From positions 62,001 to 126,000 of the forward strand of contig JAMSLZ010000016.1 in NCBI GenBank assembly GCA_026027325.1: a stretch of 64,000 bases of DNA. The letters run 5' to 3'. The position numbers were made by a program, and so were the translations under genes. Numbering within the stretch: the stretch's first letter is position 1; the number at the start of each line of letters is the position of its first letter. Shown here piece by piece: positions 1 to 64,000 of the stretch. The notes beneath the pieces were generated by a model, which did not search any database, was not told the DNA's origin, and worked only from the letters and a program-made list of their open reading frames with translations. The stretch is from Actinomucor elegans. Its lineage: Eukaryota > Mucoromycota > Mucoromycetes > Mucorales > Mucoraceae.

Positions 1-185
1 AGAAAAAGGTTGAAGACAAGATAGAGATGCAGAGGATTACTGTAAGACTGAATGATCCAAAAGACATGCCAACAGCTGGGAACTTTGATAATCACTTACC
101 ACTGCGGCAGCGCAGTTGGAAGACAAGCAGCTTAGTTCATCGGTAGCCAAGAAGTCGCGAAGAACGTAGTAGCCATCAAGGCCTA

Positions 186-3100
186 CTAGACAGAAGGAGC
201 GAAGAACCAGGCATCACCAGGATCTGGATCTGGAGCGATAGCAGCAAGAGGATGACACAGCGTGTCAATCACATAGAGAACCTCAAGGAGTGCAGACCAG
301 AAAGACGGTGGACCATTGGATGCTTTCAAGGGCAACAAGTTCAGGGCATGATCAATGCGATTGACATCTGGCGGAGCAGCAGGTAATTGGCACAGAAGGC
401 GAGGATCAATGCCACGGCAATTGAACACAAAGTGATCTCGAGAGAGCCGGCAACCAGTGAAACAAGGACACAATTCATCACGGTTAGCGAAACGGCCTAA
501 CCGCCATCGAACAAGACGACTGCGAGCAGCACGAGTCATAGGCAGGTACAGTATTGGATCAGGCTTTGAAGTAGAGGGCCGACAAGCACGCAAAAGAACC
601 GATTTACCAGTGTGAGCAGCAGCAGCCATTTGCTTGTCAAAGAGATCTTGCCAGTAGCCAGAGAACCAGGACTTGAGACGAGAGGCTGTAGGTACAGGAT
701 TGGGCAATGCCATATACATAGGATTGAGATATAGAAGCTTGTTCAATCGAGTGTAGCCAAGACCAGAAGGAGAATTGTCTCGAGAAGAGTTCAGCAAGGA
801 TATCAAGCAATCATCAGGAAGCCATTGCGATCGTAGGGCATACTTGGTAACCAGGACATTGTATCGATGCTTCATGGAAGGGATACAAGTGATGTGCTTC
901 GTGACATTGAACCATCGGGAGCCAACAAACATACCAACTAACCGGTTCTGAAGGTTATCCAAAGCAGTAAAGTCAGCAGCAGAGAGCCTAGATATAGCAA
1001 GACCGTACTCAAACTTGGGCCGAATGAAGGTAGTATATAACCGAGAACAGAGCAAGAGAGAGAAGCCATTGCGGTTGACACCAACCGAATTCAGTAGAGC
1101 CATGGTTTTGACAGCACCACCAGACCGTTTAGCCAGGATACCCGGACCATCAAGACCTTTCTTGTTGAATGGCATACCAAGATACGTGAACTCGTTCACT
1201 GCAGGCAGAGGAACATCATAGAGACTCAGTCTAAAGTTGGTAGACGTAGAGGAGGTCACAGAGGGAGCGTTCAGGACAGCACACTTGGTAGGATTCCAAC
1301 GATAGCCCAGTACTCTTGAATGATCAGCAGCTAAATTCAACATATTTTGCACCTCATGTTTGGAGCCAAAGATTGCCACATCGTCGGCAAACAGAAGACA
1401 GTTAATGGCCACAGCCTCAGCAGATCCAGGAGGAGACACCACAGCAGTAGTATCCGAAGCTTCAGACCGAAGGAGCTCAGGCAAGGAGTTGATGTACAAA
1501 GAGTACAAGTGAGGACTCAACACCGAGCCTTGGAGTACACCAGTGGCAGGGGAGAAAGAGGAAGAGATGTGGTTGGCAATCAATACGGAGATGGATACAT
1601 CATCAAATAGATTGACCAGCAGACCAAGGAGAGGCCGAGGCAGAGATGAATTCTCAAGAGCATTCCAGATCACACATCGATCAACAGTGTCATAGGCAGC
1701 CTTAATATCCAGAAAAGCAACAACAGGATAGTGGTGATGAACCAAGAAGTAGTTGTGCATCAGGTCGTGCAGACAGAGGGCTTGATCCAGAGGACTACGC
1801 ATGGGACGGAAGCCACCTTGTGCGAGATCTAGAGAAGGCGAATGGTCATAGACGCTTTGTGCAATGGTAATCTCAAACAACTTACGCATCACCGAAGTCA
1901 AAGAAATTGGCCTGTAGTTGGCAGGATCAGAAGCATCACCTTTCTTGAAGATAGGAAAGACCTGAGCTTGACGCCATAGAACCGGTGTATAGCACCATTG
2001 GTAACAAACCTGGAATAGCAAAGAAAGAACAGGAGCAAGTAAATCACCAGCAGCCTTGAGCATTTCAGCTTTTAGATGATCAGGACCAGGAGCTTTGCGA
2101 TTCGGCAACTGTTTGATATGCTCAACCAAGGTTTCCACCGAGAAAATCCAAGACACTTCTTCATCAGACACCAGGAAAGGCACTTCTAAACCAAAGTCAG
2201 GAGCAGCCAGGGGACGAGAAGCAGTCGACAAAAGAGAACCATCATACACTGTAGCCAGGTGTGTAGCCATAGAATCGACTGATGCTTGAGGGCCATCAGG
2301 ATGAGCATACGTAGCAGAGGTTTCTTTCCGGCGTTTCAGCCTAGACATGGTAGCAGTGGCCTTGGCAAAGTCCTTTTGGAGTGACATGCAAAAGTTTTTC
2401 CAGGAGAGCCTTTTTGCAGTAGCAACAGCACGACGAAACGACTTGTGAGCTTGCAGATGAAGATGCCAGTAATAAGCCTTGTCAACACCAAATGAATGAC
2501 GCCAACGGCAATAGAGGCGATCACGTTCTCGAGCAGCAGCTTCCAGATCAGCAGTCCAGTACTTCTTCCAATGACCAGGACGGGGAGCCTTAGACCCAAT
2601 GGATTCATCCATCGCCTGATAGAGACACTCATTCAGAGATGCATTGAGTGAATCTATAGATGGACGAGTATCCGGAGGAGAACCAACCAGACCAGCAAGA
2701 GTATCCTTCAAGGGAGCAACCAGACACCGAAACCGAGTATGGAACAGAGCCAAAGGCTCAGACTCAGCCAGCCGACTGAGGTTCCATGTCCTACGAGGGG
2801 CCAGCACCGAAGAGTCACCTACACCAGAAGAGCCACCAGAATCAGCAATGTATTTGAACCCCAACTGAAGCAGACGATGATCCGAGCCCAGAGACAGATC
2901 GGATGCCACAGAAAGAGAAGCAGATACCATACCAGAACCACCAATGTTGGTCAAGAACAAGTCAATGATACTGCTCGCCACAGCACCATTTCTAAAGGTA
3001 CAGTATGTATCAATACCATACGCCAAGGAAGAGTTCAACACTGAGAGATTGCGTTCTTCAATCCAAGGAAGCAGAGCTAGACCGCGAGGATTTGTTGCAG

Positions 3101-3593
3101 AATCACCAGTAACATCACCAAGGCGTGCATTAAAGTCACCGCAGATAATAGTATCAGAGTGCAGAGGCAGTGAATTCAGAGAAGAGAGCACCAGATCACG
3201 AGAGAGACTGGGTGGAAAGTAGACACAATGCACATTGACTTTGTCAACCTTGATCGACAGAGTATATGCATTGTAAGACGGAAGTTGAGAGACAGTAAAA
3301 GGACAGTGAGGAGAAATGAGAGCAGTGACACCACCTGAGCCACGTCCATTGGCATTAGTGACAGTTTGACCGTACAGATGATATTGAGACCAATCGGTAG
3401 GGATCAACCCAGAGGTAAGCCAAGTTTCAGTAATCAAGAGGATATCACAAGAGAGAGCATGAGAGAGTACATCATGGATGGTAGTGACCCGAAGACCATT
3501 GGCATTCCACAATGCCAGAGAGAAGGAGCGGACAGGATTGTTCAAAGGAGTGACAGGAGTAGCAGAAATGAAAGGAGGGACTGAAGATGTCAT
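186..3593 (-). CDS. LINE ORF2: APE endonuclease - reverse transcriptase
   Basis: 1135 aa, uninterrupted. An N-terminal apurinic-type endonuclease (about residues 25-245) shows WNANG near 30, TETW near 56, GDFNA at 152-156 and SDHR at 237-240. The reverse transcriptase (about 495-770) shows KAPGPDH, YRPISLTS, FLDIKAAYD at 627-635, GVLQGSVLSP and the catalytic FADD at 735-738. Near residue 1050 lies a CPC...H....C cysteine/histidine motif typical of LINE C-termini. I see no RNase H domain. The enzyme should nick the tRNA-Ala gene and copy the LINE RNA there. The start codon overlaps the ORF1 stop (TAATG), suggesting coupled translation. The clade (Tad-, L1/Tx1- or other) cannot be settled by eye. 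Confidence 0.96.
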   Translation of the reverse strand: MTSSVPPFISATPVTPLNNPVRSFSLALWNANGLRVTTIHDVLSHALSCDILLITETWLTSGLIPTDWSQYHLYGQTVTNANGRGSGGVTALISPHCPFTVSQLPSYNAYTLSIKVDKVNVHCVYFPPSLSRDLVLSSLNSLPLHSDTIICGDFNARLGDVTGDSATNPRGLALLPWIEERNLSVLNSSLAYGIDTYCTFRNGAVASSIIDLFLTNIGGSGMVSASLSVASDLSLGSDHRLLQLGFKYIADSGGSSGVGDSSVLAPRRTWNLSRLAESEPLALFHTRFRCLVAPLKDTLAGLVGSPPDTRPSIDSLNASLNECLYQAMDESIGSKAPRPGHWKKYWTADLEAAARERDRLYCRWRHSFGVDKAYYWHLHLQAHKSFRRAVATAKRLSWKNFCMSLQKDFAKATATMSRLKRRKETSATYAHPDGPQASVDSMATHLATVYDGSLLSTASRPLAAPDFGLEVPFLVSDEEVSWIFSVETLVEHIKQLPNRKAPGPDHLKAEMLKAAGDLLAPVLSLLFQVCYQWCYTPVLWRQAQVFPIFKKGDASDPANYRPISLTSVMRKLFEITIAQSVYDHSPSLDLAQGGFRPMRSPLDQALCLHDLMHNYFLVHHHYPVVAFLDIKAAYDTVDRCVIWNALENSSLPRPLLGLLVNLFDDVSISVLIANHISSSFSPATGVLQGSVLSPHLYSLYINSLPELLRSEASDTTAVVSPPGSAEAVAINCLLFADDVAIFGSKHEVQNMLNLAADHSRVLGYRWNPTKCAVLNAPSVTSSTSTNFRLSLYDVPLPAVNEFTYLGMPFNKKGLDGPGILAKRSGGAVKTMALLNSVGVNRNGFSLLLCSRLYTTFIRPKFEYGLAISRLSAADFTALDNLQNRLVGMFVGSRWFNVTKHITCIPSMKHRYNVLVTKYALRSQWLPDDCLISLLNSSRDNSPSGLGYTRLNKLLYLNPMYMALPNPVPTASRLKSWFSGYWQDLFDKQMAAAAHTGKSVLLRACRPSTSKPDPILYLPMTRAARSRLVRWRLGRFANRDELCPCFTGCRLSRDHFVFNCRGIDPRLLCQLPAAPPDVNRIDHALNLLPLKASNGPPSFWSALLEVLYVIDTLCHPLAAIAPDPDPGDAWFFAPSV

Positions 3594-4537
3594 TATTGTG
3601 ACATTTCAGTATCGCTATCACCAGAGATGTCTTTACCAGAACGACGGAAAGCAAAAGCAGCCTTCTTGGGATCTTGTTCAGCAAGCCGGCGACGAGCATC
3701 CACCATGACATGGTCGAGAGTTTCATCATCCATCCATCCTTTCTCAACAAAGGAGCGGCCAACAGAGGAGACAAGCAAGGGACGTACAAAAGACAAGGTA
3801 TTGATGCATCGAGAGTGGACAATCTTGGCCATTTCATTAGCCCTAGCATCCAGTGAAAGAGAGTCATAGCGTGGATCAGCTAAATGGGCAGGGTCCAAAG
3901 GATCAAAATCCTTGATAAATTCGGCTTCGGCAATAGTCATAAGCTCAGTGAACCTGTCTACATACTGAGTATGTAACAAGATACCAATGACACCAGAGGC
4001 GGGGAAACAGACATCAATCACACGGCCAGTATCAACACCAGCACGACGGAGACGCGACCGGACTTCCAACCGGTCAAACTTGCGCGAACGGCCAAGGTAC
4101 ACGTAGGTAAAACCTTGTGGGCCCTGGGCTTCTGCGGTCTTGAACACACGGGCTGCAGCAATGCGTTTCTTCAGCGAAACAGAACCAGAATTCTTACTCT
4201 TTTGGCGAGTAGGAGCAGCGGTAACAGAAGCAAATGTGGGTTTAGCCACTTTTACTTCAGGGGAGACTTGAGAATTAACCAATGGTTGATCAACATTGGC
4301 AATGGGATTCGAGATTTTGGACATGAGCTTTGAGATCTCGGTACGTAATTGCTGGTTTTCATCAGCAAGGGCTTGTTTTTCTGACTGTAAGGTTTGAATC
4401 GTGTCTTTCAAAGCTTGAAGCTCTTGGAAAGCAGTTTGGTGTTGTTGCACTTGTTGAACGACAGAAAAGACCATTTGCTGCAATTGCATTTGGTCAATTA
4501 GGCCAGATGGCTCAGAGGCATGTTGAACATTGGACAT
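3593..4537 (-). CDS. LINE ORF1 protein (coiled-coil, RNA-binding type)
   Basis: 314 aa. Residues about 15-85 are rich in Q, L and E with heptad spacing (an LQSEKQALADENQQL-type stretch), a likely trimerising coiled coil. A basic linker follows, then a conserved C-terminal domain with FTYVYLGRSRKFDR and ILLHTQYV segments that looks like the RRM-like part of LINE ORF1 proteins. No CCHC knuckle is seen. By analogy with LINE ORF1p it should coat the element RNA. It is nearly identical in copies 1, 3 and 4 but different in the coiled coil of copy 5. It ends MSQ-stop with the stop overlapping the ORF2 ATG. Confidence 0.9.
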   Translation of the reverse strand: MSNVQHASEPSGLIDQMQLQQMVFSVVQQVQQHQTAFQELQALKDTIQTLQSEKQALADENQQLRTEISKLMSKISNPIANVDQPLVNSQVSPEVKVAKPTFASVTAAPTRQKSKNSGSVSLKKRIAAARVFKTAEAQGPQGFTYVYLGRSRKFDRLEVRSRLRRAGVDTGRVIDVCFPASGVIGILLHTQYVDRFTELMTIAEAEFIKDFDPLDPAHLADPRYDSLSLDARANEMAKIVHSRCINTLSFVRPLLVSSVGRSFVEKGWMDDETLDHVMVDARRRLAEQDPKKAAFAFRRSGKDISGDSDTEMSQ

Positions 4538-4734
4538 TTCGAAATGGCGAAAAATTCAAGATGTCGAAAACTTGATGAAATGTTCTGAAAAAAAAACTGC
4601 AGATAGTACTCGGCGAGGCGAAGATGGATGTGCAATTTTTATAGATGGATGTAAAGTAGTTGTTGAGATATTCGGCTTTGAAAAAGTGGATTTTTGAAAA
4701 AAGTTTTCAAAAGCGAAAGAAGAGGGGGATGTAG

Positions 4735-4748
4735 CTCAGTTTAAAGAT
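4735..4748 (+). repeat. Target-site remnant: first 14 nt of tRNA-Ala
   Basis: GGGGATGTAGCTCA is identical to bases 1-14 of the intact tRNA-Ala at 28015. It lies between the 5' end of LINE copy 1 and the 3' end of the half-LINE. Only the first half of the A box is kept, so it is not a working tRNA gene. Confidence 0.9.
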
Positions 4749-6683
4749 TTTGTTTATTGATAGTATTCTATATGCATTCGCTCTATGGAGCATTTAGTTG
4801 CAATACCAGGAGCAAAGCAGCAAAAAGTCTATATTATAGGTTGTACAATAAATCCTAAGCTCCTAATGGAGGTTTAGACCAAACTATAAAAAGACAACAA
4901 AAAACTACGGGAAAGAAATGAAGAACATAAAAAAGATGAAAGATGAGAAGCAGCAGAAGATTGGGGGTGGGAACTGTTCACATGGGGAACACCTCGACAG
5001 ACACACCGCAGCCAAACCAAAAGACATACACCAACATCCGGGAATCCACAAAAAAGCAAGAAAAAAAGGAGAGAACTAAGAAGCAAAAGCAAACAGCGTT
5101 GGAAAGGGTACTAGGACCAGAAGAAAAGAAAGATCAAGAGAGAGAGGGAGAGAGAAAAAGGAAAACGACGAAAGCGGCAAGCAAGAGAAAAAACGGGGGA
5201 ATTACTCGGTCATCATCTCCGCTTCTTCCACTTGAGAGACAGTCGGAGAGGGGACGCGAGACAACAGAGACGCAGTTTCCTTGTCATGATGAAGGAGATA
5301 GCTTAGGTAGCACAAGCGCTGTTTCCTTGCTAACCTCTTTTCATCAGAGGGTGGACTTGAGGAGGAGCTGGTGGGACCAGGAGGAGAAGAAGCAGAGCGG
5401 GCAGCGAGTTCTTCAGCCAAAATGGAATCGAATTGCTTTTGGTTTATTCGCTCTTTTTCAAGAAACGAACGAGCAACAGAGACACGAAGAGGACGACGGA
5501 CAAACGAGACAGCACGGAGACAACGAAGGTTTTCAACCTCGCGAGCCTTTTGGACTCGCAAGTCACCAGAAAGAGAAGCAAACTTGGGATCCTTGAGGTT
5601 GGCAGGGTCGTAAGGATCAAAATCCAGGCAAGGGGAACCACCACGGCCATTGGCATGCATAGCTGTAGTAAATTCTAGTGTATAGTCGTTATGCAACAGG
5701 AACGAAACAACACGACTTGTAGGATATTGTATATCCAGAATGCGAGAGTTGTTCAAGCCAATGGCCTGAAGGGACTGACGCAGTTCTTTCAACGGGCGGC
5801 GAACAGAGGTAGAGTAGTACACAAACTGATATCCTGGAGGGATACCAGTGTTAGGGCCAAAGAGGCGAGCAATTGTGGCGGCAGCACGGCGAGGTGGTGG
5901 AAGCAAAGTCTTCTTTTTTGGTTTCTTGCTGCACACATTGGTGGCAGCAACAGAAGCATAGCTAGCTGTTGACTTACCAACAACAGCAGCACCAGAAGAA
6001 GGAAGAGGAAGAGTAACAGCCTTGGTGGTGATTTTAGCCTTTTTAGGGGCCAAAAGAGAGGCAACTTGAGCTTCGAGAGCTCGGCGAGCAGATTCAGATT
6101 CTGCAAGAGCCTTTTGCAGTCGAAAGATTTCGCTATAAGCGTCTTCAAGTCGACTCAAACGCTGATTGACCTCTTGCATGAATGGTTGTAATGCTGATTG
6201 ATCAACAATACCGGTCATTTTGGTGGTAGTGGGAGCAGTAGCTGGTGAAAAATCCAAACTGAAGGCTGGTGGTGTCTGTAGTTTGGTAGGCGTGAGGTGT
6301 GAGTAGCTGGTCGACGTTTTTTTAAGTGAAAATAAATCGGCTTGAAAAAGAGGTGGTGAAAGCGATGAAAACTGCCTTTTAACACCCAATGAAAAAAATT
6401 CAGCGTGCTTTTGGGGCGGAGAGGAAGGTTCTGACAAAGTTTGAACTTGATCGGAAGAGATGATGTTGCGATCTTGCTTCGTAATGTTTTCACAATGGAG
6501 AGATGGCGAAATCGGACAAATGTGTTCAGAATTTGACGAGATTTTGTCAGATGAAGGAGATGAAGACACAGAAATGTTGGCCAGTACTGTTTTGATAGAT
6601 TGGTTATTAGTTTTGCTGAGGTTAGTCGTGTTTAAACTGCTTAAAAAATTTTTTTCACTACAACAAGTGTAAAAAAATTGGTT
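4749..6683 (-). mobile_element. Half-LINE: ORF1-only non-autonomous element
   Basis: A 1935-bp unit bounded on both sides by GGGGATGTAGCTCA, like the full LINEs. It has one long ORF (5202-6569), an ORF1 homologue, and no trace of endonuclease or RT. Its 3' end shares the LINE terminus (GTTTAAAGATT next to the target repeat), a CTCTATGGAG element matching CTCTATAGAG in the LINEs, and a small hairpin (CTCC-TAAT-GGAG) placed like the LINE hairpin CCCT...AGGG. This suggests it is mobilised in trans by the LINE ORF2 protein. Mammalian HAL1 ('half-a-LINE') is an analogy of form only. Confidence 0.8.
5202..6569 (-). CDS. ORF1-like protein of the half-LINE
   Basis: 455 aa, longer than the 314-aa LINE ORF1. 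An extra Ser/Pro-rich N-terminus (about 1-120) is followed by a coiled coil (about 125-175, with LQKALAESESARRALEAQV), a basic linker KKPKKKT and the conserved domain GYQFVYYSTSVRRPLKELRQ...FLLHNDY...LDFDPYDPANLKDPKFASL, which aligns with YVYLGRSRKFDRLEV...ILLHTQYV...KDFDPLDPAHLADPRYDSL of the LINE ORF1. The Ser/Pro-rich tail also differs. The clear divergence says this is an old separate lineage, not a recent deletion of the neighbouring LINE. The ORF is open, so protein production may still be selected. Confidence 0.85.
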   Translation of the reverse strand: MSSSPSSDKISSNSEHICPISPSLHCENITKQDRNIISSDQVQTLSEPSSPPQKHAEFFSLGVKRQFSSLSPPLFQADLFSLKKTSTSYSHLTPTKLQTPPAFSLDFSPATAPTTTKMTGIVDQSALQPFMQEVNQRLSRLEDAYSEIFRLQKALAESESARRALEAQVASLLAPKKAKITTKAVTLPLPSSGAAVVGKSTASYASVAATNVCSKKPKKKTLLPPPRRAAATIARLFGPNTGIPPGYQFVYYSTSVRRPLKELRQSLQAIGLNNSRILDIQYPTSRVVSFLLHNDYTLEFTTAMHANGRGGSPCLDFDPYDPANLKDPKFASLSGDLRVQKAREVENLRCLRAVSFVRRPLRVSVARSFLEKERINQKQFDSILAEELAARSASSPPGPTSSSSSPPSDEKRLARKQRLCYLSYLLHHDKETASLLSRVPSPTVSQVEEAEMMTE

Positions 6684-6697
6684 GGGGATGTAGCTCA
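6684..6697 (+). repeat. Target-site remnant: first 14 nt of tRNA-Ala
   Basis: GGGGATGTAGCTCA between the half-LINE 5' end and the LINE copy 3 3' end. It is the duplicated insertion target. Confidence 0.9.
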
Positions 6698-7011
6698 GTT
6701 TAAAGATTATATTTTATTTATAAGTAGTTATATGGGCAAACTCTATAGAGCATCTAGCCTAACTATATGAAAAGTGTTTAAAATAAACATAGAAAAAAGT
6801 ATAAAAAACCCTGAGACCCACAAGGGAGAAAAAGGTTGAAGACAAGAGAGAGAACCAGTAGACTATTGCAGCTCTGAGTGATCCAAAAGGCAGGCCAACA
6901 GCTGGGAACTTTGATAATCACTTACCACCGTGGCTGCGCAGTTGAAAGACAAACAGGCTGGTTCATCAATAGAACAGAGAAAAGGAGAGGCTCAATAAAC
7001 CAAGAAGGGGT

Positions 7012-7628
7012 TTATATGGCAGGAGTAGCAGCAAACCAAGCATCACCTGGATCCGGATCATGAACAAGTGTGGCAAGAGGATGACACAGCGTGTCAATCA
7101 CATAGAGCAGTTCAAGAAGAGCAGGCCAGAAAGGAGGTGGACCAGCAGAGGCTTTGGTAGGCAAGCAATTGAGGGCATGGTCGATAGCATTGACATCCGG
7201 AGGAGTATCAGGCAGTTGAGAGAACAGGCTTGGGTCTATACCACGGCAGTCAAAGACAAAATGGTCTCGAGAGAGTCGGGAGCCAGAGAAACAGGGACAC
7301 AGTTCATCACGGTTGGTGAACCTACCAAGACGCCATCGAACCAACCGACTACGTGCAGTGCGAGTCATTGGAAGATACAAGATTGGATCAGGCCGAGAAG
7401 TACATGGTCGACAAGCACGCAAGAGAACAGATCTACCAGATGTAGCAGCAGCAGCCATTTGGTCATCAAACAAGTTTTGCCAGCATTGTGAAAACCAAGA
7501 GCGGAGACGCGAGACTGTTGGAACCGGATTAGGGAGCGCAAGGTACATGGAATTGCATTTTAAAAGCTTTTCCAGCCGAGTATACGGGATACCAGAATCA
7601 CCTGAATTCAGCATGGACACCAGGCAGT
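7012..7628 (-). pseudogene. LINE copy 3 ORF2, C-terminal piece
   Basis: Encodes the last ~205 residues, including the CPCF..SRLSRDHFVFDC cysteine/histidine motif, nearly identical to the same part of copy 4. The reading frame is broken at 7629 by the chromodomain-DDE transposon. The region resumes at 10133. Confidence 0.92.
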
Positions 7629-7849
7629 GAAGAACATTTAGTATTACAGAAATATGTTCAAAATAGTACAATATATAAAAAAATTAGGAAATAATAGATT
7701 TTTTTGAATACAAATAATAATATAAATAAATTTTATTCTAAAATAGAACAAGTAACCAACATTTTATTTATGGATAAAAAGGCAACATTATATTTATGCC
7801 TTGATTTTTTAGGAAAGTTAAAAATATTAAGTAGTTGTAAATGTTTATC
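7629..7849 (+). repeat. Left 221-bp terminal direct repeat
   Basis: Appears identical to 9912-10132. Bounded by the imperfect inverted ends GAAGAACATTTA / TAAATGTTTATC. Very AT-rich, with no ORF of its own. Confidence 0.92.
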
Positions 7850-8004
7850 TTGTCCTATTTTTAGACTTCCATTGCGTTTAATCACATTGAGAAATCTAAA
7901 AACAACTTCCTTGGCATCTAATTCTTGGCATGATATTTTGGAAAATATAAAAGTATCTATAATATTTGAGAATTATTTTTAAAATAACATCAATATTATA
8001 TTTA

Positions 8005-8373
8005 ATGGAAAAAATCTATTATTATGCTGTGGTTTTAACTCTAAATCCTGAAAAAAAAGATGTCAAGAATAAATCATCCGAAATATTAAACAAGAAAATA
8101 CTGCAATGGGTTGGAAATATAAAAAATATTGATAAAATTTTATATAGTGGTCCTTTCTATGATGTTGGTGAAAACAATACAAATATCCATGCCAATTTAG
8201 TGATAAAAACAATTTTAGATGATAACGAAAAAGTTAGAAATGAATATTTCAAATCCTGGTGTTTAAGAAAAGGATATGTTAGTATTAAAGAAATTTATAA
8301 TTTTAAATCATGGTTAGATTATGCAAAAAGAAATCATAAGTTCTTGGAAAATATAGAAAATATTAAAAATTGA
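8005..8373 (+). CDS. Small protein of unknown function; weak Rep-like (HUH) pattern
   Basis: About 122 aa from ATG 8005, which I prefer to an upstream in-frame ATG because the conserved-looking part starts here. I do not recognise a family with confidence. Three short segments lie in the order seen in small HUH replication proteins: YYAVVLTLNP near the N-terminus (motif I-like), NIHANLVI (H-x-N, motif II-like) and WLDYAKRNHK (tyrosine followed by lysine, motif III-like). The second histidine is absent. The stop codon TGA is part of an AAAATTGA motif (8366-8373). The related element at 40436 lacks this ORF, so it is not essential to the transposon type. Confidence 0.5.
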   Translation: MEKIYYYAVVLTLNPEKKDVKNKSSEILNKKILQWVGNIKNIDKILYSGPFYDVGENNTNIHANLVIKTILDDNEKVRNEYFKSWCLRKGYVSIKEIYNFKSWLDYAKRNHKFLENIENIKN

Positions 8374-8417
8374 ATTTTCATATATAAATAAAAGTTTATT
8401 AAATATAGAAAATATTA

Positions 8418-8425
8418 AAAATTGA
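8418..8425 (+). promoter_or_regulatory. AAAATTGA promoter-like motif
   Basis: AAAATTGA followed by ATTT, ending 39 nt before the transposase ATG at 8464. The surrounding ~25 nt (TAGAAAATATTAAAAATTG..) are duplicated about 50 nt upstream. Matches the early-gene promoter motif known from mimivirus-type giant viruses. Confidence 0.55.
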
Positions 8426-8463
8426 ATTTCTCTTTATATAAAAATACATCATTTTATTTGTTT

Positions 8464-9900
8464 ATGAACACTCATATAGACTTATTAATTGAAAATGAAT
8501 ACAGAAATATTTACAATAGGTATTGGAAATTTATGAAAAATGAATATATATATAAAGTTGAATTGAAATATCATAGATCTAAAATAACGAGTATACCAAA
8601 TATTGATAGAATTAAAAAAAATATATATATTAAATTAGGAAGTATTGCTCCATTTGTATTTTTGACAGATTTATGTAACAATATAAAACTACCAGGTCCA
8701 TATATAACAGCAGATAAAGTATTGATATTATTAGAACATTTATTAAATGGAAAATCTATAAATGAAATGGAAATGTATATTCCATCTACTAGTTTTTATA
8801 AATTATATCAATCATTATATATAAATAATTATGATTTATTGGAAAAATGGATAAATAATAAATTAGAAAAATGTTTTTCTACACATACATTGAGATTACT
8901 TTGTGCTAAGAAATTTAATCCAATGATGTTAGATAATGTAACATTACTAATTGATGGTCACCATAATCGTATAACATATCAAGATATTAATCTAGATAAA
9001 AAAGAGTTATTCTCGTATAAATTAAAAAGAAATGGATTAAATACACAATTTATTATAGATATTAATAGAATATGTGTTTATATATCTGATTCCTTACCTT
9101 GTAGAAATAATACTGATGATAAAATGCTTTTAGACATAAATATCAATAAGTTTTATAATGAAATAGATTGTATATGTTTTGATGGATTATATGAAAACAC
9201 AGTAAAAGAATTTATAGAAAAATTTAGTAATATTGGATTTAATATATCCTTGAAAAATTTTTGCTATCCTATAAAAAAAGATAAAGGAGTTGAATTAACC
9301 ATAGATGAAAAAAAATTCAATGAAGAATTAGGTGGATTAAGGTCAAAAATAGAAAAATATTTTGCAGAATTAGGTAGTATTTTTAAAAGATTTAGTGGAC
9401 AAAATAAGATTAGAATAACAGATAATAAGACATATAATATACAGCTAAAATTAGCAATAGTATTACTGAACATAAAATATTTTACAGAGTTATTTGGAAT
9501 TGAAGAAAATGCCCATTACAACAAATGGCTAAATGATAATTTTGATTATTATTATAAAAATAATATTGAAATGAATAAAGAAGTAACATTAAAAACACAA
9601 TATAAAATAGAAAATATCGTTGATATAAAATCATTACAAAATCAATTTTTAAATAATTTAAATATAAATGAAGTGAATATAGATATTATGGATCAAATGG
9701 AGGAAGATATCACTAGTAATAATGATCAAAATATATATGAAATACAATATATAATTAAACACAAAAAAGTAAAGAACTTATATGAATATTTTGTAAAATG
9801 GAAAAAGTATGGTAAAGAACATAATTCATGGGTAAAAGAAAAAGATTTTACATCACATGATACTATTTTGAATTATTGGAAATCAATAGAAAATAATTAA
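8464..9900 (+). CDS. DDE transposase with C-terminal chromodomain (PIF/Harbinger-like)
   Basis: 478 aa. ATG 8464 is chosen because it aligns with the start of the homologue at 41022 (IDLLIENEY..YWKFM versus IEELLENEY..YWKFL). Likely catalytic residues: first Asp in LLIDGHHNRI (about 162), second Asp in CFDGLYEN (about 237), Glu in RSKIEKYFAELGSIFKRF (about 293), the pattern of DDE_4/IS5-like enzymes. Residues about 424-470 (YEIQYIIKHKK..YFVKWKKYGKEHNSWVKE) form a chromodomain with the expected aromatic positions, which could tether integration to modified histones. The N-terminal ~150 residues are unassigned. The ORF is complete, so this copy may be active. Confidence 0.85.
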   Translation: MNTHIDLLIENEYRNIYNRYWKFMKNEYIYKVELKYHRSKITSIPNIDRIKKNIYIKLGSIAPFVFLTDLCNNIKLPGPYITADKVLILLEHLLNGKSINEMEMYIPSTSFYKLYQSLYINNYDLLEKWINNKLEKCFSTHTLRLLCAKKFNPMMLDNVTLLIDGHHNRITYQDINLDKKELFSYKLKRNGLNTQFIIDINRICVYISDSLPCRNNTDDKMLLDININKFYNEIDCICFDGLYENTVKEFIEKFSNIGFNISLKNFCYPIKKDKGVELTIDEKKFNEELGGLRSKIEKYFAELGSIFKRFSGQNKIRITDNKTYNIQLKLAIVLLNIKYFTELFGIEENAHYNKWLNDNFDYYYKNNIEMNKEVTLKTQYKIENIVDIKSLQNQFLNNLNINEVNIDIMDQMEEDITSNNDQNIYEIQYIIKHKKVKNLYEYFVKWKKYGKEHNSWVKEKDFTSHDTILNYWKSIENN

Positions 9901-9911
9901 TCAATTAATAA

Positions 9912-10132
9912 GAAGAACATTTAGTATTACAGAAATATGTTCAAAATAGTACAATATATAAAAAAATTAGGAAATAATAGATTTTTTTGAATACAAATAA
10001 TAATATAAATAAATTTTATTCTAAAATAGAACAAGTAACCAACATTTTATTTATGGATAAAAAGGCAACATTATATTTATGCCTTGATTTTTTAGGAAAG
10101 TTAAAAATATTAAGTAGTTGTAAATGTTTATC
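9912..10132 (+). repeat. Right 221-bp terminal direct repeat
   Basis: Second copy of the terminal repeat, 11 nt after the transposase stop codon. I find no difference from 7629-7849, which implies recent insertion or homogenisation. Confidence 0.92.
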
Positions 10133-10496
10133 AGTCATCAGGAAGCCACTGAGAGCGCAGAGCATACTTGGTCACAAGAACATTATAACGGTGCTTCATC
10201 GAAGGGATACAAGTCAGATGCTTTGCAACATTGAACCAGCGAGAGCCAACGAACATACCAACAAGACGATTCTGGAGCTGATCCAGGGCAGTAAAGTCAG
10301 TAGCGGACAGTCGAGAGATGGCAAGCCCATATTCGAACTTGGGTCGAATAAAGGCTGTATACAACCGAGCACAGAGCAACAGAGAAAAGCCATTCCGGTT
10401 CACACCGACAGAGTTCAAGAGAGCCATGGTCTTGATAGCACCACCAGATCGTTTTGCCAGAATACCGGGACCAAAGAGACCTTTCTTGCTAAAGGG
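10133..10496 (-). pseudogene. LINE copy 3 ORF2, middle piece
   Basis: Encodes the post-RT segment (KTMALLNSVGVNRNGFSLLL .. RSQWLPDD), matching copy 4. Cut on the left by the chromodomain-DDE element and on the right by Merlin-1. Confidence 0.92.
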
Positions 10497-10567
10497 GGAT
10501 GTATCCCAAAGGAACTCTCAGGTCCATATTGAAACTCCTACTACCACAAATTTTATTGTTATATGAA

Positions 10568-10575
10568 AAAATTGA
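10568..10575 (+). promoter_or_regulatory. AAAATTGA promoter-like motif (Merlin-1 transposase)
   Basis: AAAATTGA followed by ATTTTTT, ending 53 nt before the transposase ATG at 10629. Same place and extended form as in Merlin-2 (51 nt). Confidence 0.5.
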
Positions 10576-10628
10576 ATTTTTTTTACAAATTAAAATTAAA
10601 AATAAAAAGGATTTAATAAAATTGCAGA

Positions 10629-11508
10629 TGTTTATAGAACCATATAAATCTTTAAAAAAATATTCGACGATGAAAAAGAAGCACTATTATATTTAATTAG
10701 TAATGATTACGTTAATAAACATATAAAGTGTAATAAATGTGAACATGAAACTAAATTAAACTTAAATAAAAAATTATATGTTTGTAGATATTATAAATGT
10801 AGGAAAGCAATATCACCATTGAAAGGAACAATTTTTAATAATTTAACTTTACCTTTAAATACTCAATTACACATATTATATCTTTTTCTTGGAAAAGCAC
10901 CTTCTTCCTTTATAGCATCAAGTTTGCAAATTAGCAAAAATACAGTGTCATCATACAATAAAATATTCAGAAAATACTTGAAAAATAAACAATTGTTAGG
11001 TAACAGAAATATTAAAATTGGAGGTAGAAATAAAATTGTAGAAATCGATGAAAGTAAAATTGCAAAAAGAAAATATAATAAGGGGCATAAGGTAGAAGGT
11101 GCTTGGGTAATTGGTGGTATCGAAAGAAGTATGCTAAAAAATAAAATAAAAAATGAAAACAAAAAAATGTTTTTATTACCCATTGAAGAAAGAAATGTTG
11201 ATAATATTGATTTAATTATAAAAAGATATGTAAAAAAAGGTACAACAATATATACGGATTTATGGAAAGGGTATAATAACTTGAAAAATATAGGATACAA
11301 ACATTTAACTGTAAATCATTCAAAGCATTTTAAAGATCCAAATACAGGTGTGCATACAAATACAATTGAAGGCACATGGAATGGCTTAAAGCAAAGTATA
11401 ATACCACGAAATAGAAATAAAAAAGATATAGTATTGTATTTAAAAGAATATCAATGGCGTAAGAAAAATAGAGAGTATAACGTATGGAAAAAGTTTTTAA
11501 AGGATTAA
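10629..11508 (+). pseudogene. Merlin-1 transposase, frameshifted
   Basis: Homologous along its length to the intact 293-aa Merlin-2 transposase. The start MFIEPYKSLKK is in one frame. One A is missing from the A-run near 10656, after which the rest is read in another frame (DDEKEALLYL, zinc ribbon CNKC..CRYYKC, then the catalytic domain). DDE residues are present: EIDESKIAKRKYNKGH, TIYTDLWKGYNNL and HTNTIEGTWNG. Only the A-run defect breaks it. A protein starting at the internal TTG 10819 would lack the DNA-binding zinc ribbon. Confidence 0.88.
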
Positions 11509-11532
11509 TTTTAATTTACATAAAAAATGCAA

Positions 11533-11540
11533 AAAATTGA
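11533..11540 (+). promoter_or_regulatory. Extra AAAATTGA motif, no clear gene
   Basis: AAAATTGA with ATTTTT after it, 25 nt past the transposase stop. Only a very short ORF follows (ATG near 11562), so a function is doubtful. Confidence 0.25.
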
Positions 11541-11748
11541 ATTTTTATATTTATTAAAAATATGATAGAAAATATATTGATAGTTATAAATGTGAAATGC
11601 ATATTTGATATTCATTATTCTTATTACAAGGACCTGACTAAGTCAGTAAACTAGCCTATTTAAGACACAATGATTATGTAATAGATCAGAGACAATTGGG
11701 TATTACATTATGAGTGGGATTAAATATATCTATTATAAAAAAATAAAA

Positions 11749-11756
11749 AAAATTGA
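11749..11756 (+). promoter_or_regulatory. AAAATTGA promoter-like motif (Merlin-1 second ORF)
   Basis: Ends 24 nt before ATG 11780. The equivalent motif in Merlin-2 ends 22 nt before its ATG. Confidence 0.5.
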
Positions 11757-11779
11757 AAAAGTAATAATATAAAAAAGAA

Positions 11780-12075
11780 ATGGATGAAATATTTAATATT
11801 ATTGTAGATGATAAATATAAATACAATATTAAACGAAGTATAATTATAAAAGATATGAAAAAATATGATTTAGCAGAATACAAAATAAAGCAAAAAGATG
11901 GGTGTTATGAAATCTACATGAAAAAAATGGTTCAAATAAAAGATTAAGAAAAGTATATGAATTTAAGACATATAATAAAGATAAAAACAAAGGTATAAAA
12001 AGAAAAACATTAGATAATAAGAATAATATGATACTTGATGAAATCGCACCCATCATGAAAAAACTTAAATTATAA
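11780..12075 (+). pseudogene. Merlin-1 accessory ORF, frameshifted
   Basis: Homologue of the 95-aa ORF in Merlin-2: KYNIKRSIIIKDMKKYDL, then AEYKIKQKDGCYEIYMKK, aligns with the other copy. An A-run near 11925 has lost one base, so the frame breaks after about 53 residues and continues in another frame. The function is unknown. Shared position, order and motif show it is a real part of this Merlin lineage. Confidence 0.65.
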
Positions 12076-12577
12076 TTTAAATATATTTTCTAAATTAAAT
12101 TTTTCAATATATATTCCATTAATTTTAACATTTATATCATGCTGATAATTATTATCTAAATTAAATTTTTATTTTCTAAGTTTTTTATTTCTTCCTTCAC
12201 AATATCTATTTCTAATAAATTTTCATTATATTCATCATATGAGAAACATTTTAAATATAATTTTATTGTTATTATATATTTTTAATTAATATTTTTATTA
12301 TCTATTACTTGATATATAAAATTAAATAGTTTTAATAGAAAAACAAAATAAAATATTGAAAATAAAGGAAAAAGTAGAATTTATGATAAAAATATGAAAA
12401 AAAGAATTATTTTAGAAATTAGTAATAGTAATTATTTAAATACTTTTTGATATATTTATTGGTCATATTAAAAGCTTAAAAAACAAAAAATGTTAAGCAT
12501 TTCCCTATGAAGTGTAAAATAAAATATTATGTATTATTAGTATAAATTAAATCTGAGACCTCGTTTGGTAATCACCC

Positions 12578-15006
12578 CTAAAGGGCATGCCAAGATAAGT
12601 GAACTCATCAACAGATGGTAGAGCAACCCCGTAAAGAGTCAATCTAAAATTTGTTGAAGTGGAAGATGTCACGGAAGGAGCGTTCAGAACAGCACACTTG
12701 GTAGGATTCCAGCGGTAACCGAGAGATTTTGAATGGTCAGCAGCCAAATCAAGCATTTCTTGCACCTCATATTTCGAGCCAAAGATTGCCACATCATCAG
12801 CAAACAAGAGGCAGTTGACAGGAACATAGCTCATGGTACCAGGTGGAGACACTTTACTTGCAGTGGAAGAAGCAGTTGAGCGCAGTAGACCAGGCAGAGA
12901 GTTAATGTACAAGGAGTACAGGTGTGGACTTAACACCGAGCCTTGGAGAACCCCAGTAGCAGGCGCAAATGCAGCCGAAGAATGGTTGTTGATCAATACT
13001 GAGATAGAAACATCGTCAAACAAGTTGACTAGCAAACCAAGAACAGCACGAGGCAGAGAAGAGTTGGCAAGAGCATCCCAAATAACGCGTCGATCCACAG
13101 TATCATATGCAGCTTTGATATCCAAGAAAGCCACCACAGGGTAGTGATGGTGGGCCAAGAAGTAGTCATGCATCAAGTCATGCAAGCAGAGGGCTTGATC
13201 CAGAGGACTACGCTGAGGACGGAAACCACCTTGTGCAAGATCCAAAGCCGGAGAGTGCTCATACAGACATGAAGATAACGATATCTCAAAGAGTTTTCGC
13301 ATAACAGAGGTCAAGGAGATGGGTCTATAGTTCGCTGGATCATCTGCATCACCTTTCTTGAAGATCGGAAACACTTGAGCCTGACGCCAGATCAACGGTG
13401 TATAACTCCATTGGAAGCATACCAGAAACAGCAGAGAGAGTACAGGTGCCAGAAGTTCAGCAACAGCTTTGAGCATTTCAGCCTTGATATGATCCGGACC
13501 AGGAGCTTTGCGATTTGGGAGCTTCTTGATGTGAAAGACCAATTCCTCCACGGAGAACAAGCCATCAGCAACCTCATCATCAACCATAAATGGTGTCTCA
13601 AGAGCAAAGTCAGAATCAAAAGAAGGTCGAGAAGCAGTAACCAACAGAGAACCATCATATACTAAAGCCAAGTGACTAGCCATTGTATCCACAGAGGCTT
13701 GGGGACCATCTGGGTGGCTATAGGTAGCAGTGGACTCTTTGCGACGCTTGAGACGAGCCATGGTTGCAGTAGCTTTGGTGAAATCCTTTTCCAGAGAAGC
13801 ACGAAAGTTTTTCCAGGATAGCCTTTTGGCAGCAGCGACAGCACGACGAAACGACTTGTGGGCTTGTAGATGGAGATGCCAGTAATAAGCCTTGTCAACA
13901 CCAAATGAATGACGCCAACGGCAATAGAGGTGATCGCGTTCTCGAGCAGCAGCTTCCAGATCAGCTGTCCAGTACTTCTTCCAATGACCAGGACGGGGAG
14001 CCTTAGACCCAATGGATTCATCCATAGCCTGATAGAGACACTCATTCAGAGATGCATTGAGTGAATCTATAGGTGGACGACTATCCGGAGGAGAACCAAC
14101 CAGACCAGCAAGAGTATCCTTCAAGGGAGCAACCAGACACCGAAACCGAGTATGGAACAGAGCCAAAGGCTCAGACTCAGCCAGCCGACTGAGGTTCCAT
14201 GTCCTACGAGGAGCCAGCACCGAAGAGTCACCTACACCAGAAGAGCCACCAGAAACAGCAATGTACTCGAACCTCAACTGTAGCAGACGATGATCCGAGC
14301 CCAGAGACAGATCAGAAGCCACAGAAAGAGAAGGAGATACCATACCAGAACCACCAATGTTGGTCAAGAACAAATCAATGATACTGCTCGCCACAGCACC
14401 ATTTCTAAAGGTACAGTATGTATCAATACCATACGCCAAGGAAGCATTCAACACTGAGAGACTGCGCTCTTCAATCCAAGGAAGCAGAGCTAGACCACGA
14501 GGATTTGTTGCAGAATCACCAGTAACATCACCAAGGCGTGCATTGAAATCACCGCAGATAATACTATCAGAGTGCAGAGGCAGTGAGTTGAGAGAAGAGA
14601 GCACCAGATCACGAGAGAGACTGGGTGGAAAGTAGACACAATGCACATTGACTTTGTCAACCTTGATCGACAGAGTATATGCATTGTAAGACGGAAGTTG
14701 AGAGACAGTAAAAGGACAGTGAGGAGAAATGAGAGCAGTGACACCACCTGAGCCACGTCCATTGGCATTAGTGACAGTTTGACCGTACAGATGATATTGA
14801 GACCAATCGGTAGGGATCAACCCAGAGGTAAGCCAAGTTTCAGTAATCAAGAGGATATCACAAGAGAGAGCATGAGAGAGTACATCGTGGATGGTAGTGA
14901 CCCGAAGACCATTGGCATTCCACAATGCAAGAGAGAAGGAGCGGACAGGATTGTTCAAAGGAGTGACAGGAGTAGCAGAAATGAAAGGAGGGACTGAAGA
15001 TGTCAT
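12578..15006 (-). pseudogene. LINE copy 3 ORF2, N-terminal piece (endonuclease and RT)
   Basis: Carries the whole APE endonuclease (GDFNARLGD, SDHR) and the RT through FADD and FTYLGMPF, where Merlin-1 cuts in. The first ~400 residues are almost identical to copy 1, but the RT is of a second type shared with copy 4 (KRRKESTATYSHPDG, FALETPFMVDDE). The start overlaps the ORF1 stop as TAATG. Broken only by the insertions. Confidence 0.93.
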
Positions 15007-15950
15007 TATTGTGACATTTCAGTATCGCTATCACCAGAGATGTCTTTACCAGAACGACGGAAAGCAAAAGCAGCCTTCTTGGGATCTTGTTCAGCAAGCC
15101 GGCGACGAGCATCCACCATGACATGGTCAAGAGTTTCATCATCCATCCATCCTTTCTCAACAAAGGAGCGGCCAACAGAGGAGACAAGCAAGGGACGTAC
15201 AAAAGACAAGGTATTGATGCATCGAGAGTGGACAATCTTGGCCATTTCATTAGCCCTAGCATCCAATGAAAGAGAGTCATAGCGAGGATCAGCTAAATGG
15301 GCAGGGTCCAAAGGATCAAAATCCTTGATAAATTCGGCTTCGGCAATAGTCATAAGCTCAGTGAACTTTTCTACATACTGAGTATGTAACAAGATACCAA
15401 TGACACCAGAGGCGGGGAAACAGACATCAATCACACGGCCAGTGTCAACACCAGCACGGCGGAGACGGGACCGGACTTCCAAACGGTCAAACTTGCGAGA
15501 GCGGCCAAGATACACGTAGGTAAAACCTTGTGGGCCTTGGGCTTCTGCGGTCTTGAATACACGGGCTGCAGCAATGCGTTTCTTCAGCGAAACAGAACCA
15601 GAATTCTTACTCTTTTGGCGAGTAGGAGCGGCGGCAACAGAAGCAAATGTGGGTTTAGTCACTTTCACTTCAGGGGAGACTTGAGAATTAACCAATGGCT
15701 GATCGACATTGGCAATGGGATTTGAGATTTTGGACATTAGCTTTGAGATCTCGGTACGTAATTGCTGGTTTTCATCAGCAAGGGCTTGTTTTTCTGACTG
15801 TAGGGTTTCAATTGTGTCTTTCAAAGCTTGAAGCTCTTGAAAAACAGTTTGGTGTTGTTGCACTTGTTGAACGACAGAAAAGACCATTTGCTGCAATTGC
15901 ATTTGGTCAATTAGGCCAGATGGCTCAGAGGCATGTTGAACATTGGACAT
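15006..15950 (-). CDS. LINE copy 3 ORF1 protein
   Basis: 314 aa, intact, differing at only a few residues from copies 1 and 4 (for example VFQELQ and DTIETLQ in the coiled coil, YVEKF for YVDRF). Coiled coil in the first ~85 residues, then the conserved RNA-binding-type domain. Since ORF2 here is broken, any protein made could serve only other copies. Confidence 0.88.
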   Translation of the reverse strand: MSNVQHASEPSGLIDQMQLQQMVFSVVQQVQQHQTVFQELQALKDTIETLQSEKQALADENQQLRTEISKLMSKISNPIANVDQPLVNSQVSPEVKVTKPTFASVAAAPTRQKSKNSGSVSLKKRIAAARVFKTAEAQGPQGFTYVYLGRSRKFDRLEVRSRLRRAGVDTGRVIDVCFPASGVIGILLHTQYVEKFTELMTIAEAEFIKDFDPLDPAHLADPRYDSLSLDARANEMAKIVHSRCINTLSFVRPLLVSSVGRSFVEKGWMDDETLDHVMVDARRRLAEQDPKKAAFAFRRSGKDISGDSDTEMSQ

Positions 15951-16137
15951 TTCGAAATGGAGAAAACTTCAAGATGTCGAAAACTTGATGGAATGTTCTG
16001 AAAAAAAAACTGCAGATAGTACTCGGCGAGGCGAAGATGGATGTGCAATTTTTGTAGATGGATGTATAGTAGTTGTTGAGATATTCGGCTTTGAAAAAGT
16101 GGATTTTTGAAAAAGTTTTCAAAAGCGAAAGAAGAGT

Positions 16138-16151
16138 GGGGATGTAGCTCA
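16138..16151 (+). repeat. Target-site remnant: first 14 nt of tRNA-Ala
   Basis: GGGGATGTAGCTCA between LINE copy 3 (5' end) and LINE copy 4 (3' end). Confidence 0.9.
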
Positions 16152-16466
16152 GTTTAAAGATTATATTTTATTAATAAGTAGTTATATGGGCAAACTCTAT
16201 AGAGCATCTAGCCTAACTATATGAAAAGTGTTTAAAATAAACATAGAAAAAAGTATAAAAAACCCTGAGACCCACAAGGGAGAAAAAGGTTGAAGACAAG
16301 TTAGAGAACCAGTAGACTATTGCAGCTCTGAGTGATCCAAAAGGCAAGCCAACAGCTGGGAACTTTGATAATCACTTACCACCGTGGCTGCGCAGTTGAA
16401 AGACAAACAGGCTGGTTCATCAATAGAACAGAGCAAAAGAGAGGCTCAAATAAACCAAGAAGGGGT

Positions 16467-19093
16467 TTATATGGCAGGAGTAGCAGCAAACCAAGCATCA
16501 CCTGGATCTGGATCATGAACAAGTGTGGCAAGAGGATGACACAGCGTGTCAATCACATAGAGCAGTTCAAGAAGAGCAGGCCAGAAGGGAGGTGCACCAG
16601 CCGAGGCTTTAGTAGGCAAGCAATTGAGAGCATGATCAATGGCATTGACATCCGGAGGAGTATCAGGCAGTTGAGAAAACAAGCTTGGATCAATACCACG
16701 GCAGTCAAAGACAAAGTGGTCTCGAGAGAGCCGGGAGCCAGAGAAACAGGGACACAGTTCATCACGGTTGGTGAACCTACCAAGACGCCATCGAACCAAC
16801 CGACTACGTGCAGTGCGAGACATTGGGAGATACAAGATTGGATCAGGCCGAGAAGTACATGGTGGACAAGCACGCAAGAGAACAGATCTACCAGATGTAG
16901 CAGCAGCAGCCATTTGGTCATCAAACAAGTTTTGCCAGTATTGTGAAAACCAAGAGCGGAGACGCGAGACTGTTGGAACCGGGTTAGGGAGTGCGAGGTA
17001 CATGGGATTGCATTTTAGAAGCTTTTCCAGCCGAGTATATGGGATACCAGAATCACCTGAATTCAGCATGGACACCAGGCAGTCATCAGGAAGCCACTGA
17101 GAGCGCAAAGCATACTTGGTCACAAGAACATTGTAGCGGTGCTTCATCGAAGGGATACAAGTCAGATGCTTTGCAACATTGAACCAGCGAGAGCCAACGA
17201 ACATACCAACAAGACGATTCTGGAGCTGATCCAGGGCAGTAAAGTCAGTAGCGGACAGTCGAGAGATGGCAAGCCCATATTCGAACTTGGGTCTAATAAA
17301 GGCAGTATACAACCGAGCACAGAGCAACAGAGAAAAGCCATTCCGGTTCACACCGACAGAGTTCAAGAGAGCCATGGTCTTGATAGCACCACCAGATCGT
17401 TTTGCCAGAATACCGGGACCAAAGAGACCTTTCTTGTTGAAGGGCATGCCAAGATAAGTGAACTCATCAACAGATGGTAGAGCAACCCCGTAAAGAGTCA
17501 ATCTAAAATTTGTTGAAGTGGAAGATGTCACGGAAGGAGCGTTTAGAACAGCACACTTGGTAGGATTCCAGCGGTAACCAAGAGACTTTGAATGATCAGC
17601 AGCCAAATCAAGCATTCCTTGCACCTCATGTTTCGAGCCAAAGATTGCCACATCATCAGCAAACAAGAGGCAGTTGACAGGAACAGAACTTATAGTACCA
17701 GGTGGAGACACTTTACTTGCAGTGGAAGAAGCAGTTGAGCGCAGTAGACCAGGCAGAGAGTTAATGTACAAGGAGTACAGGTGTGGACTTAACACCGAGC
17801 CTTGGAGAACCCCAGTAGCAGGCGCAAATGCAGCCGAGGAATGGTTGTTGATCAATACTGAAATAGAGACATCATCGAACAAGTTGACTAGCAAACCAAG
17901 AACAGCACGAGGCAGAGAAGAGTTGGCAAGAGCATCCCAAATAACGCGTCGATCCACAGTATCATATGCAGCTTTGATATCCAAGAAAGCCACCACAGGA
18001 TAGTGATGGTGAGCCAAGAAGTAATCATGCATCAAGTCATGCAAGCAGAGGGCTTGATCCAGAGGACTACGCTGAGGACGGAAACCACCTTGTGCAAGAT
18101 CCAAAGCCGGAGAGTGCTCATACAGACATGAAGATAACGATATCTCAAAGAGTTTTCGCATAACAGAGGTCAGGGAGATGGGTCTATAGTTCGCTGGATC
18201 ATCTGCATCACCTTTCTTGAAGATCGGAAACACTTGAGCCTGACGCCAGATCAACGGTGTATAACTCCATTGGAAGCATACCAGAAACAGCAGAGAGAGT
18301 ACAGGAGCCAGAAGTTCAGCAACAGCTTTGAGCATTTCAGCCTTGAGATGGTCTGGACCAGGAGCTTTGCGATTTGGAAGCTTCTTGATATAAAAGACCA
18401 ATTCCTCCACGGAGAACAAGCTATCAGCAACCTCATCATCAACCATATATGGTGTTTCAAGAGCAAAGTCAGAATCAAAAGAAGGTCGAGAAGCAGCAGC
18501 CAACAGAGAACCATCATATACGGAAGCCAAGTGACTAGCCATTGTATCCACAGAGGCTTGGGGACCATCTGGGTGGCTATAGGTAGCAGTAGATTCTTTG
18601 CGACGCTTGAGACGAGCCATAGTTGCAGTAGCTTTGGCGAAATCCTTTTCCAGAGAAGCACAAAAGTTTTTCCAGGATAACCTTTTGGCAGCAGCAACAG
18701 CACGACGAAACGACTTGTGGGCTTGCAAATACACATTCCACCAGTAGGCCTTGTCAACACCAATAGAGTATCGCCAACGACAATACAAACGATCGCGTTC
18801 TTGGGCAGCAGCTTCTAGATCAGTAGTCCAGTACTTCTTCCAATGACCAGGACGAGGAGCCTTAGACCCAATGGATTCATCCATCGCCTGATAGAGACAC
18901 TCATTCAGAGATGTATTGAGTGAATCAATAGATGGACGAGCATCCGGAGGAGAACCAACCAGACCAGCAAGAGTATCCTTCAAGGGAGCAACCAGACACC
19001 GAAACCGAGTATGGAACAGAGCCAAAGGCTCAGACTCAGCCAGCCGACTGAGGTTCCATGTCCTACGAGGAGCCAGCACCGAAGAGTCACCTA
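16467..19093 (-). pseudogene. LINE copy 4 ORF2, RT and C-terminal piece
   Basis: Contains the linker, the RT (KAPGPDHLK, YRPISLTS, FLDIKAAYD, GVLQGSVLSP, FADD) and the C-terminal CPCFSGSRLSRDHFVFDC motif, type-B RT as in copy 3. The endonuclease part is separated by the mariner at 19094-20727 and continues at 20728-21501. No other disruption seen. Confidence 0.93.
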
Positions 19094-20727
19094 CAGTGGG
19101 TGAAAAAACTGTTCACGTGTTTAGTGATTTCGGATAAATCATTCCAAAACTCAAGAACTACTCGACATATAATTATGTAAAAATATCCATAAGAAACTTC
19201 GATTGAATATGCAACTATGATAAAAAATATGCATTGATTACTTTATTGGTTGTTGCGTAATGTACTAAACAAATAAGGTACTACACGTGAACAATTTTTT
19301 CCCTATTAAACTAATATCTAGTTGGTCCACCTTTCGCATCCAAAACAGCTTTAATTCGAGCTGGCATACTTTCAATGTACCTCCTACATTCCTCCTCAGT
19401 AAATGTATTCCATTCTTCGTCACACCGTTTCCATAGACCATGTACACCGGTTGGCTTCGTGTCGTATGCGCTTAGTTTAAGTTTAAGGTGATGCCACAGG
19501 TGTTCAATTGGATTCATATCAGGGCTTTGAGGTGGCCAATCGTCAATCCAGTTGACATTATGTTCAGAGAACCACTTTTTTGTGGAATTAGCCGTATGTT
19601 TTGGGTCATTATCTTGTTGAAAGTAGATATCCTCCCATTTCAAACCATAGTAATCGAGGCTCTCTCGAAGTGTTGTGCCCAATATACCTTGGTAATCTTC
19701 GGCATTCATTGCTCCATCGTAAATTTGGCAAGCATATCCAGGCCCCCAGTAGGTCATGCAGCCCCACATCATAAGGCTGCCATTCCCATGCTTAACTGTA
19801 ACGTCTATATGATGGGGTTTTAATGGGTTACCGGGCCTAGACCAGTAGTACTTGCATCCATCGGAACCCCAAACATTTATCTTCGTTTCATCTGACCAAA
19901 CTACACGTTTCCAACCGTCTACAGTCCAATGCTGATACTTTTTGGCCCAGTTGTATCGCTTTAGGCGATTTCTATGGCTGATGAATGGCTTCTTTTTCTT
20001 TATTTCTGCATGGGAATCCCATTGATCTCAAAATATTTGTGGCTGTTTTGTATGACAAATGGTAACCAAGTGACAAAAACTCTTTGTAGGCATCTTGGGC
20101 CGTCAAAAGCCTACCAAATAGTATCTTCCGTCTAACTAAAGCCTTGCTTGTATCGTCCACAATAGCGGGTCTACCACCAGTAGCACGTTGACCATCTGGG
20201 AACCATCTCTTGTTGTACTTAGATACAACTCCAGCAGAGACGCCAAACCTTTTTGCAATCACTGAGTAGGGTGTTCCTTTGATAAGAAGAGCTTTCATGT
20301 CCATTTGGGTGTCGATAGATAGAGAATGAGTCATATCTGATGTATAATGAAGAGTATTAGTTGTAAGGTCTGAAAAATAACATATAACCGAACGAATATT
20401 GGTTCTTTTATACTTTACAGTACCTTACGTCATTGCTTGGTATATTCGGATCATTTCGGATCAACAATAATGGATTTACAGCACCATTGTTATGTTATAT
20501 TACGTTTGGCGCCGGTGAGGAAAAAACTGTTCACGTGTATGCCCTATATTCAATCAGCTGTGTAACATTCTGTATTACCCTGACATATCAATGAATATAT
20601 TGGCGTGATAGCACTTTACTTAAGCATTCTAATGATAGTTTTTCATAGCCGTATATCCATTTGGGGTCGAAAGCCCTATAAAAATATGTAAAAATACAAA
20701 ACACGTGAACAGTTTTTTCACCCACTG
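19094..20727 (-). mobile_element. Tc1/mariner transposon with doubled inverted ends
   Basis: A 1634-bp insertion with TA duplication (19092-19093 and 20728-20729). Terminal inverted repeats start CAGTGGGTGAAAAAACTGTT. Each end holds a second, inward copy of the core AAAAACTGTTCACGTGT in opposite orientation (about 19284-19303 and 20519-20540), so each ~200-bp end could fold on itself. The target is the LINE copy 4 ORF2 gene. Confidence 0.93.
19311..20334 (-). pseudogene. Mariner transposase, one frameshift
   Basis: The N-terminal 120 residues (20334 down to ~19990) hold the helix-turn-helix DNA-binding part (ALLIKGTPYSVIAKRFGV..). A single frameshift in the AAGAAAAAGAAG run near 19990 separates it from the catalytic part, read without further stops. 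That part has first Asp in VVWSDETKINVWG, second in YFQQDNDPKHTANS and Glu in PPQSPDMNPIEHLW, a DD34E arrangement typical of Tc1. Joined length would be about 340 aa, normal for the family. As it stands the copy cannot make a full enzyme. Confidence 0.9.
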
Positions 20728-21501
20728 TACACCAGAAGAGCCACCAGAAACAGCAATGTACTCGAACCCCAACTGAAGCAAACGATGATCAGAGCCCAAA
20801 GAGAGATCAGAAGCAACAGAAAGAGAAGGAGACACCATACCAGAACCTCCAATGTTGGTCAAGAACAAGTCAATGATACTGCTCGCCACAGCACCATTTC
20901 TGAAGGTACAGTATGTATCAATACCATACGCCAAGGAAGCATTCAACACTGACAGATTGCGTTCTTCAATCCAAGGAAGCAGAGCTAGACCACGAGGATT
21001 TGTTGCAGAATTACCAGTAACATCACCAAGGCGTGCATTGAAGTCACCGCAGATAATAGTATCAGTGTGAAGAGGCAGTGAATTCAGAGAAGAGAGCACC
21101 AGATCACGAGAGAGACTGGGTGGAAAGTAGACACAATGCACATTGACTTTGTCAACCTTGATCGACAGAGTATATGCATTGTAAGACGGAAGTTGAGAGA
21201 CAGTAAAAGGACAGTGAGGAGAAATAAGAGCAGTGACACCACCTGAGCCACGTCCATTGGCATTAGTGACAGTTTGACCGTACAGATGATATTGAGACCA
21301 ATCGGTAGGGATCAACCCAGAGGTAAGCCAAGTTTCAGTAATCAAGAGGATATCACAAGAGAGAGCATGAGAGAGTACATCGTGGATGGTAGTGACCCGA
21401 AGACCATTGGCATTCCACAATGCAAGAGAGAAGGAGCGGACAGGATTGTTCAAAGGAGTGACAGGAGTAGCAGAAATGAAAGGAGGGACTGAAGATGTCA
21501 T
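20728..21501 (-). pseudogene. LINE copy 4 ORF2, N-terminal endonuclease piece
   Basis: The first ~258 residues of ORF2 with WNANG, TETW, GDFNARLGD and SDHR. The frame joins that ending at 19093 if the mariner and one TA are removed. The start overlaps the ORF1 stop as TAATG. Confidence 0.92.
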
Positions 21502-22445
21502 TATTGTGACATTTCAGTATCGCTATCACCAGAGATGTCTTTACCAGAGCGACGGAAAGCAAAAGCAGCCTTCTTGGGATCTTGTTCAGCAAGCCGGCGA
21601 CGAGCATCCACCATGACATGGTCAAGAGTTTCATCATCCATCCATCCTTTCTCAACAAACGAGCGGCCAACAGAGGAGACGAGCAAGGGACGTACAAAGG
21701 ACAATGTATTGATGCATCGAGAGTGAACGATTTTGGCCATTTCATTAGCCCTAGCATCCAGTGAAAGAGAGTCATAGCGTGGATCAGCTAAATGGGCAGG
21801 GTCCAATGGATCAAAATCCTTGATAAATTCGGCTTCGGCAATAGTCATAAGCTCAGTGAACCTGTCTACATACTGAGTATGTAACAAGATACCAATGACA
21901 CCAGAGGCGGGGAAATAGACATCAATCACACGGCCAGTGTCAACACCAGCACGACGGAGACGGGACCGGACTTCCAAACGGTCAAACTTGCGAGAGCGAC
22001 CAAGATACACGTAGGTAAAACCTTGTGGGCCCTGGGCTTCTGCGGTCTTGAACACACGGGCTGCAGCAATGCGTTTCTTCAGCGAAACAGAACCAGAATT
22101 CTTACTCTTTTGGCGAGTAGGAGCAGCAGCAACAGAAGCAAATGTGGGTTTAGTCACTTTCACTTCAGGGGAGACTTGAGAATTAACCAATGGCTGATCA
22201 ACATTGGCAATGGGATTTGAGATTTTGGACATTAGCTTTGAGATCTCGGTACGTAATTGCTGGTTTTCATCAGCAAGGGCTTGTTTTTCTGACTGTAAGG
22301 TTTGAATCGTGTCTTTCAAAGCTTGAAGCTCTTGGAAAGCAGTTTGGTGTTGTTGCACTTGTTGAACGACAGAAAAGACCATTTGCTGTAATTGCATTTG
22401 GTCAATTAGGCCAGATGGCTCAGAGGCATGTTGAACATTGGACAT
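21501..22445 (-). CDS. LINE copy 4 ORF1 protein
   Basis: 314 aa and intact. In the coiled coil it is closer to copy 1 (AFQELQALKDTIQTLQ) than to copy 3. One clear replacement is VIDVYFPASG, where the other copies have Cys. Domain layout as in the other ORF1 copies. Confidence 0.88.
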   Translation of the reverse strand: MSNVQHASEPSGLIDQMQLQQMVFSVVQQVQQHQTAFQELQALKDTIQTLQSEKQALADENQQLRTEISKLMSKISNPIANVDQPLVNSQVSPEVKVTKPTFASVAAAPTRQKSKNSGSVSLKKRIAAARVFKTAEAQGPQGFTYVYLGRSRKFDRLEVRSRLRRAGVDTGRVIDVYFPASGVIGILLHTQYVDRFTELMTIAEAEFIKDFDPLDPAHLADPRYDSLSLDARANEMAKIVHSRCINTLSFVRPLLVSSVGRSFVEKGWMDDETLDHVMVDARRRLAEQDPKKAAFAFRRSGKDISGDSDTEMSQ

Positions 22446-22634
22446 TTCGAAATGGAGAAAAATTCAAGATGTCGAAAACTTGATGAAATGTTCTGAAAAA
22501 AAAACTGCAGATAGTACTCGGCGAGGCGAAGATGGATGTGCAATTTTTATAGATGGATGTATAGTAGTTGTTGAGATATTCGGCTTTGAAAAAGTGGATT
22601 TTTGAAAAAAGTTTTCAAAAGCGAAAGAAGAGTG

Positions 22635-22648
22635 GGGGATGTAGCTCA
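22635..22648 (+). repeat. Target-site remnant: first 14 nt of tRNA-Ala
   Basis: GGGGATGTAGCTCA between LINE copy 4 (5' end) and LINE copy 5 (3' end). Confidence 0.9.
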
Positions 22649-22963
22649 GTTTAAAGATTATATTTTATTAATAAGTAGTTATATGGGCAAACTCTATAGA
22701 GCATCTAGCCTAACTATATGAAAAAGTGTTTAATATAAACATAGAAAAAAGTATAAAAAACCCTGAGAACCACAAGGGAGAAAAAGGTTAAAGACAAGAG
22801 CGAGAACCAGTAGACTATTGCAGCTCTGAGTGATCCAAAAGGCAAGCCAACAGCTGGGAACTTTGATAATCACTTACCACCGTGGCTGCGCAGTTGAAAG
22901 ACAAACAGGCTGGTTCATCAATAGAACAGAGAGAAAGAGAGGCTCAATAAACCAAGGAGAGGT

Positions 22964-23381
22964 TTATATAGTACGAGTAGCAGCAAACCAGGCATCACCA
23001 GGATCTGGATCTGGGACGATAGCAGCAAGAGGATGACACAGCGTGTCAATCACATAGAGAATCTCAAGGAGTGCAGACCAGAAAGGCGGTGGACCATTGG
23101 ATGCTTTCAAGGGCAACAAGTTCAGGGCATGATCAATGCGATTGACATCTGGCGGAGCAGCAGGTAATTGGCACAGAAGGCGAGGATCAATGCCACGGCA
23201 ATTGAACACAAAGTGATCTCGAGAGAGCCGGCAACCAGTGAAACAAGGACACAATTCATCACGGTTAGCGAAACGGCCTAAGCGCCATCGAACAAGACGA
23301 CTGCGAGCAGCGCGAGTCATAGGCAGGTACAGTATTGGATCAGGCTTTGAAGTAGAGGGCCGACAAGCACGCAAAAGAACC
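22964..23381 (-). pseudogene. LINE copy 5 ORF2, C-terminal piece
   Basis: Last ~138 residues with the CPCFTGCRLSRDHFVFNC motif, nearly identical to copy 1. Separated from the rest of ORF2 by a solo LTR. Confidence 0.92.
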
Positions 23382-23887
23382 TGTTGTAAACGCTCATAAT
23401 TATATTAATAAGAGAATACTGTACAGATAGAAAATCGTATAGATATCCTTATATATAGCTGCAGAAGTGTATAAAGCATTATTACCAAGAACCAGAATGT
23501 AAATGACTGTATTTGATTATGTTAAAATATCTTTATTTATATATCACTCTGAGCAAGTAGACGCTAATTGATAAATACTATCTCTCACACCAAATATTAC
23601 ATTCAATACTATTACCTTTGGATATATTGATCCCGACACTCCTCGCCGCTAATCTTGGTCCGCTCATTTGGTTATTATCCCTGGTCTTCTTTATACGCAG
23701 TCCAACCTTGTTCCTGGCAAATCGTAATATGAATTTAGAATCAAGTACCGACCGAGAAAAAGTATATAAGAGATGCGTTTTATCACCTTTTGACCAGTTA
23801 ATCAATTCTTGATCTCTAATAAAAAACTATCCACAGTTTTAAAAGTATTTCTATCTTCCAAAATCTTTATCTACCACCTTTACAACA
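23382..23887 (+). mobile_element. Solo LTR (family unknown) in LINE copy 5
   Basis: 506 bp starting TGTTGTAA and ending TTACAACA, flanked by the 5-bp duplication GAACC (23377-23381 and 23888-23892). TG..CA ends and a 5-bp duplication mark a solo LTR left by recombination. No internal sequence remains, so Ty1/copia or Ty3 cannot be chosen. Strand is arbitrary. Confidence 0.88.
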
Positions 23888-26867
23888 GAACCGATTTACC
23901 AGTGTGAGCAGCAGCAGCCATTTGCTTGTCAAAGAGGTCTTGCCAGTAGCCAGAGAACCAGGACTTGAGACGAGAGGCTGTAGGTACAGGATTGGGCAAT
24001 GCCATATGCATAGGATTGAGGTATAGGAGCTTGTTCAATCGAGTGTAGCCAAGACCAGAAGGAGAATTGTCTCGAGAAGAGTTCAGCAATGATATCAAGC
24101 AATCATCCGGAAGCCATTGCGACCGTAGGGCATACTTGGTAACCAGGACATTGTATCGATGCTTCATGGAAGGGATACAAGTGATGTGCTTCGTGACATT
24201 GAACCATCGGGAGCCAACAAACATACCAACTAACCGGTTCTGAAGGTTATCCAAAGCAGTAAAGTCAGCAGCAGAGAGCCTAGATATAGCAAGACCGTAC
24301 TCAAACTTGGGCCGAATGAAGGTAGTATATAACCGAGAACAGAGCAAGAGAGAGAAACCATTACGGTTGACACCAACCGAATTCAGTAGAGCCATGGTTT
24401 TGACTGCACCACCAGACCGTTTAGCCAGGATACCCGGACCATCAAGACCTTTCTTGTTGAATGGCATACCAAGATACGTGAACTCGTTCACTGCAGGCAG
24501 AGGAACATCATAGAGACTCAGTCTAAAGTTGGTAGACGTAGAGGAGGTCACAGAAGGAGCGTTCAGGACAGCACACTTGGTAGGGTTCCAACGATAGCCC
24601 AGTACTCTTGAATGATCAGCAGCTAAGTTCAACATATTTTGCACCTCATGTTTGGAGCCAAAGATTGCCACATCGTCGGCAAACAGAAGACAGTTAATGG
24701 CCACAGCCTCAGCAGATCCAGGAGGAGACACTACAGCAGTAGTATCTGAAGCTTCAGACCGAAGGAGCTCAGGCAAGGAGTTGATGTACAAAGAATACAA
24801 GTGAGGACTCAACACCGAACCTTGGAGTACACCAGTGGCAGGAGAGAAAGAGGAAGAGATGTGGTTGGCAATCAACACGGAGATGGATACATCATCAAAT
24901 AGATTGACCAGCAGACCAAGGAGAGGCCGAGGCAGAGATGAATTCTCAAGAGCATTCCAGATCACACATCGATCAACAGTGTCATAGGCAGCCTTAATAT
25001 CCAGAAAAGCAACAACAGGATAGTGGTGATGAACCAAGAAGTAGTTGTGCATCAGGTCGTGCAGACAGAGGGCTTGATCCAGAGGACTACGCATAGGACG
25101 GAAGCCACCTTGTGCGAGATCTAGAGAAGGCGAATGGTCATAGACGCTTTGTGCAATGGTAATCTCAAACAACTTACGCATCACCGAAGTCAAAGAAATT
25201 GGCCTGTAGTTGGCAGGATCAGAAGCATCACCTTTCTTGAAGATAGGAAAGACCTGGGCTTGACGCCATAGAACCGGTGTATAGCACCATTGGTAACAAA
25301 CCTGGAATAGCAAAGAGAGGACAGGAGCAAGTAAATCAGCAACAGCCTTGAGCATTTCAGCTTTTAGATGATCAGGACCAGGAGCTTTGCGATTCGGCAA
25401 CTGTTTGATATGCTCAACCAAGGTTTCCACCGAGAAAATCCAAGACACTTCTTCATCAGACACCAGGAAAGGCACTTCTAAACCAAAGTCAGGAGCAGCC
25501 AGGGGACGAGAAGCAGTTGACAAAAGAGAACCATCATACACTGTAGCCAGGTGAGTAGCCATAGAATCGACTGATGCTTGAGGGCCATCAGGATGAGCAT
25601 ACGTAGCAGAAGTTTCTTTCCGGCGTTTCAGCCTAGACATGGTGGCAGTGGCCTTGGCAAAGTCCTTTTGGAGTGACATGCAAAAGTTCTTCCAGGAGAG
25701 TCTTTTTGCAGCAGCAACAGCACGACGAAACGACTTGTGAGCTTGCAGATGGAGATGCCAGTAATAAGCCTTGTCAACACCAAATGAATGACGCCAACGG
25801 CAATAGAGGCGATCACGTTCTCGAGCAGCAGCTTCCAGATCAGCTGTCCAGTACTTCTTCCAATGACCAGGACGGGGAGCCTTAGACCCAATGGATTCAT
25901 CCATCGCCTGATAAAGACACTCATTCAGAGATGTATTGAGTGAATCTATAGGTGGACGACTATCCGGAGGAGAACCAACCAGACCAGCAAGAGTATCCTT
26001 CAAAGGAGCAACCAGACACCGAAACCGAGTATGGAACAGAGCCAAAGGCTCAGACTCAGCCAGCCGACTGAGGTTCCATGTCCTACGAGGAGCCAGCACC
26101 GAAGAGTCACCTACACCAGAAGAGCCACCAGAAACAGCAATGTACTTGAACCCCAACTGAAGCAGCCGATGATCAGAGCCCAAAGACAGATCGGATGCCA
26201 CAGAAAGAGAAGGAGACACCATACCAGAACCACCAATGTTGGTCAAGAACAAGTCAATGATACTGCTCGCCACAGCACCATTTCTGAAGGTACAGTATGT
26301 ATCAATACCATACGCCAAGGAAGCATTCAACACTGACAGATTGCGTTCTTCAATCCAAGGAAGCAGAGCTAGACCACGAGGATTTGTTGCAGAATCACCA
26401 GTAAGATCACCAAGGCGTGCATTGAAGTCACCGCAGATAATAGTATCAGTGTGAAGAGGCAGTGAGTTGAGAGAAGAGAGCACCAGATCACGAGAGAGAC
26501 TGGGTGGAAAGTAGACACAATGTACATTGACTTTGTCAACCTTGATCGACAGAGTATATGCATTGTAAGACGGAAGTTGAGAGACAGTAAAAGGACAGTG
26601 AGGAGAGATGAGAGCAGTGACACCACCTGAGCCACGTCCATTGGCATTAGTGACAGTTTGACCGTACAGATGATATTGAGACCAATCGGTAGGGATCAAC
26701 CCAGAGGTAAGCCAAGTTTCAGTAATCAGGAGGATATCACAAGAGAGAGCATGAGAGAGTACATCATGGATGGTAGTGACCCGAAGGCCATTGGCATTCC
26801 ACAATGCAAGAGAAAAGGAGCGGACGGGGGTATCAGAAGGAGTGAAAGGAGGGACTGAAGATGTCAT
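23888..26867 (-). pseudogene. LINE copy 5 ORF2, endonuclease and RT piece
   Basis: About 990 residues, uninterrupted from the ATG to the LTR insertion. APE motifs GDFNARLGD and SDHR, RT motifs through FADD, then the post-RT region to TGKSVLL. The N-terminus is shortened by an internal deletion relative to the other copies (VPPFTPSDTPVRSF). The RT half is of copy-1 type. Inactive only because of the solo LTR. Confidence 0.93.
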
Positions 26868-27826
26868 TATTGTGACATTTCAGTATCGCTATCACCGGTA
26901 ACGTCTTCACCAGATGGCAAAGCACCAGAACTACGGAATGCAAAAGCAGCCTTCTTGGGATCCTTTTCGGCAAGACGAGAGCGAGCTTCCTTAATGGCTT
27001 GATCAAGATCACCATCATCAATCCATCCAAGTTCCACAAAGGAGCGACCAACAGAAGGGACCATCACTGGTCGAATGAACGCCAGAGTGCTGATACAGCG
27101 AGAGTGAACGAGGTTAGCCATCTCGTTTTCACGAGCATTGGCTGAGAGAGAAGCATACTTGGGGTCAGCAAGATGGGCTGGGTTTAAAGGATCAAAATCC
27201 TTAATGAACTCAGCTTCAGCCGTAGTCATAAGCTCGGTAAACTTTTCAACATACTGCGTATGTATCAGGACACCAAGGACACCAGTAGCAGGGAAACAGA
27301 CATCTAACACACGACCAGTGTCAACACCAGCGCGACGTAACCGAGAGCGGACTTCAGTACGATCAAGTTTGCGAGATCGACCAAGATAAACATAGGTAAA
27401 ACCCTGAGGACCCTGGGCCTCAAGGGTTTTGAAGGCGCGAGCAGCGGCTATACGTTTCTTTAGGGAAACGGCAGCAGGGCGAGAGGGGCGGCTGTCCTTT
27501 TTTACAGCGGCTGCAGCAATGGCAGCGAAAGACCGGGCACCATTTTTTTCCTGGGCGGGAGAAGCGACATCCTGCGGTGGACTACGAGCGGTGGCAGCAG
27601 AGAGTTGTGCTCGAAGTTGGTTATTTTCATTAACCAGAGCCTGGTTTTCGGTTTTGAGTCCAAGAATCTCATTTTTCAAGGTCTGGAGCTCTTCAAATAA
27701 TGTTTGATGTTGTTGCACTTGCTGAACAAGTGAAAACACCATTTGCTGTAGCTGCTGGAACTGCATTGGCTGTTGCATTTGGTCCATTGAGCCAGATGGC
27801 TCAGATGCATGTTGAACATTGGACAT
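26867..27826 (-). CDS. LINE copy 5 ORF1 protein (variant type)
   Basis: 319 aa, intact. The first ~20 residues and the C-terminal RNA-binding-type domain resemble the other copies (FTYVYLGRSRK, LIHTQYVEKFTELM). The coiled coil and linker (about 25-120) are clearly diverged (FEELQTLKNEILGLKTENQ, then an Ala-rich linker), as is the C-terminal part (IDDGDLDQAIKEARSRLAEKD). It is a second ORF1 subtype coupled to the same endonuclease type. Stop/start overlap with ORF2 retained. Confidence 0.88.
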   Translation of the reverse strand: MSNVQHASEPSGSMDQMQQPMQFQQLQQMVFSLVQQVQQHQTLFEELQTLKNEILGLKTENQALVNENNQLRAQLSAATARSPPQDVASPAQEKNGARSFAAIAAAAVKKDSRPSRPAAVSLKKRIAAARAFKTLEAQGPQGFTYVYLGRSRKLDRTEVRSRLRRAGVDTGRVLDVCFPATGVLGVLIHTQYVEKFTELMTTAEAEFIKDFDPLNPAHLADPKYASLSANARENEMANLVHSRCISTLAFIRPVMVPSVGRSFVELGWIDDGDLDQAIKEARSRLAEKDPKKAAFAFRSSGALPSGEDVTGDSDTEMSQ

Positions 27827-28014
27827 TTCGAAATGGAGAAAAATTCAAGATGTCGAAAACTTGATGGAATGTTCTGAAAAAAAAACTGCAGATAGTACTT
27901 GGCGAGGCGAAGATGGATGTACAATTTTTATAGATGGATGTATTGTAGTTGTTGAGATATTCGGCTTTGAAAAAGTGGATTTTTGAAAAAAGTTTTCAAA
28001 AGCGAAAGAAGAGT

Positions 28015-28087
28015 GGGGATGTAGCTCAAATGGTAGAGCGCTCGCTTAGCATGCGAGAGGCACTGGGATCGACGCCCAGCTTCTCCA
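28015..28087 (+). tRNA. tRNA-Ala (AGC)
   Basis: 73 nt fold as a cloverleaf: acceptor GGGGATG pairs with CTTCTCC including a G3:U70 wobble, the alanine identity element. Anticodon loop TTAGCAT with AGC; T-arm GGGATCGACGCCC. A box TAGCTCAAATGG is intact. CTTTTGTTTT just downstream suits a Pol III terminator. Its first 14 bases are the target of the LINE stack, and because they are duplicated on insertion the gene stays complete. Confidence 0.96.
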
Positions 28088-28130
28088 ATCCTTTTGTTTT
28101 GATGTTGGCCTTGTTTTTTTTCTGTTAGGT

Positions 28131-28284
28131 TGTCGTGTGCCGAGATATATGTTTTATAGTCGATTCCAATAAACGTGTACAATAGATTATATATGAGATA
28201 AAAGATGCTCTTTATTATTCTAAGATGCAATTGATATTTATACTAATTAAAAAGGTTACACATCAAGACCGTGTGTACCTGACA
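28131..28284 (-). repeat. Element A 3' LTR
   Basis: 154 bp; on the plus strand starts TGTCGTGTGCC and ends GTACCTGACA. No difference seen from the 5' LTR. Confidence 0.93.
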
Positions 28285-28335
28285 CTACCTTCCTCCCAAA
28301 AAAAAAGGTATAAAGGCAAAAAAAAAAAAAATTTG

Positions 28336-31300
28336 TTATTTTGCTCTAGCAACACGAGGAATATACCAAGATTTTTTAGGTTTAGCACCATCATACTGAA
28401 CAGGATGAAGACGATCAGTGTGAACCCAAGAATTGTACAGTTTTCCTTCAATTTCTTGAATCTGATAAATGTTGTAATCTAAATTTCTCTTCAACACCAC
28501 ATATGGACCCATCCAATTGAACTCTAAACCTTTCTTTGATTCATTTCTAAGCATTACATAATCGCCAATCGCAAAAGTTTGAGCCTTGTTGTTCTTAACA
28601 GCAGCATCCCAACGTTCTTTATCCTTCTTGGCTTGTAGGATCATTTGTTCTTTGGCTTCAAATCTTTTCTCACGAAGATCACGAATCCGAGCCAGGACAT
28701 CTTCAGTAACTAACTCTGGATCTTCTTCAGTCAACGGATCCATATAGGGACGACGAGAATCACCAGGAAGAACCGGCTCTTGACCATAAACCAAATAGAA
28801 GGGGCTATACCCCGTAGTAGCATGTTTCCTTATACGACATGAAAACAGTGATGAATCCACATATTCATCCCAAGAATGAACACGACCTTTCACATATTTT
28901 ATCAACATATGTTTAAATGTCTGATTTAATCTTTCACACTTAGAATTGGATCTTGGATGAAAAGCTGACGTAAACATATGTTTGGACCTGATCTTGCGCA
29001 TATACTGTTTCAATATCTTGCTGAGCAGATTGGCTCCACGATCACTCACAATTTCCACAGGGCAACCAAACTTCATTACAATTTCTTCATACAGAAATTT
29101 GACGATTTCATCAGCAGTAGCAGACTTGAGAGCGCGAGCAATAGGCCAATTGGTGGCATAATCCACAGCCATAATAATCCAACGATTGCCATTCACAGTA
29201 GTAGGCAATTCACCAATGAAGTCAATATGCCAACGGGCAAAAGGAACAGGCACCTCTAAAGGCTTCATAGGAGCATGATGTACTTTCTTGTCATTACGAG
29301 AATGCAGCTGACATTCAGGACAAGTTTTGAGCCAATAGTTGATATCTTTACGCATAGACGGCCACCAAACACGTTGCTTCATTAGATGATATACCGTAAG
29401 TTGACCAGAATGACCAAAGCCCCGATGAAAATCTTCAATGAGATCAGCACGACGGGAGAAAGTAATAAATTTTAACCTAGACGCTTCTTTACTATTAACA
29501 GGATTAGGATTTAGACGCCAGACTACATTATCTATCACTTCGAAATTTGATTCCTCCTTCTCCAGTTGAAGGCGCCACTTGTCCGGCCAGTCTTCCTTCT
29601 TCTTCTTGAAAAATATAGGCCAATCTTGACACGGATCAGTTAACAAAGAAGTATCAGATGGCTGCAGGACCTTATTCAAAATAGTAGTAGATATTTCATA
29701 TAGAAATTCAGGCTCCATCGACAACACATCCGGCTCACAGTTGGGACCATCACGACGACTTAACAGATCAGGAATAACATTATCAACACCTTTCTTATAG
29801 ATTAAGGTGGGCTGATACATTTCAAGATCTTGCATCCATCGAACTAAACGAGGAGAAACCTTATTGGACGAGTTGTAGTATTGTAATGGACGATGATCTG
29901 TATATACTTCATACACCGATCCTTCAACAAAACAACGCCAAGTTTTACACGCAAATAGGATAGCCAGCAGTTCCCGTTCTTGAGTAGGATAATTCCTTTC
30001 AGCACTCGATAGTTTTTTTGAAATAAATGCTACAGGCTTCCAATCATTATTATTATTAGGGTCTTGTTGCAACAACACAGCCCCAATAGCATAATCACTT
30101 GCATCACATTCAATACGAAAAGGTTTTTTCATGTCAGGCATAAGTAACACAGGAGAGGAAGAAATCAAAGCCTTGATAGTGTCAAAAGCCTTTTGACAAG
30201 CATCCGACCACATAACTTTTCGATTTTTTGGACCTACACCTTTGGTTAAATCCGTAATAACCGCCGCAGTATCTGCAAAATTAGGCATATATGTAGAGTA
30301 GTATTGACAAAGACCCATAAATTTACGAACATCTTGAACTGTTTGTGGTACAGGCCACGACAAAATAGCATCCACTTTTTGTTTAGAAGGTTTGGTGCCT
30401 TGACCAGCAACAATATCATGACCTAAAAAGGTAATTTCTTTACGGTTGAACTTGCATTTGGTTCTTGAGACCACCAGACCAGCTTCCTCCAACTTCTTGA
30501 ACACCATATGCAAATGTTTCTTGTGTAGTTCAATATCATTACCCTTGGTATAAATGAGACAATCATCAATGTAGCAAATTACAAAATCATCGATGTAATC
30601 CTTGAGTACATCATTCATCAAAAACATCCACCTGGATCCAGAATTCTTCAAACCCATCGCCATTACAGACCATGAAAATTGACCATATCTAGTATTTATA
30701 GCACTTTTGAGAGAATCAGATGGTGACAATCTTTGCTGCCAAAAACTACTAGTCAGGTCGATGGAACTCATATAGGTAACACCATGTAATTGTTCTAAAC
30801 ATTCATCAATCCTAGGTAAAGGAACACGCTGTGCAATAGTTTTAGCATTTAAGGCACGATAGTCACATACCATTCTTAAAGAGCCGTTAGGTTTCTTGAC
30901 AAACAATACTGGACTACCCCATTCAGATACACAAGGTTCAATAAAACCTTTACTCAATAATTCATCCAATTGCTTTCTTAATTCTTTCAATTCCAATGGA
31001 GACATACGATAAGGAGCTCTGGAAATAGGTTTGGTACCGGGTTCCAATTCAATCATATCACCATCAGTTCTACGTAAAGGAGGTAAAGTATCAAGAGAAC
31101 CTTTGAAAACTCCAGGATACGCTTGAGCAAATTCATTACACCATTCTTCATTCTCCTTTTCTTGATCAGACAACACTACAGAATTGACATTGTTCAAATC
31201 CAGCAGGCTATGTATCTCCTTCGCTGAGACCAGAAAACACTCCTCCACTTGTTGCTTCTTCAATAATTTTTCAAATTGCCGTGCAGTAATAACAAAATTA

Positions 31301-33153
31301 CAGTCCTCAACATCATCCTTATGTTCCAAAGTATTCGTAATCACATTATTATGAACATTCACTACATTCTTTGTTATTAATTTTTCTTGGATAGGCTTGA
31401 TTATCGTAACATCACCCTCCGAAAGTTGAATTGACCAAGAACTACAGAACCAATCAGGAGTGGGTTGTACTTGACGCAACCAAGAATTACCCAAAATTAA
31501 ATCAAATTTTGTATCAAATACATAAGCTTCCATATCATCCTGATAATCACCTAGTTGTAATGTAAAAGTAGCAATTGACGATATTTTCGATTGTTGACCA
31601 TTAGCAGTTTCCACCGCTTGCCCATTTACATTTCTCAGCTGTGAAACAGAAGACAGCAATTTTGGATTAATGTAATTAGCAGATGCACCTGAATCAATCA
31701 ACACCGAACACTCAGAACCATTCACCAAAGCACGATACAAAGGAAGTTTGGTATCAATTTCACCCGCATTTAATACAAACTGAACGTCCTTTTGGATCAT
31801 ACCATCATCAATCAATAGAGGCTCCACATAAGACTTGGAAGTGGGCAAGACACAATACAAATAAGAGGAAGAATCAATCTTTTTATCTTCAGTATCATCA
31901 GCTCCATAATAAATATCTTCATGATCATCTGCTTCAATATAGTTCAATTGTGAGCGCTTCTCAGATGGACAATCTCTTTGGTAATGTCCAAATCCTTCAC
32001 AATTGTAGCATCGGATTTCTATACGTGAAGAATTATTAAAACCCCCACCTCTAGCACCCCGATGCTGATGGCCACCACGACCTCCACGACTACCACGACC
32101 ATGAAAACCACCACGAGGAGAACCACCACGAGGAGAGCCACCACGACTATGAAAACCACCACGGCCACGAAAGCTGCCCCCAGAGCTGAACGACTTCATC
32201 ATGTTGAACAATTCTCTACGTTCGGCAACTGATAAATCCATAGGATCATCCACCTGGTATTCCGATACCGCAGATGAACTACGAAAAACAGGAACAGCAT
32301 TCAAACGATTGCCCTCATAAGTATGTGCCGCCCGAATGGCGTCAGACAACACTGGCTCCTCCATAAAGATGCTATCTTTGATGTATATACGAGCATTAGG
32401 GTCTTTCAAACCCGCCAAAAACTTGTCAACCGCTTCTTCATCAGTCATCTTTGGAATGCTGAGTTTAATAGTCATAAACTCTTGCACATATTGTGCGATA
32501 GTAGATGATTGTCGAAGGTTGCGTATCTTGTCTCTTGCAACCGAGATCGAGTTCTCTGGCTTGAAGTATGCTCGTAACTCCGTTTTAAAATGTAGCCAAT
32601 CTTCAGGAGCATTATTCAATAAACGTAAATTATGATACCAGACCTTAGCCGCACCCGATAATAAGGTCACACCTAATTTAGCTGTCTTTGTAGATGTAAA
32701 CTCCTTGAGTGCTGAATAATCATCAATGGACTGGATCCATGATTCAATGATATGGGGATCCCTGGATCCATCATACTTTCTAGGTTTTTCAATAAACTCG
32801 AGTTCATCATCTTTGTTTGATTTAGAAAGGATAACTTCTTTCAATATTTCAGCGATCTTCAAAATATCACTATTATCTGTCGTTGAGACCCCTTCTTGTG
32901 TAGACATGTTGTTAATAATATTTGTTCCAAAAAACTTCGTTGCAAATTTGTGAGCTACTGTTTTCCAATGTTCTTCTCTTTGTATAGTTGATTTTAATCT
33001 TTCTTCTTCAGTAAACTGACCAGTTGATGTCTTTCTTAATTTGCTGTTATAATAATCAATGTCGTCTTGATATTTGAGTAGCTTTACTGTCCTTTCTTCT
33101 ATTTCAAATTGGTTCTTTAATTTCTTGAGTTCTTCTTCAGATAAGTATTCCAT
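28336..33153 (-). CDS. Element A Gag-Pol polyprotein
   Basis: 1605 aa in one frame. Gag to about 300, an RGG/SPRGG-rich segment (about 325-375), zinc knuckle CYNCEGFGHYQRDC near 385, protease with DSGA near 486, RT with YIDD near 861, RNase H with ECDASD near 1014 and TDHRP, integrase with an HHCC zinc site (about 1241-1285), then Asp in WHIDFIG (about 1309), Asp in SDRGAN (about 1371) and Glu in SKCERLNQ (about 1406). A GPYVVLKR module follows. PR-RT-RH-IN order is Ty3-type. No C-terminal chromodomain, unlike element D. Gag and Pol share a frame with no stop between. Confidence 0.96.
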   Translation of the reverse strand: MEYLSEEELKKLKNQFEIEERTVKLLKYQDDIDYYNSKLRKTSTGQFTEEERLKSTIQREEHWKTVAHKFATKFFGTNIINNMSTQEGVSTTDNSDILKIAEILKEVILSKSNKDDELEFIEKPRKYDGSRDPHIIESWIQSIDDYSALKEFTSTKTAKLGVTLLSGAAKVWYHNLRLLNNAPEDWLHFKTELRAYFKPENSISVARDKIRNLRQSSTIAQYVQEFMTIKLSIPKMTDEEAVDKFLAGLKDPNARIYIKDSIFMEEPVLSDAIRAAHTYEGNRLNAVPVFRSSSAVSEYQVDDPMDLSVAERRELFNMMKSFSSGGSFRGRGGFHSRGGSPRGGSPRGGFHGRGSRGGRGGHQHRGARGGGFNNSSRIEIRCYNCEGFGHYQRDCPSEKRSQLNYIEADDHEDIYYGADDTEDKKIDSSSYLYCVLPTSKSYVEPLLIDDGMIQKDVQFVLNAGEIDTKLPLYRALVNGSECSVLIDSGASANYINPKLLSSVSQLRNVNGQAVETANGQQSKISSIATFTLQLGDYQDDMEAYVFDTKFDLILGNSWLRQVQPTPDWFCSSWSIQLSEGDVTIIKPIQEKLITKNVVNVHNNVITNTLEHKDDVEDCNFVITARQFEKLLKKQQVEECFLVSAKEIHSLLDLNNVNSVVLSDQEKENEEWCNEFAQAYPGVFKGSLDTLPPLRRTDGDMIELEPGTKPISRAPYRMSPLELKELRKQLDELLSKGFIEPCVSEWGSPVLFVKKPNGSLRMVCDYRALNAKTIAQRVPLPRIDECLEQLHGVTYMSSIDLTSSFWQQRLSPSDSLKSAINTRYGQFSWSVMAMGLKNSGSRWMFLMNDVLKDYIDDFVICYIDDCLIYTKGNDIELHKKHLHMVFKKLEEAGLVVSRTKCKFNRKEITFLGHDIVAGQGTKPSKQKVDAILSWPVPQTVQDVRKFMGLCQYYSTYMPNFADTAAVITDLTKGVGPKNRKVMWSDACQKAFDTIKALISSSPVLLMPDMKKPFRIECDASDYAIGAVLLQQDPNNNNDWKPVAFISKKLSSAERNYPTQERELLAILFACKTWRCFVEGSVYEVYTDHRPLQYYNSSNKVSPRLVRWMQDLEMYQPTLIYKKGVDNVIPDLLSRRDGPNCEPDVLSMEPEFLYEISTTILNKVLQPSDTSLLTDPCQDWPIFFKKKKEDWPDKWRLQLEKEESNFEVIDNVVWRLNPNPVNSKEASRLKFITFSRRADLIEDFHRGFGHSGQLTVYHLMKQRVWWPSMRKDINYWLKTCPECQLHSRNDKKVHHAPMKPLEVPVPFARWHIDFIGELPTTVNGNRWIIMAVDYATNWPIARALKSATADEIVKFLYEEIVMKFGCPVEIVSDRGANLLSKILKQYMRKIRSKHMFTSAFHPRSNSKCERLNQTFKHMLIKYVKGRVHSWDEYVDSSLFSCRIRKHATTGYSPFYLVYGQEPVLPGDSRRPYMDPLTEEDPELVTEDVLARIRDLREKRFEAKEQMILQAKKDKERWDAAVKNNKAQTFAIGDYVMLRNESKKGLEFNWMGPYVVLKRNLDYNIYQIQEIEGKLYNSWVHTDRLHPVQYDGAKPKKSWYIPRVARAK

Positions 33154-33209
33154 TCACTCAATAATATATATATATAAAAATATATTTTAACTATAATAAA
33201 CGATCAATT

Positions 33210-33225
33210 GGTTCTGATGCTACCA
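33210..33225 (-). other. Element A primer-binding site
   Basis: On the minus strand TGGTAGCATCAGAACC, 2 nt inside the 5' LTR. The TGGTAGC start is what a methionine tRNA acceptor end would pair with; the exact tRNA is not identified. Confidence 0.6.
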
Positions 33226-33227
33226 AA

Positions 33228-33381
33228 TGTCGTGTGCCGAGATATATGTTTTATAGTCGATTCCAATAAACGTGTACAATAGATTATATATGAGATAAAA
33301 GATGCTCTTTATTATTCTAAGATGCAATTGATATTTATACTAATTAAAAAGGTTACACATCAAGACCGTGTGTACCTGACA
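33228..33381 (-). repeat. Element A 5' LTR
   Basis: 154 bp, the partner of 28131-28284. Confidence 0.93.
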
Positions 33382-33885
33382 AGGTATCAGGTGCACATGG
33401 TGTCGTGAGCAGAGATGTATATTTTAGTGTAGTGTCAGGTGTCGTGTGCCGAGATATATGTTTTATATTGGTTTTTTCCAAACGGTTTGCGCATCAGATT
33501 TTTTTTTTTTTTTTTTTTTGCGCATCAGATTTTTTCAGTTTGCGCATAAGTTTTTTAGTTTACGTGCTTGTTCTTTTCTCAAGTTTTTTAAAGTAAAAAT
33601 GTGTAATAATGTTCCCCATGAATACATGCATTGCTTCAACATTATTGATGAAATTCCTGAAGTTACTGCAATGGAAGTAGAAGAAGAAGTTCAAATGGAT
33701 TTGTATGAAACCACTGCCTTAGAATGGCACGAATGGCAACCAGGTGTAGATGAGAAGAAGCCTGTCAAAGAAGCTGAGCCAGACATAAAAAGGATAATGG
33801 ATTTCGGTAGCTTTCAGGCTTTTCTCAAGTATTCACAAGAAACGCCTATAGCTAGTCAACAAGAGGCGACAACGAGTCAACAAGT

Positions 33886-34287
33886 GAGCTACATTACATA
33901 CCATTAATAATTAATATATATATTATAATTATTTTCATATTATTAAATTAAAATTATATAGCTTTCTTTATTTATCAAGTTGTAAGTTGCTAAAAAACTT
34001 ACGGCGTGCTTTTTAATCAATTTTAAAAGAAAAAAATTGTCGCACAACAGGGTTTCGATCTGGTGTGAAATATTATGAAAAAAAAAAGTTTAATTGTATT
34101 GAAAAGTAATATAAAAGTTTAATCTTTATAAGTTTTGCATAATTATTGCAATTTCTTATTTTTACGTTAATTACCAAACTTTCAAAAATTACAATAAAAA
34201 AGTGCTAAACAAAAAAAAATATAATTACAAAAAACACTATTTAATTTAAAAACTAATTTTTATTTTTTTTTATTTTTAACGTTGCTC
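33886..34287 (-). mobile_element. Solo 402-bp terminal repeat of a chromodomain-DDE element
   Basis: Reverse-orientation copy, about 99% by eye, of the direct repeats at 40436-40837 and 42474-42874. Flanked by the 3-bp duplication AGT (33883-33885 and 34288-34290). Ends GAGCTAC and GTTGCTC form imperfect inverted ends. It is the equivalent of a solo LTR, but for a DNA transposon. Confidence 0.9.
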
Positions 34288-34519
34288 AGTAGTAGAAAGC
34301 AAACTAAGAACCGCCTCCAAGGCTACGACTGCTAAAAAGACCAGAGGCCCATATCGCTCTTACTCAGCACTTCAAGTACAAGAACTGCTTGATCTTGTCA
34401 TCGAACAAGGGATGTCTGCAAGACAAGCAGGACTAACTGTGGGTATCGTTGTAAGAACAGCCCAACATTATGTGAAAACATACAAAGATGATGAGGAGAA
34501 GCGTTTGCCAGGTACCAAA

Positions 34520-34804
34520 TGTGGTGAAATCCACATATAACATTCTACATTATATTAAAAAGACGGGATTCATTTAATAACTATCCATCAAAAGAGGGAG
34601 TTTTGAATCACCGCTGAAAATACAATTAATGAAGAATGAACATAGATTAAAAAGACCTTTGATTGTTACTAAGAGACCATTTCTTGGGAAGTATAAATAC
34701 AAGAGATACAAGCTAGATAGAAAAACTTAACTCACTTTGAATCAATAAAACCCCATAAAACGGTTCTAACTGATTCACTCGCTTTTTATTCAATTTTTAC
34801 CGCA
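34520..34804 (+). mobile_element. Solo LTR of the element E family
   Basis: 285 bp starting TGTGGTGAAAT and ending TTTTACCGCA, as the element E LTR at 52745. Flanked by the 5-bp duplication CCAAA (34515-34519 and 34805-34809). Confidence 0.9.
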
Positions 34805-36371
34805 CCAAAAAAGTATCACGTCTGGGAGGGAATAATCGGAAGCTTGAGCCAAAGCATACCGACTTCCTTTGTCAATATATTATGACACTGCTGCTGCCGC
34901 TGTTTTATGGGAGGCAAGAGATGCATTACTTTCCGCTTTCCCAGACATTCAGTCGATCACCCTTTCCGGTCTTCATAAGCATCTTGTTCAGCATGCGTCC
35001 CTCACCCTCAAGAAGTTGGATAAAATTGTTGCTGCGAGGAATTCTGAGAATACTTTAAAGCAACGAAGAGAGAGAGTATTGGAGTGGATGGGTGATAAGG
35101 AAATGAATTGGTTTGGCAACTGCGTTTTTATTGACGAGGCAGGATTTAATATGCACATCAGACGAAATTTCGGCAGATCCAAGCGGGGACTACCAGCTAA
35201 AATCGTACTTCCTTCAAACAGGGGAATTACGATCACTATAATTGGGGCAATATGCGAGAAAGGAGTTATTGACTTAACTTTGCGCAAGCCAAAGGCTGTC
35301 CAGAAGAAAGGCGCTTCCAATAAGAGGAGAAAGAGAGATGATGGTGAAGCAGCTGAAGTATCGAAGGCAAACGCAAGAATTGGTACACGAAGCGAACACT
35401 TCTTGCAATTTATCAGTAATGTTATGGATACACTTGATGAGCATGAAATGTCTGGTCGCTATCTTATCTTAGATAACGCTGCTATACACAAAGTCGCTGC
35501 TGTCCAAGAACTCATTGAAAGTCGCGGATATAAAGCTGTTTACTTGCCTCCTTACTCACCTTTCCTAAATCCAATTGAACTTTTTTGGTCGAAAGTCAAA
35601 GCTGGCGTGAAGAGAGACTGTCTCACAGCAACAGATAATTTGAGTGCTAGGATTATTGAGTCAGCAAAACAGGTTACTGTGGAAGACTGTCACAACTGGA
35701 TTAAGCATTCTGTTTCATTTTTTGATAGGTGTTTGACTCTTGAGCCAATGCTTTAGTAAATTATGTTATAAATAAAACTTTTAAAAATCCTGAGAAGAAT
35801 AAGCACGCAAACTAGAAAACTTATGCGCAAACTGAAAAAATCTGATGCGCAAAAAAAAAAACTAGGTACGCAAAAAATTAAATCCTTGTGCGCAAAAAAA
35901 AAATTCGGGGACGCAAAAAAAAAAATTCGGAGCGCAAAAAAAAAAATCTGATGCGCAAACCGTTTGGAAAAAACCAATAGTCGATTCCAATAAACGTGTA
36001 CAATAGATTATATATGAGATAAAAGATACTCTTTATTATTCTAAGATGCAATTGATATTTATACTAATTAAAAAGGTTACACATCAAGACCGTGTGTACC
36101 TGACACAGGTACACACAGACTTGTGTGTTACCTTCAATCGATTATAAATATCAAATGAAATGGAAAACAATAAAAGATATCCTTTTATCCCATATATAAT
36201 ATTTTGTATAAACTTATTTCAATCTACTTTAAAAGTATATAGCTCTGCACACGACAGTAGATTTATATAAAAGCGTAATTAAGAGATAAAAGATGATCTT
36301 TATTCATTTAGCGTTCTATTTGATATTTATACTAATTAAAAGGTTACGCACAAATATGTGTGTACCTGACA

Positions 36372-36571
36372 CTACCTTCCTCCCAAAAAAAAAATAAGTA
36401 CAGGTAGGAAAGAAAGAAAAATTACTATTTTGCCCTAACAAGACGAGGAATGTACCAAGATTTCTGAGGTTTAATACCATCATATTGAACAGCATGTAGA
36501 CGATCAGTGTGAACCCAGGAATTATATAGCTTCCCTTCAATTTCTTGGATCTGATAGATGTTGTAATCTAC
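36372..36571 (-). pseudogene. Element B remnant: 3' end of Gag-Pol and polypurine tract
   Basis: Next to the LTR lies a purine tract like that of element A (CTACCTTCCTCCC on plus). Then comes the last ~50 codons of a polyprotein (on minus: ..YQIQEIEGKLYNSW, then HTDRLH, KSWYIPRLVRAK) closely related to element A. Similarity stops near 36571; everything upstream is lost. 36572-36601 shows nothing recognisable. Confidence 0.82.
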
Positions 36572-36601
36572 TGTATGCGAAAAAAAGGGTTTCAATGTTT
36601 T

Positions 36602-36758
36602 TGTAGTAAATATAAGACTATCTATCTGACACGGGCATAAAAATAATAGTGTATTTTATATCCTGTGTGACACCTAAGCTGGACATGTAATAATAATAAC
36701 AATAATAACAATAACAATAACAGTAACACATAGGAGTAGTAGCAACAATGATGATAAT
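36602..36758 (+). repeat. Older element D LTR, left half
   Basis: Starts TGTAGTAAATATAAG and matches the first ~157 bp of the element D LTR. The right half is at 46937-47090. Element D inserted here, duplicating ATAAT. Confidence 0.88.
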
Positions 36759-37069
36759 TGTAGTAAATATAAGACTATCTATCTGACACGGCATAAAAAT
36801 AATAGTGTATTTTATATCCTGTGTGACACCTAAGCTGGACATGTAATAATAATAACAATAATAACAATAACAATAATAGTAACACATAGGAGTAGTAGCA
36901 ACAATGATGATAATAATACCAAACAAAGCTGGGAATAATTGAATAGAATAGAAAGCATATAAAAGATGCCGAAGTAGAGGCATCGAAAAGGACTTTACTC
37001 TATTTTTGAATAAACATCATCCATAGAGGACTTTGAAGATATTTTCCAGTTTTATAACAATTGCTTACA
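36759..37069 (+). repeat. Element D 5' LTR
   Basis: 311 bp, TGTAGTAAAT..GCTTACA. Contains a CATATAAAAGATG TATA-like box and a GAATAAA polyadenylation-like signal. Confidence 0.92.
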
Positions 37070-37113
37070 TTTTTTATCTTCTCTCTCGGTGATTACAACT
37101 ATTCTATTCTACT

Positions 37114-37378
37114 ATGGTTACTACAAGAAACTATACTCTGCTCTCTGAGGCTGGTGACTTGACTGCACCTGAAACGGTGAATGGAGTCCCTACAGGACAA
37201 GAATCAAGCCAACAAGGTGCTGTTGATGAGGACACGGTGATGCAAAGCAGCGAAGAGGCCGGTAGCAGCACCAGTGGCATAGCCGCGAATGTGGCGTCAA
37301 CTCCTTTGGTGAATGTACCTGAATCATTCTCACCCTATGCTGCTGTGGTCATGCTCACTGATCAAAGGAGAACAAAAC
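37114..37378 (+). pseudogene. Element D Gag, N-terminal piece
   Basis: From ATG 37114: a Ser/Glu-rich, probably disordered N-terminus of 88 residues. Broken by Merlin-2. Removing Merlin-2 and one copy of AACAAAAC restores the frame into 39308, giving LTDQRRTKLNLLTRLVLSG across the joint. Confidence 0.88.
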
Positions 37379-37448
37379 GGATGTATCCCAAAAGAACTCT
37401 CAGGTTTATTATTAAAACTCCGAAATCATTTTAATTTTTGTTTTATAC

Positions 37449-37456
37449 AAAATTGA
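37449..37456 (+). promoter_or_regulatory. AAAATTGA promoter-like motif (Merlin-2 transposase)
   Basis: AAAATTGA followed by ATTTTG, ending 51 nt before ATG 37507. Sequence around it is partly conserved with Merlin-1, sequence further away less so. Confidence 0.55.
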
Positions 37457-37506
37457 ATTTTGTTTTATATTTAAAATATAACTTAAAAAGGTTTTTATAG
37501 AACTAT

Positions 37507-38388
37507 ATGTTTATAGAACCATACAAATCTTTGAAAAAAATATTTGATGATGAGAAGGAAGCACTATTGTATTTAATTGAAAACAACTATGTTAACCATT
37601 ATGAAAAGTGTTTAAAATGTAACCATGATATTAAATTAAATATAAATAAAAAATTATATGTTTGCAGATTTTATAAATGTAGAAAAGCTATATCACCTTT
37701 AAAAGGTACAATATTTAATAAATTAACATTATCATTAAATATACAATTACATATACTATATTATTTTCTTGGAAAAGTGCCATGTTCATTTACTGCATCA
37801 ACATTAGGAATATCAAAGAATACTGTGTCATCTTATAATAAATTATTTAGAAAACATTTAAAAAATAAGCAATTATTAAGTAATAGAAATATTAAAATTG
37901 GGGGTAGAAATAAAATTGTAGAAGTAGATGAAAGTAAAATAGCTAAAAGAAAATATAATAGAGGTCATAGAGTAGAAGGTGCATGGATTATTGGAGGTGT
38001 AGAAAGAAGTATGTTAAAAAATAAAATAAAAAACGAAAATAAAAAAACTTTTTTTGTCCCTATTAAAGAAAGAAATATTGATAATATAGATTTAATTATT
38101 AAAAAATATGTAAAAAAAGGAACCACAATATATACAGATTTATGGAAAGGATACAATAATTTAAAGAATATAGGATATAAACATATGACTGTAAATCATT
38201 CCAAAAATTTTAAAGATCCAATAACAGGTGTACATACTAATACTATTGAAGGTACTTGGAATGGATTAAAACAGAGTATAATACCCAGACATAGAAACAA
38301 AAAAGATATATTATTGTTTTTAAAAGAATATCAATGGAGGAAAAAAAATAGGGAATATAATTTATGGAAAAAGTTTTTGACAGATTAA
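37507..38388 (+). CDS. Merlin transposase (ISXO2/IS1595-like DDE)
   Basis: 293 aa, complete. N-terminal zinc ribbon with Cys35, Cys38, Cys53 and Cys58 (CLKC..CRFYKC), then a helical linker. The DDE domain has first Asp in VEVDESKIAKRKYNRGHRVEG (about 140), second in TIYTDLWKGYNNL (about 210) and Glu in HTNTIEGTWNGLK (about 248). VNHSKNFKDP before the Glu is a family hallmark. Strong A/T codon bias (mostly AAA, AAT, ATA, TTA) is unlike the surrounding retrotransposon. The ORF and ends are intact, so the copy may be active. It probably acts with, or instead of, the broken Merlin-1 enzyme. Confidence 0.94.
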   Translation: MFIEPYKSLKKIFDDEKEALLYLIENNYVNHYEKCLKCNHDIKLNINKKLYVCRFYKCRKAISPLKGTIFNKLTLSLNIQLHILYYFLGKVPCSFTASTLGISKNTVSSYNKLFRKHLKNKQLLSNRNIKIGGRNKIVEVDESKIAKRKYNRGHRVEGAWIIGGVERSMLKNKIKNENKKTFFVPIKERNIDNIDLIIKKYVKKGTTIYTDLWKGYNNLKNIGYKHMTVNHSKNFKDPITGVHTNTIEGTWNGLKQSIIPRHRNKKDILLFLKEYQWRKKNREYNLWKKFLTD

Positions 38389-38899
38389 AGTTTATATATA
38401 ACTTGATTAAATACAATTTGATTTTTTTATAAAAATGTAATATGACACGAAATATATTAAACTTAAAATGCATTTTGAAAGTTTATTTCAATTATTAATA
38501 TGATCTGATCATGTTATTAAACTGATTTATTAAATATTATATAGTTATTTTATTATAAACCTAAAAAATTTGTATAGAAGTATATTTGAATGATTATCTT
38601 TAATAAAATAATTCATTTCATATTGTTCTAATAATTATTCTTATATTACATACATTGATTATAAATTTAATGAATCTTACATCGTTGAATATACTTTTCA
38701 AGAAAAGATTTATTAATCAATAATATATATAACTTTTATTTTAATTATTTTCAATAATTATATTATAGATTCCTTTTTTTAATATACATATTATTATAAT
38801 ATAGATTTATTTTCTAGTAAAATTAACTTTTCTAATATGTTCTCGGCGTTACTTAATAGTATGAATTGGATTAGATATAATGTCAACATAAAAAATTTA

Positions 38900-38907
38900 A
38901 AAATTGA
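38900..38907 (+). promoter_or_regulatory. AAAATTGA promoter-like motif (Merlin-2 accessory ORF)
   Basis: Ends 22 nt before ATG 38929; same arrangement as 11749-11756 in Merlin-1. Confidence 0.55.
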
Positions 38908-38928
38908 AAACAATTATATAGAAAAATA

Positions 38929-39216
38929 ATGAACATATTAGATTTAATAGCCGATGATAACTTTAAATATAATATTAAAAGAAGTATGATTGTAAAAAAA
39001 ATAAAAAAATATGATTTAAGTGAATTTAAAATTAAACAAAAAGATGGGTGTTTTGAAATTTATATTAAAAAAAATGGATCAAATAAAAAAATAAAAAAAG
39101 TTTATGAATTTAAAACATATAACAAAAGTAAAAAAAGCAAAAGAGTATATGAAAACAATGAGGAAGATATATTTAATAATGTTAATAACAATATTGTACC
39201 TGTTCTTAAAAAATAA
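38929..39216 (+). CDS. Merlin-2 accessory protein, unknown function
   Basis: 95 aa, very lysine-rich, with repeated KKIKK/KSKKSKR stretches that could bind nucleic acid or act as a nuclear signal. I recognise no domain. A (frameshifted) homologue occupies the same place in Merlin-1, and both follow an AAAATTGA motif. That makes it a genuine second gene of this Merlin lineage, whereas most Merlin elements carry only the transposase. Confidence 0.7.
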   Translation: MNILDLIADDNFKYNIKRSMIVKKIKKYDLSEFKIKQKDGCFEIYIKKNGSNKKIKKVYEFKTYNKSKKSKRVYENNEEDIFNNVNNNIVPVLKK

Positions 39217-39307
39217 AATTATAAATTTATAAAATAAAATAATCTTAAAACAATATATTCTATTATCACGTGATGTGAGAGCTCGTTTGATAATCATCCA
39301 ACAAAAC

Positions 39308-40435
39308 TAAACTTGCTGACGCGTCTGGTACTATCTGGGGCCACAGATATTAGCTCGATCAAGGATGTGCAGCATGAAATTGACTGCTTGAGTGGTCTTA
39401 TTGAAACATATAACCGCTCTCTGGGTGATCAATCACCTATGTTGAATGAAGCCAAGGTTCCTACTACTGCAGTCATTGATGAAAAGAAGGTCGGTCTTCC
39501 ATTAAAGAGATATGATATCCCCAAATTCCAACTACGTGGACACTCGGTGCTACCCTTTCCTAAAGAAGACGCCTATGATAATGTTGAACATTTCCTTTGT
39601 CAGTTTGAGAAGGTTCTTCATTCTGCAATTATTGATATTGAGGTAAACTGGCGTTTTTATGTTCCTTTATCTTTTGCCTACGATCATGAAAGTTGGTGGC
39701 GTGAGGAGCTTTTACCGTTAAACAAAACGTGGTCAGATGCTCGCGAAGCAATTAAACTCAAATTTGGTAATACTCAGAACATGGTGAACGCACGGAAAAA
39801 GGTGATGGCGATGAGAATGACATCTTCGGAAACAATCAACGACTTTGCAACCAGATACGTGAAAGCAATCAAGGAAGCACCTAATTACACTGTGAATGAC
39901 CAAATTCTGGCTGATAATTTCTTATATGGCGGTATACCTCGGGAATTGCATGCAAATCTAACTACGGTGATGGCTACAATGAAGAGCAGTATCAACGCTG
40001 CATGGACAGTTGAAGAAATCAGAAGGGTCGCTGTCAACGTATATGGTGATCAAATCCTTGGGAAGATGTATCCTGATGTAGTATTTGAAGGTGATGAACA
40101 TCGCAAGGCCCCTCGTCTTCTTTCTGTCTCCACGGCCATCAAACGTAAGGCATCTGGTGACCACTTCTGCCCTCGACATGGTGGAAAGATGGCAAACCAC
40201 AACGAACAAGACTGCTATAGCGTTGGGAAATCTGAAGCTGGTCCTTCTAACGGAGGAAGAGTCAATACATTTTTGGGCGCCCGGAATGTTCCGCACAAGA
40301 ATTCTCTTTGTAACTATTGCAATGCCAAGTGGTTCCATGGTCATCAATGTGAAGAATACCGACGTGCCAAAGGTATTAAAACCATGGGCAAGAAATTTAA
40401 TATTTTAAGCATTCGTCAAAGAAACGAAGCCAAAA
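39308..40435 (+). pseudogene. Element D Gag, main piece with zinc-binding C-terminus
   Basis: Aligns with element E Gag (DIPKFQLRGHSV, NVEHFLCQFEKVL, TWSDAREAIKLKFG). Near the C-terminus FCPRHGGKMANHNEQDC and CNYCNAKWFHGHQCEE form zinc-binding motifs, the second a CCHC knuckle. It runs into the chromodomain-DDE element at 40436; after that the reading frame continues from 42875. Confidence 0.88.
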
Positions 40436-40837
40436 GAGCAACGTTAAAAATAAAAAAAAATAAAAATTAGTTTTTAAATTAAATAGTGTTTTTTGTAATT
40501 ATATTTTTTTTTGTTTAACACTTTTTTATTGTAATTTTTGAAAGTTTGGTAATTAACGTAAAAATAAGAAATTGCAATAATTATGCAAAACTTATAAAGA
40601 TTAAACTTTTATATTACTTTTCAATACAATTAAACTTTTTTTTTTCATAATATTTCACACCAGATCGAAACCCTGTTGTGCGACAATTTTTTTCTTTTAA
40701 AATTGATTAAAAAGCACGTCGTAAGTTTTTTAGCAACTTACAACTTGATAAATAAAGAAAACTATATAATTTTAATTTAATAATATAAAAATAATTATAA
40801 TATATATATTAATTATTAATGGTATGTAATGTAGCTC
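40436..40837 (+). repeat. Left 402-bp terminal direct repeat
   Basis: Starts GAGCAACG and ends GTAGCTC (imperfect inverted ends). Holds a perfect 7-bp hairpin GTAAGTT-TTTTAGC-AACTTAC near its right end (about 40720-40740) and an internal AAAATTGA at 40699-40706. Confidence 0.92.
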
Positions 40838-40982
40838 TTATATAAAAATTGCTCTTTGTTTTTGATTCATAGTATCAATTTTTATTTTATTTTTTGCCAA
40901 ATGTTTGAATGTTTAATATTAAAATAATTATAATTATAATCATTTCTGTAACATTAATTCAAACTCAATTACTTTTTTCTAA

Positions 40983-40990
40983 AAAATTGA
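40983..40990 (+). promoter_or_regulatory. AAAATTGA promoter-like motif (chromodomain transposase)
   Basis: AAAATTGA followed by ATTATT, ending 32 nt before ATG 41022. Confidence 0.55.
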
Positions 40991-41021
40991 ATTATTATAT
41001 AAATAAAAATAAGAACATCTT

Positions 41022-42473
41022 ATGACAATTGAAATAGAGGAACTATTAGAAAATGAATATGAAGAGATTAAAACAAATTATTGGAAATTTTTAGATAATA
41101 CATATAAATCTAATATTGAAAAACAATATCATAGAAGTAAAATAGGAAATTTTATTAACATTCAAAATATAAAAAAAGAATTATATGAACTATTAGGTGC
41201 AATTCCTATATTTGTATTTTTAACAGAAATTTGTAGTAAAATTAAAATGCCATCACCAGTATATAATGTAGAAAAAGGAATTTTGATTTTAAAATTATTA
41301 GTAGATGGTTGTTCCATTAATGATATGAAAATTTATGATGAGAATGATTCTTTTTATAGAATTTATAAATCTGTTTTTATTGATAATATAGATTTTTTAG
41401 AAAATTGGGTTAATAATACGATGTTTTATTGTTTTAGCAACAGCATTACTAGATTATTATATAGTAAATTATACAATCCTAAAAATTTTGAACATTGTAC
41501 ATTACTTTTAGATGGAAGACATAATAGAATAGTAATTGAAGATATTGATTTAAATAAAAAAGATTTATATTCTTATAAATTAAAGAAAAATGCATTAAAC
41601 ACCCAATTTATTATAGATTCAGCAGGATATATCATCTATGTTTCAGAATCATTACCATGTAAATTTAATAATGACGATAATATGTTTATTAATAATATAA
41701 ATTTAATGAAATTTTTTAAACTGACAGATTGTTTATGCTATGATGGATTATATGAAAATGTATTAGATGAAATTTTAAAAAAATATAATAATGTAGGATT
41801 ACATATTACAGAAAATAACTTTTGTTTTCCAATAAAAAAAGAAAAAAATATTGATTTAGATGTTGATGAATTAAATTTTAATAAACAATTAGGATCATAT
41901 AGAAGTACCATTGAAACTTTTTTTGCAAAATTTTCAAATATATTCAAAAGATTTAGCTACAAAGCCAATGCAAGAATTACAAAAGAAAAAACATATAACA
42001 TTCAGATTAAATTAGCATTAGTTTTATTTAATATCAAAAACTTTGTAGAAAAAAATAATATAGAAGAAAAATCTTATTATAAACTATGGATGGAAAAAGA
42101 TTTTGATTTTTTTGATACTATTAAGGATTTTAATATCGAAACTAAATCAATAAAGGCGGTATATAAAAAAGAAAATATAATGAATATGAAAAGTTTACAG
42201 GATGATCTTCTAAATAAACTTTTATCTGATAATAATTTTAAAATCAGCTTAACTAAAAATAAAATGCAAATTGATAATGATGATAATAATACTAGTACTG
42301 ATAAAAATGTATATGAGATACAATATATAATACAACATAGAAAAATAAATAATGAATATGAATATGAGGTAAAATGGAGAAATTATAAAAAACAAGTAAA
42401 CAGTTGGATTAAAGAAAGTGACTTTCAAACAAAAGATATTCTAAAGAATTATTGGGATTCTATCAATGTCTAA
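41022..42473 (+). CDS. DDE transposase with C-terminal chromodomain (PIF/Harbinger-like)
   Basis: 483 aa, complete, homologous along its length to the 478-aa protein at 8464. Likely catalytic residues: LLLDGRHNRI (about 163), CYDGLYEN (about 240), RSTIETFFAKFSNIFKRF (about 295). Between them SYKLKKNALNTQFIID and a YVSESLPCKFNNDDNM segment resemble DDE_4/IS5-type enzymes. Residues about 430-475 (YEIQYIIQHRK..YEVKWRNYKKQVNSWIKE) are a chromodomain like that of retrotransposon integrases. Strong A/T codon bias. No upstream Rep-like ORF in this copy. Confidence 0.87.
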   Translation: MTIEIEELLENEYEEIKTNYWKFLDNTYKSNIEKQYHRSKIGNFINIQNIKKELYELLGAIPIFVFLTEICSKIKMPSPVYNVEKGILILKLLVDGCSINDMKIYDENDSFYRIYKSVFIDNIDFLENWVNNTMFYCFSNSITRLLYSKLYNPKNFEHCTLLLDGRHNRIVIEDIDLNKKDLYSYKLKKNALNTQFIIDSAGYIIYVSESLPCKFNNDDNMFINNINLMKFFKLTDCLCYDGLYENVLDEILKKYNNVGLHITENNFCFPIKKEKNIDLDVDELNFNKQLGSYRSTIETFFAKFSNIFKRFSYKANARITKEKTYNIQIKLALVLFNIKNFVEKNNIEEKSYYKLWMEKDFDFFDTIKDFNIETKSIKAVYKKENIMNMKSLQDDLLNKLLSDNNFKISLTKNKMQIDNDDNNTSTDKNVYEIQYIIQHRKINNEYEYEVKWRNYKKQVNSWIKESDFQTKDILKNYWDSINV

Positions 42474-42874
42474 GAGCAACGTTAAAAATAAAAAAAAATA
42501 AAAATTAGTTTTTAAATTAAATAGTGTTTTTTGTAATTATATTTTTTTTTGTTTAACACTTTTTTATTGTAATTTTTGAAAGTTTGGTAATTAACGTAAA
42601 AATAAGAAATTGCAATAATTATGCAAAACTTATAAAGATTAAACTTTTATATTACTTTTCAATACAATTAAACTTTTTTTTTCATAATATTTCACACCAG
42701 ATCGAAACCCTGTTGTGCGACAATTTTTTTCTTTTAAAATTGATTAAAAAGCACGTCGTAAGTTTTTTAGCAACTTACAACTTGATAAATAAAGAAAACT
42801 ATATAATTTTAATTTAATAATATAAAAATAATTATAATATATATATTAATTATTAATGGTATGTAATGTAGCTC
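42474..42874 (+). repeat. Right 402-bp-type terminal direct repeat
   Basis: 401 bp; differs from the left copy in T-run length only, as far as I can see by eye. Confidence 0.92.
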
Positions 42875-45800
42875 AAAAGAATGATGAGGAAGATACTGAC
42901 GAAGGGGAGATGGATACCACCTATGAATAGGGTGATAAGAAGCTACCTATCAAATTACTGGCCATGATTGATACCGGATCTGATACAACCATACTAAACA
43001 AAGCATATTTTTTAATAAACTAAAGCTGAATCACATACATCCAGTTGAAGGCTCTTTGAGTTTTATGTCCAAAGAAGTTGCAAGGATTGGCACGACCGAT
43101 CCCATCAAAGTGACTTATCTGAATGGTATATCTTTTGAGCACACTTTTGAAGTGGCAAACTTTAACAGCGATATGTCAAAGTCTTTTCACATTCTACTTG
43201 GAACAGATATCTTGTCTAAATTAAACATATCCTTAACTGGTGTTGCCCATAAGTACGCTGAGTCTGATGACGACAGTGACTCTGAACTAAAGAAAAAAGA
43301 AAATGATCAGTTTGAGAATTTGAACTTTGATACAAAAAGAAAATATAATCCTGATAATGCCGACTTTGGCACTAAAGAAGAACGTGAAGCATTTCTTCAA
43401 GAGATTAAGAATGCAGTTCAAACTAATCAAAAGATTGAACCTGGATCCTTCTGCACTATTCCTGAATCAATAGTTACAATTCCTGTAAAAGAGAATGTGA
43501 ATTATTATACAAAACAATATCCATTGCCATATCATGCATTACCTGAGATTAAGAAACAGCTTGCAGAATGGCTAGAAAGCGGAGTGGTGGCAGAAAGCAT
43601 GAAACCAAGCTCGCGTTTCAACACGCCGCTTTTGGCGGTTCCCAAGAAAGATAATAATGGTAAATTAACTAAACATCGTATCTGTATGGACTTAAGAAAC
43701 ATAAATCGACACATGGGAATAAGCCAAGAAAATTATGCAGTGCCTCATATTCAAGACATCTTTGATAGAGTCTCTAAAGAAGGACATGTATTTTCCAAGT
43801 TAGACTTACAGAGTGCATATCATTCATTTCAAGTACATCCTGACAGCAGAGAAGTGCTTAGCTTTACAGTGGACAATAAAACATATCATTGGAAAGGCTG
43901 CTGTTTTGGCTTACAACAAATCACGTCCCAGTTTTGCAAAATCATGAATATGATTTTCCATGACATGGATGGCGTCGAATGCTATGTTGATGACATTTGT
44001 TTATTTAGTAAAGCTGAAGATCATGCGACACTAGTAAAGAACGTGATTGAAAGATTAACAGCTGTAATCTTGAAAATAAATGTTGAAAAATCATTGTACC
44101 TTAAAAGCTCAATCCTGATCCTAGGATTCCTGGTTGGACCAGGTATCAGAAAAATTGATACACGTCGATTGTCAATGATGGATCAATGGGATCAACCACC
44201 CAAAACATCCAAGCAAATCAAAAGTATTTGCGGTGTTATTTCATACTTAAGACAATATATACCTACTTTGTCCCGATTGATGGGCCCTATTGATTATCTC
44301 CGAAATGAAAAGAATATCAAAGATAAGTGGACTCAAATGCATACTGATCGATTACAAACTATCAAAGAAGCCCTTATGACTGAAGGTTTACTCCATACAC
44401 CTGACATGAGTAAACCATTCTATTTAGAAACTGATGCAAGTCAATACGGGATTGCTTGTGCATTGACTCAAAGGGCGGTCGATGGACGAACACTTCACAT
44501 CGCACTGTTAAGCAAATCCTTAAATAGAGCACAACGGAACTATTCAGTGACACGACGCGAGTTAATGGCAATCACTGTGTTCTTAGAAAAACTCAGAGTT
44601 TTGCTGTGGGGACATCCCAATATTACAGTTCGTACGGATCATCGTGCTCTCGTATATCTACACACTATGAAATATCCTAACCGTGCAATGCAAAACTACA
44701 TGGATATATTGCAAGAATTCAGCCAAATTCGGTATGAGCACTTGCCAGGATATACCAACACTCTGCCTGATTTATTATCTCGACTCTACGAACCATTCGC
44801 AGACGATCAGATCTTAGAGAGGGGTGATGATACCGGAAAAAAGGTCATAAAATCTGAACGTCTACACCTGAGCAATAAAAAGCTCCAATCAGGACCAAAA
44901 GATAATAAAAGGATACACTTTGTAACAAGATCAAAAAAGATATATAGCTACGACAAGAAGCTTAATGCTCTCGCAGCAAAGATGAAAGACGCTGGAAATG
45001 AGCCAGTGGAAATGATGGCACCACCTATAGAAGAACGTAAATCTCTATTAAAAGAGGTACATGCATTAGGGCACTTTGGAAGTTATAGCATTGTCAAACA
45101 CCTACATAGTCAGGGCATTCATTGGACCAAACTATTCGATGAAGCTAGAGAGGTGTGCAAGAGCTGCATACAATGTGCACGACATAATGTTCAACGTAAA
45201 GGCTACCATCCAATAAAAAACATCGTCGCATATGCACCGTTTGATCGCATTGCAATGGATCTAGCTGGACCATTCGAAATGACATACTCGGGTAATGTTT
45301 TCATCCTTGTAGTAATAGATATATGTACCAGATATGTGATTGCTCGTGCAATGCCTAACAAACAAAGCGATACAGTAGCATATACTCTCATTGACATATT
45401 TGGAGACTATGGATTCCCAACCTGCATTCAATCTGACAATGGTCGAGAACTCAAGAACACTATAATGAAAACTATCACAGACACTCTGGGTATCGAACAT
45501 CGGTTCAGTACACCTTACCATAGTCGATCAAATGGCGCGTGTGAAAATGCGGTTAAAACAGTTCAAGAAGCAGTAAAGAAGATGACAGGATTCGACAAGA
45601 AGAATTGGGATAGACAGCTTAGCAGTGCTCAATTCTCAATAAATGCAAAAATCCGTCATCGTACTGAAAGTTCCTCCTTTTCGCTAATGTTTGCAAGACA
45701 GTTGAATGTTCTCCAGAAATATAATCAACCAGATAAAAAGAAGAACTGGCCTAATCGAGCTATGACTGAAAAAGAGCTTCTCGAGAAAGCCAAGTATATG

Positions 45801-46433
45801 TCAAATATTGTCTTTCCTGCAATCAAAGATCGAACCTTGAGAATCATTGAAGAAGAAGCAAAGAGGTTCAACAAAAAAAACTATATGATCCATATTAAGA
45901 ATGGTGATTGGGTCATGGTGAAAATCCCTGAATCACAACGTGGTAACAAACTCCAACCCATCTATGAAGGGCCTTATCGAGTGGCGCATAGAAACAAAAA
46001 TGATTCCACATATGTGCTAAAAGATGAAATGAACGAACTGCTACATCGAGAATATGCGCCGTATGAATTGAAGGTTGTATCGGTAGATGAGACAGCTATT
46101 GAAGATGAGATGTACGAAGTTGACTGCATTCGAGATCATCGTGGACCACCTATGAATAGAGAGTATTTAGTTAAATGGAGTGGTTACGGTGAAAGAGAGA
46201 ACACTTGGGAAACCGAGGCCTCGTTCAATAACCCACTGACGATTACGAAATATTGGGATAAGGTGAAAGAACTCGAACAATTAGAACAGGAGAGAAGGGC
46301 CAAGTTGTTTGCAGCTGGACCTGGATCCAAGAAGGAAGTCAATAAACATGTGGAAAAGACTAGACGCAAACGCGCACTTGACAATAAGAAGGCTACTCAG
46401 AAAAGAAGCAAACGACTGAATACAGGACTATAA
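42875..46433 (+). pseudogene. Element D Pol: protease, RT, RNase H, integrase, chromodomain
   Basis: 42875-43055 continues Gag into the protease (KLLAMIDTGSDTT) but contains an in-frame TAG near 42927 and a 1-nt slip in a T-run near 43010. From 43056 an open frame of 1125 aa follows: FHILLGTDIL protease end, RT with YVDD near 310, RNase H with TDAS near 458 and TDHRA, integrase HHCC (about 668-708), Asp in MDLAGPF (733), Asp in SDNGRE (792), Glu in CENAV (828), and a chromodomain (about 1018-1068, YLVKWSGYGERENTWE) with a basic tail. With identical LTRs these may be recoding signals rather than decay, but I call it a pseudogene on caution. Confidence 0.85.
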
Positions 46434-46625
46434 AAAAAAAAAAAAAAAGAGAAAACAAATATATACATATAGACATATATAATAATGAAATAATCAGACA
46501 AAAGGACTGGTAATTCCCAGCAGGTGGCTTATAGAATACAACACAGAAAAGACAATAAATTCAGGTCTCTGAATATAATCATACATGCCAAGTCGTTCAA
46601 CATTGTTGAAACTGGTGGAGGGCAA

Positions 46626-46936
46626 TGTAGTAAATATAAGACTATCTATCTGACACGGCATAAAAATAATAGTGTATTTTATATCCTGTGTGACACCTAA
46701 GCTGGACATGTAATAATAATAACAATAATAACAATAACAATAATAGTAACACATAGGAGTAGTAGCAACAATGATGATAATAATACCAAACAAAGCTGGG
46801 AATAATTGAATAGAATAGAAAGCATATAAAAGATGCCGAAGTAGAGGCATCGAAAAGGACTTTACTCTATTTTTGAATAAACATCATCCATAGAGGACTT
46901 TGAAGATATTTTCCAGTTTTATAACAATTGCTTACA
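46626..46936 (+). repeat. Element D 3' LTR
   Basis: 311 bp, apparently identical to the 5' LTR. Preceded by an A-run after the Pol stop and about 190 bp of spacer. Confidence 0.92.
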
Positions 46937-47090
46937 ATAATAATACCAAACAAAGCTGGGAATAATTGAATAGAATAGAAAGCATATAAAAGATGCCGAA
47001 GTAGAGGCATCGAAAAGGACTTTACTCTATTTTTGAATAAACATCATCCATAGAGGACTTTGAAGATTTTTTCCAGTTTTATAAATTAAT
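46937..47090 (+). repeat. Older element D LTR, right half
   Basis: Continues the LTR interrupted at 36758 (ATAATAATACCAAAC..TTCCAGTTTTATA) and diverges just before its expected end. Confidence 0.87.
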
Positions 47091-47447
47091 CTTTTTCTCT
47101 TTACACAGCTGTCTAAAATAAAACTATGCGGTTGATGTTAGTATCAATAGAGAGCTAAAACTTTGGACTTTTTTTCTATAGGTTTTTCTTCATTCTGAAC
47201 TGTATTTAAAACTAGGGAGTTAAGGAGAAGTTGAGGATTTTTGATTTTTTGATTTTTCAAAATATGTCGTTACTTAGCACCGCATAAAGTTATTTTAAAT
47301 TGAGCTATCGAAGAAATTTAAAACATGTTCCAAAACAATGGAACGTTCTTTATGAATAGGAAAATTAAAATAAAGAATAAAAGAAGCTGGCTCTTCCTGT
47401 CCAAATTGAATATTTTCATCACTTTTTTTTATAAAAAAATTAACATC

Positions 47448-47930
47448 ATGGTTCGTTCTATTACTAAAGATAAGCAAGACACTCTCAAGTCACTGTTGTC
47501 AAGAAACACTCCATACTCAAGAATTCAGAAACAACTACCAAATATTTCTCTAGCCACTATTAGTAGATATAAAGCAAAGTTTTTTCCTACTACGAAGCCT
47601 GCTATCACTGGAAGGCCATGTTCAATAAGCAATACAACAAAGAAATACATTCGAAATAAGATGAAAACCGGTCAATTCAAATCACCACAAGATATAAAGG
47701 CTTATCTTATTTCAGTTGGAATTAATATGACAATCAGGAACATTCAGTTAATGCTTCATTCTATGGGCTTCAAAGCAAAAAGAAAGCAGGAGTCTGATTT
47801 CATCTCCGAAAGCAATAGAAAAAAGCGACTTGCGTGAGCTAAACAACATACGGTGTTAGCCAAGGACAACTGGCGTAAGTGGATATTTTCAGACAAAACA
47901 AAGGTTAACATTTGTGTTGTAAACATGACT
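47448..47930 (+). pseudogene. Tc1-type transposase remnant, N-terminal part
   Basis: From ATG 47448: MVRSITKDKQDTLKSLL and a helix-turn-helix (SRIQKQLPNISLATISRYK), then TGRPCSISNTTKKYIR as in Tc1 enzymes. A TGA replaces an expected TGG at 47835 (RLA-stop-AKQHTVLAKDNW). The frame reaches the first catalytic Asp (IFSDKTKVN) and then loses similarity. No matching right terminus was found; 47931-48195 shows nothing recognisable. A decayed, truncated copy. Confidence 0.8.
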
Positions 47931-48195
47931 TGTTCAGTGTCCGTCACCAATCAGGCCAATGTTCGACAATGCTTATACTCAGCTTGTGCTTTGACAGCTT
48001 TGTAACGTCGGTTAAGAGATATATATGGAAATCAATGCTTAGTGCAACTAACCTTCATAAACTATCTATCACCGAATATAAAGTCGTACTAGAATGGATT
48101 ACTATAAATCCTTGTTAACTCCATGAGCGCAGTCTTTGACTAACTCAATCGTCTATAATATCAAGTTAAATCCGAACTTCAATTTTGTATAAATA

Positions 48196-49757
48196 CAGTG
48201 GTGGAAATAACTGGTGCACAAAACTTTATTCGGGGATATCTTCATGGAAAAGGACGCTAACCTTTTCAAATAACTTTATAACTATTCACAAAATTGATTA
48301 TAATATTCCTATAAGCTTTTAAGTTTGTTTATTTACGTCACTCCAACGTCATAGCTGATAATTAAATTTTTAAGTTATGCGAAAATATGAAAGTTTCCGA
48401 TAATAGCGATGTAGTCGAAATATTACATATTATTGCTTCATTTTTTCGGTAGTTATGATAATTTATGACGTTAATGATGTCAAAGCTATAAAAACAACCA
48501 CATTATTTCAATGCTTTTTTACCATTTTATCAACCTCTTTAAAAGACTTTATTAATTTGAAGATGCCCTATCAAATTCCTTCTGACAAGCTAAACTCCGT
48601 CAAAGCACTCATTTTGCAAGGCGCTGCCACTAATGAGGCTGTCCAACGAACTGGAGTTTCTAAATGGACAATTAATCGGATGAAAGCACAGTTGAACCCT
48701 GATTACAAGCAACCTCGTGGTGAAAAACCTTCTCCCCTAAGTAATACTACTAAGATAGTTCTTCGATGTAAAGTCCGGTGTGGTAGCTTACGCTCTTCGC
48801 GAGATGCTCGACGATGGTTGTTGAGCTTAGGTTATTTTATTGACGAGCGACAAGTACGAAATCTGATGAGACAGCTTAATTTAGTTTCATTTATTAAAAA
48901 AAAAGACCATTTTACAAGCGAAATCACCCCATGGATCGGTTAAAATGGGCAAAACAACACCGTGACTGGACAGTAGACGACTGGGAGAAGGTTATATTCT
49001 CTGATGAAACCAAAATAAACACGTGAGTGTCCGACAGAAATGGTCGTTTTTTCTTAATAGCTGAAACTAAATTAAGCTGTCTCATTAGATTTCGTAGTTG
49101 TCGCTTGCCAATAAAACAGCCTAAGCTCAATAATCATCATCGAGCATCTCGCAAAGAGCGTAAGCTACCACATCGGACTTTGAACCGAAGAACTATCTTA
49201 GCAGTATTGCTTATGGGAGAAGGTCTTCTACAGGGAGGTCACTCGTAATCAGAGTTCAACTGTGCTTTCATTCGATTGATTGTCCATTTGGAAACTCCAG
49301 TTTGCTAAACAGCTTCATTAGTGACTGCGCCTTAAAAAATGAGTGCTCTGATGGAGTTTAAAACTTGTCAGAAGGAATTTGATAGGGCATCTTCAAATAT
49401 ATGAAGTCCTTTAAAGAGGTTGATAAAATGGTAAAAAAGGATCGAAATAATGTGGTTCTTTTTATAGCTTTGACATCACTAACGTCATAAATTATCATAA
49501 TCATGGAAAAAATGAAGCTATAATATGTAGAATTTCGATTACATTGCTATTGTCGGAAACTTTGATATTTTTGCCTAACTTAAAAATTTAATTATCAGCT
49601 ATGACGTTGGAGTGACGTAAATAAACAAACTTAAAAGCTTATAGGGATATTATAATCAATTTTGTGAATAGTTATAAAGTTATTTGAAAAGGTTAGCACC
49701 ATTTTTCATGAAGATATCCCCGAATAAAGTTTTGTGCACCAGTTATTTCCACCACTG
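48196..49757. mobile_element. Palindromic fold-back mariner
   Basis: 1562 bp between TA dinucleotides (48194-48195 and 49758-49759). Ends CAGTGGTGGAAATAACTGG. The left ~720 bp and right ~730 bp are inverted copies of the same transposon half, joined by a ~110-bp unique centre (about 48919-49027). Each arm carries the terminal repeat and the N-terminal transposase region. Nothing encodes the second Asp or the Glu, so it depends on another enzyme to move. Confidence 0.88.
48563..49024 (+). pseudogene. Truncated mariner transposase in the palindrome
   Basis: ATG 48563: MPYQIPSDKLNSVKALILQ and helix-turn-helix NEAVQRTGVSKWTINRMK. The open frame ends at 48943; after a frameshift it goes on RLKWAKQHRDW..IFSDETKIN to 49024, where the palindrome turns. 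An inverted copy of the first ~120 residues is on the minus strand at about 49030-49400. The catalytic core is missing. Confidence 0.8.
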
Positions 49758-50044
49758 TATATGTTTTATAGTCGATTCCAATAAGCGTGTACAAAAGATT
49801 ATATATGAGATAAAAGATACTCTATTATTTGTCAGGTACACACATATTTGTGCGTAACCTTTTAATTAGTATAAATATCAAATAGAACGCTAAATGAATA
49901 AAGATCATCTTTTATCTCTTAATTACAACACTTTTATATAAATCTACACTAAAATATACATCTCTGCTCACGACATATTCTAAGATGCAATTGATATTTA
50001 TACCAATTAAAAAGGTTACACATCAAGACCGTGTGTACCTGACA
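49758..50044 (-). mobile_element. Element A-type LTR fragment with nested solo LTR
   Basis: 49758-49829 and 49976-50044 match the element A LTR from TATATGTTTTATAG to ACCTGACA; the first ~15 bp are lost at the palindrome. It is split by an element B LTR with the 4-bp duplication TATT. The LTR ends 47 bp from the 3' end of the tRNA-Asp gene. Confidence 0.85.
49830..49975 (+). mobile_element. Solo element B LTR, reverse orientation
   Basis: 146 bp, TGTCAGGTAC..GCTCACGACA, flanked by TATT on both sides. The complete copy that identifies the split LTR at 33401/36257. Confidence 0.87.
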
Positions 50045-50091
50045 ATGGCAAAACTACAAACACTTCCATAGAATGGAAAAATAAAATTAAA

Positions 50092-50163
50092 CTCTCCGAC
50101 GGGGAATTGAACCCCGGTCTCCCGCGTGACAGGCGGGGATACTCACCACTATACTATCGAAGA
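50092..50163 (-). tRNA. tRNA-Asp (GTC)
   Basis: 72 nt on the minus strand: acceptor TCTTCGA pairs with TCGGAGA; A box TAGTATAGTGG; anticodon loop CTGTCAC with GTC; T-arm GGGGTTCAATTCCCC; discriminator G73 as in Asp tRNAs. The gene looks complete and functional. LTR debris lies 47 bp beyond its 3' end. Confidence 0.96.
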
Positions 50164-50240
50164 GATATATTTTTGTCAGTTCGGACTCTTGTAATGGACG
50201 TGTGTAGAATCAGTTCTCTCACTGCAAATAAAACCTCCTT

Positions 50241-50654
50241 TTACGGCCGTAACAGCATGGTAATAGTCCGACTGTTACGGCTGTAACACTCCAACTATTA
50301 CCACATAAAGGCCAATACTAGGATTTTTTCACTTTTTATGATATAATCGTAATAAGCATAATTTTTTATTGCGGTTACCATTTTTTTTTAAGTTTGTATC
50401 TATAATGGTTGTGGAGATATTGAAGAAAATATCTATTTTCATATTTATGTTTCTTTAAAGTCCAACTTAAAACATCGACTTATAAGCGGACTGTACAAAT
50501 GGGGTTCGTGTAAGGTCTAACTTTGCTTTTAAATTATAATAAATGAGTTTGTATCACTCTGCTATTACCCATTAAAGATATACTCTATGGTTAAAGAATG
50601 ATTATGAGAATAATATGTACACATGAAAATTGTTTGCGTTTTTGAGAATTGTAT
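50241..50654 (+). repeat. 414-bp direct repeat, copy 1
   Basis: Starts TTACGGCCGTAACAG and ends GAGAATTGTAT. About 95% identical by eye to 52329-52743. No ORF and no known element recognised. Confidence 0.88.
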
Positions 50655-51491
50655 GGTTGAATTAATAAAAAAAAATGACAAAAAACGTCTTATAAAAGAA
50701 TAACTTCGTCTAACAACTAAAGTTCTGTATGTGCCATATATATATGTTTAGATGCACAATTAAGTTCTCTACAACTTTTGCTAAGCAATTATTTGTGGCT
50801 TTGCAATATTTTACTTGCAAAAATCGCTTAAATAACTTCATTTAACGAATTTTTGTTGAATTTTTGAAACCCCCAAAAAATGATTCTTTCTTCCAGTTAT
50901 TGAAGCAACAATAGCCAATAAAAGTATAATATTATTTTTTATCTCGCCTTGCTACTACTTAATAATTACTACTTTTTTGATACGTCATCTTTGAGGCTTT
51001 TATTTTAATAAAATTTTTTCGCTCTTCTCGTGTTTTCTTTTCACTGTAATCCTTACTTTTTTTTTAATTGAAGTATGTACAAATAACATTAATTAGTCAT
51101 TCCCATCAAGGTAAAAATTCCTATTAAATCATAGCTTGAAGCATACTTAATCCTCTTTTCTCTTATTAACAAACTTACACAGCTTTCATCATTTTTTACA
51201 TGTGCTTTTTTTTTCAGTTTTAATGGTAAGAGAAAAGTTGTAATTACTTCATATAAACTGATCGGTTTTTTAGATTCTTCGTCAATCTTGGCTTAATATA
51301 TCATCTGATTTGCATTAATATGCTCAATATATTCCATATGGTGATTCCGTCTTCTAATGCTTGCTAGATTTTGTATGTATCGAAACTTTCTTCTTCAACT
51401 TTGTTCTTATATATTCTTCTATTTAGCTGTTAGATCGGTTTGATTGAGTTGCACTACTTCCAGCTGTTACGTTGTGAATTATCAGACTGCT
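50655..51491. other. AT-rich unassigned stretch
   Basis: No coding frame of useful length on either strand and no recognisable element. A possible 5' UTR intron with GTATGT donor (51373) and TTTAG acceptor (about 51425) lies just before the micro-exon candidate. Confidence 0.5.
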
Positions 51492-51797
51492 ATGCTAACT
51501 CAAATTATTTTGGTCATAATCTTTATGGTATGTATGAATTCCGTTCACGTTTAATTAACCTGTGCTGATTTCTTTCATTTACCACTCATTTTTAGGCCGT
51601 TTTGATACTTGAACATATGGTAAGCACTTAATCTTCTATCCGCTCAAAAGCTTGTTTTACTTACATCCATTTTCATTTGTTTTAGTACTATTCTGCTGAA
51701 TGCCCCTACGCAACAATACTTGGTATGTTTAACTTCTGACTGGAATTATAAACACGTTATTCACCTCTCTTTTTGATGTTTAGATTTTGCTAATTAA
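51492..51797 (+). CDS. Candidate micro-exon gene for a 36-residue peptide
   Basis: Four small exons (51492-51527, 51596-51619, 51686-51722, 51784-51797) separated by introns of 68, 66 and 61 nt with donors GTATGT, GTAAGC, GTATGT and acceptors ending TTTAG or TTTTAG. Joined, they give one open frame from ATG to TAA. It starts MLTQIILVIIFMAVLIL, a hydrophobic signal- or membrane-type helix, followed by a short polar tail with one cysteine. No family recognised. Intron lengths match those in the CACTA genes. Support is the agreement of three splice pairs with one open frame; short exons in AT-rich DNA could do this by chance. Confidence 0.4.
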
Positions 51798-52328
51798 ATT
51801 ATCCTCTTGGTTGAAGTGGCTTTTCTTTTGGATCGTTTCTTAATATAATGCCTTTTCGGTTGTGCTTTCTTTACTCTGATTGCCTCTCTAAAAAATGGCG
51901 CGTTTTACTACGACAATACTGGTTTGCTGAAGTTAGTTATTTATGGCTATTATATCTGGTACTCTTTCTGGTGGATTATTATTTAGCAATGAATATACAA
52001 TATTTTTATTCAATAAAAATGTGTATAAACCAAAATTATAGTAAAAGATGTAAAATGTGTATAATTATAAAATATCAATTATTATTGGTTCAATTTAATG
52101 TAAAAGGACCGTAATATATGTAAAAAGACGGTAAAAGGAGGACTGTTTTACGGTCATTTTCATGGAAATAGTTGAACTTTTACCATACTTTTACCAACAG
52201 TACTAGTTGAACTTGTCCGGCCGTAAAAGGATGGTAACAGGCGAACACATACCGCGGTAATAGTTGAACTGTTACGGCCGGAATATTTTGGTAAAAGTAC
52301 GGTAATATTACATAATAATACCAATATA
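51798..52328. other. Unassigned stretch ending in a cluster of TTACGGCC motifs
   Basis: 51798-52110 shows nothing clear. 52113-52328 holds many variants of TTACGG(CCG), GGTAAAAG and AGTTGAACT in both orientations, leading into the palindrome TTACGGCCGTAA of the direct repeat. It looks like the clustered subterminal motifs of a transposon end, but no transposase is present. Confidence 0.5.
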
Positions 52329-52743
52329 TTACGGCCGTAACAGCATGGTAATAGTCCGACTATTACGGCTGTAACACTCCAACTATTACCACATAAAGGC
52401 CAATACTAGGATTTTTTCACTTTTTATGATATAATCGTAATAAGCATGATTTTTTATTGTGGTTACCATTTTTTTTTAAGTTTGTATCTATAATGGTTGT
52501 GGAGATATTGAAGAAAATATATATTTTCATATTTATGTTTCTTTAAAGTCCAACTTAAAACATCGACTTATAAGCGGACTGTACAAATGGGGTTGGTGTA
52601 AGGTCTAACCTTGATTTTAAATTATAATAAATGAGTTTGTATCACCCTGCTATTATCCATTAAAGCTATATTCTATGGTTAAAGAGTAGTTATGAGGATA
52701 ATATGTACACATGAAAATTGGTTGCATTTTTTGAGAATTGTAT
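52329..52743 (+). repeat. 414-bp direct repeat, copy 2
   Basis: Second copy of 50241-50654, cut at 52744 by the insertion of element E. It may continue beyond the far end of that element, outside the window. Confidence 0.88.
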
Positions 52744-52744
52744 C

Positions 52745-53046
52745 TGTGGTGAAATAGCCACATAATTGAAGTACAGACAGACTAGAGGCCTGTGCGCCCT
52801 AGCTGTAGCACATACATACTAAAGCATCATTGATTACCTTATACAGCGATACAGTCCTTAAACAGAGATACGTCCTTCTTATACTTCTTATATGAACACA
52901 AGTAAATAACCTTCAGTCACAATTCAACGAGTATAAATACAAGCTAGAAAAACTAGTTAGAAAGAACTAATCACATTTAAGTTGAATAAACTATAACCAA
53001 GTTATAATCGACTTACTACCTGCTTTTATATTTTAATTTTACCGCA
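52745..53046 (+). repeat. Element E 5' LTR
   Basis: 302 bp, TGTGGTGAAATAGCCACA..TTTTACCGCA. A GTATAAATACAAG TATA-like box lies near 52931 and TTGAATAAA near 52982. The solo copy at 34520-34804 supports the ends. Confidence 0.92.
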
Positions 53047-53076
53047 TTTTTTTCGATTAAACTTAACAACTACACT

Positions 53077-54658
53077 ATGTCTCAAAACAACTCTACCACT
53101 CCGGTTACTGTACCTGACCTTCTGGCTAATACTCCCACTGCTACTTGTGCTGCTGAAGAAACTATGGAAGGTATTGAAACTGGTAACGTATCCGAACTTA
53201 GTCAGGCTAAGACTACTGAATCAGTCATGGCTATGTCTGAGGATCATAAAGAGGAAAAGGGGCCCATTGGTGATCTAGCTATCAATATTTTAATGGATCG
53301 CCGAACTGTAGCTTCTCAGAGATATGCTAGTCTCCTCATCTCTGATGGTGCTGAACTTCTTGGTAATGATCCCGAGGCGTATGACCGTGAAATGGAAAGG
53401 CTGATCAAGTGCATCGATACCTACAATAAGCATATCGATGTAATGGTGACCGCCAACAGGAAAATTCAAATCCACAAAGCTGTATCCGAAGCCATGCCCA
53501 CGGAGAGAGCTCCTGCTACTAATAACGGTGATACTACTATCCTCATGCGTTTGGCTCCCAGAGATCTGCCCAAGTTCCAACTGACTGGTGATACTGTTTA
53601 CTACCCAGGCGAAACGGTATACAACTCAGTAGAACACTTTTTACGCACATTTGAAAAGACTCTTATTTCAACTGGCAATGATGTTGAACGCACTTGGAAG
53701 CAGTACATTCAAGGTACTCTAGCTATGGATTATGACGTATGGATGAAAGGTGATTTGCTTGTACAAGATACTTGGGAAACGGCTCGAAAAGTATTCTTGG
53801 ATACCTTTGGTGGGGCTCAAGACAAACTGGATGCTAGGCGTTTGGTGATGAATATGCGTATTCGCACCAATGAAACAATCAACTCATTCAACTTGAGATT
53901 TACTCGTGCTGCAAGTGAAGCAGGCTACAGCAAGTTTGACAATACCATTGCTGATGCTTTTATGTATGCACTTCCCCAAGCTTGGCAACCCGCAATTAAT
54001 ACAGTATTGCATTCTAATGGCAAGAACTCTACTACTTGGATTGTAAGTGATATCGCTGCAGCTGCTCTCAATGTGTATGGCCAACAAGTCCCTGGTTCAT
54101 TAGCCAATGAAAATGGTTTGTCAAGATCCAAGGGTGGTTTCGGCGCTGATATGGCCTCGCCTCAAGGCTCACATAACATCAACAAAGGCAAACGTAAGGC
54201 TGAAGATTTTTATCATCACAAACGTACCACCAGTCCCACTTCTGCGTCCACGATTGATCGTTTCTACTGCCCTCGCCATGGTGGTAAGCTATCCAACCAT
54301 GATGAACGCAACTGTTTCAGCATTGCCAAGCACGCTTCTTCGTCCTCTTCTTCTTCTGGTCGTGCTGGATCTATGACACCATCTGGGTCTAGACCATTTA
54401 CATTTTTGGGGAATAACAATGCACCTTTAAGGGCAAACGGTAACAATCCCTGCCGTTTTTGCAAGAAGCCTTGGTTCAGAGGGCATTCTTGCCAAGAATA
54501 CAGACAAGCCATGAGGGCTAACCATCCTGGTCCCTCAGTTCTTGCAATTCGTGCTGACACTCTGGTCTCGGAGGAAGACGAAGATAAGAAGGTCAAAGAG
54601 GCGATGGAAGACCTCAACTATGATTGTAAGTTCGATGATGATAAATCACATAATACAA
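53077..54658 (+). pseudogene. Element E Gag (interrupted by CACTA)
   Basis: 527 residues before the insertion. Thr/Glu-rich N-terminus, capsid-like region (about 160-350: DLPKFQLTGDTV, SVEHFLRTFEKTL, TWETARKVFLDTFGG), then zinc-binding FYCPRHGGKLSNHDERNC and the CCHC knuckle CRFCKKPWFRGHSC near 458-471. Removing CACTA with one copy of CAA joins the frame to the protease at 62041 (HNTRSTFNLMTP), so Gag and protease were one ORF. Confidence 0.92.
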
Positions 54659-55961
54659 CACTATGGCGAAAATATTGTCGGTTTTTTGCCCAAAAGTTGA
54701 TAATATTAGGGGTAAAATCGACTATAGTTCTGCTAATAATTATTGTCAATTTCTAGGCAGTGTTTTTTCGGCGGTTGATAATATTAGTGACTCTTATTCG
54801 ATAATATTATGGGTAAATACTATAATATTAAGGGTTTTCCTTCAATATTATTATGGGTAAATTGTATAATAGTAGTGGTTTCCAGTCAATAATAGTATGG
54901 ATTAATCCCTCCATATTGATGATTTATAATCAATATTATTATTAGTTTTCTATCATATATTCACAATACACTACTAATAATATTATAGTCATTTTGGTTA
55001 TTCAGATAATAATTTAATTGCTATTTTTTTTATTTATATAATATATAACTTCAACAGATATTACTCTAATACACACTAGCCTTCAATAGCTGAATATACA
55101 ATAACCAGCTTTCTATCACACACGAACAGTATTTAACTTACCTTATTGTCATACAAGTATAAAAGAATTTATGTCCCACTGGCAAGTAACAGGTAAATGA
55201 ATTAAGCAAATAACTGTATAAATAATGTCAGTTATCGTTGATGAAACAATATTTTAAGAGTATATTTGAACTAACCTTTAGAAGAATGGCCCACGCTTGT
55301 ATAATAGCATATTTTAATCATCTTTTCCTAAAGTAAGTAATGATTAGATTCTTGAATGAAACTCGCTATTGCTACAGACTTACCAACACTATATCAGACA
55401 CAATCAATTATAATTCACTGGGCTACAGTTTTAATAGTCTTCGTCTTGTATATATACACAACTAAATCTATTATAACAGTATTAGATTAATATACAAAGA
55501 AATTAATGGATTAGTAATCATTGCACTTACTTAATGGTTATTAGCTTTAAAACTAATAGTAAAGGTTCAAAAGCTATATGGCATTACTGGCTATAAGTAT
55601 TACTGAAGTGGTATAAGTATTTAAGAATACAAGTCAGTATAAGAATATAAGCAGTATGAATGACGACGTATTTATAGATAATTACGACATTAAGAACGAG
55701 GGAAATATTCGAAAGCTTGGAAAAAAAAACACAATTACAAGCTGACATTGAGGTTAATTCCTATTATACAGAAGCTTCAGTTAAAGTGTTGTGCGCAATA
55801 AGAGTGACAAATGTCAAGAAACCTTACGTTTAATGTGCCAATTTAGCAAACGAAAAAAAAGAAAGAAACTCAAGATTGGTGTAAAAAAGTTTTTCTTAAT
55901 ACTGAAAAGCCGCAGAAAAATGCTACGTCAGCTACTTAAACCAATAAAAAAACGTCTATAT
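54659..55961. other. CACTA left non-coding end with subterminal motifs
   Basis: 54690-54920 repeats variants of ATAATATTATGGGTAAA at least five times, likely binding sites for the element's own protein. The rest to 55961 is AT-rich without a credible gene. Confidence 0.7.
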
Positions 55962-57044
55962 TTATTTCGTTTTTTTTGTATTTTTCTTAGAGCGTGGTTT
56001 ACGCTTATTGGAATCCGCTTCTTTGGAACGATTGTCAGATCCAGCCTCCTCATCTTCACCAACGTCAGGTTGAACCGTAATGGCTTTTCTTTTCGTTGAT
56101 GAGCGAGCAGAATGTAGATCCAACAAGCTAGCAATTGGAGATGCAAGACCAACTGGAGCAACAGAAGTAGCTAGACGATCAACAAGGATATGCTGATTAT
56201 CCACACTATTTGCATAACAAGCATATTAATAAAGATATAAAAACAGAAATAAAAAAGCATCTAACCTGAAGAACGATTCAATCTCATTGTCTTCAACAGA
56301 TTCTTGATTTTGTTGACTTTCACCTTCTTCAGCAGAATTACTTCTGGTACGTACAGTCTTCTTGTTTTTGAGTGCTTCAGATAAAAGTAACTTGGCAGCC
56401 CACATCTCTACACAGAGATGCAGATGCAAGCCCACATCTAAAGCACGTTTCTCTAAAAGCAAAGCATAACGTTCTTGAATGCTGGTATCCTCTTCGCCAA
56501 TTTCACTCCAAGTTTTACCAACAATATTTATATTTGCCCTTTCCATGTCTTTCAAGACATCTCTTGCCAAGTATTTCAACGTATTGTATTGCGGTTGAAC
56601 ATCATCATCGGTCAGTTCATTTTGTTGGCCTTTTATATACTTGAGGTGTTTCAAGAGGGCATATAACCTTAATGGTGCAGAAGGGGTGACATTTGTCTTG
56701 GTTGCCTTTTGTTGATAACGCACTTTTGCTTCTTCTAGCACTTTTGGGATTGACCGTTTACTACGTAAATTAGGATTCAAAGCATTTGCAATTGCTTCTC
56801 GTTCAGCTATATATGACAAGCTAAGAGGTTAATAAAACTGAATGTAGTAACATGCTTCAGATATGATTGTACCATCGTCAAGTGCTTGTTCAATTTCTTC
56901 GTTAGATGAAACCCTCGAAGCTTCTCGAGGAAATAGAGGTGCTAATATTTGGATCAAATCTTGAATTAAACGACGGTTGATTAAGATTTCTTGTTCAATC
57001 TTCTCAAAGTAGACGCTCCAATTATTGTTGTTGTTGTTTGACAT
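55962..57044 (-). CDS. CACTA second gene, 318-aa protein (accessory, TnpA-like by position)
   Basis: Proposed exons on the minus strand: 57044-56873, 56806-56266, 56205-55962, with introns of 66 and 60 nt (GTACAA..TATAG and GTTAGA..AATAG). Joined length 957 nt gives 318 aa. Asn-rich start, helical N-terminal part (about 10-40), a central helical region (RLYALLKHLKYIKGQQNEL), acidic stretches (EEGESQQNQESVEDNE) and a lysine-rich tail (NKRKPRSKKNTKKTK), probably nuclear. I recognise no domain. By position and charge it could be the element's DNA-binding partner, as TnpA is in En/Spm. That role is inference. Confidence 0.68.
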
Positions 57045-57449
57045 AGCTATAAAGTAAATATATTATAAAGAAAAGTGATTGAATGATTTGAGCTATTTAA
57101 CTGTTTTATAAGCGTACTTTACCATTTATCCATTAGTAATCCTTACTAATGTCCAAAGAGCTTTCTGGAAAGTAAGCTTACTGACAGGTATGACTGACTT
57201 GGAAAGGAATTAGCTTGATTAGAAATCATAAGGATCCATTAAAATGTATTCGATATCTGAATAATCTGGAAGGCTGAGTAATATGAAAAGCTGATTAGTT
57301 CAAAGGATTCAACAGCCTAAAACAATGAATTACCATTGAGAACTCTGTCAATTGTAGACCAAGCAAACGTATTTAAGACCTGCTTTTTCTAAACAACAAA
57401 ACCGCTATTCATTAATTCGATATATTTACTTGTTTTTACTTATCTTTAA

Positions 57450-60422
57450 ATGGGCAAAGTTTCCTCTTCTGCTACACCATATAAATATACTTGCGCTACT
57501 TGTTTGAGGCCATTCAAAACTGTTAAAGCTAGGAGTAATCACTATAGCCATAATCGTGATCATAGAAAACAAAGGGTCGTCCAAACGCAAGAAGCTAGCA
57601 TTCCTGTCCAAGGTGAGTTAACAGATATATTACTAAAGCTTTTAATTTAACAATATACCTTGTTTGAAATAGAGCCTACTCCAATTGCTTACAACGTCAA
57701 ATCCTCGGATCAAAACCTTTTCACCAATACGGAATTAAATAGCATCCAATTGAGAGATATTTGCGACACGTATGGTATTCCTCGAGAGGCTCAAAGAGAA
57801 CTTGTCTATCTAATGCGTACCATAATCAAAAACAATGAAGAGAGCCGTAAAACCGATGGATTGGGTATGTATCTATTCAAATAGAGTTAAAAAAAAAGTA
57901 CTTATCAGCTTTTATTCCCATTATATATAGGTTACCTACCATCCACTCTCATGTTCCCTGATACCTTGGATCGTACTCTTAAAGCAAAAACCAATATTCA
58001 ATGTCATTTTCATGATGTCTGCGTCAATGGTTGCATGCTGTTTGAAAAGGAAGATATAGAGACTATTCAATGTAAAAACCCTGCTTGTAAAGAAAATCGC
58101 TTTGATGATCATGGTAAACCTCGTCGCTCTATGAAGATGCTTCCTATTGGTGAACAAGTCGCTCAAATGCTTGCGAATGCAAAGACAAGAGACTTGATGA
58201 AATACCGCTACAACTATAAATCAACTGACGGTGAATATAAAGATTACTTTGATGGTGCAGCATACAAGTACTTTAAGGATAATAGCATTCTGTTTTCCGG
58301 TGAAGATGATGTCGCAATGGTTCTTTTTGTCGATGGTTTCTGTACTAGCAAGAATCATAAAGGGGACAAGTTAACAATCATCCATCTCTTGAATATGAAC
58401 ATTCCCCCAGAATACCGCTACCAAGACGAATACATGCTTCAATTGGCGATCTTGCCAGGTCCAAACTACCCAAAGTACATGCATACCTTTTTAAAGCCTA
58501 TTATTGATGAGTTTCATGCTCTGTCTACCAAAGGCATGCTTGTACAAAAGGATGGTGTAATTGTTTGTCAAGCTAAAGTCAACTTGGTGATGGCTACTGG
58601 TGATCTTCCTGCTGCAGCTGAGCTTGCAAATCATATTGGTCATATGGCTACGTTTGGTTGCCGTATTTGTCGTGTCCAAGCTGAACGTCATGATTATCAT
58701 AATTGTTTTTTAACGATCGACAATGAGATCAGAAGCAGAAACGATTTCATTTCCCCAGATGCAGCGAATGTAAGTACTATAATCAGCATTAATCTTTACA
58801 AGTTTTTAACATTTCTTTTTCTTTTTACCTCATAGAGCTACAGTATCAAGTCTGCAACACCATTTGCAATACTTCCCAGTTTTACTGGCGCTACTTTTTT
58901 TGGTTTAGACGAAATGCATCTTCTCGGACAAGGTATCGCTCAACACGTATTCAATATGCTGACAGTCGACATGGGTAAAGAGTACAATGCAGCAAGAAAA
59001 ACTCGATATAAGCCCAATGAAGATGAATTGAGTGATGCCCGATTGAAGTCTGCTGATGAATGGCCGTATACTTTCTATATTCCAAAATTATCGCTCATCA
59101 AAATTGGTAAACTTGTTGAAGCTTCTAGAGCCACTGTACCGACATCCTTTTCATCCAAATGGGAAGATCCAATTATCAAGAGTGGTGGCAAACGTGCTGT
59201 TGACTGGATTGATATTTTCTTATATATGATTCCCACCTTGTTCGTTCCTGAATTGATTCAAGAATCCGCTAAGAAACCATTGATTCATCTGACAAAAGCT
59301 GTCGCATTGGCTCTTAAATGGGAACTTTCTATTGAAGACCTTATTCTGATGGAAAGGTAAATATATTTTTTTTGTACTCATAAATCTAGTTTACTTACAT
59401 ACTTTCCAAAGATATATCAAAGAATGGCAAGAATTTTTGTTGGCAGAAATCAAGGCAAAGCGTATTCATTCCGGTGTATTCAAGCCTGTTCAACACTACC
59501 TTTCGCATATAGTCTATATGATCAAACAACAAGGTGTGTTGAGAGCATATTCCGCCCGATCAATGGAAAGAAGCATCGGAAAATACAAAAAGCTCATCAA
59601 GTCAAAGGTTGATGCTGGCGCAAACGCTGGTAATATCTTGGAAAGACTCATAACGCGTAATCATATAAACAGCCAGACTTGGGATGTTCATACTGAGCTT
59701 GACCTGATCACTCCTCGAAAATACAGCGAATCCACTTTCAGGAATAACCCTTCTGGTGATGCTAGTGATCCACAATTATGGGCTCCCTTTAGTAATATTT
59801 CAGTGGATACTCTTCCCTTTGGTGTCTCCACTCAAACTTTTTTGAAGGCGCTATTGCATTACTATCGCCGTACTGAAGCAAATGGTGTAAATATTGCTGA
59901 AATTGATTCGTTGAATAGTATTTCCATCGCTGGTCGTGCCTGGGCATATGGCAATGTATATACGTCTACCATGTATAAAAGCCATATAAATGAATATCGT
60001 CGAGGAAACAATTACGTGATGATCACTGCCAGCTACTTGAAGTAAGTAATTAGCTCAAGAACAAAAACCTCTTTGATTAACCAACCTTTGTTAATAGTCG
60101 AAATAATTCCATTCGTGAAAGCTGGTTCATTGGTTCTATCGTTTTCTTTTTCGAGCATTCATTCAATGGTAGACCACAGTATTTGGCTTTGGTTGATTTA
60201 GCGAAAAAGAATGCAACTACCAAATATGACAAGACTATTGCTTTGGTTGAGCTGCACAGTAGCGGTGCACACAGTTACGCTGTCTGTCGGTTTGAAGATA
60301 TTGTTGCCAGTGTAGGTCTTGTGCGTTCAAGTGAATCTAATGAGAAAGAGTTCAAGATCATCTCTCATCATATATTTAAACAAGATCTAGAGCAAAATGC
60401 TGGCATATTAAGTCGTTTGTAA
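57450..60422 (+). CDS. CACTA transposase (Tnp2 / Transposase_21 type), six exons
   Basis: Proposed exons: 57450-57612, 57673-57864, 57931-58769, 58836-59356, 59412-60041, 60098-60422. All five introns (55-66 nt) are GT..AG and keep one frame, giving 889 aa. An N-terminal C2H2 finger has Cys15, Cys18, His31 and His38. The catalytic region has VLFVDGF (about 252), LPGPNYPKYMHTFLKPIIDE, then ATGDLPAAAELANHIGHMA with GCRICR (about 340-360), the Tnp2 signature. FGLDEMHLLGQGIAQHVFNML follows in exon 4. No stop or frameshift, so it should be functional. The zinc finger fused in front is worth noting. Confidence 0.88.
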
Positions 60423-62037
60423 ATAGCATGAAGACAAGAGCAAAAAGCGTTTTATTTTGAAATAAAATTGTTCTCTGAATTGATTATGTATTTAAACCAC
60501 CGAAAATAATATAAAGCTTCCCTCCAAAAGGACTTCATCATAATATAGCAAAAGTAAAATAGGTATTTACACTTTCTGTAGTAGATATAAACTATAGATA
60601 ATTTAACTCGTTTTTATATATCATGTTATTAATTCGAGAGAAAGGTATTAGCAATCTTGCAACAGAATGTAAAAACATTTCTTAATCAAAAATTTAACCC
60701 ATTTCCCTGATGTTTAAGAAATTATTTCATAATATCAGAAATATAGAACCAGGATAACCCAAGTTATACAGTTCTATATTCATCATTCAATAATGTTAAT
60801 TGACTATTTAGTTGCTCCAGTTAATCTTTAAAACCAAATGTAAAATATGATTAATGCTCTTGTTTATCTTTATAGTAAAATTAGTTTATTATCAAGCAAT
60901 GCGGATTAATTTTCCAACAGACAGCAAAAATGTTCATCGATTGTAGTTTTCTAGCACCTAAAAAAACGTGCATGTTTTTGAAGCTTTCGATCGTCATTAA
61001 GAATTCTATCATAATCATCAATTACTCGAAAGTCCAAAAACGAACGCGTTTTTTTGTAGTTTGAGAAGTGGATATATGATTTTGACAATAAATCATCTAG
61101 TTAAATAACCGCCTAGCAATAATGACTAAGATTACTGGCAATTAATAATCGCTACTTGACCTATTTTTTTTTTTACACAATAATTTATCTCTTTTTTTAC
61201 GCAATATATTTCTTTTTTTTTACGCAATGTATTTCTTTTTTTTTAACGCAATGTATTTTCTTTTTTTCTTTCTTTCTTTCTTTATTCTATAATTTTACTA
61301 AACATAAAATTGAGTAAATTAGACACTTAATGGCAGCTCATTCTTAATGTCATTCAGCATTTTAAATACACAGCTATTAGCCAAAGGCTAAATCACGGCA
61401 ATGAAAGTGCTCAGCTTATTAAATGGAACTAGCGATTCGTTCTTGTTTCCAAAAGAGTAATTTACAAGAGAATTTTTTGCAACCTGACCTGTATAAGAGA
61501 CTTTTCAACGAATAATAAACGCATTTGAAAGACAATTGTTCAACATTATTTTTGACAAACGTTGAAATTAAACGTTTCTAGGAATTTACATAAAAGATCG
61601 TTGAAACGAAAAGCAGAGTTCATTTTAGTAAATAAAATAAACGAGGATTATGTTGTTGCGTACAAGCATCAGAATTTCATGTACTCATTTATAAGAAGTT
61701 TGCAAGATTTGGCTTTCATCGGCAAAAGACAAGAATACATAAAAATTGTTTGCAAATAAAATGGAGTTCAGGCTTTTCTTTCTTATTGTCAATTTATGTT
61801 ATAATATTGACTAAACCCATAACATTATTGTCTGCTTTCCACTAATATTAGGAGTAACCACTAATAAATGAGCAAAGCACTGTTAATTGCGCAGCCATAG
61901 AAAATAATTGCTCTAATTTCATTGGTTCGCAGATTATTATTAGTAGGTAAATCTATAGTATTAGTAGGTAAATGATAATAAAATCGTCGTTTTACCACAT
62001 AATATTATGGGTAGCACACAATATTTTCGCCATAGTG
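60423..62037. other. CACTA right non-coding end
   Basis: AT-rich. 61150-61280 has four or five runs of T followed by ACGCAAT and a short CTTT microsatellite. 61795-62020 repeats TAATATTAGGAGTAA/TTAGTAGGTAAAT motifs matching those at the left end in inverted orientation. A 65-codon frame at 61562 is not convincing. Confidence 0.7.
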
Positions 62038-62040
62038 CAA

Positions 62041-62567
62041 GAAGTACATTTAATCTAATGACACCCATTTATATAGAGGGTCGTAGACTCGTTGCCAAGG
62101 TGGATAGCGGGAGTGATGTAGCTTGTATTAATAAAAAGATATTGAATAAAGACTTTTCTGATATACACATAAACAAAGTGAATGGTTATCTAAATTTTTT
62201 AGCACTCAATAACGAAGGCAAAAATAGTAAAGCTAAAAGGATCGGTAAAACACGACCTATGACTGTTACATACACAAATAATATATCCTTTAAACATGCT
62301 TTTGAAGTCGTAGAATTTAGTGACGTTATGGAAACTGAATTTGACGTACTCTTAGGTACTGATATATTACCAAAGATGAATATCTATCTTGGAGGCGTTG
62401 CTTTTAACTGGCCTAATGACATTGCAAAAGAAAGTAAACAGTTTGAAAACGTTAACTTCGATAATGACAAGCATTATGACCCTGACAATGCACTATATGG
62501 AAACACTGAACAAAGAAAAGAGTATATGAAAATGATTCAGGCTTCAATTAACAAAATGCTACTATAA
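62041..62567 (+). pseudogene. Element E protease region
   Basis: Continues Gag: LMTPIYIEGRRLVAKVDSGSD holds the aspartic protease triad DSG, and FDVLLGTDILPKMN its C-terminal part. The frame ends at 62567 because one A is missing from the A-run near 62556; RT continues in another frame. Homologous to element D 42940-43250. Confidence 0.87.
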
Positions 62568-64000
62568 AACCTAAAGCGGTATGCACTATACCTGAATCAA
62601 TTGTGAAGATTCCGATGAAAAGTGGCGCTAATTGCTATGTAAGACAATACCCATTACCTGTTCATGCGAAAGCAGAAATAGAGAAACAACTCAAAGAGTG
62701 GTTGGACAACGGTATAGTTGAAAAATCCAAGCCTAGCGCTAGATTTCATTCACCATTATTAGCTGTACCTAAAAAGGATGAAAATGACAAACTCACAAAG
62801 CTACGCATTTGTTGTGATTTGAGAAAAATCAACGCATCTATTTCAGAAGACTTACAAGAAAATTTTGCTGTACCAAAAATTACTGAGATCTTCGATAGAG
62901 TCTCAAAAAAGGCAAAAATCATGTCTAAAATTGATCTCAAACAGGCTTATTACTCTTTCGCTGTTGATGAGGCTAGTAGAGAAGTATTATCATTCTCTTA
63001 TAATCATATAAACTACAAATGGTGCCACGCGCCCTTCGGATTAAGCTTTCTTACAAGCCAATACTGCAGGGTTATGAACATCCTCTTGGGAGACTTAGAA
63101 GGAGTAGAAACATATGTAGATGATTGTGTACTCTATAGTGAAACGATAGAAGAACATATTAAATTGATAAACACAGTGCTCGAAAGATTGACTTCTGTAA
63201 ATTTAAAGATCAATCCCGACAAATGCACATGGTTTCGAACGGCATTATATTTATTGGGCTTTATTGTTGGACCTGGCATTACAAAGATCGATCACAGACG
63301 ACTTTCAAACATTGATAAATGGCCAATTCCTAAAAACGCTGCACAAGTACGAAGTATTATGGGTGTGATTTCTCATTTAAGGGATTACTGTCCTATGCTT
63401 AGTAAAGTAGCTGCACCTTTAGATCAACTACGTAATGATAAGGATGTACAAACCAAATGGACGTCTTTACATACTGATCGATTCAATCGGATTAAACAGA
63501 TTCTTGTGTCTAATGCCGTGCTTCACCAGCCTGATCTATCCAAGAAATTTTATCTGGAGACAGACGCATCTGTATATGGGATAGCTTGTGCACTCACTCA
63601 AAGAGATGAATTTAATAGAACTGTACACATTGCTTTCATTAGCAAGTCTCTCAATTCGGCTGAGCGCAATTGGTCCACCAATAGACGCGAAACTGCTGCA
63701 ATTGTATTCGGATTGATCAGATTTAGACCTTTGCTATGGGGGCATCCATTACCTATCGAGGTGCTCACTGATCATATGGCTCTTACTTACATGTTCACGT
63801 CTACCACGTTGAACAGTACATTACAATCTTATATGGATGTTATTGGACAATTCAATCTGAATGTAGTTCACTTAAAAGGCATTGCCAATAAACTACCTGA
63901 TGCACTATCTCGCGTTTACCCTCCTATTATTGAAGATCAAACGCTGGAGGGGGAGCAGGATCGCAATATTAAACGATTAGAGAAATACATCTTACTAAGA
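62555..64000 (+). pseudogene. Element E reverse transcriptase and RNase H, runs off window
   Basis: Open to the window edge in the frame starting at 62555. VCTIPESIVKIP, LRICCDLRKINAS, IMSKIDLKQAYYSF, catalytic YVDD (about 63114-63125), FIVGPGI, RNase H FYLETDASVYGIACALTQR and LTDHMALTY. The order matches element D (YVDD, TDAS, TDHRA). It is joined to the protease by a 1-nt slip. Integrase is presumed to lie beyond the window. Confidence 0.9.

Follow-up and report, generated by a model that had tools for sequence, protein, structure and literature searches.

The window that we analyzed, a 64-kb stretch of DNA from a Mucorales fungus, contains four AT-rich elements from two unrelated transposon superfamilies: the Merlin elements M1 and M2, and the PIF/Harbinger-like, chromodomain-encoding elements F1 and F2 (Table 1). 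F2 lies within a LINE and is flanked by a 3-bp target duplication, AGT; M2 and M1 are flanked by 8-bp duplications, CTAAAGGG and AACAAAAC, respectively, and M1 sits in an element that by eye resembles the Ty3 type and is also the host site of F1. Duplications of 8 bp were found at 6 of 8 M1 copies, the right end not being found in the other two. For chromodomain elements, 3-bp duplications were read directly at four insertions (AGT, ACT, CTG and ACT) and, after the aligned edge was shifted by one to nine bases, at four others (AGA, CTT, ATA and AAA); there was no TWA preference among these eight.

Table 1. Features of the four AT-rich elements, in positions of the 64-kb window
Feature	Position	Strand	Remarks
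F2 chromodomain DDE_Tnp_4 element	7629..10132	+	2504 bp, GC 0.201
F2 terminal direct repeats, 221 bp	7629-7849, 9912-10132		
F2u, small ORF 5' in F2	8005..8373	+	122 aa, no Pfam match at threshold
Bipartite site AAAATTGA-N16-AAA, F2 upstream copy	8366..8392	+	
F2 transposase bipartite promoter (putative)	8418..8444	+	
F2 chromodomain transposase	8464..9900	+	PF13359 + PF00385, 478 aa
M2 Merlin element	10497..12577	+	in same LINE as F2
M2 transposase bipartite promoter (putative)	10568..10594	+	start codon 10628
M2 Merlin transposase frame	10648..11508	+	PF12762
Bipartite site just 3' of M2 transposase frame	11533..11559	+	
M2 accessory gene bipartite promoter (putative)	11749..11775	+	start codon 11780
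M1 Merlin element	37379..39299	+	1921 bp, GC 0.191
M1 transposase bipartite promoter (putative)	37449..37475	+	
M1 Merlin transposase	37507..38388	+	PF12762, 293 aa
M1 accessory gene bipartite promoter (putative)	38900..38926	+	
M1 accessory ORF	38929..39216	+	95 aa here, no Pfam match at threshold
F1 chromodomain element	40436..42874	+	2439 bp, GC 0.188
F1 terminal direct repeats, ~404 bp	40434-40837, 42472-42874 (as aligned)		
F1 transposase bipartite promoter (putative)	40983..41009	+	
F1 chromodomain transposase	41022..42473	+	PF13359 + PF00385, 483 aa

Merlin elements have inverted ends and create target duplications of 8 to 9 bp, and PIF/Harbinger elements create 3-bp duplications and possess a second gene with a Myb/SANT domain. 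The elements described here share with Merlin the DDE_Tnp_IS1595 domain, the 8-bp duplication and terminal inverted repeats, and differ in their GC content of ~20%, in the presence of one or more accessory genes and in putative promoters of viral type. Similarly, the chromodomain elements share DDE_Tnp_4, the 3-bp duplication and short inverted ends with PIF/Harbinger, but have a C-terminal chromodomain and, in 6 of the 7 AT-rich subfamilies examined, long terminal direct repeats (221–404 bp). A Myb-like second gene was not found, and F2u and F7u, the only second ORFs examined, gave no significant Pfam match. The accessory ORF of M1 and its relative in M2 are matched by 29 protein clusters. 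In the window copy of M2, the main transposase frame is not in phase with the start codon at 10628. The predicted structure of the M1 transposase has a mean pLDDT of 87.1. Merlin (IS1595-like) transposons are known in Mucoromycota (PMC8101967); the main text of that paper mentions neither "virus" nor "promoter", and neither "AT-rich" nor "GC content".

These AT-rich elements are cut-and-paste transposons that were recently active in the fungus. The M1 transposase occurs in 12 genome copies at 100% protein identity, the window copy included, and F2 in 25 copies at the top score; young nuclear copies of this kind imply that the fungus has, or recently had, some means of reading the AT-rich elements. 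The extreme A/T codon bias noted in the first-pass annotation of this DNA was confirmed, GC3 being 0.08–0.19 in 19 AT-rich element genes (0.13 for the F2 transposase, taken on copy L011, and 0.12 for that of F1, taken on copy L010) as against 0.43 in F8, a sister subfamily of host-like composition. AT-rich and GC-normal chromodomain proteins were separated at 100/100 in a tree whose rows came from searches with profiles built mostly from AT-rich sequences, so that its count of 56 of 59 is no census.

The same annotation had placed the octamer AAAATTGA, a mimivirus-type early promoter motif, upstream of six genes of these elements. A scan of the window sequence located all six sites on the + strand (8418, 10568, 11749, 37449, 38900 and 40983), with ATT directly 3' of the motif in four of them, as had been described. 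The distances given from motif end to start codon were each 1 nt too large; they are 38, 52, 23, 50, 21 and 31 nt, in the same order. Two further near-gene sites had gone unrecorded. One, at 8366, is a second copy 90 nt 5' of the F2 transposase ATG, and its TGA is the stop codon of F2u; the other, at 11533, precedes a frame of ~30 codons at the place occupied by a second gene in subfamilies M3, M4 and M5. By count alone, the enrichment is mild: the window holds 21 sites where 12.58 are expected, a number reached in 1 of 100 shuffles, and the 13 sites away from element genes are about as many as chance would supply. Also, the chance frequency first estimated, 2% per 100 nt, falls short of what shuffles of these windows give, ~4% per 60 nt.

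Position, rather than count, is what gives the motif its strength. We assembled a genome-wide sample of 22 genes from AT-rich Merlin and PIF/Harbinger-like chromodomain elements, one representative per subfamily. It left out F8 (GC-normal, kept as a control), copy M4b (in which a deletion has removed the motif), repeat copies within subfamilies, the 11533 motif (no representative gene) and F12 and F13 (found later through the motif itself), and retained F2u and F7u, which have no motif in the 60 nt before their starts and were scored as misses. AAAATTGA was present within 60 nt 5' of the ATG in 17 of the 22 genes, a clear excess over shuffled windows (mean 0.97, maximum 5 in 1000 shuffles), and the relaxed form AAAANTGA in 20; the reverse complement of AAAATTGA was in none of the same 22 windows. 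Of the 20 genes with AAAANTGA, 18 have an AAA at precisely +24, counted from the start of the motif, and the remaining two have it at +25; null sets, even with the best offset allowed, reached a maximum of 11 (5000 sets), and with similar 40-mers removed the +24 spacing still held for 13 of 15. The refined consensus is thus AAAANTGA-N16-AAA. Within the window, AAA stands at +24 in the six named sites, at 8366 and at 11533, and in none of the 13 others; representatives of the six named sites belonged to the set from which this rule was found, and the 13 others did not. Subfamilies whose proteins are as little as ~36% identical still share the bipartite element, with the same distance between its two parts.

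These observations support the motif as a position-conserved, orientation-specific element 5' of genes in two unrelated transposon superfamilies. That such motifs simply recur by chance in AT-rich DNA would accord with the total of 21 against 12.58 in the whole window, but we consider it next to impossible and reject it in light of the positional shuffles, the AAA spacing tests and the split of window sites (8/8 near element genes, 0/13 elsewhere). Likewise, AAAATTGA might be a transposase-binding or subterminal site with no promoter role, and the first copy in M1 does lie ~70 bp from the left end; yet the motif is also found 5' of internal accessory genes, in sense orientation and at a fixed spacing to AAA, and is common to two unrelated transposase superfamilies, which makes this reading very improbable.

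The start codon lies 2 to 36 nt 3' of the first A of AAA, and in 10 of 20 genes no more than 9 nt from it, which rules out the A-run as a TATA box. If transcription began at AAA, the mRNAs of F6 and F11 would have almost no leader. As for the rest of the genome, the motif was absent from F8, from 7 of 7 host ORFs and from all 13 small-GTPase genes whose ATG could be identified, both host samples being small. The latter came from 20 loci fetched from 126 matches, seven of them without a clear ATG, and the motif was in none of the 20. Host upstream regions are often pyrimidine-rich by eye.

The main rival explanation for the bipartite motif is a core promoter of nuclear RNA polymerase II, favored in these AT-rich transposons through descent or convergence, its viral likeness being coincidental or a shared ancient rule. 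The youth and nuclear mobility of the families speak for it, as does the finding of three Rpb2-type genes and no fourth, or extra, one in the assembly; a cytoplasmic element could itself be missing from the assembly. Against it are the absence of the motif from the small host samples and from the host-composition sister F8, the pyrimidine-rich character of many host upstream regions, and the proximity of AAA to the start codon in half of the genes, and above all in F6 and F11, too near for a TATA-like role. We regard this explanation as quite possible, at odds somewhat short of even.

The layout is closer to that of poxvirus early promoters and of promoters in yeast cytoplasmic virus-like elements (VLEs) than to a signature peculiar to mimiviruses. 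Poxvirus early promoters have an upstream core element, AAAANTGAAAA (PMC5294985). A 15-nt element that has any base at position 5 followed by TGA is described, with the start site at a median of 12 nt further on in vaccinia and 11 nt in yeast VLEs; in Mimiviridae the distance seems to be different (PMC6211774). The VLE initiator is given as TAAAAT (PMC6831550). The AAA found here, at +24 or +25, sits where that layout would place the start site, ~11–12 nt after the 15-nt element. With poxviruses the element genes share the AAAANTGA core, in which position 5 is free, and an A-run near the published spacing; they differ in that the core is followed in most genes by ATT rather than AAA, and in their location on nuclear transposons in an assembly where a virus-type polymerase was not found. 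With the pGKL-type VLEs (UCS plus initiator) they share a motif ~20–40 nt before the ATG, extreme AT content and an A-run, the putative initiator, ~11 nt after the extended element, but the VLE core is ATNTGA, and the element promoters, picked as AAAANTGA, have A in place of its T. The mimivirus-type octamer is likewise reported from transpovirons, virophages and a 2-kb episome of pacmanvirus, small mobile elements dependent on giant viruses. Mimiviridae transcription units end in an mRNA 3' hairpin (PMC4402537), and the 150 nt after stop codons of 20 element genes (F8 included, F9–F11 left out) gave no consistent signal of that kind, with best z-scores of -2.2 to 1.9.

That two unrelated groups of AT-rich transposons carry, before most genes examined, a two-part motif resembling the promoters of poxviruses, giant viruses and yeast VLEs suggests that a viral-type polymerase reads, or once read, them. 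We propose that the element genes start from this conserved promoter, with AAAANTGA acting as upstream core element and AAA as initiator in a transcription system of the poxvirus/NCLDV/VLE type. Genes with a core and initiator of that type would therefore be readable by a cytoplasmic, virus-type RNA polymerase, and the resulting mRNAs would perhaps be short or begin with a poly(A) leader. The elements may further pass, or have passed, a phase of their existence on an AT-rich replicon in the cytoplasm, for which a giant virus, another nucleocytoplasmic DNA virus and a linear plasmid are candidates, and return from it to the chromosomes by transposition. We assign a probability of roughly 0.5 to the reading that these are conserved virus-type promoters and that the transposons bearing them exploit, or formerly exploited, a DNA virus or plasmid of the cytoplasm. 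A fuller version is doubtful and is offered as speculation: Mucorales would persistently host, in the cytoplasm, an AT-rich DNA virus or linear plasmid whose RNA polymerase is like that of poxviruses. A resident guild of transposons from the two superfamilies would use it: transcription of their transposases on this replicon would start from AAAANTGA-N16-AAA, the 5' leaders probably being non-templated poly(A), and the transposons would re-seed the nucleus in bursts.

Pattern-based protein scans of IMG/VR with both transposases gave no viral relative; the elements encode a transposase and small ORFs that reached the Pfam threshold with no family, and no helicase/primase, capsid or other viral genes. 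The D5_N primase had no match in the assembly, while 3 of 14 control genomes were positive, and genome searches for the NCLDV capsid (PF04451) and DNA_pol_B_2 (PF03175) were as empty as their controls and so carry no weight; VLE-gene searches covered the polymerase subunit and DNA_pol_B_2. A 14-mer scan of IMG/VR with AAAAATTGAATTTT returned at least 120 stretches, and of 85 loci read, only L066 carried the octamer no more than 100 nt 5' of three or more genes and of at least 30% of its genes. This locus is virus-like, with capsid-like and primase-like genes, and matched itself and one relative; in the two together AAA stands at +24 after AAAANTGA in only 1 of 10 sites, so that contigs of this type do not help the virus-type reading. 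No DNA virus of Mucorales was found in the literature searched; in favor of the virus-type reading, NCLDV-type genes have been reported in the Mucoromycota fungus Rhizophagus (PMC9894930). Of the initial proposal of virus-type promoters on these transposons, the conserved, oriented motif and the AT bias stand, the mimivirus-only signature fits less well than the bipartite consensus, and an origin in, or passage through, a giant virus or its satellites is not supported by these searches. With identical nuclear copies as a sign of recent mobility and no DNA virus from these searches, a nuclear polymerase may therefore suffice.

Microsporidian genomes are AT-rich, and promoter and composition together could be left over from a eukaryotic donor rich in A+T, such as a microsporidian-like or amoebal parasite, out of which the elements jumped. 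Merlin elements are abundant in some microsporidia (PMC8101967). But the AT-rich clades branch deeply and are diverse, subfamilies have kept the motif in common, as they would not with a relic, and, of 180 transposase homologs listed (for Merlin, the best 120 of 527), the six bearing organism names are all from Mucorales. We judge a donor relic improbable.

If the virus-type reading is true, the elements offer a concrete route by which genes could move from the nucleus of a eukaryote to a DNA virus in the cytoplasm, or back, and indicate that Mucorales contain a DNA virus or plasmid not yet seen. If RNA polymerase II reads the motif, early-diverging fungi nevertheless have in it a core promoter of sharp definition. 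No description of such promoters on chromosomal transposons was found in the literature searched, which included few subscription journals and no bioRxiv preprints. In a list of matches to the bipartite pattern, two promoter-like matches, chosen by eye, precede two more AT-rich chromodomain transposase frames.

We observed 21 copies of the motif AAAATTGA in the window (bases 62001-126000 of contig C8; the assembly comprises 36.5 Mb in 27 contigs) against 12.58 expected, and 1 of 100 shuffles scored as high; by itself this count is therefore weak, and it is placement that counts. The six sites that the first-pass annotation had assigned to transposon genes lie on the + strand at the positions that it reported, but each distance from motif end to ATG is one less than it gave, namely 38, 52, 23, 50, 21 and 31 nt. 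The elements concerned are listed in the table. Both Merlin elements are genuine, each encoding a PF12762 transposase, and both chromodomain (PIF/Harbinger-like) transposases consist of DDE_Tnp_4 with a C-terminal chromodomain.

Transposons of the window and repeats elsewhere in the genome that carry the bipartite sequence
Feature	Position	Remarks
M1, Merlin element	37379-39299	8-bp duplications
M2, Merlin element	10497-12577	flanked on both sides by CTAAAGGG
F1, chromodomain element	40436-42874	terminal direct repeats of ~404 bp
F2, chromodomain element	7629-10132	terminal direct repeats of 221 bp
N16 repeat, first	G000:C1:71374, 110914, 3088817	
N16 repeat, second	C1:140446, 2560890, 2625152, 3075313	

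Transposase searches of the genome gave at least 134 Merlin matches and, with two queries, at least 89 and at least 90 chromodomain matches; grouping by identity yielded five Merlin subfamilies (M1-M5), nine AT-rich chromodomain subfamilies and F8, a chromodomain sister of host-like composition. F11, a degenerate chromodomain subfamily, was added as the tenth AT-rich one from a separate reading of motif places. With one representative per subfamily, the sample comprised 22 genes: 5 Merlin transposases, 5 accessory (second Merlin) genes, 10 chromodomain transposases and 2 small ORFs (F2u and F7u, of the F2 and F7 elements). Within 60 nt upstream of the ATG, 17 of the 22 have AAAATTGA and 20 have the relaxed form AAAANTGA, its variable base being T in 17, C in 2 and A in 1; the two small ORFs are the genes that lack it. 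When these windows were dinucleotide-shuffled, the count averaged 0.97 and never exceeded 5 in 1000 rounds; the reverse complement occurred in 0/22. The motif is deleted from a second M4 copy, and nothing motif-like was seen in the 120 nt upstream of F8 (three copies, one sequence). Genome-wide, the 14-mer AAAAATTGAATTTT occurs 222 times vs 4 for its reversed control, mostly because the elements are multicopy. Of the first 100 places listed, 14 that lie off transposase matches were read; these were five F11, two F4, one M2 fragment and six with no recognisable transposase behind them. By eye, the transposase promoters of M1-M5, and those of F1 and F4 as well, share an AAACTC ~16-30 nt ahead of AAAATTGA.

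In small samples of host genes, the motif preceded 0/7 ORFs and 0/13 small-GTPase genes, the 13 being those with a clear ATG among 20 loci fetched and the other 7 lacking one. It was present in 3/320 overlapping AT-rich host 60-mers, and five 10-kb host stretches held zero AAAATTGA in four cases and four in one.

When the 20 promoters were aligned on the motif, a second conserved part became evident. Counting from motif start, A occupies +25 and +26 in 20/20 and +24 in 18/20, so that AAA falls at a single fixed offset in 18 of 20, the exceptions (F5 and F10) having it at +25; null maxima, with the best offset allowed, were 11 for letter shuffles and 10 for rotations (5000 each). Removal of similar 40-mers left 13/15. 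The constant spacing is that to the motif; the ATG varies in position, 18-52 nt (median 27) past the motif. In the window, AAA at +24 accompanies 8 of the 21 AAAATTGA sites (the six named, 8366 and 11533) and 0/13 of the remainder; only the latter figure is an independent test, because representatives of the six sat among the 20 promoters from which the rule was found. At 8366-8373 the small F2 ORF uses as its stop codon the TGA within the first AAAATTGA; the end of this gene and the next promoter thus overlap.

Across the genome there are 658 instances of the N16 spacing vs 130 for the reversed control, and 308 vs 145 of the N12 spacing, excesses due mostly to element copies. Two N16 places outside known families, chosen by eye for AT-rich context among 100 listed, both precede AT-rich chromodomain transposase frames new to our earlier match sets (F12, similar to F11 by eye, and F13). 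Further N16 hits, some of them repeated, also fall outside the families; AAAATTGA-N16-AAA lies, for instance, within two other repeated sequences of less AT-rich context (see table). We consider it very probable (roughly 90%) that two unrelated transposon groups bear a conserved bipartite promoter of virus type, predicted to be functional.

The poxvirus early promoter is given as AAAANTGAAAA (passages of PMC5294985). Passages of PMC6211774 describe an element of 15 nt in which position 5 may be any base and TGA comes next; the median distance from it to the start site is 12 nt for vaccinia and 11 nt for yeast cytoplasmic virus-like elements (VLEs), and the place of the mimivirus element before its start site seems different. 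In VLEs the initiator is TAAAAT and the 5' poly(A) leaders are non-templated (passages of PMC6831550). Counting the 15-nt element from the leading A of AAAANTGA would put the start site at ~+25 to +27; the conserved transposon A-run is at +24 to +26. A TATA-like role for motif or AAA is a misfit, since the ATG is too near the A-run: it is 9 nt or less from the first A of AAA in 10/20 genes, and in F6 and F11 it starts within the run. AAAATTGA promoters occur on transpovirons and on a pacmanvirus episome of 2 kb (passages of PMC11788076), and one gene of the megavirus transpoviron has such a promoter (passages of PMC11464507); in the literature searched, these are the nearest published parallel found for small elements borrowing such promoters. 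Two IMG/VR virus-like contigs, L066 (the same record as L178; it has capsid-like and primase-like genes) and L179, show AAAANTGA at 30-67 nt upstream of several ORFs; AAA follows at +24 in 1/10 sites.

The proposal that the transposons came from, or passed through, a giant virus or its satellites was not borne out in IMG/VR, where protein scans with short exact peptide patterns found no viral relatives of the transposases. The assembly has three Rpb2-type genes and no D5_N match (control positive in 3/14); genome searches for capsid and DNA_pol_B_2 were empty, as were their controls, and mimivirus-type 3' hairpins gave no consistent signal. The elements have moved recently, as many of their copies are identical. 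No DNA virus of this fungus appeared in the literature searched; an NCLDV-type DNA polymerase is mentioned in Rhizophagus, another of the Mucoromycota (passages of PMC9894930). Recent movement in a fungus for which those searches gave no DNA virus favours either recognition by Pol II or a resident cytoplasmic element that has escaped notice. We regard it as evenly balanced whether a virus-type polymerase reads, or once read, the transposon promoter; that a giant virus, specifically of the mimivirus kind, was the source is unlikely.

The extreme A/T codon bias noted at first pass was confirmed (GC3 0.08-0.19 in 19 AT-rich genes vs 0.43 in F8). The FYMINK content of AT-rich-group proteins is 41-53%. 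By comparison, the values are 32-33% for F8 and the two sequences related to it, and 24-39% for most of the other Merlin rows. With tree rows labelled by amino-acid composition, 56 AT-rich chromodomain rows split from 3 GC-normal rows at 100/100, the root being unsure because of long branches near the join; an AT-rich Merlin clade of 20 rows has support 100/98, and the label needs three changes on that tree because two borderline rows fall outside the clade. Both lineages have thus long been AT-rich. Six homologs carry organism names: Mucor hiemalis, Thamnidium elegans, Mucor flavus and three from Pilobolus umbonatus.

Chromodomain elements have 3-bp duplications and termini GAG...CTC (F1, F3, F4, F5) or GA...TC (F2, F6). 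Among F1-F7, F3-F6 have terminal direct repeats of 221-297 bp, and F7 has inverted repeats in their place. The F1-F6 repeats (221-404 bp; F1 and F2 of the window, L013, L015, L017, L020) are near-identical, 98.7-100% alike; such long LTR-like direct repeats are unusual in a transposon of the cut-and-paste type. Each F3 and F5 repeat has the inverted terminus at both its own ends, and long inverted repeats flank the transposase in F7 (L022) and two F8 copies (L023, L024). In the window M2 copy (10628-11508, 11780-12075) A-run lengths seem, by eye, to differ from those of relatives; its transposase looks frame-shifted, the differences appearing to put the start out of register, and the accessory frame is probably broken. 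M1 and F1 lie inside an apparent Ty3-type element (by eye), and F2 and M2 are inserted in a LINE. A LINE with two ORFs is present in several clustered copies in the window (186-4555, 12547-15968, 20629-22463 and 23880-27844), the first having endonuclease and reverse transcriptase by Pfam and the others being assigned by eye. Grem-LINE1 elements are markers of Mucor centromeres.
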